Assembly: GCF_963675165.1 (NCBI RefSeq)
Contig: NC_087385.1
Coordinates: 780,001 to 844,000 of the forward strand
Direction of reading: 5' to 3'
Length of the DNA: 64,000 bases
Origin: Halichondria panicea
Lineage: Eukaryota; Porifera; Demospongiae; Suberitida; Halichondriidae
The position numbers were made by a program, and so were the translations under genes. Of this stretch, positions 1 through 64,000 are shown piece after piece. The notes beneath the pieces are model-generated. The model ran no database searches. It saw only the letters and a list, made by a program, of their open reading frames with translations, and had not been told where the DNA came from. Numbering within the stretch: position 1 is the first letter of the stretch; the number at the start of each line of letters is the position of its first letter.

Positions 1-505
1 GTGCATGTGTTTATGTGTGTATGCATGTGACTGTCTCTCTGTACTGTGTAGACTGCTACAGCTGCTCAAGGATCAGTTAATGAAGTGTAAGTATAAGAGT
101 TTCTATAGGCTTCTAGTTTTCTTGGATTTTAATTTGAAAAATGATGCTTCGTTCTCGAGTTACGTATGCCCACTTGGAATGCCATTGCAGCCTTTACAGA
201 AGAGTAGACTACGTACCACAACTTGTCCACCGAGTGTTGCTACTCTATATACTTAGTAGCCCTCTACACTATAACGCTAGCTATTGGTAGCTGCAAGGCT
301 CTGCTGATGCAGTCATCAATTTTAAACTTGGACTTTTGGCATCGATCGTTTTAACAACAATCATGGTATCATAACCCACTCTTTGAGTTTCCCTGTGATA
401 TGGATTCTGCATGCAGCAAAATTAATATTCATCATTGTATAATGTGTGTATAAAACAGCTTTATGTTATGTAGCTTAATTTGACACCCACCGAGGTGCTT
501 TCATT
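1..505 (-). repeat. Partial copy of a TATGCCTCGG-ended MITE, inverted
   Basis: The first 500 bases read as the reverse complement of the element at about 8,703-9,233: the block with the CTGTAGCAGTCTACACAG and CTCGAGTTA motifs, then a GCTACCAATAGCTAGCG block, then the end with CACCGAGGTGC. It continues off the left edge. No open reading frame in it resembles a protein. Non-autonomous DNA transposon is my inference. Confidence 0.55.
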
Positions 506-690
506 ATGAAATAGCAAAATTACTTATACATTTTTGGCTAGAATCAGTCTCTCAAGAACTCTGCTTTCAAGAGTAAGTTAGTAGTGTCGTTGTTGGCTTT
601 GTTCAAGTGAGACTCTTATATAGCTATATAGCTACAGCCTAGCCTAAGCTAGCTAGCTCTTCGATTTCCACAGAAGCTCTTCCAGCTAGC

Positions 691-1089
691 TACCGTATAT
701 CTTCTAATTTATCGGACACTTCTAATTACCCGGACACTCTTTTGGGCAATTTTCGTTGTTCTAATACAACGGACACTCCAGTACTTTAATATTACATTTG
801 TTCTAAATATCCGGACAATACCTTGAAAAGTTGAGTTACCATTCATAGACGGCAAGTAAGACTTGGAGTGCTGCAGTTAGATAGCTTTGAGTAGCTAGTT
901 TTAGATAGTTAGTGCAACTATTCAGTCGTACCTTGTTCTATTAAACTTAGCTAGCTCGCATGCAGCTGCTTGCTTGTTCTAATTATTCCGGACACTTCGC
1001 ATGCTCTATAAAAATCTGTTCCAATTATACCCGGACAATTTCCAGAATAATTATTTTTTGCTGTCCGATAAATTAGAAGATATACGGTA
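691..1089. mobile_element. MITE with 26-bp inverted ends starting TACCGTATA
   Basis: The left end TACCGTATATCTTCTAATTT at 691 is the exact complement of the right end that finishes ...GATATACGGTA at 1,089. The interior has several copies of a (C)CGGACA(C/A) motif next to TTCTAATTA, some inverted. The element is about 400 bp with TA at both borders and has no coding capacity. It shares the TACCGTA terminus with four other elements in this window. Confidence 0.7.
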
Positions 1090-2287
1090 TATAGTATATA
1101 TAGTACGTAGCTTTTATTCTCCGCATAATTATGCCAATAGTAGATCAGTTTGGAGGTAGTAAAGATTAACCGAATGTAGCCACACCCAATTATGCATTCC
1201 TGAAGCGTGACATTCCTGAGCGTGACATACATACATACATACAAAGGTTTTCTGAGATAAGGCGCTCGGCAATTATAGGCTAACATCACGTGACTAGTAC
1301 CATCTTTGGTTTAATCATGGTATTGGTCGAAAATGGGTCAAATATAGTTGAACGTGCCAACTGAAAGAGCATCTTTTAAGCTTTCAGGATACCGCTAGTT
1401 GGGCGAAGTCAAACCAACGCTGATCTCTGGGTTGAGTATCATTCCACTGGTACTTGAGACAGAGTATGAATATTGTTTAATCTTAAGTGGCTGACAACCG
1501 CGGCTCAGGGGTGCGATATAAAGAAATCAATTAAGTATCTGGGATGCTATTGTCCAGCTAGCTAGCTGAGCTAGAGTTGTTTTGGAATTCAAGACAGACC
1601 TCAGAACTCTTAGAGAAAGTATAGAAGAATACTGTAGCCTGTAATACAAGATTTAGTACAGGCAGAAATAATCACAATAGTTAGACATCTAGCTCAAGGA
1701 GAGATACAACCAGCTATAAGACTACCCCGAGGCTTCTGGAGAAGCTTTTCCAAGACCAAAGAAGGCACACATAACAGAGGATTGGTCCAAACTAATCTTA
1801 TTGGTAGCACAACAAAACTTAAAACAAAGACAATTAAGTACTAATTAATACAAAGATGCTACTGTTCAAGCTTCATTCATAATTTATAGATGCTAAGATA
1901 GTTATTTTCTAGTAGCCTAGATATCCAGCAGGAGCTGTTTCTGCATTTTATGGAGAAATACAGTGACCCAGCTCGCCTTGTCAGCTAAGTTGAGCTGTAA
2001 GGTTTCCCACTTGAACGTAGCAATCTGCAAATTTCTTGTAGTGGAACAAAATTACTGTACTGATACCCAACCATGAGCGCAGCGTTAGATGGACTCCGGC
2101 CAACTAGGATACCACAAAGTTACTGAAATTGGGTCACCGGAACTAAATAATTATGGTTGTTTAGATTTACCCCTTGGACCAAATTTAATTGACTATAGCC
2201 CATATTAATTATTCCAGTGGAAAGTGTCTCTAAGTGATTGTGGCTGGCATAGACTCACTAACAGCAGTGCTCTAATTATTCTCATAC
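1090..2287. other. Intergenic, no gene seen
   Basis: No exon with protein-like sequence was recognised on either strand. The stretch at 1,282-1,390 (CACGTGACTAGTAC, then a TCGAAAATGGGT block, then a CTTTTAAGCTTTCAGGAT block) is related to 63,406-63,470 and 9,730-9,775, so it is dispersed repeat. From about 2,160 the sequence matches 9,870 onward, the start of the duplicated DNAJA exon region. Confidence 0.5.
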
Positions 2288-2569
2288 CTCTTGTTTGTGG
2301 TTGATTTCCACGAGACGCTTTCCTTTGCATTTCTTGCACTTGTCCTTGTCTCTTATGTAATCATCAGACCCCCCACAGTCTGTGCACACGCTCTGTATCT
2401 GCTGCATCATGCCGGGGCCGAGTGGGCGGTGGGTCACCTTGATACCAGACCCCCCACAGTCTGTGCACACGCTCTGTATCTGCTGCATCATGCCGGGGCT
2501 GAGTGGGCGGTGGGTCACCTTGATACCAGACCCCCCACAGTCTGTGCACATGTCATGCATGGCTGGATT
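2288..2569 (-). CDS. DNAJA-type zinc-finger exon (D1, rest off left edge or lost)
   Basis: Read on the minus strand, this exon has acceptor ACGTTAG at its high end and donor AG|GTATGAG at 2,287. It encodes the CXXCXGXG-type zinc module of a class A DnaJ/Hsp40 protein, with CTDCGGSG, GPGMMQQIQSVC and DKCKKCKGKRL. These proteins stimulate Hsp70 ATPase activity and bind unfolded clients. The first module is repeated: an 81-bp unit (27 codons) occurs twice in tandem before the final CKKC module, so it has one unit more than normal. The exon is open throughout, unlike the copy at 9,964-10,237. Neither the J domain nor the C-terminal exons are found in 1-2,287. This is therefore either a fragment or a gene whose 3' exons lie beyond the window. 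Confidence 0.7.
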
Positions 2570-2712
2570 CTAACGTAATTGCATCGTCGATTGTCGTCAA
2601 CTGTTGAATGTTGTTTAGTTCTCAGGAGCTCAAAGAGGATAGTGTCATCTCCATGGATACTGGAGAGTGGTGGTGACGGAGGATGCTCCCACTCAACAAA
2701 CACATCTCCTCT

Positions 2713-3240
2713 ACACAATGATAAATACACACACTGTCATGAGCAATCTTTACACATTGTACGATATGCTCTGCAACTAGACTAGACCTAGACCTATAAT
2801 ATTCCCCATTGACAGGCCTATGGGTATAAGCTGTATGTGCAATATTCCTAGTATTCCTAGTTACACTCACCTACTCCTGCAGCGCTAGACAACCTTCAGA
2901 TCTCTACACCTCCTCCAGCCATTTTGGGATCCCGAGAGTGGGCATAACCTTTGCAATAGTGGGGGCGTGGCTGGTATGCAAGATCAACAGAACTCCAACA
3001 ACAATAGCAGCTCTCTGATATCTCTGAGGGAGTGTTCTACTGTCCATGACTTGTAAGTTGAAATGCTGTGTCTCATTGCTGCTATAGATATACAGAGTTC
3101 ATGTCAGTCATGTGATGGTTGTTGATCTGGTTAGGTCCTATAGCTAGCATGCATAATCTCAGTCCAGGCTCAACCAATGATTGTGTGTGTGTGTGTGTGT
3201 GTGATGGCATAAACACTGTCTCATGATCACTCCTGTGCAG
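2713..3240. promoter_or_regulatory. Head-to-head promoter region and 5' exons of D1 and K1
   Basis: This block is repeated almost unchanged upstream of K2, K3 and K5. On the minus side, an exon around 2,873-2,925 ends at donor GTGAGTG and holds a short open frame starting MAGGG that stops at once. On the plus side, a 5' leader exon ends ...GTCCATGACTT|GTAAG near 3,050, followed by an intron with a GT microsatellite (3,183-3,203) and the acceptor GTGCAG at 3,240. There is no obvious TATA box. The bidirectional role is inferred from the divergent exons. Confidence 0.5.
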
Positions 3241-3243
3241 GTA

Positions 3244-6200
3244 ATGGATGGTCCAGTTGAACCATCACCTCGTTGGGGTCAATTCTCTGCAGTTGACGGA
3301 CGCCATTACATGTGGAGGGGGACTGGTCCAGGACTAAGGGGGTCTAACATCATTGCTGTGTATGATCCAAGCACTGAGCTGTGGAGCCTCTTGCCCACCA
3401 CTGGACCTCTACCCCCTGGAGAGTTGGGTGGTTACTCTGTTTGTGTAGGTCGTTGCCTGTACACTATTGGTGGTGGTGATGGGTCTTCTTACTTCAATGA
3501 CATGAGCAAGCTTAATCTGGACACTCTCCAGTGGACCAACATTCAAACCTCTGGTAGTCAACCTATGAAAAAGGCTTACTGTGGACTTGTCCGTGTGAAT
3601 GAGAGAACTCTGTGCTGCTTTGGAGGAGGAGGTATTGAGGGCACCACACAACCAGGATCAACATTCACCAAGACTAGACTTTGTTTTTTCTTTGACACAC
3701 AAAATGGTAACTTTTGTCAATGTGCACATTCGCTGTATGTTTTCATTGCATACACTTATAGGGTATCTAGCTACTGGTGGGCGGAGTCCCACCCTCACTC
3801 ACATAGGAAACCATGTTCACTTTCATATCAATCAATGTTATAAGGATGATGTAACATTGTACCATTCTCTAAATTGCCCCACCCCCACTTCCAGGTGTCT
3901 GGTCGTCCCCTGAGCTCAGAGGAGAGAGACCTCCTCCCTGTAGTAACTTCACCTTCACCATGGTGGACCAGAACAGGGCAGTCCTCTTTGGAGGGTACCA
4001 ATCTGGCCGTGGTGGGGTCAATGAAGTCTACCTATTAGATTTCAGGACCATGGTGAGTTGGAATTAGTACTGCCACATTGAAATGCACAATACTGTGTGT
4101 TCACTGTGTGTAGGAGGTCACTAAGGTGAAGCCAGTACAGGGAGAGCCATGGCCAGTGGGTAGGGCAGGCCATGCTGCCTGTTGTCTCAACTATGGACAG
4201 GACCACCCTCAACTACTGGTGTACGGAGGACTGGGTAATGGCAGCAAGGCACTGGGGGACATGTGGACACTTAATGTTGACGCTGTCAAGTGGACAGAGG
4301 TGAGTCTTGTCTTATTATGAACTGTTAGTGTACGTGTAATAAATGGACGTAATAAAGAGATACGAGACGTTCATTTACAAGAGTAAATAACTTTGAAGTC
4401 TAGGAGGATGTTAAATACTTGTGCTATGTACACACACCTTTACTGTATTATATCACGTTGTCAAGGTTACAAGCGTGTAATAAAAGTCATACAGTCCCTT
4501 CCGTACACGGTCGCGTAGCCTCGAGGCATAATTTGGTAAAGGGTCACTGTAATATAAAACACATAGCCTTGAGATTCCTCGTGTTGTAATGTTATATTTA
4601 TTTCATACAGTACATGGATTATCTGATGATCTGTTCAGAATACACAGTACTACTGTACACTCAACATTTATTTATCAGAGCATTATTTTTATTTTATGCC
4701 TCCAGGTGACACCTCCTGAGTCAATGACACCACGTTTCCTCCACTCCATCACTGCCACCAGTCTGGGACCAGGACTCACTGAGGTCCTCGTGTTTGGAGG
4801 CCTGTCGGAAGGAGATCCCATTGCTGAGACCACCATACTGAGATTTGGTGAGCAGCTACTAGTACATGTAGCCATGGCAACTATTTTTTGATAGACAAGT
4901 ACACACAATACATGTGTCAATGACTCTGAATGCATTATACTGTTACATTTGTTCCTTAATCCCCCCTACAGAGTTGACTGGACCCTCAGCGTCTGTTGCT
5001 GGACCCTCGGCTGGGAAGTGGGCTCTCGTGGATGTGGCCCACAACGACACTAGAGGCTCCGCCCAGCGACTGAGTGAGAAGAGGATCAGACAAGCAACTG
5101 CTCGTGCCTCATCAGTCAGTGAGACCAGCGACCACTCCTCTCAAGACCAGGTGAGGGCTCTGGAACAACAGTTACAAGCAGCAGAGCAGAGAGAGCACGA
5201 CACTCAACGTCACCACCAACTACAGTTGCAAGAGAAGGATCGTGAATTCGCTACACAAGCTAGAGAATTGATCGAGGCCAACCGTCGTCATGGAGATACG
5301 GAGGAAAGAGCACAGCTGGCAGAGCAAAGAGAGCAAGCTACACAATTACTTTTACAAGTGAAAGATCGAGATTTGGCTGAGGCCAACAGAAGAGAAGCTG
5401 ACCTGTCTGCTCGAATCACAGCTCTAGAGAGGGAGTTAGAAGGCAAGACGAAAGAGTTGGCAGCACACAACACAGAGGTGTGGAGGATTCCGGCCAACAG
5501 AGTGATCACGATGAGAACGATTGGCACTGGAGGATGGGGGGAGGTGCTGGAGGGAACAGTGAGCGTGGCCGTTAAGCGACTCTTTGCTGCCATTGTCAAC
5601 CCACGCAATCTGGAGAGACTCCAGAGAGAAATGATGCTCTTGGCTGAAGTACGACACCCCAACCTGGTGCAGTTCATTGGGGCAGTGTTTGACCAATCCC
5701 CTCCTCTCATCATCACCGAGCTTCTGGACATGAATCTTCGACAAGCGTATGAAGAGAATGAACTGGACCCAGGAAACCGCCTCTCGATCTTCATGGACAT
5801 TGCCCTAGCTCTGAACTACCTGCACCAGCGCTACGATCCCATCATCCACCGTGATGTGAGTGCTCCCAACGTCCTCCTCCAGCGAATGCCCAACCACCAG
5901 TGGAAGGGGAAGGTCTCTGACCTGGGCTCAGCCAACTTCCTGCAGCATGCTCATACGATGGGAGAGGGGGCCATAATCTACTCCCCTCCTGAAGTCATCC
6001 CTCAACCGCTTGTACGACCTCCTCCACAAACTGTCAAGATTGACGTGTACAGCTACGGCATTGTGTTGGCTGAAGTGACTGCCAGTCGATTTCCGAGTCA
6101 AGACAATTTCCCTGAGATGTTTGAGAGAATCAAGAGAGAGCGTCCTGCAGTGTACGAGCTGATACTCGGCTGTATTGAGAGAGAGCCCAGCCATCGACCC

Positions 6201-6248
6201 AGCATGGCACAGGTGATGGTGGAACTGAACAAAATAGCACCCTTTTAA
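3244..6248 (+). CDS. Kelch-coiled coil-kinase protein K1 (type I kinase)
   Basis: Five coding exons join in consistent phase: 3,241-3,706, 3,895-4,052, 4,114-4,299, 4,706-4,847 and 4,972-6,248, giving about 741 residues. Residues 1-315 hold about six kelch blades, with Gly-Gly doublets such as LYTIGG, LCCFGG, AVLFGG, LLVYGG and LVFGG each followed by a Trp or aromatic strand. Residues about 375-485 are a Gln/Glu/Arg-rich coiled coil. Residues about 490-735 are a protein kinase: glycine loop GTGGWGE, VAVKRL lysine, HRDVSAPNVLL catalytic loop, DLG in place of DFG, SPPE in place of APE, and a final RPSMAQVM. The start is the first ATG of the kelch exon, because the upstream ATG in the leader exon is out of frame. 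A cytoplasmic signalling receptor or scaffold kinase of the TKL-like group is my inference. I see no signal peptide or membrane segment. Confidence 0.85.
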
Positions 6249-6527
6249 CTATGAACAATGTGAACACTTATAATTATCTAGTATCGTCTTATTATTGATT
6301 TTTAATTACTTTATGAATTTTATTTTTAGCTTTGGCTTTTGTAGTGTGTATTTGCACTCTCCTATTATGATGATTACTATTGACTTTATCTCAGTCTCAT
6401 GCTAATCGTTCACAATAATTATGATGAGTGGTATGGGCAAACGTTATTCACACGTACATAATTAGAACAATAGTAGTAACCACAAAACCAGTCCATTAAT
6501 AGAATCAAAGCGGTGAATATAGAGTTC
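6249..6527. other. K1 3' flank / intergenic to D2
   Basis: AT-rich tail shared with the region after K5 (60,525-60,913). It contains AATAAT-type stretches but no clear AATAAA signal that I would assign with confidence. K1 and the minus-strand DNAJA gene converge here. Confidence 0.4.
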
Positions 6528-6725
6528 CTAAGAGTGTGGCTGTTGAGAGCAGCCCACCCTCTGTGCCCCACCCACTCCTTCATCCACCTCATCTTTATTG
6601 TATATGGCTCCACCCCCTTGTACCCCGCCCACTCCACTCGTCCCCTCACTCTCTATCATATCCACTTCCTCTGCCTCTGGGTCCAGTGCTGGTGGGTCAG
6701 GTCCTGTAGGCAGGAGACACTCCAA

Positions 6726-6730
<5 letters not shown>

Positions 6731-6790
<60 letters not shown>
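6731..6790. repeat. (GT)n microsatellite at a D2 3' splice site
   Basis: About 30 GT units followed by a G run. Read on the minus strand it is (CA)n ending in CACAG directly before the last DNAJA exon, so it takes the place of the polypyrimidine tract. Confidence 0.8.
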
Positions 6791-6793
<3 letters not shown>

Positions 6794-7460
6794 GGGGGGG
6801 GGTAGAGTACATTGCTATATACAGTGGGGGCCTGTGTATTGGATCAGTATACCAACTACTTCACAAAGACACCTTAATTATAGAAGACAAGGTGGTACAG
6901 CATAAAGATATTGCATGTATACAGTGGAGGCCTGTGTATTGAGAGGCTGCATACACTGCACACACATATCACATGATTATAGCCACTGCATACCTTTAGT
7001 TGACTCTCCTCCAGGAAACCAGAGTCAGGGAATTGGATGGTGAACTGAACATAGAGGTTGCCCTTGACATGAGGCCTCCTGAACACTGGCATCCCCTCAC
7101 CCTCCAGACCCTGGACACACACACACACACACAGTACTGCATGTACATGTACACACACATTGTAAACTCAATTGATACTACTTTCAGTATGTTGTAATTA
7201 GATTGGCAGAGTTTTCGTAGCTTTTTAGCAACTGTACATGTACCTACGTACAACACTGCCCACACAACACAACCACTGTTAGTATTGCACATGACCACAA
7301 GACTATAAATACATACACATGAAGTGAAAATAGAAATAACAAGATCAAAAGTCCTATACCTAACCCTAATTATGACCCGTTCCAAATTCGGGAATTAAGC
7401 ATCTGAAAGAGCTTCTTCTCTAAAATGATATCATCAAAGTTCATATTTGAGTGATAAAAC

Positions 7461-7650
7461 TACCGTATAGCGGGTATATTTCGAGGGTATACACTTTCGC
7501 GGATTGACCGTTTAAAAGGTTTTCGGGAATTCAGAATAGCAGTCTTTCTATGCGTGCGATATTAAATTCGTGGGAATAAATGTTCGCGGTAGATGCTTGA
7601 TCAGCGAAAACCACGAACATTTATACCCTTGAAATCTCCGCTATACGGTA
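7461..7650. mobile_element. TACCGTATAGCG MITE in a D2 intron
   Basis: Ends are TACCGTATAGCGG and CCGCTATACGGTA, with inverted ends of about 35-40 bp (GGGTATA..TTTCGAGGG in both), 190 bp in all, TA borders and no coding. The orthologous intron of D3 holds the same element at 62,180-62,378, so it predates the duplication. Confidence 0.75.
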
Positions 7651-8199
7651 TTTGCCAATTTGGCCACACCACCTCAACAGTCTATTGAAGAACAAGAAGG
7701 ATGTCACTATATATAAGACAGCCATGCCAGTACACCTCAATGAACCTCCCTCCTTCACACTGGTACTCTTAGCTATCACTTTCAATTCAGCTGCTTTGGT
7801 TCTCATGGATAATAACAAGGGTGTATATATATGCCCTTGATAATAAATAGCCTAAGTCTTGTTAAAGCTGCCAGATCAACAGTCCTAAGGTACCTAACCC
7901 TAACACATGTCCCCTCAGCTTGTAAGGCTGGGACACACTATAATAGCTTGTATGTACACTCCTCTCAAAGGCAGCCCTATACACAATCCTCCTCCTACCA
8001 GCCACCTACTCACCTGGTGACAGCACTGCTCCTGGTGACCTGGACACACGCACGCTCCTCCCGCCCAGGGGTACAGAGTGCAAGTGAAGCCACACAAGGC
8101 CTCCCTTAAACTGATGCTCTTCTCCACAAACAGGTCACAGTCGACTCTCCTGTAGTCGATGTGATCCAGCTGCTGCAAGATGTGAAGATAAAAGTATTT

Positions 8200-8480
8200 G
8201 CCAATTTGACCCCACCATGGATTATAGCCCATATTCCAAGGCCAAAAATGACAAATTATTGCCCCATCTAAATTTTGGATTGATCATTTAAAAGGCCTCT
8301 TTCTAAGCTTTAGAAAATCATACAATTTTTGATATTGGATCAACGGTAGGAAAGTAATGGCTGTTAACAGATGTTCAACTACAACCCCCCTCACGTTTAA
8401 TTGAATAATAATTTTATGATCGCAACAATTTAGTAATGCTGAGATTAGATTAGGTGATGATAACATTACAGGGTACACAG
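8200..8480. repeat. Dispersed intronic repeat (AAGCTTTxxAAAATCATA type)
   Basis: The block with CAATTTGACC, ATAGCCCATA, CTTTCTAAGCTTT, GGATCAACGGTAG and AGATGTTCAACTACAA is found again at 62,930-63,150, and in reverse orientation at 22,430-22,640 and 55,010-55,200. Function unknown; non-coding. Confidence 0.5.
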
Positions 8481-8702
8481 GTCTTACAATATGTGGATAG
8501 AGCTGCCATTCTACAGTGCTTGCAGTCTAGAGAGTAGATTACCACACATTTGTGAGTAGTTGTACTTACCTTGTCACTATGGTCGTCACCAGCAGTGTTT
8601 TGAAGAGACAAGACATAAAGTGTTTAGTTCACACGAGTTCAGAGGTTAAATAATAATGTAACACGTAGGAAACATATTATAATGAAAGCACCGCAGGTGC
8701 TG

Positions 8703-9233
8703 ATGCCTCGGTGGAGGTGCCAAAGCTACATAACATAAAACTACTAATAGCTAGCTTTTATTATACATTGTACACACATTGATTATGATGAATTTTGCTG
8801 CATGCAATCAACCGAATAGTGGGTAATGATCGACCATGATTGTTGTTAAAAACGATCGATGCCAAAAGTTCAAGTCTAAAATTAATGGCTGCAAGTCAGC
8901 AGAGCCTTGCAGCTCTCTGCTCACTCTTGCAGCTACCAATAGCTAGCGTTCTAGTGCAGAGCTAACTACTAAGTAGAGTAGTAACACTCGGTGAACAAGT
9001 TTTGCTACGGACTCTTCTGAAAAGGCTGCAATAGCATTCCAAGTAAGCAAAACTAGGCATAACTCGAGAACGAAGCATTATTTTGCAAATCCACAAATTG
9101 AAAACATGACTAGAAGCCTATAGAAACTCTTACTTGCACTTCATTGATCCTTGAGCAGCTGTAGCAGTCTACACAGATAGACACAAACACACTACCGTAT
9201 CCCTCGCTTGCGCATGCGCACCAAGGCATAGTA
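8703..9233. mobile_element. MITE with TATGCCTCGGTG-type ends (fullest copy)
   Basis: The element starts GATGCCTCGGTGG and ends CGCACCAAGGCATA, which are imperfect inverted ends. The sub-terminal GCGCATGCGC palindrome is kept in the copy at the right edge (63,967-63,990). It has no coding potential. Related copies are at 1-505 (inverted), 12,033-12,852 and about 63,590-63,990. Confidence 0.6.
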
Positions 9234-9963
9234 AATGCTATACAAGAAGGAATAGCCGTTACTACTATGAAGTTGTGGGAGGTCAAGGCCCGTGGTGTGT
9301 CTAAAAGTATACTACAGCAGTTTGAAGGACTATACTGCAAACATTTATGAACTGTTATTATTTAAGGTACAGCTTATATCCATGCATAGCATGAAGCCAT
9401 TCTATATAGCACTTAGATACATAATAACCAAGTCAAGTTTCCGCTTCACAGCAGGGAAAGAGAAAAGTTGACATGGAGTAAGCTAAACTCAACAAAAATT
9501 AAAAACGGAGTAAAAGACAACGAACTTAGTCAGTGGTGTAAACTTTCTTCTCTAGAGTACCTCCCAGCCCCTGAGTGATCGCTAGTGGATAGGAGAGCTA
9601 GAAACAGTTGAAATACAACCGGAGTACGGTAAAACTAAGCGAGCGCAAAATCATAACGCAGAGTGTTTCACCGGTTTACACAGAAGGGCCTGCATGGTCG
9701 TTTCCAATCCCTCCTACTGTTCAATCTATGGTTGAACGTACCAACTGAAATAGCATCTTTTAAGCTTTCAGGATACCACAAAGTCACTGAAAGTAGGTAA
9801 CCAGAAATAAATTAATTGGGCCTTTCAAAAATTGGCACTTGGGACCACATTTCATGACCGACCATGAATTATAGCCCATATTAATTATTCCACTGGAAAG
9901 TGTCTCTAAGTGATTGTGGCTGGCATAGACTCACTAACAGCAGTGCTCTAATTATTCTCATAC
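9234..9963. other. D2 intron/flank, no gene seen
   Basis: No protein-like frame. A piece at about 9,690-9,775 (TTTCCAATCCCTCCTACTGT, then a GGTTGAACGTACCAACTGAA block) is inverted relative to 63,470-63,510. From 9,870 the sequence is the duplicate of 2,160-2,290. Confidence 0.4.
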
Positions 9964-10380
9964 CTCTTGTTTGTGGTTGATTTCCACGAGACGCTTTCCT
10001 TTGCATTTCTTGCACTTGTCCTTGTCTCTTATGTGATCACCAGACCTCTGTGCACACGCTCTGTATCTGCTGCATCATGCCGGGGCCGAGTGGGCGGTGG
10101 GTCACCTTGATACCAGACCCCCCACAGTCTGTGCACACGCTCTGTATCTGCTGCATCATGCCGGGGGCGAGTGGGAGGTGGGTCACCTTGATACCAGACC
10201 CCCCACAGTCTGTGCACATGTCATGCATGGCTGGATTCTAACGTAATTGCATCGTTGATTGTCGTCAACTGTTGAATGTTGTTTAGTTCTCAGGAGCTTA
10301 AAGAGGATAGTGTCATCTCCATGGATACTGGAGAGTGGTGGTGACGGAGGATGCTCCCACTCAACAAACACATCTCCTCT

Positions 10381-10903
10381 ACACAATGATAAATACACAC
10401 ACTGTCATGAGCAATCTTTACACATTGTACGACATGCTCTGCAACTAGACTAGACCTAGACCTATAATATTGCCCATTGACAGGCCTATGGGTATAAGCT
10501 GTATGTGCAATATTCCTAGTATTCCTAGTTACACTCACCTACTCATGCAGCGCTAGACAACCTTCAGATCTCTACACCTCCTCCAGCCATTTTGTGAGTG
10601 GGCTCCTCATAACCTTTGCAATAGTGGGGGCGTGGCTGGTATGCAAGATCAACAGAACTCCAACAACAATAGCAGCTCTCTGATATCTCTGAGGGAGTGT
10701 TCTACTGTCCATGACTTGTAAGTTGAAATACTGTGTCTCATTGCTGTTATAGATATACAGAGTTCATGTCAGTCATGTGATGGTTGTTGATCTGGTTAGG
10801 TCCTATAGCTAGCATGCATAGTCTCAGTCCAGGCTCAACCAATGATTGTGTGTGTGTGTGTGTGTGATGGCATAAACACTGTCTCATGATCACTCCTGTG
10901 CAG
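10381..10903. promoter_or_regulatory. Head-to-head promoter region and leader exons of D2 and K2
   Basis: Near-identical copy of 2,713-3,240, with the same minus-side leader exon and the plus-side leader ending ATGACTT|GTAAG. A GT microsatellite at 10,847-10,866 precedes the acceptor GTGCAG at 10,903. Confidence 0.5.
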
Positions 10904-10906
10904 GTA

Positions 10907-12073
10907 ATGGATGCTCCAGTTGAACCATCACCTCGGTTAGGTCAATTCTCTGCAGTTGACGGACGCCATTACATGTGGAGGGGTTATGGTCCAGGACTGA
11001 GGGGGTCTAACATCATTGCTGTGTATGATCCAAGCACTGAGCTGTGGAGCCTCTTGCCCACCACTGGACCTCTACCCCCTGGAGAGCGGGGTGGTTGCTC
11101 TGTTTGTGTAGGTCGTTGCCTGTACACCTTTGGTGGTTGTGATGGGTCTTCTTACTTCAATGACATGAGCAAGCTTGATCTGGACACTCTCCAGTGGACC
11201 AAAGTTCAAACCTCTGGTAGTCAACCTATGAAAAAGGCTTTATGTGGACTTGTCCGTGTGAATTAATGAGAGAACTCTGTGCTGCTTTGGAGGAGAAGGT
11301 ATTGGCACCACACAACCAGGATCAACATTCAACAAGACGGGACACTCTGATGGAAGGGGATGGACAAACGAGTTTCATTTCTTTGACACACAAAATGGTA
11401 AATTTTTGTCAACGCATACACTTATAGGGTATCTAGCTACTGGTGGGCGGAGTCCCACCCTCACTCACATAGGAAACCATGTTCACTTTCATATCAATCA
11501 ATGTTATAAGGAGGATGTAACATTGTACCATTCTCTAAATTGCCCCACCCCCACTTCCAGGTATCTGGTCGTCCCCTGAGCTCAGAGGAGAGAGACCTCC
11601 TCCCTGTAGTGCCTTCACCTTCACCATGGTGGACCAGCACAGGGCAGTCCTCTTTGGAGGGTACCAATCTAGCCGTAGTAAAGTCTACCTATTCGATTTT
11701 AGGACCATGGTGAGTTGGAATTAGTACTGCCACATTGAAATGCACAATACTGTGTGTTCACTGTGTGTAGGAGGTCACTAAGGTGAAGCCAGTACAGGGA
11801 GAGCCATGGCCAGTGGGGAGAGATAATCATGCTGCCTGTTGTCTCAACTATGGCCAGGACCACCCTCAACTACTGGTGTACGGAGGAGTGGATAATAGCA
11901 GCAAGGCACTGGGGGACATGTGGATACTGGATGTAGACACTGTCAAGTGGGCAGAGGTGAGTCTTGTCTTATTATGAACTGTTAGTGTACGTGTAATAAA
12001 TGGACGTAATAAAGAGATACGAGACGTTCATTATGCCTCGAGGCGTAGCCGCACGAGGGATACGGTAAAGCTG

Positions 12074-12104
<31 letters not shown>

Positions 12105-14816
12105 CTGTTCCAGCTGTAACTGCTCAACGGTTGCAATGCGACGAAAACTAACAGCTTCTATAGGCTTCTAGCCACGTTCTCTTGGATTTTGATTCGTGGA
12201 TTAGCAAACTAAAGCTTCTTTCTCGAGTTATGGCTAGTTTGACTCACATTGAAGGCTGTTGCAGTCTCTTCAGAATCTTTCATAGCATCATCTGTCCGCA
12301 CATACTTTCTATTCAACATATGAGTTAGCCTTGCACTAAAGCGCTAGCTTTTTGTTAGCTACAAGACTCAGAAAATATCTGTTAAAACAGCTAGCTAGCA
12401 GTAGCCATTGATCTGTTTGGACACACCCTTTATTATTCCTGTGGATGTAATGCGCATGCGCGCTCATTCCCCACGTGTGAGAAACCAAGATCCAGATCCA
12501 GATCCTCCTGGCAGAATCATCTTTGTCTTGAGGGCCTGGTAAGCCACAAAACACTACCATATAACAATATAGATAACAATATGCATGTACACAGGTCTGA
12601 TATTATATACACTGAACTACAGATCCTGGAAGAATCAATTTTCTTCTTTCTTGAGGTCCTGGTAAGCCACATAATACAATAAATAACAACAATAGATGCA
12701 TATAAATAAGTCTTTTCTTCTCAGTGACTTTATATAGGTAAGCTAACTTTAATATAAAATTCATTATAGAAACTAATATAACACTCTAATACTTTTGAGC
12801 GAAAGCAAAAACATGGCGAGAGGCATTAGCACAGCGCCAGCTTGAACACTAGTTTACAAGAGTAAATAACTTTGAAGTCTAGGAGGATGTTAAATATGTG
12901 TGCTATGTACACACACCTTTACTGTATTATATCACGTTGTCAAGGTTACAAGCGTGTAATAAAAGTCATACAGTCCCTTCCGTACACGGTCGCGTAGCCT
13001 CGAAGCATAATTTGGTAAAGGGTCACTGTAATATAAAACACATAGCCTTGAGATTCCTCGTGTTGTAATGTTATATTTATTTCATACAGTACATGGATTA
13101 TCTGATGATCTGTTCAGAATACACAGTACTACTGTACACTCAACATTTATTTATCAGAGCATTATTTTTATTTTGTGCCTCCAGGTGACACCTCCTGAGT
13201 CAATGACACCACGTTACAGCCACTCCATCACTGCCACCAGTCTGGGACCAGGACTCACTGAGGTCCTCGTGTTTGGAGGCAAGTGGGAGTGGTGGGGAGA
13301 TGCCATTGCTAGGACCACCATACTGAGATTTGGTGAGCAGCTACTAGTACATGTAGCCATGGCAACTATTGTCTGATAGACAAGTACACACAATACATGT
13401 GTCAATGACTCTGAATGCATATACTGTTACATTTGTTCCTTAATGCCCCCACAGAGTTGACTGGACCCTCAGCGTCTGTTGCTGGACCCTCGGCTGGGAA
13501 GTGGGCTCTCGTGGATGTGGCCCACAACGACACTAGAGGCTCCGCCCAGCAACTGAGTGAGAAGAGGATCAGACAAGCAACTGCTCGTGCCTCATCAGTC
13601 AGTGAGACCAGCGACCACTCCTCTCAAGACCGGGTGAGGGCTCTGGAACAACAGTTACGAGCAGCAGAGCAGAGAGAGCACGACACTCAACGTCACCACC
13701 AACTACAGTTGCAAGAGAAGGATCATGAATTAACTGAGGCCAACCGTCGTCATGGAGATGCAGAAAGACAACTCAGAGAATCTCAACAAATTTTCCAAGA
13801 AGAATTGGCCGAAGCCAACCGTCGCCTTAGAGATACCGAGGAAAGAGTACAACTGGCAGAGCAAAGAGAGCAAGCTACTCAAAATCGCTCTGAACAATTG
13901 TTGCAAGAAAAAGATCGGATAATGGCGATAAAAGAACGAGAATCATACGAGGCCAACCATCGTCGTGTTGATACTGAGAGGAGAGTCCAAGAGCTGATTG
14001 CTGAAAATGAAACCAAAGGTCAGAGAGGAGAGCCCAGCTGGCAGAGGAGCGAGCAGAGGGTCTGGAGACTCAGTGGGTGGTCCATCGCGAGGAAATCACA
14101 ATGACAGAGAGACAGCTCGGTGGGGGAGGATGGGGGGTCGTCAAAGTGGCCAAGTTCCGAGAAATCGAGGTGGCAGCCAAGACACTGTACGAGCAGCTCA
14201 GATCCGACTATTATCGACACGTGTTTATTCGTGAGATGAACATGGCGGCTCGTCTGCGACACCCACACCTGGTCCAGTTCATAGGAGCCACGCTGGAGGG
14301 GGAGATGATCATCCTGACAGAGCTCATGGCCACCAGTCTGAGGAGGGTGCTGGAGGGAGGTCGTATCTCACGTGAACACATCCTCTCCATCTCTGTGCAG
14401 GTCTGTCAAGCCCTCAACTATCTCCACCTCATGCAGCCAGACCCAGTGATCCATCGTGACATCAGCAGTGCAAACATCCTCCTCTACCCGATGGCCGCTG
14501 GAGTGCAAAGGTTACCGACTACGGCTCCGTGAACACCCTGCGAGCATTGGCGACAGAGAATCCTGGTAATCCAGTGTATGCTGCCCCTGAGGCAAGAACC
14601 CCTTCCCTCCAGTCAACCAAGATGGACATGTTCAGTTTGGGGGTGCTCCTGATCGAGATGTGTTCTGGCCAGTTTCCGAGTGATGACGGACGTGAGTGCT
14701 TACTCCTCACCATCCAAGACCGTCAGTTCTCTGGCATCATCAGTCGCTGTATCCATAGAGACAGAGACAATCGACCAACCGCTCGACAATTGTTGAATGA
14801 GCTGCTACATTTATAG
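10907..14816 (+). pseudogene. Kelch-kinase K2, broken by three frameshifts
   Basis: Same exon plan as K1, with a type II kinase like K3 and K4. Lesions against the intact copies: four extra bases near 11,263 in the first kelch exon give an immediate TAA (11,264-11,266); a 16-base deletion near 14,008 in the coiled coil; and a 7-base deletion near 14,487 just after HRDISSANILL. The kinase motifs remain legible across frames: GGGGWGVV, AAKTLY, HRDISSANILL, YAAPEA, DMFSLGVLLIEM. An element of about 820 bp has also landed in the third intron. The kelch hypervariable codons are still unlike those of every other copy, so the loss of function is probably recent. Confidence 0.85.
12033..12852. mobile_element. 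MITE-related insertion in a K2 intron
   Basis: In K1, K3, K4 and K5 the intron reads straight from GACGTTCA (GACATTCA in K5) into TTTACAA. In K2 about 820 bp interrupts this point. The insertion starts TATGCCTCGAGGCG and contains the CGAGGGATACGGTA, TTCTATAGGCTTCTAG and CTCGAGTTA blocks of the 8,703-9,233 family. It carries (GT)n at 12,078-12,103 and an AGGCATTAG stretch near its right end. The empty sites in the paralogues make this a clear insertion. Its exact ends are uncertain by a few bases. Confidence 0.65.
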
Positions 14817-15113
14817 ATAGATACATAGATAGTCTATATAGTCCATGCCATGCTTTTAGATTTATCGTGCTGTTTTTGTAGTGTTGTATAATGCCTGTGT
14901 TGGTGCATGGTGTAACCTCAACCATAGATAAAGATATTGTGTATTTTGTGATTAGAATTTTATACGCCCACTTGATTATGTTTGTGTACACAAGCTAAAG
15001 GGGAAAGCACCTAATTATTATGCTGTGTCAGCACTATGGGCTCTATTTGGATCATGAAATAATTTGTAGCAGACTAGTGGACTAGACTAGACGATCGACA
15101 AGCAAGCTAAGCC

Positions 15114-15677
15114 ATGGATGAAGATGAGCTCCCATCACTGAGTTTCCCATCCCCTTGGAGCAGGAATGGGCGTGGCATAGACACTACAAGAGGGCGTGGC
15201 AGAGGTGTAAGGTAACTTCATACCAATATAATCTGAATATTTCCGTATGAATACGTCTCCTTTTTGCTACCTCCAGATACTCTGCGCTGGATGTGAAGGA
15301 CCTTGACGAGGTGCCACTCATGAGTGAGGATGGTGTGGGCGGGAGTGATGAGGAGACTGTGTGGGAGGGTGGTGGAAGCCACACAAGATGGCAGCGACGG
15401 ATACGCTCACACTCCACACTAGTGAGCCTGCTCTTCAACGGAGGATGGGTCGTCGTACTCAAGAAGTGAGTGAGAAATCAGACTTTTGATATTAATTTAC
15501 TGTAACTGTACGTGTACATGTAGAGACATTGGACGGTTAATTTAAGACCAATAAAGTTGCCTAGTAATGCTTTTCAGGGCTCACAGGAATACTAGTGATT
15601 ACTACCAAGCCCTTTCTACTACTACATACTGTGTGGAAATTTCATACACAGTACTCTGTTATGATGTCGATCATCAT

Positions 15678-15712
<35 letters not shown>

Positions 15713-18116
15713 CTGTGTCTCTTCATTGCTCTCTGTGTGTAGACGTAAGAAACAACCACAGTCACAGACCATCAGTCTCGGCCACACTGTGAGTGGTCAC
15801 TCGTACCCAGTGTAACTACCTCTATTGTTTGCACACAGGACAGCCATCAGAGGTACACCCACAACAGGATATGCAATCAGAAGTACACCATGTGGACCTT
15901 CTTCCCAAAGGTGAAAAAAATGATTTTGGAAGCTCTAATAATTGAAGTCATATGTGTTCTCTCTCTCCCTCTCATGACAGATTTTGTATGAGCAGTTCAA
16001 GTTCTTCCTGAACCTTTACTTTCTGGCAGTGGCTCTCACTCAGTTCATTCCTCAGCTCAGGATAGGCTACCTCTACACCTACTGGGCTCCACTGGTGAGG
16101 GGGGGTAGACTAACTGGGTAGGCTACCTCTACACCTACTGGGCTCCACTGGTGAGGGGGGTAGACTAACTGGGTAGGCTACCTCTACACCTACTGGGCTC
16201 CACTGGTGAGGGGGGGGTAGACTAACTGGGTAGGCTACCTCTACACCTACTGGGCTCCACTGGTGAGGGGGGTAGACTAACTGGGTAGGCTACCTCCTAC
16301 ACCTACTGGGCTCCACTGGTGAGGGGGGTAGACTAACTGGGTAGGCTACCTCTACACCTACTGGGCTCCACTGGTGAGAGGGGTAGACTAACTGGGTAGG
16401 CTACCTCCTACACCTACTGGGCTCCACTGGTGAGGGGGGTAGACTAACTGGATAGGCTACCTCTACACCTACTGGGCTCCACTGGTGAGGGGGGTAGACT
16501 AACTGGGTAGGCTACCTCTACACCTACTGGGCTCCACTGGTGAGAAATTTCAATAGCCTAAGAATTGGTTTTTCTGTCGTGATTTATTTAAAACATTTTC
16601 TGCATGATGGTCTAATGTATGTTTCTGGCCTGCAGTGTTTCGTGATTGCCGTGACAACACTTAGGGAGTTCTACGATGACCTGAAGAGATATTGGAGGGA
16701 CAGGGAGATCAACTCACAACGATACCACAAACTGACTCCCAAAGGTACACACACACACACACACACAACCCTACTGAGATATTGTACGCACACTGCCCTG
16801 CCAGCTATATACTGAGAGTTTGTGTATTTTAAAGCATAGGCTTATTTGTACTCCTGGTGTATGCCACACTCTCACCTACCAGTCTACGTGTTTTCTGAAA
16901 TTTAAACCACCACCAGAGCTCAACAACTGAGACTTGTGTAGTTCTTCTTCCTAAACTACCATATACTCTCATTTGCACTCTCCAACACATGCAGGGAGAG
17001 TGGTCACTACAGCCAGTCAACTACAAGTCTCTGACATTCTTATCTTAGAGAAGGTACACATTTCAATACCCCATACCCCATACCCAATACCCATCAGTGA
17101 TATCCTCCCATTCCAGAATCAGCGTGTGCCTGCTGATCTGATTCTCCTACGAACCACTGAGAAGTCCGGAACATGTTTCGTACGCACGGACCAATTAGAC
17201 GGAGAGACAGACTGGAAATTGAGGGTGGCCACTTGTCAGGGCCTGACCTCCGATGAGGTAGGTCATGTGATCAGCAGGCCTAGTCATGTGATAGTCATAT
17301 GATGGTTTTCTCAGGAGCTGTTTGGCATCAATGGCTCAGTGTTTGCAGAGCCACCTCAAAAAGATATTCACAGCTTTGTCGGAAAACTTACAACGGTAAT
17401 TTGAAGTATTATAAATGTATCACTGTCCCATTCCTATGTAGCAGAATTCTGATTCCGAGACCAAGGAAGACCCGCTTGGAGTGGAGAACACACTGTGGGC
17501 CAACACTGTACTAGCGTCAGGATGTGCAGTGGGTGTGGTTATCTACACTGGGGGTGATACGAGGAGCGTCATGAACACCACCACCCCAAGATCAAAGGCA
17601 AGGGACCGGACCCCCCACACACACACACTTGTATTTGATGCATGCTGTACCGTAAAAGTACTGTTGGTATGTGTACAAAATGTATGTACAGACAACTTGT
17701 TACTGTGTAGGGCCGGCTATGGGTGTGTATATATATACACATGATCTTTCATTACAAATGATTTTTCAATACTGCAGATTGGTTTGGTGGACCTGGAGAT
17801 CAACAGACTGACCAAGATTCTGTTCCTAGCCACTGTAGTGTTCTCTGTAGCCATGCTGGCACTCAAGGTTTGCACAACCTCTGGTGTATGTGTACTAGCG
17901 TCATCACTGTACATGTACATGTAGGGTTTCTCTGGGCTCTGGTTTGTGTACCTCATTCGATATGTCATCCTCTTCTCCTACATCATTCCAATCAGGTACC
18001 CACTATAGGCTCTTGAATCACAGTCCTCTATATAGTTGTGTGTATGAGTAAGAACTACATGTGCAATGGAATAGTTCGGCAGTCACCTCTACCTACACCC
18101 ACCACACACACCCACC

Positions 18117-18166
<50 letters not shown>

Positions 18167-21100
18167 CTCCGTGTGAACCTGGATATGGGGAAGGTGTTAT
18201 ACAGCTGGAGCATACAGAGAGATGGTCTCATCCCGGACACCATTGTCCGTACCAGCACCATTCCTGAGGAGCTGGGCAGGATAGAGTACCTCCTCACTGA
18301 CAAGACTGGCACTCTCACCAGGAATGAGATGGTGAGGTCAAGGGTCATAATGAACGTGTTTAACTTAGTATTAATGTCTACAATGGAAGCTTTGTTGGCA
18401 TTTCCATAGAAGGTACTGGTCTGTCTACCGTACATGTGAGCTGGTGAATCTTGTCTAGTTACGTACATATTATGTGTAATACATAGAGATTTACTGGTCT
18501 GCCTGCTGTATGCTTTTGCAGTCTATAATATACATGTATTATATACTACATGTATACTTTGTATTGTGAGTTGGTGAAGTGATTGTGGGGATACACATGT
18601 AGTTATGTAACTTGTAATCAATGTTTGAGATACTGGTTTACCTGCTCTTCTTGTCTGCAGGTGTTTCGTAAGCTCCACTTGGGTAGTGGTGCCTACAGTA
18701 CAGAGTCCATGCCAGAGGTGAGCCTATACTGTCAGTACAATGTGGCAGTATCATCCATCGTGCATATACAGGTGAAGGAGAACGTGAGACAAGTGTTTCA
18801 GGAACAGTCGGAAGTCATTACTCCACAAACTGGGCAAAGACCTGCAATCGTAAGACCCAAGCTACGTACACATGTAACTCATAAGATGAGCTAAGTAGTG
18901 TACAGCATTTACTCTGAGAGGCGTTTTTGCAGAAAGCATCCTAGTAGAAACACTGATCATAGTTACTGTCGAGAGGTATGCCTACCAACTGTACTACCCC
19001 CCCCCCCTCTCAAACAGTCTCAGCGAGCATCCATTAATCATCTGTTTGAGTGTGTGAAGGCGATTGCTCTCTGTCACAATGTGTCCCCTGTACTGAACGA
19101 AGATGAGTCACATGACTTGGAGGACGGGTCATGTGATAGTGGGTCAGAGCAAGAGGCGGTGGTGCTGTACGAAAAGGATAGGTCTAACCAGAGTGGCAGT
19201 ATTTCATATCAAGCCTCAAGTCCTGATGAGGTACAGTTTGTTAGGGAAGTTCCCTCAATACAAGGTCCTGTAGTTGAACAAGCCATAGCTTTCCCATTAT
19301 CTTAGCTAAAATGCTATTATTACACAGATAGCTCTAGTGAAGTGGAGTGAGAGTGTAGGACTGACCCTGGTGGAGCGAGACCTAACCAGCATGCAGCTAC
19401 AAGGACCCAATGGCCACAGACTCCACTACAAGATATTGCAGCTCTTTCCCTTCACTTCAGAGTCAAAGAGGATGGGCATCGTTGTGAAGGTAGGTGGTTA
19501 GTTTACATATACAATGCACAGTGTAACAGAGCGCTTATACTGTGTGCCTACATCTTGTGTACCAGCCTGTACAGTTTGTTTAGTATGGTTTTATTGTGTG
19601 TACGTACAATGTACTGCTGCTTATGTGTTTGGGTTGAACTCTGTTCTTTGCCCCCTGTATACAGTGTTCCTACCCCCCCACACACACTACCCCTGTATAG
19701 AGTGTTCCTACCCCCCACACACACTACCCCCTGTATAGAGTGTTCCTACCCCCCACACACACTACTAGTGTTCTACATGAAGGGTGCAGACACTGTCATG
19801 GCCTCTATAGTGCAATACAACGACTGGCTGGATGAAGAAGTACGTGAGAACACAGAGACAGACATTGAGTGTTTATAACTGAGTTACGAGTGTGTCCTTT
19901 GACAGGCCATCTAATGATCAGTGATTGCTTTCTGATCGAACAAGCACAGGCTGTTTTAGCCTTGGTGATTTTTTAGCTACATGAAATTATTAACCTTTTC
20001 ATCTCTCCCCACTAGTGTGGTAACATGGCGAGGGAGGGACTGCATACTCTAGTGGTGGGGAAGAGGGTGCTCACTGAAGATCAGTACGCCAGCTTTGAGG
20101 TACGTGTACAAATGATCTTACATGTACATGTATGTAGCTACAAAGCTAACAGCACAGCTGACCATTAAGAGAGCTTTGTTATAGTGTGAGTGTTCAGTAG
20201 CTTGCTTTGAGAGGGATGAAATTAGTAGCACCCAAACTTGCACATTTTTACGGCAGTGTGTAACGTAGCTGCATGGATTGTGTGTCAGTGTGGTATACTA
20301 CCTCCCTACATACACTCCAGACTCGGTACAAGCAGGCCAAACTGAGTGTGACTGATCGGGCCTCCCAGGTGGCGGCAGTTGTGGGGGGACTGGAGGAGAA
20401 CTTGGAGCTCCTCTGTATCACTGGAGTGGAGGACCAGCTGCAGGTGATCTCGAGCTTTGCATTGACATTTTCTGCACATTAATTCCGACCTTGATACATT
20501 TACTGTAGTACTTCAACCTCTGAGTTCAAAATAATGTACATGTACTCCAATCCATTGCAGACTGATGTCAGGCCCACACTGGAGCTGCTCAAGAATGCTG
20601 GTATCAAGGTGAGCCATATCTACATGCCTTGGGGCAGGTCTCTAGATTGAGTAGTCTTCTGTGATGCTTCATTTTTGTTGATGTTTCTGTAGAGATAGTA
20701 CCTGTGTGTATATTCTCCCTTTTTAGTGCCTCGATCAAGCATTAATAATAGTTCAAACCACTAGTGTTGTCATGATGTAGAAGTGAATGGATATCACACT
20801 GTGTACAGGTGTGGATGTTGACTGGGGACAAGTTGGAGACAGCCACTAGTATTGGACGTAGCTCAAAGCTCATCTCTAAGACACAGACTCTCTTCACCTT
20901 CAAACAAGTAAGCCAGTTCTCTGCCTGGTCATGTGATGACATGAACCCCCTCCCCCTGTGTCAGGTGGGCAGCCGGAGTGAGGCTCACACTGAGCTCAAC
21001 AACTGGAGGAAGAAGAACGACTGTGCTCTCATAATAGCAGGGGACTCACTCGAGGTATGCACTGTACTTTGTAGGGAAACTTATAATTATAGAAGATCGA

Positions 21101-22104
21101 CTTATTTTCGAGAATGTGCTTATGCACCAAGTTTATACTGTGCTGACAGCAATTCTTGGCCCCTATATTTACATAACATACACCCTGCACTCTTAGACTA
21201 ATGAACATTGGGCTGTTTATGAACTCGTCTCCCACCCACACACCACACACACACACAGCTGTGTCTCCAGTACTACAAGAGTGAGTTTGTTGAGCTGGCG
21301 TGTCAGTGTCCAGCTGTCATCTGCTGTCGGTGCTCGCCCACTCACAAGGCACAGGTCGTCAGTCTCCTACGAAACCACACCCACAAACTCGTGTGTGCGG
21401 TTGGGGACGGGGGTAACGATGTAAGTATGATCCAGGCGGCTAATGTTGGAGTGGGGATTGTGGGGAAGGAGGGGAAGCAAGCATCTCTAGCAGCTGACTT
21501 CTCTGTCACTCAGTTCAGCCACATCAGTCGATTATTAGTCTGGCATGGGAGGAACAGGTGAGCCCCTGTAATTAATGAGAAAGCTACACTATGTATACAT
21601 GTGCATACGATCATACAAGTGAACAAATTATGTGTTTAGTAGTACTTTTCATAAGTTGTCATGATTATGTTTTTTGTTTGTTTTTTCTGTAGTTACAAGA
21701 GGTCGGCTGCTCTAAGTCAGTTTGTGATGCACAGAGGTCTCATAATCTCCGTCATGCAGGTGAGTGTAGTGTGTGTGGGGTGGTGAGTGTAGTGTGTGTG
21801 TAGGGTGGTGAGTGTAGTGTGTGTGGGTGGGGTGGTGTGTTGTGTAACTAGATGTGATTCACTGATGCCTCTCCCTTACAGGCTGTGTTTTCTTCTATAT
21901 TCTACTTTGCAGCTGTAGCCCTCTATGAAGGAGTGCTCATGGTCGGGTGAGTTGGGATATTACCTATACATTGTAAAATTTTCTGTTACCCAAATTCATC
22001 ATTTTTAATACCATGAGTATGGTAGCTACATGTAAGCTGTAACTGTTTATAGGGAGCTATGTATATATTAGCTAGGGTACATGAACCCAACACCCTACCC
22101 ACCC

Positions 22105-22158
<54 letters not shown>

Positions 22159-23381
22159 ACTCCACGATCTACACCATGTTCCCTGTGTTCTCACTGGCTC
22201 TGGATGAAGACGTATCAGCTGATATTGCTCTTATGTACCCTGAACTCTACCAGGAGCTGATGAAGGGACGATCTCTCACACTCAAAACATTCCTCATCTG
22301 GGTCCTCATCTCCATCTATCAAGGTTAACCACTTGGACTCTTTAAAGCTAGTGAATATTGACCACTTGTATACCTGTAGGTGCTTGTAAAAGCCCACTTA
22401 ATTGTTTATTTGCTTAATTTAACCTTGCTTCTAGCTGTACGTCTTTAAAACAGCCGTAACTTTAGTATCGTTGATCCAATGTCAAAAATATTATGATTTT
22501 CTGAAAGCTTAGAAAAACACCTTTTAAATGATGTGTTTAAATCCAAAATTCAGGCGGGGCCATAATTTGTCATTTTTCGGCTTTGGTCCATGGGCTATAT
22601 ATATATAATCCATGGTCCAACCAAATTGGCAAATATTTTTATCTCTCAAATATGAACTTTGATGGTACCATTTGAAAGGTCTCCTTCTAAGCTTTCATAA
22701 AATCCTAAAATCGTTGAAATTAGATCCACGGAATTCAAGATATGGCAGCTAAAAGCATCCCTGAACTGTTAATAAAATAATGGTGGTACGTTGTACATCT
22801 TTCAACAGCCATAACCTTAGTACCGGCTGTAAGCTTCCTACAGTATTCTTGCCCCATTTACACGTTCACAGAACTCTCTCTGTCATAGACACACCTACCA
22901 ACACCCACTCCCCCACACACCACACCCCCCCACATACACACACAGGTGGTGTGATCATGCTGGTGGGATTCCTTCTCTTTGAGTCGCAGTTCATCCACGT
23001 TGTGTCCATCACGTTCACGGCCCTCGTACTCACAGAGCTACTTATGGTGGCACTCAAGATACGAACATGGCACTTCCTGATGGTCCTGGCCGAGGTCGTC
23101 TCTGTCGTCATTTATATCCTCTCTCTCTTTGTCCTCAAGGATTATTTTGGTGAGAGTCGTTAATACGTACGCATGTAATTCTAGCAACTGTGTGAGTAGA
23201 AACATTCTCAGTGACTGTTACAAATTTTTAAATTACTGATTGCCTGAGGCATAATGTATCAGGAGCAGTAAAAATATGGTGGTGCTGATTGTATTTCATG
23301 TGAGTGCTTAGAAATTCGAACTTAATTATGTGAGTTTTTGGCTAGCTAAAATATTCTACAATTATTGATATGTACTTACCC

Positions 23382-23413
<32 letters not shown>

Positions 23414-23593
23414 GTAGACTCCTCCTTCTTACTGACGTTTGGTTTTGTGTGGAAGACGCTGGCTGTGACTGGAGCAAGTTGCGTGCCACTGTTCATTGCC
23501 AAGTTCATGCAGCGATGGTGTGCTCCCTCCAGCTACACCAAGCTACTCAAGAAGAACACCATGCTTAGAAACTGTTGCAAACTAACTTGCTAG
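15114..23593 (+). CDS. ATP9: P4-ATPase (phospholipid flippase), ATP9A/B type, copy F1
   Basis: More than 25 exons encode a class II P4-ATPase, an enzyme that flips phospholipids to the cytosolic leaflet. The ATP9 branch works at trans-Golgi/endosomal membranes without a CDC50 partner. Exons in order give [11 protein letters not shown] (start 15,114), [13 protein letters not shown] (first membrane helices), [11 protein letters not shown] (actuator loop, about 17,200), SYIIPI and [17 protein letters not shown] (phosphorylated Asp, 18,299-18,319), [47 protein letters not shown] (about 21,404) and the C-terminal membrane block ending at TAG 23,591-23,593. I found no stop or frameshift, and splice phases fit. 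One intron starts with GC (17,598). The junction before FYMKGAD is unusual: it seems to use minisatellite sequence as exon. It starts about 300 bp after K2 ends. Confidence 0.9.
16067..16545 (+). repeat. Minisatellite multiplying an exon end and its 5' splice site (F1)
   Basis: About 60-bp units, nine copies. Each holds the exon end GGCTACCTCTACACCTACTG, then GGCTCCACTG|GTGAG and a GGGGTAGACTAACTGG spacer. The exon codes for [11 protein letters not shown] of the flippase, so each unit repeats the last residues and a usable donor. F2 has four copies. Confidence 0.9.
19654..19770 (+). repeat. Minisatellite at a 3' splice site (F1, 3 units)
   Basis: 38-bp units of CCCCTGTATA(C/G)AGTGTTCC followed by TACCCCCCACACACACTA. 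In F2 the last unit ends in the real acceptor TGTATAG|AGTGTTGAGAG. In F1 the sequence after the last unit goes directly into GTGTTCTACATGAAG. Confidence 0.85.
22440..22800. repeat. Foldback-type dispersed repeat in an ATP9 intron
   Basis: The two halves are roughly inverted. The left begins CTGTACGTCTTTAAAACAGC and the right ends GTTGTACATCTTTCAACAGC in the complementary sense. AAGCTTTCA / TGAAAGCTT and CCAAATTGGCAAAT lie between. The same element is at 55,010-55,380 in F2, and half-units lie at 8,200-8,480 and 62,930-63,150. Confidence 0.5.
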
Positions 23594-23875
23594 TACATGT
23601 ATTATATATTATAATTATACAGTGCAAATCAATTTCTATCACATAATTTTTATTTGGATGACCGACATTAATTCCTCATAAGTAGAATTTTGTACCATGG
23701 ACTCTCTCAACACATAATTATATATTCATTGTTAATAATATTATTTGTAATTTTTGCTTCAAATTTAAACAACAACATTAACAGTTAATTTGACATAATC
23801 AATGAGAATTTTTATTCAATGAGCGACCATTAATTTGAAAGATATAACATACATAAATTATTGTACATAATTATG
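23594..23875. other. Convergent 3' region of F1 and M1
   Basis: AT-rich and non-coding; the two genes end tail to tail. The F2/M2 counterpart (56,187-56,456) has diverged more than the exons. Confidence 0.4.
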
Positions 23876-24192
23876 TTAATTGCTTGGAGTTCCCAGTCTC
23901 TGGTAGGCAGTCTCACACTCCAGACTCATCTCTGAGCCTCGTGTCAGTGATGGTCGTCCCGGTCCCCTACGATTGAGGAAATTACTGATGATTGATTCCG
24001 AGTCCTCCCCCGGCTCCACTCCCCTCACACTTCTACTGGGTCCGCCCACTCCACTGTGTCCTCCCACGCCTCGACTACTGCCAGTGTGGGTCCCAGCGTT
24101 GAGTATAGCGTCCAATCGTCTCATCCTCTCCTCATTGCGACCAGCCATGCCGTCCACATCCAGGGTAGCTACAGAGAACTGGGACTGACCAC
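23876..24192 (-). CDS. Small unrecognised protein M1, last (perhaps only) coding exon
   Basis: The minus-strand exon has acceptor CTGTAG at 24,193-24,198 and a stop next to 23,876. If translation starts at the ATG at 24,148, the product is about 90 residues. It has a short charged helix (MAGRNEERMRRLDAIL), a Gly/Ser-rich stretch (SSRGVGGHSGVGGPSRS), an acidic turn (EPGEDSESIISNFL) and a basic RRGPGRPS tail. I do not recognise the family. The upstream leader exon lies in the shared promoter block at about 24,539-24,590. A longer protein starting in an unseen exon is possible. M2 is its duplicate. Confidence 0.5.
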
Positions 24193-24375
24193 CTACAGGG
24201 AAATTAAGGAAACAGTAAAACAGATTACGTGTTAGCAAAGATATCTCAATGAAGTGAAGACATGGATGACTATTATGGTAGGCATGTCATGCTGTGACGG
24301 TAATTAACAGTGTACAGTAATACCTACATGTACATCTTAATCAGTTTTAAGGCAACATAATGTAGTTTCCATTCT

Positions 24376-24678
24376 ACACAATGATAAATACACACACTGT
24401 CATGAGCAATCTTTACACATTGTACGACATGCTCTGCAACTAGACTAGACCTAGACCTATAATATTGCCCATTGACAGGCCTATGGGTATAAGCTGTATG
24501 TGCAATATTCCTAGTATTCCTAGTTACACTCACCTACTCCTGCAGCGCTAGACAACCTTCAGATCTCTACACCTCCTCCAGCTAGCCATTTTGCAATTTG
24601 GGAGTGGGCTCCTCATAACTGCAATAGTGGGGGCGTGGCTGGTATGCAAGATCAACAGAACTCCAACAACAATAGCAG
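24376..24678. promoter_or_regulatory. Left half of the M1/K3 head-to-head promoter block
   Basis: Matches 2,713-3,020 and 56,966-57,270. The block stops at CAGCTCTCTG (24,676-24,685), where the large transposon begins, and resumes at 35,266. Confidence 0.6.
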
Positions 24679-24685
24679 CTCTCTG

Positions 24686-24820
24686 GAGTTATTACACTTT
24701 CCAGATTGTGGCAATGGACTCTGATGAATGGACCAACGGTAGATTACGTCATGAGGAGGCTGAGAGCCTGCAGGTGGGTGGGGCTCACACACACAAGCCC
24801 CATGCAGTATGCACACGTAC
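24686..24820 (+). repeat. Left terminal inverted repeat of the KDZ element
   Basis: Runs from GAGTTATTACAC to the GGGCTCACACACACAAGC region. Apart from small gaps it complements 34,920-35,033 (plus 35,262-35,265). Confidence 0.85.
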
Positions 24821-25039
24821 ACAGTACAGTGCTAGACGCTCAAGTATCCACTGCAGCATGTAGACTAGATCTACTGTTGATTGAAGCATAGATAGTAGAA
24901 GAAGTAAGGGAGTAATCTCTCGAAACATGTCTGTCGATTCCTCTACTATATATCTATAATTGAAGCAACAATTTAAGAAAGGTATGGAACAGCTGGTCCA
25001 GGTCTCCTTGGTGTCGTCCTTTCACTCCCTACACAAAGT

Positions 25040-26700
25040 ACAAGTGTTTAAACATTCTCGGTATGGCTCCGTTGGTATCAGGTAAACCTGAAAATGCATT
25101 CGTTGGTCCATTAAAGTTCCTATTTCAGTGGGTGGACCAACGGGCTGGATAACAAGCAAGAAAATACATTGTACTTTGCATGCATTCTTTTTTATAGCCG
25201 TATCCGAGCTCATTTAAAAGCTTGGTGTCTTCGTTGGCATCAGGAAAACCTGCTCGTTAGTCCATACAGGAGGCCGTTTCTGGAAACTAGGTGGACCAAC
25301 GGCCTGGACGACAAGTAAAAAAATAGTTCACGCACTTTGAATGCATGCACTTTGAATGCATTCTGTGTTCCCCAGTTTGGTGTGATTATGAGCTCATTTC
25401 AAAGCTTGGTGTCTCCGTTGGCATCATTATAAACTGGAAATCCTGCTTGTTGGTCTATGAGGTTTCCTGTTTCTGGAAACTGGATGGACCAACGGCCTGG
25501 ACGACAAGTAAAAAAATAGTTCGCGCACTTTGAATGTATTCTTTTAATGTGTTCTCCAGTTTGGTGTGATTATGAGCTCATTTCAAAGCTTGGTGTCTCC
25601 GTTGGCATCATTATAAACTGGAAATCCTGCTTGTTGGTCTATGAGGTTTCCTGTTTCTGGAAACTGGATAGACCAACGGCCTGGACGACAAGTAAAACAA
25701 TAGTTCGCGCACTTTGAATGTATTCTTTTAATATGTTCTCCAGTTTGGTGTGATTATGAGCTCATTTCAAAGCTTGGTGTCTCCGTTGCATCATTATAAA
25801 CTGGAAATCCTGCTTGTTGGTCTATGAGGTTTCCTGTTTCTGGAAACTGGATGGACCAACGGCCTGGACGACAAGTAAAAAAATAGTTCGCACACTTAGA
25901 ATGTATTCTTCTTAATGTGTTCTCCAGTTTGGTGTGAGCAAGCTTGCATGGTGTCTCCGTTGGCATCATTAAACTGGAAAACCTGCTCGTTGATCCATAT
26001 AAGGTTTCATGTTTCTGGAAACTGGGTGGACAATTAATGGCCTGAACGACAAGTAAGAAAATAGTTCACGCACTTTCTTTTAATGTGTTCCAGGTTGGTG
26101 TGAGCTTCAAAGCTTGCATGGTGTCTCCGTTGGCATCTTTAAACTAGAAAACCTGCTCGTTGGTCCATAAGATGTCCTGCTTCTGGAAACTAGGTGGACC
26201 AACGGCCTGGACGACAAGTAAGAAATAGTTCACGCAGCTTGAATGCAATGTGTTCCAGGTTGGTGTCAGCTCATTTCAAAGCTTAGTGTCTCTTGTTTGC
26301 ATCAATTAAGGAAACTAGGTGGACCAACGGCCTGGACGACAAGTAAGAAAATAGTTCACGCAGCTTGAGCATTCTTTTAATGTGTTCCTGCATAGTTGGT
26401 TGTCAGAGCTTGGTGGCTCTCCGTTGGCATCATGCAGTTATACTAATAAACCTGGACGTTGGCCCATAACCTTTTCTGTTTTGGAAACTGGGTGGACCAA
26501 CGGCCTGGACGACACTGACAGGTAAGAAAATAGTTCATGCAGCTTAGCTTGCATTCATTCTTTTATAGGTGGGTATCAGCTCATTTCAAATGCTGCATGC
26601 ATGGTGGCTTTGTTGGAAACTCGAAAACCTGTTTCCTGCATGGTCTATCAGAATATCATATCCAGCCGGAAATTGGATAGACAACAGCCTATACGACAGG
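25040..26700 (+). repeat. Left subterminal tandem repeats (about 10 units)
   Basis: Units of about 120-190 bp, decaying inward. Each has AAGCTTGGTGTCTCCGTTGG, then a CTGCTTGTTGGTCTAT block, then TTTCTGGAAACTGG(A/G)TGGACC followed by AACGGCCTGGACGACAAGTA, then AAATAGTTC(G/A)CGCA. Most units contain (C/T)GTTGGTC(C/T)A and the complementary TGGACCAACG, so they can form a hairpin. The TGGACCAACG core is also in the terminal repeats. A transposase-binding role is inferred. Confidence 0.8.
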
Positions 26701-27030
26701 TAAGGTAATAAGTAACACACGACAGTCTGGTATGTACACTTTTACAGCTGTGATGATCACAATGATATCGACTAATTCAAGTCTATAATTATTAATTTTG
26801 TTTACACAATTTGTCAGACTACTGTCGTAAAAACTCACCATACAGCTGCATCTACAGACTCTATTATACATCAGACTGAATGAAAGCCTCACTGCGACTC
26901 TGTATGCTGAAATCTACAATGACATTAAGGATTCTGTTTCCGTGTAGAGTAAGGTATAAGTTGTCACACTGAATTCACTTTCATATTGTGTTTATGAGAA
27001 TTTCATTGTTCCAACGTATACATCATATAG

Positions 27031-28087
27031 AGGCTGGCACGGGATTCTTGTTGCTGTCAATCTCCCAAAGAAAACGTATGTTATTATGCATGTGATTGAG
27101 TTTCTGGAGTCTAATTCGACCAGTACCCATACATGCATGTGAGCTCCTCATGGATGCATTATATTGTGTGATAGGATTACATGTTTTGTTGGTCTGTCAA
27201 AAAGGTTATTACTAATGTGAGTACAATTTTCCTTTTCTGTAGTGTCTATGTTCTTGACTCCCAGTCGCCAATTCTCTCACCTTTTACTGAGCAGGCAACA
27301 TGCATGCACAAGACATTAATCAATTCTTAAGCATGTGCATTCGATCACCTGCAAAGATGGATATACAGTGTGTGAAGGTATATAATTTATAATAATTTAT
27401 AGAGTGCACATGCATGGGGTAATCATAAAAGTTAAATCATTGACTTGCTTAGTTGCCCCAAATGCAATTTTTTTTGTCTTCTTGGATACTCCACGCACTC
27501 CTTAATTGTTTCGTGATGGATTTTATTTCACGAATGTTTATTGTATTAGGTGGCCGCTCAGGATGGAGTTGAATGTGGCATTCATGTGATACACAATAAT
27601 TATTATGACAATGGTCAAGGTACGTGATGGTATATGTAAAAGCATTTGTGAGTATTTACACTAACACAATTGATCAGTTTTCTGGACTACCTGCATCAAA
27701 GCACCTGCAAAAGTCTGTAAACACTGCTGAATTACGTGGATTGATCCTGTTATCATGCTACTCCACTCAACAAAGGTAAAAAAAATGATTTTGGCTACTC
27801 CCTCATGCATGTGTACCTATATACTGCAGCCAAAAGACATCTCACGGCGTCAGAAGGAGTAAAAGGGTTGCTAATACAGATCTGCAGGTGAGTACACCAC
27901 ACTGACACGCACTCATGATTGTGTTCATGCATTCACAAACGTTGATTGCTATGTACTTGTATAATGTGTATATGAGCATGCTTCAATGCATGCTGGTATA
28001 TAAACTATACCGACATTGTCTACTATGCAATAGACTGATGATGATGCCAGTGTATCTGTTAAGAAGACAGCAAAATCGAAGCCTTAA
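27031..28087 (+). CDS. Ulp1-like (C48) cysteine protease carried by the transposon
   Basis: Exon pieces carry the catalytic pattern of SUMO/Ulp1-type proteases. The His region is GWHGILVAVNLPKKT (from 27,031). Next, across an intron, comes the Asp strand VYVLDSQSPIL (27,242). Then VAAQDGVECGIHVIHNNYY (27,550-27,606) has the Gln and the Cys nucleophile in the Q-x5-C order. Downstream exons give an open Leu-rich segment (SKHLQKSVNTAELRGLILL, about 27,690) and a short basic tail ending KTAKSKP. A possible upstream exon ends at 26,699 (GNWIDNSLYDR, reminiscent of the family's WLND strand). A frame change seems needed near 27,300, so it may be damaged. Its likely role is cleaving SUMO-like modifiers during transposition, which is inference. 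Confidence 0.65.
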
Positions 28088-28379
28088 CTGCTATTTTTAC
28101 TTAACATTAATTGTATAGCTTGTAGTATAGATCAGAATGTTTATTTTTTATTGTATATAATTATGTGCAATAATATAGTTACTAGTTTCCCTCATATAGT
28201 TTTTCATCTGTTATTCCCCCATGCATATAATATGATTGTGTTGTGTGTAATTTCTTCAGTCACCCCTTATTGTAACGCATGCATGATAAGTCAGAACAAG
28301 TGACGCCACAATTTTAAATTCATGGTTGTAAAAACAAAAAGTGCATGACAAGACCATCATGCATGTGAGTACATTATAC

Positions 28380-31300
28380 TTATAGTTTTTTCTGATTGTG
28401 ATACCATAAATAAAATCCACAATGTGTGAGGAAATTTCTTTTATTCATATACGACAGTGACGATTTGATTCTCTTCAAGCATGAATTGCTTTGCTCTACC
28501 ATCTGGCTGTTCAAGGCATCATATTGTCTATAGGTGCTCATTTTGTAAGCAACACTGCATCCTGTATGATATATAAGTGCATGGTAATTAAAATCATAAT
28601 TATACTTAACATACAATTATTATATACCTGAATGATTTGGCCAATGGAAACGATCTACTAGACCTAGAAACCGACTGTGCCTGAAAAAGGGGGGCTCTCT
28701 AGTATTGGTGCAGGTTGCAACTATTGTCGTATATGATGACTTCAGGTGCTGCAGATACAAGGGCATATAATTATATTATGCAATTGCATGCCGGAAGAGT
28801 TCAAAAATAATCATCCCGATATATATAGCATTTATACCTGATGAGAATCGTTCATATAAGATAGTGAAGGAATGTTGGGGGATTCCTGAACTTCCATCAG
28901 TTGGAATCCATAGCAAATTCCTATACAATATTGATGCAAATTAATGTACCATAATTATTACTAGAATGTTTTGCGAGCATCAAACATTTGCGAATTTTGC
29001 GAGGGTTGATCAATAAAATCCGCAAAACCTAAATTATTACTAGTAAATACTTGCCAGAACACAATAGTTAGATCGCAAAGGGTCAAATTTTCTGCTGATT
29101 TGGCTCATTCGCAAAGGTTTTTCACCTGCAAAATATTCTAGTAATACGGTAGAGGCGTAATAATTATAATTATCATGCATGCAGCATTACCATGCATGCT
29201 GACAATACAGAGTAAATATCCCCGGTAGCAGTGATGGATGTCTTGAGCTTTTTTTTGTACATACAGAGGATTTAGAACTGTCAGCCTTATAAATCTTTCG
29301 TTTTCTTAGTGAAGGAAGCTTTGGAAAGTACGATATCATATCATCATCATTAATGTCAGTGTGGTCACCAGTACTAGACTCTGTGAAGTCTTGCGTAAAT
29401 GGGGCTAATGATAATTCCACAAGCCTTTTTAGTATAGGCTGCAATGCTTCAGTGGGGTAAGAAGGAAGACATTCAATTAAAGTGAACAGTACTGGAGCTT
29501 CCTTTTGTAGAAAGGCCATCTTTTTTGCATTTGACTTCAAGGAGCCAGAAGACTCCATTTCCTTTAGCATTTTGTGCACTTCTTCTGTAGGTGGTACCAA
29601 AGCACACACAGGTGATGCTGAACTGAGAGCTTGCAGTAAATTAATCCAGTGCTTGCAACAGGAGACAGCTGTATCAGCCTCGTTGACTTCTTTAGCTATT
29701 GTGGTGATAAGTTTGACCAAACTTGGTGCGTGCAAATGTAGTAATTCTAGAAGAGAAGTGAATTCATGCTGGCTTATACACTTCTTTGTAGTAAACATCT
29801 TCAGCTGCATGCGTGCGTGTTGTCTTGTTGTTGATGTATATCCGATCATGGAAACTAGTGTTGAAAGAAAATAAATACAGTAACTTTTCAGCTGTCCGCA
29901 TGATCCTAAACTTATCACAACAATAATTGCTGAATAAATAAAACAGCTTTCGCCACACTGTATATGATTACTATGATGAGAGGCACCTTCTACAAATGGA
30001 TTCAAGTTTTGAATAAATCTGTGCATGCATGCTTGGCAAGGTATTTATTTTGTCTTAGCTCAGGGAGGACTATCATTATATATATAATCATTATATACAG
30101 TGGTTGATTACATGGGAAAATTTGCACTTATCTTCCAGTACAGCTGATAGGGGATGAGGTTTTATGAACTCCAGAACCGTTGAGTTGGGACTTCCAGGGC
30201 ATAAGGTCTTTTCTGAATGCTAAACAAGTAGCATCCATGACAACAATGGGTGGACAATCTCCACACGCAGTGCACTGAAATCCTACTTGATAATCAATGT
30301 CTAACAGGTCAAGAAAGGCATACCACGACAACCGATAGTGATTGTATGTAAACATATACTTATTAAACTGATCGCCGAATCCTGCATCTTCATGGTTTTT
30401 AACCAACACACAATACTGGGTATATATAGTTGTTCTGAAGAGGAAATGTATCGTTAATAGTCAAAGTGCACACACATGCAACATTAATTACCTTCCCAAA
30501 AGGAATTGATGCATAAAACCTCGCAGAACTTCATAGGATACCAGGAACTTGCCCATAGTCACTAATTCTACTAGTTGGCCATCAAATTCTTTACGTTTCT
30601 TACATCCTGAGCAATACCTAACATGCACTGTTTGGTCAATAATAATTGTTATGGATTTATACTTCTAAAGCCACCTACCATTCGCATTGATAACTGTATT
30701 GAGCAGTATAATTTTGCTCCGTACAGATTCCTGCTTGTCTTCTTCATCTCGTGTAAGCGTACTGCACACTTTACAATATGTGTCGACTGAGCCCAAAATA
30801 GAAGTGTTGTTTACAATGTTGAAGCGATCAGCTACAGTACATGCCAGTTGTTGAGACAATTCACTTGATAAATTGAACGGTATATACTGCTTGATGAAAT
30901 TAAGGGACCGATACTGATGCACATGCACTTGTCTATTCTGCTGCACACTAGACAGATCTTTTGCAATTTTATTGAGGCAGTCATGTTTACCCTCATCCGG
31001 GCTATTCAATGCTTTCTCGACAATGTCCACATGTGAACTGTGCTGTTTATTGTACTTGCATGTATAACAGTACAGACTCCTTAATTGTTTATCATCAATA
31101 CGAACTTGTACAACACCATGGCCACTATATCAGCTCTTGTACATACCGCCTGCCACCGCCTGCCCAATAGAGCATACAACCTGTAAATCATTATAATTAT
31201 ATAGTTGTGATTGGAGACGTACATGCATGCACAGTAGTGTCCAACTTACCTCTGTGCCAACATTTATACTGTAGGAGGTGTCCTCCTTGTGAGGTTCGAT

Positions 31301-32133
31301 ATATTCAAAGTATACGAATGATCTGAATGGGTATGAGGATAAATCATAAATATTAGCTGTGCATGCACTTTTAGAAGACATGTACCTGATAATTCTTGAG
31401 CTGATGTAATGTTGTGAATATTGTCAGTCTCTTGGATAATCAGTCTAGTTGGTTCGATGTGGATACATTCAGAGCCAACAATGCTTGTGAATGCATCATA
31501 TGTGGAATCAACCGAAGTGGAGCAGCTATTTAGTAAGTGGCCACGTGCACTATCACAACTGCACCAGTATACCCACTGTATACCATCACTGAAGTGCAAC
31601 CCACAGCGTGAGACGAAAAGAAACTCCATGCTCAGTGAAGTTAACCGATTAGCCGCGGTTGACGCAAATTTGCGTCATTAAGGAGATCAACAGACCAACC
31701 TACATGAATATAATTATACTTCATCTCTCTATAATTTTTATAATATTATATGCATGCAATTATACGCACGAAAAAGATAATATACTTACATTCAAAGAGG
31801 AATCGATTCTATTGATTCCCTGTATAACAAACGACCGGAGAGAGTTGTCCAATGAGTTGAAAGCACGCTGTTCATGTACACTGATGAGATATGCAGACAG
31901 CAATGGCACTGGAATTCCAGACGGCTTTGTTTCTGACTTTGAAACATTATCCTGCAATGGCATGATTGTAGAGATCTAATGTTTGAGTTTGTACAATTAC
32001 CTGTACTTTGTATCCGGCTTGACTTAGTGTCATATCATCAAAAGGCTCATTATATGGCCCTCTTGGTCACTCCTGAATTGAGTTGACACGATTCCCTTTC
32101 CCTGAACAACTCGGTGCATTTTCTTGATCTGAC
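28380..32133 (-). CDS. KDZ-superfamily transposase (multi-exon, damaged)
   Basis: Minus-strand exons read in order. An N-terminal part (31,963-31,790) is followed by a SWIM-like Zn region with WCSC...ECIHI (31,630-31,390). A second Cys/His cluster, LYCYTC...HSSHVDIV, begins near 31,100 and is followed by TYCKVC. A YCSGCKKRKEFDGQLVEL exon lies near 30,600. The exon 30,430-30,130 has CTACGDCPPIVVMDATCLAF (first catalytic Asp). A long helical exon (29,810-29,187) ends PGIFTLYCQHA. Next come GICYGFQLMEVQESP (28,900), VIIYDNSCNLHQY (second Asp), DRFHWPNHS and LNSQMVEQSNSCLKRIK (catalytic Glu, 28,520). These are the conserved blocks of KDZ transposases. A short deletion after LHQY puts a stop at 28,699-28,701, and the N-terminal exons also need frame changes near 32,030 and 31,660. 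The copy is probably no longer active. Confidence 0.8.
28947..29151. mobile_element. TACC..GGTA MITE nested in a transposase intron
   Basis: Starts TACCATAATTATTACTAGAA and ends TTCTAGTAATACGGTA; inverted ends include TTTTGCGAG / CGCAAA. About 205 bp. It lies between the PGIFTLYCQHA and GICYGF exons. Confidence 0.6.
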
Positions 32134-32139
32134 CTACAA

Positions 32140-33600
32140 ATTGAACGATATAATACACACTTGGGATTAATTTACTTCTTCGTGATCACTTAGCAATAGG
32201 TTGTGGATGGTACCGTATATTGGAGGATAGTTCTTTCTATTGCAAACTGCGAATGCATAATTCGCAATCGAAATAAACGCAAAGAAAGAGCATGCGCATG
32301 CATTTCGCAATAGCAATCAGGCTTGTACATCAATATCGAATACCCCGCATTCATACCCATATAGATTTATACTAATTATGCTTTAATACTCTTACTATAG
32401 GGTAGTGTTTCCTCTTCTTCTTTAACTTGTTTGAGCAAAATGAATATTTATCTTCGTTAGCCTCTCGAATCTGTTTCCATGAGTGGCTTATAACTGGATC
32501 ATATATAGGCCTTCTATAATTGATGACGTGTTTTATTGCCACGAGCTAGTGCATTTGTACATAGCACATGCACAATGATAGCTATACATTATTATAGTGA
32601 CTCACTACATCAGTGTTGCAGATGTTGCATGAATGAATAGGAATCACCCATGCAGTGATACCCAACCAATTATACTGATTACTCATATACATGTCATTGG
32701 ATACAATATAATATATAAATTATATATAGATATACATGGGTATATATAATATACCCATGCACGGCAAATATCGTCATGGTCAATGTTGCTAGATTAAGAA
32801 ACCGATTCTGGATCATGGGCCTTCTATAATGATGACGATATGATTGATGGATGTTATAGAGGTCCGGGATAATTATATTTATTGTTCACCCAAAAATAGC
32901 AATATAATTATATAGATAGGAGAAGTATCAATTTCAGCCCCACTACGCCCCGTGTACGTATGTCGGGGTTTAGTGTGGATTTGCATGATCAATATCCTGG
33001 GAGCCTGGGTGAAATCAAATTGCCTCTTTCCCTCCCATATACCCCCACTTCATAACCTCGGGATTTGACTATACACGCGTGCATGTGCTATACACTTCTC
33101 TCCATGGATATTGCTGTTGTAAGTTTGTATACTAAGGAACTCAAATTCTCACCCTATATCCCGCACCTCAGGGTTACCAAAACCCCACTATGTCCTACAG
33201 GGGGAGGGCAGTGGGGACTGACATGGATCGGTGCATAATTCACTTGTGCATGGTATCACTATTTTTTATATATAGATCTAGACTGAGGCTCAGTATCACT
33301 GTTGCTCACCGAGAATTCAAAGTCATCTTGTTCATTGCCTGTGGCAGCCTGCTCTTCATTAGAATCAGTCATTATACAGCCTAAGTCTAGATCTATAGAA
33401 TTAACAGAAAGATCAGAGTTCATTAGATGTCATAATCGGCACCGCAGCCAGGTTTAAATCAACCACATCAAATAGCAAAGTTTATGCAACAACACCCACA
33501 CACACATATTCAAAAGATGTGATGTCTAACCACAGGATGTCAGGTCCCACACTGAGGCAGCATGCACTGTATGTAATAGTAGTCAACAACTGGAGAAACA
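32140..33600. other. Transposon interior without a recognised gene
   Basis: AT-rich. No convincing exon upstream of the transposase N-terminus. A transposase promoter would be expected here. Scattered (TA)n lies at 32,700-32,750. Confidence 0.4.
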
Positions 33601-33609
33601 TAATTATTT

Positions 33610-34640
33610 TCTTACCTGCATGGATTGGTCCATCGAATTTCCAGGAATAATTTTTATGATATACTTATACGATGGGGCCCCATGCAGTTATCTCGTTTAA
33701 TTGATGCCAATGGAGCCACCAAACTTGGAAAGTTGAAACCAACACAATAAATGCAAGCTGCATAAAAACTCTTTTCTTACCCCTGTTGTCTGTTGGTCTA
33801 CCCAATTTCTAGAAACTGGAAACTTTAATAGATCAACAAGCAGGTTTTCAATGCTAAAGGAGCCACCAAACATTGAAATGAGTATACATGAAATCAAGCT
33901 GCGTGAACTATTTCTTGCTTGTCGTCCAAGGACGTTGGTCCATCCAGTTTCCATAAACAGGTAACCTTATGGACCAACGAGCAGGTTTTCCAGTTTAATG
34001 ATGCCAAAGGAGACACCAAGCTTTGAAATGAGCTCAAACACATTAAATTATGCATTCAAGCTGCGCGAACTATTTTCTCACTTGTCGTTCAGGTCGTTGG
34101 TCCACCTAGTTTCCAGAAATAGGAAACCTTATGGACCAACAAGCAGGTTTTGATGCCAACGGAGATACTAAGCTTTGAAACGAGCTGACACCAATCTGAT
34201 ACCAACATGGAACACATTAAATAATGCATTCAAGCTGCGTGAACTATTTTCTTACTTGTCGTCCAGGCCGTTGGTCCACCTAATTTCCAGAAAAAGGAAA
34301 CCTTATGGACCAACAAGCAAGTTTTCTTTTAATTGATGCCAATGGAGACACTAAACTTTGAAAAATGAGCTGTGACACCAGCCTGGAACACATTATTCAA
34401 GCTGTGCGACTATTTTCTTACTTGCCGTCCAGGTCGTTGGTCCACCTAGTTTCCAGAAACAGCCTCTTATGGACCAACAAGCAGGTTTTCCTGATGTCAA
34501 CGAACCCCTGCAAGCTTTGAAATGAGCTGCCCACCTAGAACACTTTATGCAAGCTGGGTGAATTCTTTTACCAGTCGTCCAGGCAGTTGGTCCATGCACC
34601 TAATTTTAATAGGCCCCTTAATGGACCAACCAGCAGGTTT
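33610..34640 (-). repeat. Right subterminal repeats (about 7 units, inverted)
   Basis: Units read as the complement of the left array: CTTACTTGTCGTCCAGGCCG, TTGGTCCACCTA(G/A)TTTCCAG, CTTATGGACCAACAAGCAGG, then CCAA(C/A/T)GGAGA(C/T)AC and AAGCTTTGAAATGAGCT. Units nearer the right end are shorter and more degraded. Confidence 0.8.
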
Positions 34641-35033
34641 TAATGATGCCTGGAGCAATCAAGCAAGTGTAACATGCAACACTGTTTGCTGTAGATCCTG
34701 TGAACAGAAGTTTGCAATGAAACGGATAAAGAAACTGGCAAACTGTAGGGCAACCCGGTAAAACCAGACATGCATTAAAAATTAAAATGTGCATGCAGCT
34801 TTCCATATCCTTTTGCTTCAAGACATAGTACATGCTGCAGGGGGTACTTTATATAACCATATTTCTGTGCTCTATTATCTATGATATAACTAGTCTATAT
34901 ATCTCTAGTTAGCTGTGTGTGGTATCAGCTTGTTGTGTGAGCCCCACCCACCATGCAAGCTCTCAAGCCTCTATGACGTAATCTACCGTTGGTCCATTTA
35001 TCAGAGTCCATTGCCACATTCTGGAAAGTGTAA

Positions 35034-35261
35034 TACCGTATAGCGCGAAATTTTCGAGGCACTTATATTTCGTGGATTAGCCTCTAAAAGCTATTTCGTT
35101 GCACAATGTTCGCGGAATGACTGCTTACCGGAAGCCACGCCTTTAAATCTATGCATGCTATAGCAGGTAATTCAATTTTCGTGGACTTAATTTTCGTGTA
35201 GGATTCTAACCCACGAAATCCGCGAAAATTAAGCCCCTCGAAAATTTCGCGCTATACGGTA
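35034..35261. mobile_element. TACCGTATAGCG MITE nested in the transposon's right tip
   Basis: Perfect long ends: TACCGTATAGCGCGAAATTT and the complementary right end ...CGCGCTATACGGTA. 228 bp with TA at both borders. It lies 4 bp inside the outer end of the KDZ element, so it inserted after the transposon. Confidence 0.85.
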
Positions 35262-35272
35262 CCTCCTCTCTG

Positions 35273-35431
35273 ATATCTCTGAGGGAGTGTTCTACTGTCC
35301 ATGACTTGTAAGTTGAAATGCTGTGTCTCATTGCTGCTATAGATATACAGAGTTCATGTCAGTCATGTGATGGTTGTTGATCTGGTTAGGTCCTATAGCT
35401 AGCATGCATAATCTCAGTCCAGGCTCAACCA

Positions 35432-35486
<55 letters not shown>

Positions 35487-35522
35487 TGGCATAAATACTG
35501 TCTCATGATCACTCCTGTGCAG
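35273..35522 (+). promoter_or_regulatory. Right half of the M1/K3 promoter block and K3 leader
   Basis: Continues the block interrupted at 24,685, with the leader exon ending ATGACTT|GTAAG near 35,310 and a long (GT)n at 35,433-35,484 before the acceptor. K3 is now cut off by 10.6 kb from the part of the block that abuts the other copies. Confidence 0.6.
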
Positions 35523-35525
35523 GTA

Positions 35526-38500
35526 ATGGATGCTCCAGTTGAACCATCACCTCGTGCGGGTCAATTCTCTGCAGTTGACGGACACCATTACATGTGGAGG
35601 GGGGCTGGTCCAGGACGAGGGTCTAACATCATTGCTGTGTATGATCCAAGCACTGAGCTGTGGAGCCTCTTGCCCACCACTGGACCTCTACCCCCTGGAG
35701 ATTATGGTGGTTGCTCTGTTTGTGTAGGTCGTTGCCTGTACACCTTTGGTGGCCGTGATGAGTCTTCTTACTTCAATGACATGAGCAAGCTTGATCTGGA
35801 CACTCTCCAGTGGACCAAAGTTCAAACCTCTGGTAGTCAGCCTATGAAAAAGGCTTTCTGTGGACTTGTCCGTGTGAATGAGAGAACTCTGTGCTGCTTT
35901 GGAGGAGAAGGTATTGAGGGCACCACACAACCAGGATCAACATTCACCAAGACTAGACTGTCTGATGGAAGGGGATGGACAAACGAGTTCCATTTTTTTG
36001 ACACACAAAATGGTAACTTTTATCAATGTGTGCACATTCGCTGTATGTTTTCATTGCATACACTTATAGGGTATCTAGCTACTGGTGGGCGGAGTCCCAC
36101 CCTCACTCACATAGGAAACCATGTTCACTTTCATATCAATCAATGTTATAAGGATGATGTAACATTGTACCATTCTCTAAATTGCCCCACCCCCACTTCC
36201 AGGTGTCTGGTCGTCCCCTGAGCTCATAGGAGAGAGACTTCCTCCCTGTGCTGACTTCACCTTCACCATGATGGACCAGCACAGGGCAGTCCTCTTTGGA
36301 GGGTACCACCCTATCCATGGTGAGCTCAATGATGTCTACTTCCTTGACTTCAGGACCATGGTGAGTTGGAATTAGTACTGCCACATTGAAATGCACAATA
36401 CTGTGTGTTCACTGTGTGTAGGAGGTCACTAAGGTGAAGCCAGTACAGGGAGAGCCATGGCCAGTGGAGAGGTCACTCCATGCTGCCTGTTGTCTCAACT
36501 ATGGCCAGGACCACCCTCAACTACTGGTGTACGGAGGACTGGATAATGGTAACAAGACACTGGGGGACATGTGGATACTGGATGTTGACACTGGCAAGTG
36601 GGTAGAGGTAAGTCTTGTCTTATTATGAACTGTTAGTGTACGTGTAATAAATGGACGTAATAAAGAGATACGAGATGTTCATTTACAAGAGTAAATAACT
36701 TTGAAGTCTAGGAGGGTGTTAAATACTTGTGCTATGTACACACACCTTTACTGTATTATATCACGTTGTCAAGGTTACAAGCGTGTAATAAAAGTCATAC
36801 AGTCCCTTCCGTACACGGTCGCATAGCCTCGAGGCATAATTTGGTAAAGGGTCACTGTAATATAAAACACATAGCCTTGAGATTCCTCGTGTTGTAATGT
36901 TATATTTATTTCATACAGTACATGGATTATCTGATGATCTGTTCAGAATACACAGTACTACTGTACACTCAACATTTATTTATCAGAGCATTATTTTTTG
37001 TGCCTCCAGGTGACACCTCCTGAGTCAATGACACCACGTTCCTACCACTCCATCACTGCCACCAGTCTGGGACCAGGACTCACTGAGGTCCTCGTGTTTG
37101 GAGGCAAGCATAATACTTTGTTTGGATATGCCACTGCTGAGACCACCATACTGAGATTTGGTGAGCAGCTACTAGTACATGTAGCCATGGCAACTATTGT
37201 CTGATAGACAAGTACACACAATACATGTGTCAATGACTCTGAATGCATATACTGTTACATTTGTTCCTTAATCCCCCCTACAGAGTTGACTGGACCCTCA
37301 GCGTTTGTTGCTGGACCCTCGGCTGAGAAGTGGGCTCTCGTGGATGTGGCCCACAACGACACTAGAGGCTCCGCCCAGCGACTGAGGGAGAAGAGGATCA
37401 GACAAGCAACTGCTCGTGCCTCATCAGTCAGTGAGACCAGCGACCACTCCTCTCAAGACCGGGTGAGGGCTCTGGAACAACAGTTACGAGCAGCAGAGCA
37501 GAGAGAGCACGACACTCAACGTCACCACCAACTACAGTTGCAAGAGAAGGATCATGAAATAACTGAGGCCAACCGTCGTCATGGAGATGCAGAAAGACAA
37601 CTCAGAGAAGCTCAACAAATTTTCCAAGAAGAATTGGCCGAGGCCAACCGTCGCCTTAGAGATGCCGAGGAAAGAGCACAACTGGCAGAGCAAAGAGAGC
37701 AAGCTACTCAAAATCGCTTTGAACTATTGTTGCAAGAAAAAGATGGGATAATGGCGATAAAAGAACGAGAATCATACGAGGCCAACCATCGTCGTGTTGA
37801 TGCTGAGAGAAGAGTCCAGGAACTGATTGCTGAAAATGAACGACTTCAAGAAGACCTCCAAAGGTCAGACAGGAGAGCCCAGCTGGCAGAGGAGCGAGCA
37901 GAGGGTCTGGAAACTCAGTGGGTGGTCCATCGCGAGGAGATCACAATGACAGAGAGACAGCTCGGTGGGGGAGGATGGGGGGTCGTCAAAGTGGCCAAGT
38001 TTCGAGAAATCGAGGTGGCAGCCAAGACACTGTACGAGCAGCTCAGATCCGACTATTACCGACACGTGTTTATTCGTGAGATGAACATGGCGGCTCGTCT
38101 GCGACACCCACACCTGGTCCAGTTCATAGGAGCCACGCTGGAGGGGGAGATGATCATCCTGACAGAGCTCATGGCCACCAGTCTGAGGAGGGTGCTGGAG
38201 GGAGGTCGTATCTCACGTGAACACATCCTCTCCATCTCTGTGCAGGTCTGTCAAGCCCTCAACTATCTCCACCTCATGCAGCCAGACCCAGTGATCCATC
38301 GTGACATCAGCAGTGCAAACATCCTCCTCAATCCTCTACCCAATGGCCGCTGGAGGGCAAAGGTCACCGACTACGGCTCCGTGAACACACAGCGAATGTT
38401 AAACACGATGAACCCGGGGAGTCCTGTATACGCTGCCCCTGAGGCCGGTAACCCGTCCCTCCAATCAACCAAGATGGACATGTTCAGTCTAGGGGTGCTC

Positions 38501-38668
38501 CTGATCGAGATGTGTTCTGGCCAGTTTCCGAGTGATGACGGGCGTGAGCGCTTACTCCTCACCATCCAAGACCGTCAGTTCTCTGACATTATCAGTCGCT
38601 GTATCCATAGAGACAGAGACAATCGACCAACCGCTCGACAACTGTTGAATGAACTACGAGATAGATAA
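35526..38668 (+). CDS. Kelch-coiled coil-kinase protein K3 (type II kinase)
   Basis: Exons 35,526-36,012, 36,203-36,360, 36,422-36,607, 37,010-37,160 and 37,284-38,668 join without a phase break to give about 788 residues, the longest of the family. Six kelch blades (residues 1-326) are followed by a long coiled coil (about 386-541) made of repeated EANRR..DAE / LAEQREQATQ units. The kinase (about 548-788) has GGGGWGVV, VAAKTLY, HRDISSANILL, DYGS in place of DFG, YAAPEAG, DMFSLGVLLIEM and RPTARQLL. Catalytic Lys, HRD Asp and Asn are present, so activity is plausible. It ends NELRDR, unlike the NELLHL of K2 and K4. Its own promoter block is split by the KDZ transposon. Confidence 0.88.
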
Positions 38669-38980
38669 AACTAAATTATTGTTGTAGCGTTAATTATGCT
38701 TATTTTGTGCTTTTTCTATTTTTATTTGTACAATTGTGATTTGTTGAACTAACACCCACTTAACTGCTATAAACAATAGAAGGGAAAGCCCCTCTTGTCA
38801 TGTATGTAATTATTATAATCATATCAGCTCAATACAATGCATGGACAAATGTACAGACTAAATAATTATGTTATAACAACTCTTGTCAGTATAAGCAGTG
38901 CACATTGTACATGTAATAGGTGGACACACACACACACACACACAGGGTTAGGGGGAACAAGTTCATAGTGTCTCTTGAGT
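38669..38980. other. Intergenic, K3 and LC3-like gene converge
   Basis: AT-rich, with a short (CA)n at 38,922-38,943. Nothing coding seen. Downstream of here the sequence is unlike the regions after K2 and K4. Confidence 0.4.
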
Positions 38981-39622
38981 TCAGCCCATACTGTTCTCTC
39001 CACTGTAGGCCATGTACACGAACCCGTCCTCACCCTTGTGCTCCTGGTAGATCACAGACATGCTCGAGCTGGAGGGAGGGAGGGAGGGGGACAGTCATTA
39101 GTGTGGACACATGCAGGGGGTCAAAGTACACAGTCATTAGTGCGGACACGTACACTGGGTCAAAGTATACATTCATTAGTGACATGCAGGGGGTCAAAGT
39201 ACACAATCATTAGGACATTTAATAATGGCTAAGTTGTGTGTATACATCCAGTACCACAGTGAACGGAGTGCAGTGTATATTCTACCATAGGTACTTGAGA
39301 CAGTGCCTACAATGATGCTGTACACGACCTCTTACATGTTGACAGGGTTCAATATAGTCTCAAGCTTTACTAGCCTAGTAAACAAAGCTGCAAGAATGGC
39401 TACATGTGTATAGGCTTTCATTACACAACCTTTAATAAAGTGTCCAATAACTACACTGTATACACCAGCTTCAATGCATTACACAACTAGTGTGATCACT
39501 AGATAGCATTCCCCTGGCATGTGTGTACCTGGTGGTGGGAGTGAGGCCATTGACCATGAGGTAGATGGACTCAGTGGCCCCCAGCTGGATCCTCTGTCTC
39601 AGCACGTGCATGAACTGGGCCA
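38981..39622 (-). CDS. MAP1LC3-like: LC3/ATG8-family protein, C-terminal exons
   Basis: Two minus-strand exons join in phase. Exon 39,622-39,529 encodes [13 protein letters not shown] and [14 protein letters not shown]. Exon 39,068-38,981 encodes [20 protein letters not shown] and AYSGENSMG then stop. This is the second half of the ATG8 ubiquitin fold, with the F-x-x-x-(I/L)R-x-R-I-x-L helix, VNG turn, DGF-Y strand and a terminal Gly. That Gly is the residue joined to phosphatidylethanolamine in autophagy, and here it needs no ATG4 trimming. The first half (the KFLVP region) should lie upstream on the minus strand, but I could not place it with confidence. The exon at 40,050-40,216 can be joined only with a weak match. 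Confidence 0.7.
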
Positions 39623-40096
39623 CTGGAGGGAGGGAGGCAACAAACAACAACACAAGTCACACCACCTCACAATACAATACAACACATTCGATCTCCCTAA
39701 TAATGATATACTATAATTATACAGAATTATTTATCAGATTTCAGGCCATTGCAAAACTAACGGTAGAGTCAGTACATGGCGATTGAATAAAACCATCTCG
39801 AGGGTTGGTCCCCATAACAAGAGGCTCATCAATATCCATCCAATGAATGACAGGAATTATGAGGGAGGTAAGATATGACACAGAGCAGCTGTATTGATGC
39901 TACACATGTGATAAAGCTCTCTACAATACTCACAGACATACTAGCACTAATGAGTGGCTACAGTGAGGCTTTATAGAGGAATCAAGATGGACATGGGAAC
40001 ACTCTAGAGAGAGATGGACTCATATACTCACAACCATATTATTCCCTACCTCCACAGATACTGAGAAGCTTCCAGAGAAGGAGTACTTTGACTTCT

Positions 40097-41114
40097 CTAT
40101 AAAGAGCAGGTCCATTCGTTGCAGGTATATGTGTACATGAGTAGCTGACGCTGGTTGAAAGAGAGAGCAGGGTGATTCACAGCCATCACATAGAGGAGGC
40201 GGAAATCCTTCAGCACCTAGACACAAGGCAAATAGATATAGTATTATAAGCATTGGACTGAGAATACTGTTAACTATTAGTCTAGTCAACTGACAAGTGA
40301 GTCAAGTTGATAACTGGAGTGCAGACAATGTGCCATCCATTAGGAGCAGTGTACATGCACCTGGACACACACTTGTATAGCTGTGTATTGCTTTAGCTGG
40401 TCATGACGTGCTCAGGCATACAGTTAGTGAGTATGTGATTGTTGGTACAACATTGAAATACCCGCAGATCCTTGCAGGCACATCAACACACCCTAATCCA
40501 GGTCACCACTCTGCATGGCTATTCTATTATATGAAACCCACTAAAACAGCAAATATTGTGGCTTGGCCAGAAACATCTGCCACAACTTGGTATACAGTAA
40601 GAGCTTTTAGCAAATGAGTAGGTGGCATGAGTGATCCTAGGTAATACATAACAACCACTATAGAAGCAATACCCACCACACTAGCTAATAATGAATATGA
40701 ACACCTCATGCAAATGGAGTTAGAGAAACACTGACAGTGTCCAATCTTAATTACTTTGAGCTCATTGCAATCCTCAAAAAACGTCAGCACTTTCTTATCG
40801 TTGAGTAGTTGGAATACGACCTCAGCCACAGGTCGATTATCCGAATGCACAACAGACAGAGAACTGCACAGTTTGAGACATACTTGGTGAGAGAGGCCTG
40901 ACTCTTGGAAGGGCTTGTAGTAGCTCACTCTGTTGGCATGTATCTCAATTTTATTCACTTGCGATTTGTAATGCTCTTTAGAGGCGTCTAATAATACGGT
41001 ACCGAGGAATCGAGATTCAAATGCCAGACAGTGACGTAGCATTCGACAGATGAGGTCCACACGATCGCACGCCTCGAGGCCATGAAACGCTTGCAATATC
41101 TCTGATAGCTTCAT
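40097..41114 (-). CDS. ZCCHC2/ZCCHC14-like N-terminal domain, apparently short
   Basis: The exon 41,114-40,755 starts MKLSEILQAFHGLEACDRVD and contains ESRFLGTVLLDASKEHYKSQ and LCSSLSVVHSDNRPVAEVVF. It ends at donor GTAATT in phase 0. The next exon (40,216 down) continues VLKDFRLLYVMAVNHPALSF NQRQLL and then reaches a stop at 40,097-40,099. The two segments resemble the N-terminal helical region of ZCCHC2/ZCCHC14, RNA-binding proteins related to Smaug/Vts1; I assign it from remembered family patterns. No CCHC or SAM domain follows. It is therefore a truncated gene, a splice variant, or the 5' part of a gene whose remaining exons I cannot see. It sits directly upstream of the LC3-like exons on the same strand. 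Confidence 0.55.
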
Positions 41115-41619
41115 ATCTGTATACGTCAGCCACTAGGCCTGTAATAGAGACAACGGTATATACGTTAATGCAGTTTATATATAGGACACACAACAGTACG
41201 GCTATAATTATTGTGCAGTGGAGCTATCAAGACTAGCTGTGTACAATCTAGGACTAACACTTGCCTTGGAATTTAACCACAACACACAGTCTCAACAATT
41301 CATCATCTTTGGGAGACCTAGTTATCTGTACTTAATAGCAATAGACTCTTGATTCATGTCGTGTGTGCAGCTCTATAGTAACTGTATAGTTGAGGCTATA
41401 GTATCTAGATACAAGGCTCTCATGCACAACACACAATTCTGCACAGTAGGTGAGCACACGTAGCTAGCTGGTTGTACACTTGTTATAACTGTTAATAGTT
41501 TATTATTGTTACCTAAACAGGCAGATAGTCTCAGAGCTAGCTTGACCAGACAGCCCTATTTGGGTAGAGGACTCTTGAGGCACAAAATTCAGTTATTTGC
41601 AGAGATCAAAGGTTTCATC
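41115..41619. other. Intergenic between divergent ZCCHC-like gene and ZFAND1
   Basis: No coding exon recognised. It is the probable 5' region of the minus-strand gene. Confidence 0.4.
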
Positions 41620-42349
41620 TAGCCTGCCTCTCCTTTTTCTGTTCTTTGTCACAGAAGAGAAAATTGGAGGAACAAAGAAAGAAAGAAGGAAGCAACTAAG
41701 AAAAAGGAGAGCCTGCCTTGCTAAGTCGCGTGATCCCCTACTGACGTAGACAAATTTTAACGAGCGTGGGCGAGAGAAAACCTCAATAACTGTCCTCCCA
41801 CACAGTACTTGGAGCGCATTTACCAGGAACTAATCTGTTATGAACAGTACAGTACAGTGCAGTAGAGTCAGCCTTCGTGAGACCTTTAGTCAGTAGAGGA
41901 AGTATGAAAGACTAGAGTAGAGTAGACTATACTGCTGTAATAATTATATCTACTAATCAAGTGGGTCTGTTCTGAACTCAGGAAAAAAAACTGAGCTAAA
42001 TTTAGATATTTAGTCTCTTTAGTCTTTACTAGGTAAGCCCTTGTCTACGATGTCTCCACGCTTGATTCTGGCTTACTATCTACGATGCTAACAGCTTTTA
42101 TTTAGAGTTTGCAATGCGTAGGCATGCTGTAGCTTTTTGCTCTGTCAGGCTCCGCCCAGCTAGTGATTGCCCACGTTCATTTTCTCTCGTCTACCACTCG
42201 TCTACCGTCACGCGACTTAGCAAGGCAGGCTCTCCTTTTTCTTAGTCTCTTCCTTCTTTCTTTCTTTGTTCCTCCAATTCGTCCCGTATTTTATCTTATT
42301 GAACTACAGTGACAAAGAACAGAAAAAGGAGAGGCTGCAAAGGAGGCTA
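41620..42349. mobile_element. Foldback MITE, 730 bp, 9-bp target duplication
   Basis: The left arm from 41,620 (TAGCCTGCCTCTCCTTTTTC, later GGAGAGCCTGCCTTGCTAAG) and the right arm ending 42,349 are inverted over about 120 bp. GGTTTCATC flanks both sides (41,611-41,619 and 42,350-42,358). Long inverted arms with a 9-bp duplication resemble Mutator-like MITEs, which is an inference. It lies just upstream of ZFAND1. Confidence 0.8.
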
Positions 42350-42425
42350 GGTTTCATCATTTATAGCTTATCGTGACTCACAAATTGTGTGGGTGGAGCT
42401 AAGATTGCCCAAGAGACTAAGAAGA

Positions 42426-44011
42426 ATGGAAGTTGATGTTGGGGAACACTGTTTTTTCCCTCAATGCAACAGATTAGGTATGCAAATTAATAATGTTGTT
42501 TTGTGTATAAATTAACTACTCATTTTCAGATTTCCTTCCATTTGTGTGCGACCTCTGTCATCAAACATTTTGGTAAATAAAGATCTAGCTACCATTTTAC
42601 CATTTACATATTAATTTTGTTGGTTTTGCCACAGTAAATATCATCGAGTCCCCTCCTCTCACAACTGTGAGCACATCGACACAAATATTATATCCACATT
42701 GCCTGAGAAACAAGAGGTAATCATTTACACAATTAGATGACAAACTCATAATAATGTAATTATACATCTTCCTCCCCGGCATGCACTGAACGTGTGTCCA
42801 TAGTTTCTCTTCCACTGTTCCCTCCCCTCGTGCAAGAAGTGTCATGTGACTAGTGTGCTGTGTGAGTCTTGTGAGCAGTCGTATTGCATCCAGCACAGAC
42901 ACCAGGAGGACCACAGCTGCCCTGCACTGATAGTAGCCGAGCAACACTCTACTATAGGACCGTGAGGGGGAGGCCACTGGGACAACCTGCCAAAGCAACT
43001 GGAACAAGTGAGCATGCAAACAGTGTGGTGTACTCAACACTGAGCCTGTAATAATGAGCAATTTAGTACTCCATTCTTTATTCTAGTTCCCTACCACTCT
43101 TAATCTCAGCTACTTTAACTGTTGAGTCTACTTGTACACGCTTCATAGGATGTCTACATTCTGTGTACTATTGAACAATGTGTGTGCACTCTTTGACTGG
43201 CCAGGTGGGGTGAAAGGTGGCAGTCCATCCAAACACACGAGTGGAAAAGTTGCTTTGATGAAGTTAAAAATGAGAGCAGTTGGTCTGGACTCCATACCAC
43301 AGGTATGAAGTGGAGGAGTGGTTGCTGGGGAGGTTAGCTAGAGCTTGGACCATCGTCCTGTATTCACTACTGCATTATGCTCAGTATTCACTGGAGAATT
43401 GTGCTCCCTTTTGTAGGTGGACAGAGTGTATTTTGAAGTGGAGCTGCCAAGGACTAGTGGACTCCCTAACACCTCCATGTTTGTCTCCAAGGTGACCGCC
43501 CGGGGAAACACTTTATGCACTGGAGTGTATAATGCATACCATACCATACAGTGGAACCCTGTAACATTGGGGGATAAGATATTGGCCATTATACAGAGGT
43601 GTCCTTTGTTGAGGAGTTGTTTTGTACTGGGTACTTGACCTTTTATTTATATCTGCTGTTGGTCTTTCTGCAGGATGGTTGTTAAGTTCCACTGTATTAT
43701 ACAATTATTATATTACATGTTATAACAAAGTACATGAACCTAATACACACAATGAATAGGAGTGGTGTGTTGGACGGACGGTCGATTATATTGCTCAGAG
43801 ATTCAAACTAAAGAACGACAATCACAAAGCACATGCTCAAGTAAGTGAGACCACTAATACACTAACTGTTTGAGTGGCTCCTCTACAGAAGCTGTGTCTG
43901 TATTGTGAGGGTGCAGTACTGGGCATGTCTCATAAGCTACAGGACCTTATACACACTGTCATCACCATGGGAAGCCGAACTACACTTACACTAGAATATG
44001 AATGCAAATGA
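42426..44011 (+). CDS. ZFAND1: AN1-type zinc-finger protein, ZFAND1 orthologue
   Basis: Eight exons join in phase to 230 residues: 42,426-42,477, 42,530-42,572, 42,635-42,716, 42,804-42,961, 43,224-43,302, 43,417-43,491, 43,760-43,840 and 43,889-44,011. The first AN1 finger is HCFFPQCNRLDFLPFVCDLC followed by HQTFCKYHRVPSSHNC. The second is CKKCHVTSVLCESCEQSYCI followed by QHRHQEDHSC. After a linker comes a ubiquitin-like domain with LMKLKMRAVGLDSIPQ, RVYFEVELP, WCVGRTVDYIAQRFKL, NDN and KLCLY. This domain order is that of ZFAND1, which recruits p97 and the proteasome to stress granules. The exon 4 donor at 42,962 and the exon 5 acceptor at 43,221-43,223 were chosen because only this pair keeps the frame into the ubiquitin-like domain. 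K4 begins about 200 bp downstream. Confidence 0.9.
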
Positions 44012-44226
44012 TATCCAATAAATTTTTGTTATGTGGAGTTTGTGAAAGTGGGTGGGGCTGCTGATATTACAGGAAGTGTCTTCCATGAGGTGAGTTCAGA
44101 GATAGACTACTAGCTAGAGAAGTGTGTGCATAAGAGAAGTGTGTATGATACATGTGATCTGTATATCAGTGTCTAGATAGCCAATGTGTATATGTATATT
44201 GCTCACTGTCCTTACTCCTGCAGACA

Positions 44227-47200
44227 ATGTTGAAAGCTCGGCTGCACTCCTTTTTTGGTCGTCCACCAGTTGAACCATTAGTTGAACCACCACCTCGTTA
44301 TGGTCAATTCTCTGCAGTTGACGGACACCATTACCTGTGGAGGGGGGTTGGTCCAGGACGAGGGTCTAACATCATTGCTGTGTATGATCCAAGCACTGAG
44401 CTGTGGAGCCTCTTGCCCACCACTGGACCTCTACCCCCTGGACCTCTACCCCCTGGAGAGGCTGATGGTTGCTCTGTTTGTGTAGGTCGTTGCCTGTACA
44501 CCTTTGGTGGTTGGGATGGGTCTTCTTACGTCAATGACATGAGCAGGCTTGATCTGGACACTCTCCAGTGGACCAAAGTTCAAACCTCTGGTAGTCAGCC
44601 TATGAAAAAGGCTTACTGTGGGCTTGTCTGTGTGAATGAGAGAACTCTGTGCTGCTTTGGAGGAGTCGGTATTGAGGGCACCACACAACCAGGATCAACA
44701 TGCACCGGTGGACGCACAAACGAGTTTCATTTCTTTGACACACAAAATGGTAACTTTTGTCAATGTGACATTCGGTGTATTTGCATACACTTATAGGGTA
44801 TCTAGCTACTGGTGGGCGGAGTCCCACCCTCACTCACATAGGAAACCATGTTCACTTTCATATCAATCAATGTTATAAGGATGATGTAACATTGTACCAT
44901 TCTCTAAATTTCTCCACCCCCACTTCCAGGTGTCTGGTCGTCCCCTGAGCTGAGAGGAGAGAGACCTCCTCCCTGTAGTGCCTTCACCTTCATCATGGTG
45001 GACCAGCACAGGGCAGTCCTCTTTGGAGGGTGGCAACTTGGCCGTGGTAGGCTCAATGAAGTCTACCTCTTCGATTTTAGGACACTGGTGAGTTGGAATT
45101 AGTACTGCCACATTGAAATGCACAATACTGTGTGTTCACTGTGTGTAGGAGGTCACTAAGGTGAAGCCAGTACAGGGAGAGCCATGGCCAGTGGAGAGGT
45201 CACTCCATGCTGCCTGTTGTCTCAACTATGGCGACCACCCTCAACTACTGGTGTACGGAGGACTGGATGATGACATCAAGACACTGGGGGACATGTGGAT
45301 ACTGGATGTTGACGCTTTCAAGTGGACAGAGGTGAGTCTTGTCTTATTATGAACTGTTAGTGTACGTGTAATAAATGGACGTAATAAGAGACGTTCATTT
45401 ACAAGAGTAAATAATTTTGAAGTCTAGGAGGATGTTAAATACTTGTGCTATGTACACACACCTTTACTGTATTATATCACGTTGTCAAGGTTACAAGCGT
45501 GTAATAAAAGTCATACAGTCCCTTCCGTACACGGTCACGTAGCCTCGAGGCATAATTTGGTAAAGGGTCACTGTAATATAAAACACATAGCCTTGAGATT
45601 CCTCGTGTTGTAATGTTATATTTATTTCATACAGTACATGGATTATCTGATGATCTGTTCAGAATACACAGTACTACTGTACACTCAACATTTATTTATC
45701 AGAGCATTATTTTTTGTGCCTCCAGGTGACACCTCCTGAGTCAATGACACCACGTCTCTACCACTCCATCACTGCCACCAGTCTGGGACCAGGACTCACT
45801 GAGGTCCTCGTGTTTGGAGGCCGTCGAGAGCTGTGGGGAGATCCCATTGCTGAGACCACCATACTGAGATTTGGTGAGCAGCTACTAGTACATGTAGCCA
45901 TGGCAACTATTGTCTGATAGACAAGTACACACAATACATGTGTCAATGACTCTGAATGCATATTCTGTTACATTTGTTCCTTAATTCCCCCTACAGAGTT
46001 GACTGGACCCTCAGCGTCTGTCTCGGCTGGGAAGTGGGCTCTCGTGGATGTGGCCCACAACGACACTAGAGGCTCCGCCCAGCGACTGGGTGAGAAGAGG
46101 ATCAGACAAGCAACTGCTCGTGCCTCATCAGTCAGTGAGACCAGCGACCACTCCTCTCAAGACCGGGTGAGGGCTCTGGAACAACAGTTACGAGCAGCAG
46201 AGCAGAGAGAGCACGACACTCAACGTCACCACCAACTACAGTTGCAAGAGAAAGATCGAGAATTAGCTACACAAGCTAGAGAATTGACCGAGGCCAACCG
46301 TCGTCATGGAGATGCGGAGGAAAGAGCACAGCTGGCAGAGCAAAGAGAGCAAGCTACACAATTACTTTTACAAGTGAAAGATCGTGAATTGGCTGAGGCT
46401 AACCATCGCCATGGAGATGCTGAGACTAGAATCCAAGAACTTCAAGAAGACCTCCAAAGGTCAGACAGGAGAGCCCAGCTGGCAGAGGAGCGAGCAGAGG
46501 GTCTGGAGACTCAGTGGGTGGTCCATCGCGAGGAGATCACAATGACAGAGAGACAGCTCGGTGGGGGAGGATGGGGGGTCGTCAAAGTGGCCAAGTTCCG
46601 AGGAATCGAGGTGGCAGCCAAGACACTGTACGAGCAGCTCAGATCCGACTATTACCGACACGTGTTTATTCGTGAGATGAACATGGCGGCTCGTCTGCGA
46701 CACCCACACCTGGTCCAGTTCATAGGAGCCACGCTGGAGGGGGAGATGATCATCCTGACAGAGCTCATGGCCACCAGTCTGAGGAGGGTGCTGGAGGGAG
46801 GTCGTATCTCACGTGAACACATCCTCTCCATCTCTGTGCAGGTCTGTCAAGCCCTCAACTATCTCCACCTCATGCAGCCAGACCCAGTGATCCATCGTGA
46901 CATCAGCAGTGCAAACATCCTCCTCAACCCTCTACCCGATGGCCGCTGGAGTGCAAAGGTCACCGACTACGGCTCCGTGAACACACAGCGAATGTTGAAC
47001 ACAATGAACCCAGGGAGTCCTGTATACGCTGCCCCTGAGGCCGGTAACCCGTCCCTCCAGTCAACCAAGATGGACATGTTCAGTCTGGGGGTGCTCCTGA
47101 TCGAGATGTGTTCTGGCCAGTTTCCGAGTGATGACGGACGTGAGCGCTTACTCCTCACCATCCAAGACCGTCAGTTCTCTGACATCATCAGTCGCTGTAT

Positions 47201-47264
47201 CCATAGAGACAGAGACAATCGACCAACCGCTCGACAACTGTTGAATGAACTGCTACATTTATAG
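44227..47264 (+). CDS. Kelch-coiled coil-kinase protein K4 (type II kinase)
   Basis: Exons 44,227-44,749, 44,930-45,087, 45,149-45,331, 45,726-45,873 and 45,997-47,264 give about 759 residues with no phase break. The N-terminus differs from all other copies: MLKARLHSFFGRPP replaces the usual MD(A/G)PVEPS, after acceptor CTCCTGCAG. The sequence upstream is not the usual promoter block but the 3' flank of ZFAND1. A 15-base tandem duplication repeats GPLPP in blade 1. One codon is missing in blade 5. The coiled coil is shorter than in K3. The kinase is almost identical to that of K3 (HRDISSANILL, DYGS, YAAPEAG) and ends NELLHL. Confidence 0.88.
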
Positions 47265-48098
47265 ATAGATACATAGATAGATATAGTCCATGCCATGCTT
47301 TTAGATTTATCGTGCTGTTTTTGTAGTGTTGTATAATGCCTGTGTTGGTGCATGGTGTAACCTCAACCATAAGATAAAGATATTGTGTATTTTGTGATTA
47401 GAATTTTATACACCCACTTGATTATGTTTGTGTACACAAGCTAAAGGGGAAAGCACCTATATTATGCTGTGTCAGCACTATGGGCTCTATTTGGATCATG
47501 AAATAATTTGTAGCAGACTAGTGGATCGACTAGACGACAAGCAAGCGCAACTAAGCCATGGATGAAGATGAGCTCCCATCACTGAGTTTCCCATCCCCCT
47601 GGAGCAGGAATGGGCGTGGCATAGACACCACAAGGGGGCGTGGCAGAGGTGTAAGGTAACTTCATACCAAAACAATCTGTATGAATACGTCTCCTTTCAG
47701 ATACTCTGCGCTGGATGTGAAGGACCTTGACGAGGTGCCACTCATGAGTGAGGATGGTATGGGCGGGAGTGATGAGGAGACTGTGTGGGAGGGTGGTGGA
47801 AGCCACACAAGATGGCAGCGACGGATACGCTCACACTCCACACTAGTGAGCCTGCTCTTCAATGGAGGATGGGTCGTCGTACTAAAGAAGTGAGTGAGAA
47901 ATCTGACTTTTGGTATTAATTTACTGTAACTGTACGTGTACATGTAGAGACATTGGACGGTTAATTTAAGACCAATAAAGTTGCCTAGTAATGCTTTTCA
48001 GGGCTCACAGGAATACTGATTACTACCAAGCCCTTTCTACTACTACATACTGTGTTGAAATTTCATACACAGTACTCTGTTATGATGTCGATCAACAT

Positions 48099-48135
<37 letters not shown>

Positions 48136-48486
48136 CTGTGTCTCTTCATTGCTCTCTGTGTGTAGACGTAAGAAGCAACCACAGTCACGGACCATCAGTC
48201 TCGGCCACACCGTGAGTGGTTACTCGTACCCAGTGTAACTACCACTATTGTTTGCTACACAGGACAGCCATCAGAGGTATGCCCACAACAGGATATGCAA
48301 TCAGAAGTACACCATGTGGACCTTCTTCCCAAAGGTGAAAAAAATGATTTTGGAAGCTCTAATAATTGAAGTCATATGTGTTCTCTCTCTCCCTCTCATG
48401 ACAGATTTTGTATGAGCAGTTCAAGTTCTTCCTGAACCTTTACTTCCTGGTAGTGGCTCTCACTCAGTTCATTCCTCAGCTCAGGA

Positions 48487-48690
48487 TAGGCTACCTCTAC
48501 ACCTACTGGGCTCCACTGGTGAGGGGGGTAGACTAACTGGGTAGGCTACCTCTACACCTACTGGGCTCCACTGGTGAGGGGGGTAGACTAACTGGGTAGG
48601 CTACCTCTACACCTACTGGGCTCCACTGGTGAGGGGGGTAGACTAACTGGGTAGGCTACCTCTACACCTACTGGGCTCCACTGGTGAGAC
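48487..48690 (+). repeat. Minisatellite multiplying a 5' splice site (F2, 4 units)
   Basis: Same unit as 16,067-16,545, with the exon end plus CACTG|GTGAGG in each. Four copies here against nine in F1. Confidence 0.9.
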
Positions 48691-51600
48691 ATTTCAATAG
48701 CCTAAGAATTGGTTTTTCTGTCGTGATTTATTTAAAACATTTTCTGTATGATGGTCTAATGTATGTTTCTGGCCTGCAGTGTTTCGTGATTGCCGTGACA
48801 ACACTGAGGGAGTTCTACGATGACCTGAAGAGATATTGGAGGGACAGGGAGATCAACTCACAACGATACCACAAACTGACTCCCAAAGGTACACACACAC
48901 ACACACACAACCCTACTGAGATATTGTACGCACACTGCCCTGCCAGAGTACGACCACTATATACTGAGAGTTTGTGTATTTTAAAGCATAGGCTTATTTG
49001 TACTCCTGGTGTATGCCACACTCTCACCTAGCTACCAGTCTACGTGTTTTCTGAAATTTAAACCACCACCAGAGCTCAACAACTGAGACTTGTGTAGGTC
49101 TTCTTATCCTAAACTACCATATACTCTCATTTGCACTCTCCAACACATGCAGGGAGAGTGGTCACTACAGCCAGTCAAATACAAGTCTCAGACATTCTTA
49201 TCTTAGAGAAGGTACACATTTCAATACCCCATACCCCATACCCAATACCCATCAGTGATATCCTCCCATTCCAGAACCAGCGTGTGCCTGCTGATCTGAT
49301 TCTCCTACGAACCACTGAGAAGCCCGGAACATGTTTCGTACGCACGGACCAATTAGACGGAGAGACAGACTGGAAGCTGAGGGTGGCCACTTGTCAGGGT
49401 TTGACCTCCAATGAGGTAGGCCATGTGATCAGCGGGCCTAGTCATGTGATAGTCATGTGATGGTTTTCTCAGGAGTTGTTTGACATCAACGGCTCAGTGT
49501 TTGCAGAGCCACCTCAAAAAGATATTCACAGCTTTGTCGGAAAACTTACAACGGTAATTTAAAGTATTATAAATGTATCACTGTCCCATTCCTATGTAGC
49601 AGAATTCTGATTCCGAGACCAAGGAAGACCCGCTTGGAGTGGAGAACACACTGTGGGCCAACACTGTACTAGCGTCAGGATGTGCAGTGGGTGTGGTTAT
49701 CTACACTGGGGGTGATACGAGGAGCGTCATGAACACCACCACCCCGAAATCAAAGGCAAGGGACCGGACCCCCCCCCACACACACACACACTTGTATTCG
49801 ATGCATGCTGTACCGTAAAAGTACTGTTGGTATGTGTACAAAATGTATGTACAGACAACTTGTTACTGTGTAGGGCCGGCTATGGGTGTGTATGCACATG
49901 ATCTTTCATTACACAATGATTTCTCAATACTGCAGATTAGTTTGGTGGACCTGGAGATCAACAAACTGACCAAGATTCTGTTCCTAGCCACTGTAGTGTT
50001 CTCTGTAGCCATGCTGGCACTCAAGGTACTCACAACCTCTGGTGTGTGTGTACTAGCGTCATCACTGTACATGTACATGTAGGGTTTCTCTGGGCTCTGG
50101 TTTGTGTACCTCATTCGATATGTCATCCTCTTCTCCTACATCATTCCAATCAGGTACCCAATGATGCCCAAACTACAGAACTACATGTGCAATGGAATAG
50201 TTCGGCAGTCACCTCCACTTACACCCACCACACACACACCCACCCACACACCCACCCACACACACACACACACAGTCTCCGTGTGAACCTAGATATGGGG
50301 AAGGTGTTATACAGCTGGAGCATACAGAGAGATGGTCTCATCCCGGACACCATTGTCCGTACCAGCACCATTCCTGAGGAGCTGGGCAGGATAGAGTACC
50401 TCCTCACTGACAAGACTGGCACTCTCACCAGGAACGAGATGGTGAGGTCAAGGGTCATAATGAACGTGTTTAACTTAGTATTAATGTCTACAATGGAAGC
50501 TTTGTTGGCATTTCCATAGAAGGTACTGGTCTGTCTACCGTACATGTGAGCTGGTGAATCTTGTCTAGTTACGCACATATTATGTGTAATACATAGAGAT
50601 TTACTGGTCTGCCTGCTGTATGCTTTTGCAGTCTATAATATACATGTATTATATACTACATGTATACTTTGTATTGTGAGTTGGTGAAGTGATTGTGGGG
50701 ATACACATGTAGTTATGTAACTTGTAATCAATTTTTCAGATACTGGTTTACCTGCTCTTCTTGTCTGCAGGTGTTTCGTAAGCTCCACTTGGGTAGTGGT
50801 GCCTACAGTACAGAGTCCATGCCAGAGGTGAGCCTATACTGTCAGTACAATGTGGCAGTATCATCCATCGTGCATATACAGGTGAAGGAGAACGTGAGAC
50901 AAGTGTTTCAGGAACAGTCGGATGTCATTACTCCACAAACTGGGCAAAGACCTGCAATCGTAAGACCCAAGCTACGTACACATGTAACTCATAAGATGAG
51001 CTAAGTAGTGTACAGCATTTACTCTGAGAGACGTTTTTGCAGAAAGCATCCTAGTAGAAACACTGATCATAGTTACTGTCGAGAGGTATGCCTACCAACT
51101 GTACTACCCCCCCCCCCCTCTCAAACAGTCGCAGCGAGCATCCATTAATCATCTGTTTGAGTGTGTGAAGGAGATTGCTCTCTGTCACAATGTGTCCCCT
51201 GTACTGGACGAAGATGAGTCACATGACTTAGAGGACGGGTCATGTGATAGTGGGTCAGAGCAAGAGGCGGTGGTGCTGTACGAAAAGGATAGGTCTAACC
51301 AGAGTAGCAGTATTTCATATCAAGCCTCAAGTCCTGATGAGGTACAGTTTGTTAGGGAAGTTCCCTCAATACAAGGTCCTGTAGTTGAACAAGCCATACA
51401 TGTAGCTTTCCCATTATCTTAGCTAAAATGGTATTATTACACAGATAGCTCTAGTGAAGTGGAGTTAGAGTGTAGGACTGACCCTGATGGAGCGAGACCT
51501 AACCAGCATACAGCTACAAGGACCCAATGGCCACAGACTCCACTACAAGATATTGCAGCTCTTCCCCTTCACTTCAGAGTCAAAGAGGATGGGCATCGTT

Positions 51601-51764
51601 GTGAAGGTAGGTGGTTAGTTTACATGTACAATGCACAGTGTAACAGACCGCTTATGCTGTGTGCCTACATCTTGTGTACCAGCCTGTACAGTTTGTTTAG
51701 TATGGTTTTATTGTGTATACGTATACAATGTACTGCTGCTTATGTTTGGGTTGAACTCTGTTCT

Positions 51765-52355
51765 TTGCCCCCTGTATACAGTGTTCCTACCCCCCACACA
51801 CACTACCCCCTGTATACAGTGTTCCTACCCCCCACACACACTACCCCCTGTATACAGGTTTCCTACCCCCCACACACACTACCCCCTGTATAGAGTGTTC
51901 CTACCACCCACACACACTACCCCCTGTATACAGTGTTCCTACCCCCCACACACACTACCCCCTGTATACAGTGTTCCTACCCCCCACACACACTACCCCC
52001 TGTATAGAGTGTTCCTACACCCCACACACACTACCCCCTGTATAGAGTGTTCCTACCCCCCACACACACTACCCCCTGTATAGAGTGTTCCTACACCCCA
52101 CACACACTACCCCCTGTATAGAGTGTTCCTACCCCCCACACACACTACCCCCTGTATAGAGTGTTCCTACCACCCACACACACTACCCCCTGTATACAGT
52201 GTTCATACCCCCACACACACTACCCCCTGTATAGAGTGTTCCTACCCCCCACACACACTACCCCCTGTATACAGTGTTCCTACCCCCCACACACACTACC
52301 CCCTGTATAGAGTGTTCCTACCCCCCACACACACTACCCCCTGTATAGAGTGTTG
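51765..52355 (+). repeat. Minisatellite of 16 units built from a 3' splice site (F2)
   Basis: About sixteen 37-39 bp units of CCCCCTGTATA(G/C)AGTGTT followed by CCTACCCCCCACACACACTA. The final unit is the functional-looking acceptor TGTATAG|AGTGTTGAGAG at about 52,350, so each unit carries a decoy acceptor with its C-rich tract. Confidence 0.9.
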
Positions 52356-54700
52356 AGAGTGGTGAGATAGTGTTCTACATGAAGGGTGCAGACACTGTCA
52401 TGGCCTCTATCTATAGTGCAGTACAACGACTGGCTGGATGAAGAAGTACGTGAGAACACAGAGACAGACATTGAGTGTTTATAACTGAGTTACGAGTGTG
52501 TCCTTTGAAAGGCCATCTAATGATCAGTGATTGCTTTCTGGTCGAACAAGCACAGGCTATTACCAAAATGGGTCTGTTTAATGGCTACTAACCCATTCTT
52601 CTCTCTCCCCATTAGTGTGGTAACATGGCGAGGGAGGGACTGCGTACTCTAGTGGTGGGGAAGAGGGTGCTCACTGAAGATCAGTACGCCAGCTTTGAGG
52701 TACGTGTACAAATGATCTTACATGTACATGTATGTAGCTACAAAGCTAACAGCACAGCTGACCATTAAGAGAGCTTTGTTATAGTGTGAGTGTTCAGTAG
52801 CTTGCTTTGAGAGGGATGAAATTAGTAGTACCCAAACTTGCACATTTTTACGGCAGTGTGTAACGTAGCTGCATGGATTGTGTGTCAGTGTGGTATACTA
52901 CCTCCCTACATACACTCCAGACTCGGTACAAGCAGGCCAAACTGAGTGTGACTGATCGGGCCTCCCAGGTGGCGGCAGTTGTGGGGGGACTGGAGGAGAA
53001 CTTGGAGCTCCTCTGTATCACTGGAGTGGAGGACCAGCTGCAGGTGATCTCGAGCTTTGCATTGACATTTTCTGCACATTAATTCCGACCTTGATACATT
53101 TACTGTAGTACTTCAACCTCTGAGTTCAAAATAATGTACATGTACTCCGATCCATTGCAGACTGATGTCAGGCCCACACTGGAGCTGCTCAAGAATGCTG
53201 GTATCAAGGTGAGCCATATCTACATGCCTTGGGGCAGGTCTCTAGATTGAGTAGTCTTCTGTGATGCTTCATTTTTGTTGATGTTTCTGTAGAGATAGTA
53301 CCTGTGTGTATATTCTCCCTTTTTAGTGCCTCGATCAAGCATTAATAATAGTTCAAACCACGTAGTGTTGTCATGACGTAGAAGTGAATGGATATCACAC
53401 TGTGTACAGGTGTGGATGTTGACTGGGGACAAGTTGGAGACAGCCACTAGTATTGGACGTAGCTCAAAGCTCATCTCTAAGACACAGACTCTCTTCACCT
53501 TCAAACAAGTAAGTCAGTTCTCTGCCTGGTCATGTGATGACATGAACCCCCTCCCCCTGTGTCAGGTGGGCAGCCGGAGTGAGGCTCACACTGAGCTCAA
53601 CAACTGGAGGAAGAAGAACGACTGTGCTCTCATAATAGCAGGGGACTCACTCGAGGTATGCACTGTACTTTGTAGGGAAACTTATAATTATAGAAGATCG
53701 ACTTATTTTTGAGAATGTGCCTATGCACCAAGTTTATACTGTGCTGACAGCAATTCTTGGCCCCTATATTTACATAACATACACCCTGCACTCTTAGACT
53801 AATGAACATTGGGCGTTTATGAACTCGTCTCCCACCCACACACCACACACACACAGCTGTGTCTCCAGTACTACGAGAGTGAGTTTGTTGAGCTGGCGTG
53901 TCAGTGTCCAGCTGTCATCTGCTGTCGGTGCTCGCCCACTCACAAGGCACAGGTCGTCAGTCTCCTACGAAACCACACCCACAAGCCCGTGTGTGCGGTG
54001 GGGGACGGGGGTAACGATGTGAGCATGATCCAGGCGGCTAATGTTGGAGTGGGGATTGTGGGGAAGGAGGGGAAGCAAGCATCTCTAGCAGCTGACTTCT
54101 CTGTCACTCAGTTCAGCCACATCAGTCGATTGTTAGTCTGGCATGGGAGGAACAGGTGAGTGGCAATGGTTCGATTATGTGCGTTCTGTATTCTGAACAT
54201 CATGCGAGTGAATGGTTTATTTTTTCTTACAAAGTTGTGATTGGCCTATCGTCTAATTCTTATGGTCTATTAATTAAATAAGTATTTTGTTTTTGTAGTT
54301 ACAAGAGGTCGGCTGCTCTGAGTCAGTTTGTGATGCACAGAGGTCTCATAATCTCCGTTATGCAGGTGAGTGGGTGTGTGTGGAGTGGTGTGGGTGGGGT
54401 GGTTGGTGTGTGTCTAGTCATGTGATACACTGATGCCTCTCCCTTACAGGCTGTGTTTTCTTCTATATTCTACTTTGCAGCTGTAGCCCTCTATAAAGGA
54501 GTACTCATGGTCGGGTGAGTTGCTTTAAGTTTTGAAATTAGAATTTGGTGTGACCCAAATTCATCATTTTTAGTACAGTGATTTTTATGGTAGCTACGTA
54601 CATGTACGTGCACACTTTGATTGTCTGTAACTGTTAAGGGAGCTACATGTAGTACTGTATACACAGAGTACATGAACCCAACACCCTACCCACCCCCTCA

Positions 54701-54739
<39 letters not shown>

Positions 54740-55009
54740 ACTCCACGATCTACACCATGTTCCCTGTATTCTCACTGGCTCTGGATGAAGACGTACATTG
54801 CTCTCATGTACATGTACCCTGTACTTTACCAGGAGCTGATGAAGGGACGATCTCTCACACTCAAAACATTCCTCATCTGGGTCCTCATCTCCATCTATCA
54901 AGGTTAACCACTTGGACTCTTTAAAGCTAGTGAATATTGACCACTTGTACACCTGTAGGTGCTTGTAAAAAGCCCACTTAATTGTTTATTTGCTTAATTT
55001 AACCTTGCT

Positions 55010-55380
55010 TCTAGCTGTACGTCTTTAAAACAGCCGTAACTTTAGTATCGTTGATCCAATGTTAAAAATATTATGATTTTCTGAAAGCTTAGAAAAACAC
55101 CTTTTAAATGATGTGTTTAAATCCAAAATTCAGGCCGGGCCATAATTTGTCATTTTTCGGCTTTGGTCCATGGGCATCCATGGTCCAACCAAATTGGCAA
55201 ATTGTTTTTTTTCTCAAATATGAACTTTGATGGTACCATTTGAAAGGTCTCCTTCTAAGCTTTCATAAAACCCTAAAATCGTTGAAATTCGATCCACGGA
55301 ATTCAAGTTATGGCAGCTAAAAGCGTCCCTGAACTGTTAATAAAATAATGGTGGTACGTTGTACATCTTTCAACAGCCAT
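55010..55380. repeat. Foldback-type repeat in F2 intron
   Basis: Counterpart of 22,440-22,800, lacking the short (AT)n segment in its middle. Confidence 0.5.
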
Positions 55381-56456
55381 AACCTTAGTACCAACAGTAA
55401 GCTTCCTACAGTATTCTTGCCCCATTTACACGTTCACAGAACTCTCTCTGTCATAGACACACCTACCAACACCCACTCCCCCACACACCACACCCCACAT
55501 ACACACACACACAGGTGGTGTGATCATGCTGGTGGGATTCCTTCTCTTTGAGTCGCAGTTCATCCACGTTGTGTCCATCATGTTCACGGCCCTCGTGCTC
55601 ACAGAGCTACTTATGGTGGCACTCAAGATACGAACATGGCACTTCCTGATGGTCCTGGCCGAGGTCGTCTCTGTCGTCATTTATATCCTCTCTCTCTTTG
55701 TCCTCAAGGATTATTTTGGTGAGAGTCGTTAATACGTACGCCTGTAATTCTAGCAACTGTGTGAGTGGAAACATTCTCAGTGACTGTTACAAATTAATTA
55801 CTGATTGCCTGAGGCATAATTATCAGGAGCAGTTGGTAATCAAAAAAATACTGTAGTATCGTGGTGCTGATGGTATTTCATGTCAGTGCTTAGAAATTAT
55901 CAAACTTAATTCTGTGAGTTTTTGGCTAGCTAAAATCTACAATTATTGATATGTACTTACCCCCACCCCCCCCCCCACACACACACACACACACACACAA
56001 CACACTGTAGACTCCTCCTTCTTACTGACGTTTGGTTTTGTGTGGAAGACGCTGGCTGTGACTGGAGCAAGTTGCGTGCCACTGTTCATTGCCAAGTTCA
56101 TGCAGCGATGGTGTGCTCCCTCCAGCTACACCAAGCTACTCAAGAAGAACACCATGCTTAGAAACTGTTGCAAACTAACTTGCTAGTTTATGTATATATA
56201 CAGCTAGTGCAAATCAGTTTCTATCACATAATTTTTATTTTATCGATGCATGACCGACATTAATTCCTCATGAAGTAGAATTTTGTACCACTCTCTCAGC
56301 ACATATATACGAAAACATTTTGTTTCAAATTATTTTAAACAACAATAGTTAATTAATTTTGACATAATTATGGGACAATGAGAATTTTTATTCAATGATG
56401 GACCATTAATTTGAATAATACAACATACATACATACATGTACATACGTTTATAGTC

Positions 56457-56785
56457 TCAATTAATTGCTTGGAGTTCCCAGTCTCTGGTATATATATAGG
56501 CAGTCTCACACTCCAGACTCATCTCTGAGCCTCGTGTCAGCGATGGTCGTCTCGGTCCCCTACGATTGAGGAAATTACTGATGATTGATTCCGAGTCCTC
56601 CCCCGGCTCCACTCCCCTCACACTTCTACTGGGCCCGCCCACTCCACTGCGTCCTCCCACGCCTCGACTACTGCCAGTGTGGGTCCCAGCATTGAGTATA
56701 GCGTCCAATTGTCTCATCCTCTCCTCATTGCGACCAGCCATGCCGTCCACATCCAGGGTAGCTACAGAGAACTGGGACTGACCAC
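56457..56785 (-). CDS. Small unrecognised protein M2, duplicate of M1
   Basis: Minus-strand exon equivalent to 23,876-24,192, with acceptor CTGTAG above 56,785. Translation from the ATG at 56,741 gives MAGRNEERMRQLDAIL and the same Gly/Ser-rich and acidic parts. An 8-base TA-rich insertion near 56,490 shifts the last codons, so the tail reads AYIYTRDWELQAIN instead of AYQRLGTPSN. Whether that matters is unknown, since the family is not recognised. Confidence 0.45.
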
Positions 56786-56965
56786 CTACAGGGAAATTAA
56801 GGAAACAGTAAAACAGATTACGTGTTAGCAAAGATATCTCAATGAAGTGAAGACATGGATGACTATTATGGTAGGCATGTCATGCTGTGACGGTAATTAA
56901 CAGTGTACAGTAATACCTACATGTACATCTTAATCAGTTTTAAGGCAACATAATGTAGTTTCCAT

Positions 56966-57497
56966 TCTACACAATGATAAATACACACACTGTCATGAGC
57001 AATCTTTACACATTGTACGACATGCTCTGCAACTAGACTAGACCTAGACCTATAATATTGCCCATTGACAGGCCTATGGGTATAAGCTGTATGTGCAATA
57101 TTCCTAGTATTCCTAGTTACACTCACCTACTCCTGCAGCGCTAGACAACCTTCAGATCTCTACACCTCCTCCAGCTAGCCATTTTGGGAGTGCATGGGCT
57201 CTCCTCATAACCTTTGCAATAGTGGGGGCGTGGCTGGTATGCAAGATCAACAGAACTCCAACAACAATAGCAGCTCTCTGATATCTCTGAGGGAGTGTTC
57301 TACTGTCCATGACTTGTAAGTTGAAATGCTGTGTCTCATTGCTGCTATAGATATACAGAGTTCATGTAAGTCATGTGATGGTTGTTGATCTGGTTAGGTC
57401 CTATAGCTAGCATGCATAGTCTCAGTCCAGGCTCAACCAATGATTGTGTGTGTGTGTGTGATGGCATAAACACTGTCTCATGATCACTCCTGTGCAG
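56966..57497. promoter_or_regulatory. Head-to-head promoter region and leader exons of M2 and K5
   Basis: Uninterrupted form of the block split by the transposon at 24,685/35,266. It reads through GCAGCTCTCTGATATCTCTG at 57,270-57,290, the empty site. It has the leader ending ATGACTT|GTAAG near 57,317 and a short (GT)n at 57,446-57,460. Confidence 0.6.
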
Positions 57498-57500
57498 GTA

Positions 57501-60500
57501 ATGGATGCTCCAGTTGAACCATCACCTCGTCGGAGTCAATTCTCTGCGGTTGACGGACACCATTACTTGTGGAGGGGGGTTAGTCCAGGACCGAGGGGGT
57601 CTAACATCATTGCTGTGTATGATCCAAGCACTGAGCTGTGGAGCCTCTTGCCCACCACTGGACCTCTACCCCCTGGAGAGCATGGTGGTTGCTCTGTTTG
57701 TGTAGGTCGTTGCCTGTACACCTTTGGTGGTAAGGATGGGTCTTCTTACTTCAATGACATGAGCAAGCTTGATCTGGACACTCTCCAGTGGACCAAAGTT
57801 CAAACCTCTGGTAGTCAGCCTATGAAAAAGGCTTTCTGTGGACTTGTCCGTGTGAATGAGAGAACTCTGTGCTGCTTTGGAGGATTCGGTATTGAGGGCA
57901 CCACACAACCAGGATCAACATTCACCAAGACTGGTGGATACACAAACGAGTTCCATTTCTTTGACACGCAGAATGGTAACTTTTATCAATGTGCACATTC
58001 GCTGTATGTTTTCATTGCATACACTTATAGGGTATCTAGCTACTGGTGGGCGGAGTCCCACCCTCACTCACATAGGAAACCATGTTCACTTTCATATCAA
58101 TCAATGTTATAAGGATGATGTAACATTGTACCATTCTCTAAATTGCCCCACCCCCACTTCCAGGTGTCTGGTCGTCCCCTGAGCTCATAGGAGAGAGACC
58201 TCTTTCCTGTGACTTCACCTTCACCATGGTGGACCAGCACAGGGCAGTCCTCTTTGGAGGGTACCAACCTGGCCGTGGTGAGGTTAATGAAATCTACATT
58301 TTTGATTTCCAGACCATGGTGAGTTGGAATTAGTACTGCCACATTGAAATGCACAGTACTGTGTGTTCACTGTGTATAGGAGGTCACTAAGGTGAAGCCA
58401 GTACAGGGAGAGCCATGGCCAGTGGAGAGGTCATTCCATGCTGCCTGTTGTCTCAACTATGGCCAGGACCACCCTCAACTACTGGTGTACGGAGGACTGG
58501 GTAATAGCAGCAAGGCACTGGGGGACATGTGGATACTGGATGTAGACACTGTCCAGTGGACAGAGGTGAGTCTTGTCTTATTATGAACTGTTAGTGTACG
58601 TGTAGTAAATGGACGTAATAAAGAGATATGAGACATTCATTTACAACTTTGAAGTCTAGGGGATGTTAAATACTTGTGCTATGAACACACCTTTACTGTA
58701 TTATATCACGTTGTCAAGGTTACAAGCGTGTAATAAAAGTCATACAGTCCCTTCCGTACACGGTCGCGTAGCCTCGAGGCATAATTTGGTAAAGGGTCAC
58801 TGTAATATAAAACACATAGCCTTGAGACTCCTCGTGTTGTAATGTTATATTTATTTCATACAGTACATGGATTATCTGATGATCTGTTCAGAATACACAG
58901 TACTACTGTACACTCAACATTTATTTATCATTATTTTTTGTGCCTCCAGGTGACACCTCCTGAGTCAATGACACCACGTTACTACCACTCCATCACTGCC
59001 ACCAGTCTGGGACCAGAACTCACTGAGGTCCTCGTGTTTGGAGGCAAGCGGGAGAGCCTGGGAGATGCCATTGCTGAGTCCACCATACTGAGATTTGGTG
59101 AGCAGCTACTAGTACATGTAGCCATGGCAACTATTGTCTGATAGACAAGTACACACAATACATGTGTCAATGACTCTGAATGCATATACTGTTACATTTG
59201 TTCCTTAATCCCCCCTACAGAGTTGACTGGACCCTCAGCGTCTGTTGCTGGACCCTCGGCTGGGAGGTGGGCTCTCGTGGATGTAGCCCACAACGACACT
59301 AGAGGCTCCACCCAGCGACTGAGTGAGAAGAGGATCAGACAAGCAACTGCTCGTGCCTCATCAGTCAGTGAGACCAGCGACCACTCCTCTCAAGATCGGG
59401 TGAGGGCTCTGGAACAACAGTTACGAGCAGCAGAGCAGAGAGAGCACGACACTCAATGTCACCACCAACTACAGTTGCAAGAGAAGGATCGTGAATTAGC
59501 TTTAAAAGATTGTGAATTGACCAAAGCCAATCGTCGTCATGGAGATGCGGAGGAAAGAGCACAGCTGGCAGAGCAAAGAATGCAAGCTACACAATTACTT
59601 TTACAAGTGAAAGATCGAGAATTGGCTGAGGCCAACAGGAGAAAAGCTGACCTGTTTGCTCGAATCACAGCTCTAGAGAGGGAGTTAGAAGGCAAGACGA
59701 AAGAGTTGGCAGCACACAACACAGAGGTGTGGAGGATTCCGGCCAACAGAGTGATCATTGGCAGGAGAATTGGCAAAGGAGGGTGGGGGGAGGTGCTGGA
59801 GGGAACAGTGAGCGTGGCCGTCAAGCGACTACACGAAGAAATTACTCTCCCAATCTACATCGAGAAAATGGAGAGAGAAATGAATCTATTGGCTGAAGTG
59901 CGACACCCAAACCTTGTGCAATTCATTGGTGCTATTTTTGATGTGCCAAACCAAGCCCATCGATCCCCTCCTCTCATCATCACCGAGCTTCTGGACATGA
60001 ATCTCCGACAAGCGTACGAGAGGAATCAACTGGACCCAGGAAATCGTCTCTCGATCTTCATGGACATTGCCCTAGCTCTGAACTACCTGCACCAGCGCTA
60101 CGATCCCATCATCCACCGTGATGTGAGTGCTCCCAACGTCCTCCTCCAGCAAATGCCCAACCACCAGTGGAAGGGGAAGGTCTCTGACCTGGGCTCAGCC
60201 AACTTCCTGCAGCATGCTCATACGATGGGAGAGGGGGCCATAATCTACTCCCCTCCTGAAGCCATCCCTCAAGCCTTTGATCCTCTCACTCCACCTCTGA
60301 GACAGTCTGTCAAGATCGATGTGTACAGCTACGGCATTGTCCTCTGTGAGGTGACCGCTAGTCGATTCCCAAGTGCTGAACATTATCGAGACATGATTCT
60401 CCAAGTACAGAGGCAGCATCCTGCAGTGTACGAGCTGATACTCCACTGCACTAAGAGAGAGCCCAGCCATCGACCCAGCATGGCACAGGTGATGGTGGAA

Positions 60501-60524
60501 CTGAACAAAATAGCACCCTTTTAA
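57501..60524 (+). CDS. Kelch-coiled coil-kinase protein K5 (type I kinase)
   Basis: Exons 57,501-57,975, 58,164-58,318, 58,380-58,565, 58,950-59,097 and 59,221-60,524 give about 755 residues without a phase break. The kinase is of the K1 type: GKGGWGE, VAVKRL, LVQFIGAIF, HRDVSAPNVLL, DLGS, YSPPEA and a final LNKIAPF. Compared with K1 it has an insertion (VPNQAH) before SPPLIITELLD and a different stretch after SPPEAIPQ. These differences lie in kinase loops while the core is near-identical. The kelch loops differ from those of all other copies. Confidence 0.88.
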
Positions 60525-60913
60525 CTATGAACAATGTATATACGGTGAACACTTATCTATAGTATAGCTTCCTTTTTAGTTTAGGTTGTAATTGATAATG
60601 GGACTCTGTGTTATACGACACACTAATTTGAACACTTATAATTATTTAGTAGCTAGCTTCTTGAATTAATATTGATTTTTAATTACTAGAAGTTTATTTT
60701 TAGCTTTGGCTTTTGTAGTGTGTGTTTGCACTCTCCTATTATGATGATTACTATTGACTTTATCTCAGTCTCATGCTAATCAATATTACCGTTCACAATA
60801 ATTATGATGAGTGGTATGGGCAAACGTTATTCACATAATTAGAACAATAGCAGTAACCACAAAACCAGTCCATAAATACAATCAAAGCGGTGAATATAGA
60901 GTTCCTAAGAGTG

Positions 60914-62896
<1,983 letters not shown>

Positions 62897-62929
62897 CTGC
62901 AAGATGTGAAGATAAAAGTATTTACCAAT

Positions 62930-63150
62930 TTGACCACACCATGGATAATAGCCCATAGACCAAGGCCAAAAAATGACATTATGGCCCCATCCAAATGCTG
63001 GATTGATAATTTAAAAGACCTCTTTCTAAGCTTTCAGAAAATCATACAATTTTTGACATTGGATTAACGGTAGGAAAGTTATGTCTGTTAAAAGATGTTC
63101 AACTACAACCCCCCTCACGTTTAATTGAATATGATCGCAACAGTTTAGTA
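62930..63150. repeat. Dispersed intronic repeat, copy of 8,200-8,480
   Basis: Same blocks (ATAGCCCATA, TTTCTAAGCTTTCAGAAAAT, GGATTAACGGTAGG), with small indels. Confidence 0.5.
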
Positions 63151-63399
63151 ATGCTGAGATTAGGTGATGATAACATTACAGGGTACACAGGTCTTACAAT
63201 GTGTGGATAGAGCTGCCATTCTACAGTGCTTGCAGTCTAGAGAGTAGATTACCACACATTTGTGAGTAGTTGTACTTACCTTGTCACTATGGTCGTCACC
63301 AGCAGTGTTCTGAAGAGACAAGACATAAAGTGTTTAGTTCACACGAGTTCAGAGGTTAAATAATAATGTAACACGTAGGAAACAAAAATTATTATAATT

Positions 63400-64000
63400 A
63401 TACGCTAACATCACGTGACTAGTACGATCTTTAGTTAATCATGGTATGTGTCGAAAATGGGTTGAACCATAGATAGAACAGTAGGAAGGATTGGAAACGA
63501 ATGTTTGCGTGAAACACTCCGCGTTATAGGGTGTGGCTAAAACTACAAAGGATTAATCCTGTCTTGACTGCCATACAATGTGCTGTACATAGAAATGATT
63601 GTTGTTAAAAACGATTGATGTCAAAACTTCAAGTCTAAATTAACTGAATTAATGGCTGCCATCAGCAGAGCTTTGCAGCTCTCTTCTCACTCTTGCAGCT
63701 ACCAATAGCTAGCGTTCTAGTGCAGAGCTAACTACTAAGTAGAGTAGTAACACTCGGTAAACAATTTTGGCTACGTGCTCTTCTGAAAAGGCTGCAATGG
63801 CATTCCAAGTAAGCAAAACTAGCAAAAACGAAGCATTTTTTGCAAATCCACAAATTGAAAACATGGCTAGAAGCCTATAGAAACTCTTACTTGCACTTCA
63901 TTGATCCTTGAGCAGCTGTAGCAGTCTACACAGACAGACACACAAACACACTACCGTATCCCTCGCTTGCGCATGCGCACCGAGGCATAGTAAATGCTAT
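63400..64000. repeat. Composite repeat tail with TATGCCTCGG-family MITE
   Basis: 63,406-63,520 is related to 1,282-1,350 and, inverted, to 9,690-9,740. From about 63,590 the sequence follows the MITE of 8,703-9,233, ending GCGCATGCGCACCGAGGCAT at 63,969-63,988. This would lie in the D3 intron if the gene continues to the right. Confidence 0.5.

What the first reader, a model, noticed from the sequence alone, without database searches (positions are those of the whole stretch)
3244..60524. Hypervariable blade loops in a nearly identical kelch-kinase array: a candidate recognition-receptor repertoire
Across K1-K5 the kelch exons are almost base-for-base identical, yet the same two places in each blade differ in nearly all copies. 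The order below is K1/K2/K3/K4/K5. Blade 1 before GQF: W/L/A/Y/R (codons TGG, TTA, GCG, TAT, CGG); after WRG: T/Y/A/V/V. Blade 2 before the strand: LG/RG/YG/AD/HG; after FGG: G/C/R/W/K. Blade 3: Y/L/F/Y/F and G/E/E/V/F. Blade 4 after FGG: YQSG/YQSS/YHPI/WQLG/YQPG. Blade 5 before HAACC: AG/DN/SL/SL/SF. Blade 6 before HSI: FL/YS/SY/LY/YY; after FGG: LSEG/KWEWW/KHNTLF/RRELW/KRES. Changes hit several bases of one codon while neighbouring codons are unchanged, including silent sites. In a kelch propeller these positions fall on loops that could form one face. This fits a diversified ligand surface linked through a coiled coil to a kinase, perhaps for allorecognition or immunity. Function is inference.
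Basis: partly seen in the sequence, partly recalled or inferred. Interest (0 to 1): 0.92.

Follow-up and report, generated by a model that had tools for sequence, protein, structure and literature searches.

The report
Kelch sensor-kinases with hypervariable binding face
This genome, probably a sponge's, carries about 73 related copies of a kelch sensor domain, most followed by a kinase, and the copies read differ most at the places where a known kelch protein grips its targets, as expected of an inherited set of recognition receptors.

Summary
The genome holds 73 copies of the first kelch exon, 62 of them in C9:0.04-1.34 Mb; I read 61. Of 68 copies on C9, 61 have a kinase match downstream. 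Over 305 kelch columns, 20 have amino-acid entropy of at least 2 bits; 18 of these lie just before strand a, just after strand b, or in the b-c loop, all one face by topology. None lies on the opposite-face turns (means 2.35 against 0.34 bits). Ligand-contact residues of KLHDC2 align to these columns. Pocket pN/pS is 2.0 against 0.73 elsewhere. Pocket and loop nucleotides differ by 34%; fourfold sites by 4.0%, introns by 1.7-5.9%. Two kinase classes, about 36% identical, share the same kelch scaffold. Best reading: a germline repertoire of cytosolic kelch sensor-kinases under diversifying selection at the ligand pocket on a homogenised scaffold. It works like fungal HNWD sensors but is not a member of that family. 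Immunity or allorecognition is inferred; allelic variation, ligand, expression and species were not tested.

The parts
3244..6248 (+). K1: kelch exons 3244-3706, 3895-4052, 4114-4299, 4706-4847; coiled coil + kinase exon 4972-6248 (class A kinase)
   Evidence: splice sites read by eye from sequence; Pfam kelch and kinase hits; class A
10907..14804 (+). K2: probable pseudogene; kelch exon starts 10907, 11561, 11771, 13185; class B kinase in broken pieces to about 14804
   Evidence: frame disruption in exon 1; kinase match split
35526..38668 (+). K3: kelch exon starts 35526, 36203, 36422, 37010; coiled coil + class B kinase, stop at 38668
44278..47264 (+). K4: kelch match from about 44278 (start of the reading frame not settled), exon starts 44930, 45149, 45726; coiled coil + class B kinase, stop at 47264; N-terminus differs from the other window copies
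57501..60524 (+). K5: kelch exon starts 57501, 58164, 58380, 58950; coiled coil + class A kinase, stop at 60524
57531..57536 (+). K5 blade 1 pocket codons before strand a (residues 11-12)
   Evidence: entropy 2.48 and 2.11, 48 copies; position checked
57579..57581 (+). K5 blade 1 pocket codon after strand b (residue 27)
   Evidence: entropy 3.06
57681..57686 (+). K5 blade 2 pocket codons before strand a (residues 61-62)
   Evidence: entropy 3.04 and 0.96
57732..57734 (+). K5 blade 2 pocket codon after GG (residue 78)
   Evidence: entropy 3.34, 13 amino acids in 47 copies
57831..57836 (+). K5 blade 3 pocket codons before strand a (residues 111-112); residue 112 aligns with KLHDC2 Lys147
   Evidence: entropy 1.73 and 2.44; alignment
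57885..57887 (+). K5 blade 3 pocket codon after GG (residue 129); aligns with KLHDC2 Tyr163
   Evidence: entropy 2.99; alignment
58211..58213 (+). K5 blade 4 pocket codon before strand a (K5 lacks the neighbouring residue that other copies have)
   Evidence: entropy 2.65 at exon-2 column 28
58262..58264 (+). K5 blade 4 pocket codon after GG; corresponds to KLHDC2 Arg236 within one residue
   Evidence: entropy 2.88; alignment
58431..58436 (+). K5 blade 5 pocket codons before strand a; align with KLHDC2 Ser269 and Trp270
   Evidence: entropy 1.82 and 2.99; alignment
58497..58499 (+). K5 blade 5 codon after GG
   Evidence: entropy 1.52, the least variable of the six after-GG sites
58980..58985 (+). 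K5 blade 6 pocket codons before strand a
   Evidence: entropy 2.39 and 1.93
59046..59048 (+). K5 blade 6 pocket codon after GG, start of a length-variable b-c loop
   Evidence: entropy 2.50

Best explanation
These genes are a germline-encoded repertoire of cytosolic sensor-kinases. Each protein is a six-bladed kelch propeller, then a coiled coil, then a TKL-like kinase. SHOWN in this genome: the blade positions that correspond to KLHDC2's ligand contacts are hypervariable between copies, while the rest of the propeller and the kinase are much more conserved. SHOWN: nonsynonymous change is in excess at those codons. SHOWN: kelch silent divergence is lower than that of the kinase exons, and the kelch scaffold does not sort by kinase class. 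INFERRED: gene conversion or unequal exchange homogenises and shuffles the kelch exons while selection keeps the pocket codons diverse. INFERRED: each copy binds a different ligand through the central pocket, probably a peptide-like determinant. Binding would bring kinases together through the coiled coil, and trans-phosphorylation would start a TAK1/MLK-like signal. INFERRED, least certain: the ligands are non-self (microbes, viruses, symbionts or allogeneic cells).
For: 73 copies of the exon; 61 of 68 on C9 have a kinase match within 8 kb downstream. Of 20 columns with entropy of 2 bits or more, 18 lie on one face, two are N-terminal residues 1-2, and 0 lie on the opposite-face turns. KLHDC2 contacts named in PMC11377542 (passage) fall on variable columns: five have mean 2.62 bits against 0.59 for all columns, p 1.4e-4. 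Pocket pN/pS 2.0, rest 0.73, 27 genes. Pocket and loop divergence 34% against fourfold 4.0%. Recent exon pairs: 17 of 60 pocket codons changed (16 N, 1 S) against 23 of 929 others (13 N, 10 S), Fisher p 6e-12; 9 of the 17 come from one pair, which differs at 9 of 9 exon-1 pocket codons and 5 of 132 others. Pocket enriched in Tyr 4.8x, Ala 3.6x, Trp 2.5x, with Thr, Pro and Met nearly absent. 48 distinct exon-1 pocket strings in 53 copies. All four gametes in 323 of 528 site pairs. Kelch distance similar within and between kinase classes (medians AA .071, BB .063, AB .068; 20 A and 6 B genes). Of 31 kinases found, 28 keep the VAxK lysine, 31 HRD, 29 the D(L/Y)G motif. No stretch of K5 reaches transmembrane hydropathy.
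Against: No population, expression, ligand or phosphorylation data. pN/pS is a pooled pairwise count, uncorrected for saturation, relatedness and recombination. Synonymous differences are also raised at pocket codons (pS 0.26 against 0.11; same-amino-acid pairs differ silently in 9.3% against 4.6%). There is no clear gradient of silent divergence around the pocket. The after-GG site of blade 5 and residue 62 of blade 2 vary little (1.52 and 0.96 bits). The AlphaFold model of exon 1 was too poor to use (mean pLDDT 40.5), so the face assignment rests on motif, alignment and topology, with strand limits set by me. Upstream exons were not resolved. Some copies are disrupted (at least 5 of 61 kelch exons), and seven C9 copies and the C8 copy at 4999830 (no match in about 7 kb downstream) show no kinase.
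Confidence: 0.62

Rival explanations
1. The copies diversified to recognise many endogenous partners (self substrates or degrons), as the animal kelch families do, and not foreign ligands.
For: The closest solved natural relative, KLHDC2, binds a C-degron in the same pocket. K5 looks cytosolic.
Against: KLHL-type families are old and individually conserved (recalled), whereas here recently separated copies differ disproportionately at the pocket. That tempo is unusual for stable self partners.
Confidence: 0.2
2. A targeted mutation or conversion mechanism acts on these codons, with selection secondary.
For: Codon differences of 2-3 bases are common at the pocket (46% of codon pairs against 5.3% elsewhere). 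The boundaries are sharp: fourfold sites within five codons of the pocket differ 4.2% against 3.9% further away. Silent difference is doubled within pocket codons.
Against: Third positions are much less diverse than first and second (0.29 against 0.50 and 0.52). Pro, Met and Thr are nearly excluded. Both point to selection on amino acids.
Confidence: 0.12
3. Neutral drift in recently amplified, partly dead duplicates; the variable sites are merely unconstrained loops.
For: Loops vary in many proteins, and some copies are broken.
Against: Opposite-face turns are conserved (0.34 bits). Pocket divergence is far above introns and fourfold sites, which relaxed constraint alone cannot give.
Confidence: 0.04
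4. Assembly artefact: allelic or mis-joined copies inflate the repertoire.
For: Three pairs are identical over the compared exons and introns and spaced about 28 kb apart.
Against: Near-identical exon-1 copies were collapsed (53 to 48), and the pattern remains. The copies lie at separate places on one 7 Mb contig.
Confidence: 0.02

Closest known systems
Fungal HNWD (het-d/het-e) NLRs of Podospora anserina (PMC12222747: passages including the abstract seen)
   Same: Intracellular sensor with a beta-propeller whose near-identical repeats vary at four codons under diversifying selection at the predicted interaction surface; homogenisation by recombination.
   Different: WD40 and not kelch; the homogeneity there is among repeats within a gene, here among paralogues; NACHT and HET domains there, coiled coil and kinase here.
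KLHDC2 kelch domain (PDB 6do3 and others)
   Same: Six-bladed kelch propeller; closest solved relative of the spliced K5 kelch (E 1.7e-26); ligand contacts at corresponding blade positions.
   Different: KLHDC2 is a ubiquitin-ligase subunit recognising a C-terminal diglycine degron (passage); here the C-terminus is a coiled coil and a kinase, and the contacts are variable.
TAK1/MLK/CTR1 group kinases (TKL)
   Same: Best PDB matches of the class B kinase (4l52 TAK1-TAB1 E 1.4e-24; CTR1; MAP3K9); catalytic motifs kept in nearly all matches.
   Different: Distant, fused to a kelch sensor; no tree was built.
Highly variable plant NLRs (PMC8226289, title and start of abstract in a search listing only)
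   Same: Intraspecies diversity marks predicted binding sites in a germline receptor family.
   Different: NB-LRR receptors; variation studied between individuals.

Membership tests
Kelch beta-propeller (KLHDC2-like) | Kelch motifs, six blades | tested here: met
   Pfam Kelch_1 and PF24681 above cut-off in the kelch ORFs of K1, K2, K3 and K5 (K4 not submitted); alignment over 10-308 to KLHDC2; six motifs read across exons 1-5
KLHL / KLHDC ubiquitin-ligase receptors | BTB-BACK domain or cullin box joined to the kelch | tested here: not met
   The eight exon ORFs scanned give no such domain, and the C-terminus is coiled coil plus kinase; possible upstream exons were not resolved
Eukaryotic protein kinase | Catalytic Lys, HRD and DxG motifs | tested here: met
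   28, 31 and 29 of 31 found kinases respectively; Pfam PF07714 and PF00069
TKL / TAK1-like kinases | Placement within the TKL tree | tested here: inconclusive
   Best PDB matches of class B are TAK1, CTR1, MLK; class A gave none at E below 1e-24; no phylogeny built
Fungal HNWD NLR | NACHT nucleotide-binding domain and WD40 repeats | tested here: not met
   Pfam shows kelch and kinase, no NACHT or WD40
Hypervariable-propeller recognition receptors (functional kind) | Conserved scaffold with diversifying change at surface sites of one face | tested here: met
   by counting methods, not codon models
Hypervariable-propeller recognition receptors (functional kind) | Variation between individuals that changes specificity | not testable with these tools
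   one genome only
Transmembrane receptor kinase | Signal peptide and transmembrane segment | tested here: not met
   K5 model, 755 aa: highest 19-residue hydropathy mean 0.89; upstream exons not resolved

The most novel reading that the evidence does not exclude
An animal lineage has built a previously undescribed class of intracellular receptor: a kelch propeller used like a designed binding library, with about 18 pocket positions plus loops diversified over a fixed, gene-converted scaffold in some 73 germline copies. These are plugged interchangeably into two kinase classes for non-self recognition.
Probability: 0.42. Interest if true: 0.92.

Novelty: new variant of a known kind. Interest (0 to 1): 0.8.

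Why it matters
How early-branching animals achieve specific recognition without antibodies is an open question. A large, clustered, pocket-diversified family of sensor-kinases gives named residues, named genes and direct tests. It would also extend to animals, with a new fold and a new output domain, the principle known from fungal WD40 NLRs: a homogenised propeller scaffold with diversified contact codons.

Tried and rejected
Structure prediction of exon 1 (three blades, alignment of four window copies) gave mean pLDDT 40.5. It was not used for a fold search; its strand order agrees with the motif but carries no weight.

Class A kinase against PDB at E below 1e-24 gave nothing; class B was run at 1e-14 and gave TAK1. 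Class A was not repeated at a laxer threshold.

Upstream 388 bp of 38 genes: pairwise divergence 34%, from poor alignment of heterogeneous sequence; not interpreted. A rise of silent divergence towards the pocket was looked for and not found. In the 34 closest pairs by intron, introns differ by 0.7% on average although the rest of the kelch codons differ by 5%. Pooled introns gave 2.5, 1.7 and 5.9%, so 'introns more conserved than exons' is not claimed. Rfam and tRNA scans of the window gave nothing.

Rows dropped: 12 of 73 copies were never fetched. 6 of 61 were set aside for a stop in the first 130 residues; in one of them, C9_404216, the stop lies at the first, extrapolated codon and need not mean a broken gene. 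Two of the remaining 55 are off C9 and five were near-duplicates, leaving 48. Of 38 genes with all four exons, one search used 23: left out were three off C9, three with a disrupted exon 1, four duplicates, two chosen by hand (C9_393572, C9_1304014) and three distant C9 copies. One search used 27. One search used 252 pairs with at least 400 intron bases. C9_43136 exon 2 is misread by frame and was left in the exon-2 counts. In exons 2-4 the ends were taken from the BLAST match to K5, so a few flanking columns are rough. The informative sites of the four-gamete test exclude the 18 pocket codons but include other loop sites, so repeated mutation may add to it. In one search the kinase positions came from one search, which lists only the best 150 matches to class B, so 61 of 68 is a lower bound.

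Literature: ten searches, of which 42 and 46 were about KLHDC2 and Keap1. In the listings of the other eight, no title or abstract beginning describes a kelch-kinase repertoire of this kind; the library holds only open papers. PMC6208332 passages list kelch-motif genes among sponge transcripts reduced after exposure to microbial patterns; whether they belong to this family is not known. PMC12169847 and PMC11377542 were seen as one passage each, PMC12222747 as passages including its abstract, PMC4986451 as outline and abstract.

Organism: sponge is my inference from kinase number and architecture (recalled); not tested.

Full report
WHAT IS THERE. The window is C9:780001-844000 of a 131 Mb, 39-contig genome. 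It holds five genes in the same orientation. Each has four kelch exons (three blades, then one blade each) and a last exon that starts with the closing strand, runs through a charged, coiled-coil-like stretch and ends in a kinase (exon limits by eye). K2 is disrupted and probably dead.

SIZE OF THE FAMILY. A search with the first kelch exon gives 82 matches. Taking away five weak matches to other kelch genes (30-39% identity) and four second fragments leaves 73 copies, 68 on C9 and 62 of these between 42 kb and 1.34 Mb (counted by hand, the C9 count repeated). Of the 68 C9 copies, 61 have a kinase match within 8 kb downstream on the same strand before the next copy. Seven have none in the list used, and the C8 copy at 4999830 has none in about 7 kb.

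WHERE THE VARIATION SITS. In 48 non-redundant copies of exon 1, entropy is low along the blades and jumps at residues 11-12, 27, 61, 78, 111-112 and 129. Exons 2-4 show the same two places in each blade plus the b-c loops, weakest after GG in blade 5 (1.52 bits). Sorting columns by kelch topology (305 in all): just after strand b 2.72 bits, just before strand a 2.17, rest of b-c loop 1.09, all strands 0.21-0.44, opposite-face turns 0.24 and 0.48. In a four-stranded antiparallel blade the start of strand a, the end of strand b and the b-c loop lie on one face, next to the channel (established topology; strand limits were set by me from the motif). Of 20 columns at or above 2 bits, 18 are on that face, two are N-terminal residues 1-2, none is on the other face.

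LINK TO KNOWN LIGAND POCKETS. The closest solved natural relative is KLHDC2. Contacts named for its degron pocket are Arg236, Arg241, Ser269, Tyr163, Trp191, Trp270 and Lys147 (PMC11377542, passage). In the alignment, Lys147 and Tyr163 fall on K5 residues 112 and 129, and Ser269 and Trp270 on the two blade-5 pocket residues. Arg236 is the first residue after GG in blade 4, where the alignment has a one-residue insertion. Trp191 falls at the residue before TNEF, which is also variable (2.31 bits). Arg241 falls in the variable blade-4 loop. The first five columns have 1.8-3.0 bits against a mean of 0.59 for all. The same two positions per blade contact Nrf2 in Keap1 (recalled; not aligned here).

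SELECTION. In 27 genes pN/pS is 2.0 at 18 pocket codons and 0.73 elsewhere. In 23 array genes pocket and loop nucleotides differ by 34%, fourfold sites elsewhere by 4.0%, introns by 2.5, 1.7 and 5.9%. In recent pairs (each gene used once per exon; one pair recurs in all four exons), 17 of 60 pocket codons changed (16 replacement, 1 silent) against 23 of 929 others (13 and 10). Nine of the 17 come from one pair: C9_815526 (K3) and C9_266356 differ at all nine exon-1 pocket codons (eight replacements) and at 5 of 132 others. Pocket residues favour Tyr, Ala, Trp, His and Ser and avoid Thr, Pro and Met. Results that do not fit the simplest selection model: silent differences are about doubled inside pocket codons (9.3% against 4.6%) and there is no gradient of silent divergence around them. 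A mutational or conversion bias could add to selection.

SCAFFOLD EXCHANGE. All four gametes occur in 323 of 528 pairs of informative sites outside the 18 pocket codons; repeated mutation may add to this. Exon 4 of C9_307497 is nearly identical to that of C9_706422, while their exon-1 pockets differ. Two kinase classes, about 36% identical, sit behind kelch domains that are about equally close within and between classes; the nearest kelch neighbour has the same class in 17 of 26, about what the class sizes (20 and 6) would give by chance. Class A kinases (17 genes) differ by 13% and class B (4 genes) by 6.5% at fourfold sites, the kelch exons (23 genes) by 4%. So the sensor scaffold appears to be homogenised more recently than the output domain.

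OUTPUT. Of 31 kinases found, 28 keep the VAxK lysine, all 31 keep HRD and 29 keep the D(L/Y)G motif; three of the five misses are in shortened matches. Class B is nearest to TAK1, CTR1 and MLK in the PDB. No transmembrane segment is seen in K5, and the first ATG lies directly before blade 1, so the protein is probably cytosolic; upstream exons were not resolved.

VERDICT. The biological role is inferred. The nearest known principle is the fungal HNWD WD40 sensor (PMC12222747), with a different fold, a different output and paralogue-level homogenisation. None of eight relevant literature searches listed this system.

Noticed in passing
own genome C1:11.0 and 15.5-17.36 Mb, also C6 and C28; L088, L089: A second, apparently larger kelch family of uninterrupted open frames of about 315 aa, dozens of copies on both strands (only the best 150 scored). 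Two copies 303 kb apart, picked for equal scores, differ by one residue. Whether it has hypervariable sites was not tested.
   Followed up: partly
own genome C16:3.7-5.7 Mb, C3:0.1-0.63 Mb, C9:0.53-0.62 Mb: Large arrays of related kinases, many in 700-760 aa open frames on C16.
   Followed up: no
own genome C9:298976/327147, 307497/335668, 318233/346175: Pairs identical over the compared kelch codons and introns, spaced about 28 kb: recent block duplication or assembly artefact.
   Followed up: partly
window 17001-24500 and 49159-57093: A duplicated block, pieces 90-97% identical, with a weak P4-ATPase C-terminal match below its cut-off at 22765-23160.
   Followed up: partly
window 40530-41132, minus strand: ORF with a Vts1-like domain match (E 1.6e-11) between K3 and K4.
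   Followed up: no
window 61490-61880: A CA/TG dinucleotide run of about 390 bases (seen as His-Thr and Cys-Val open frames).
   Followed up: no
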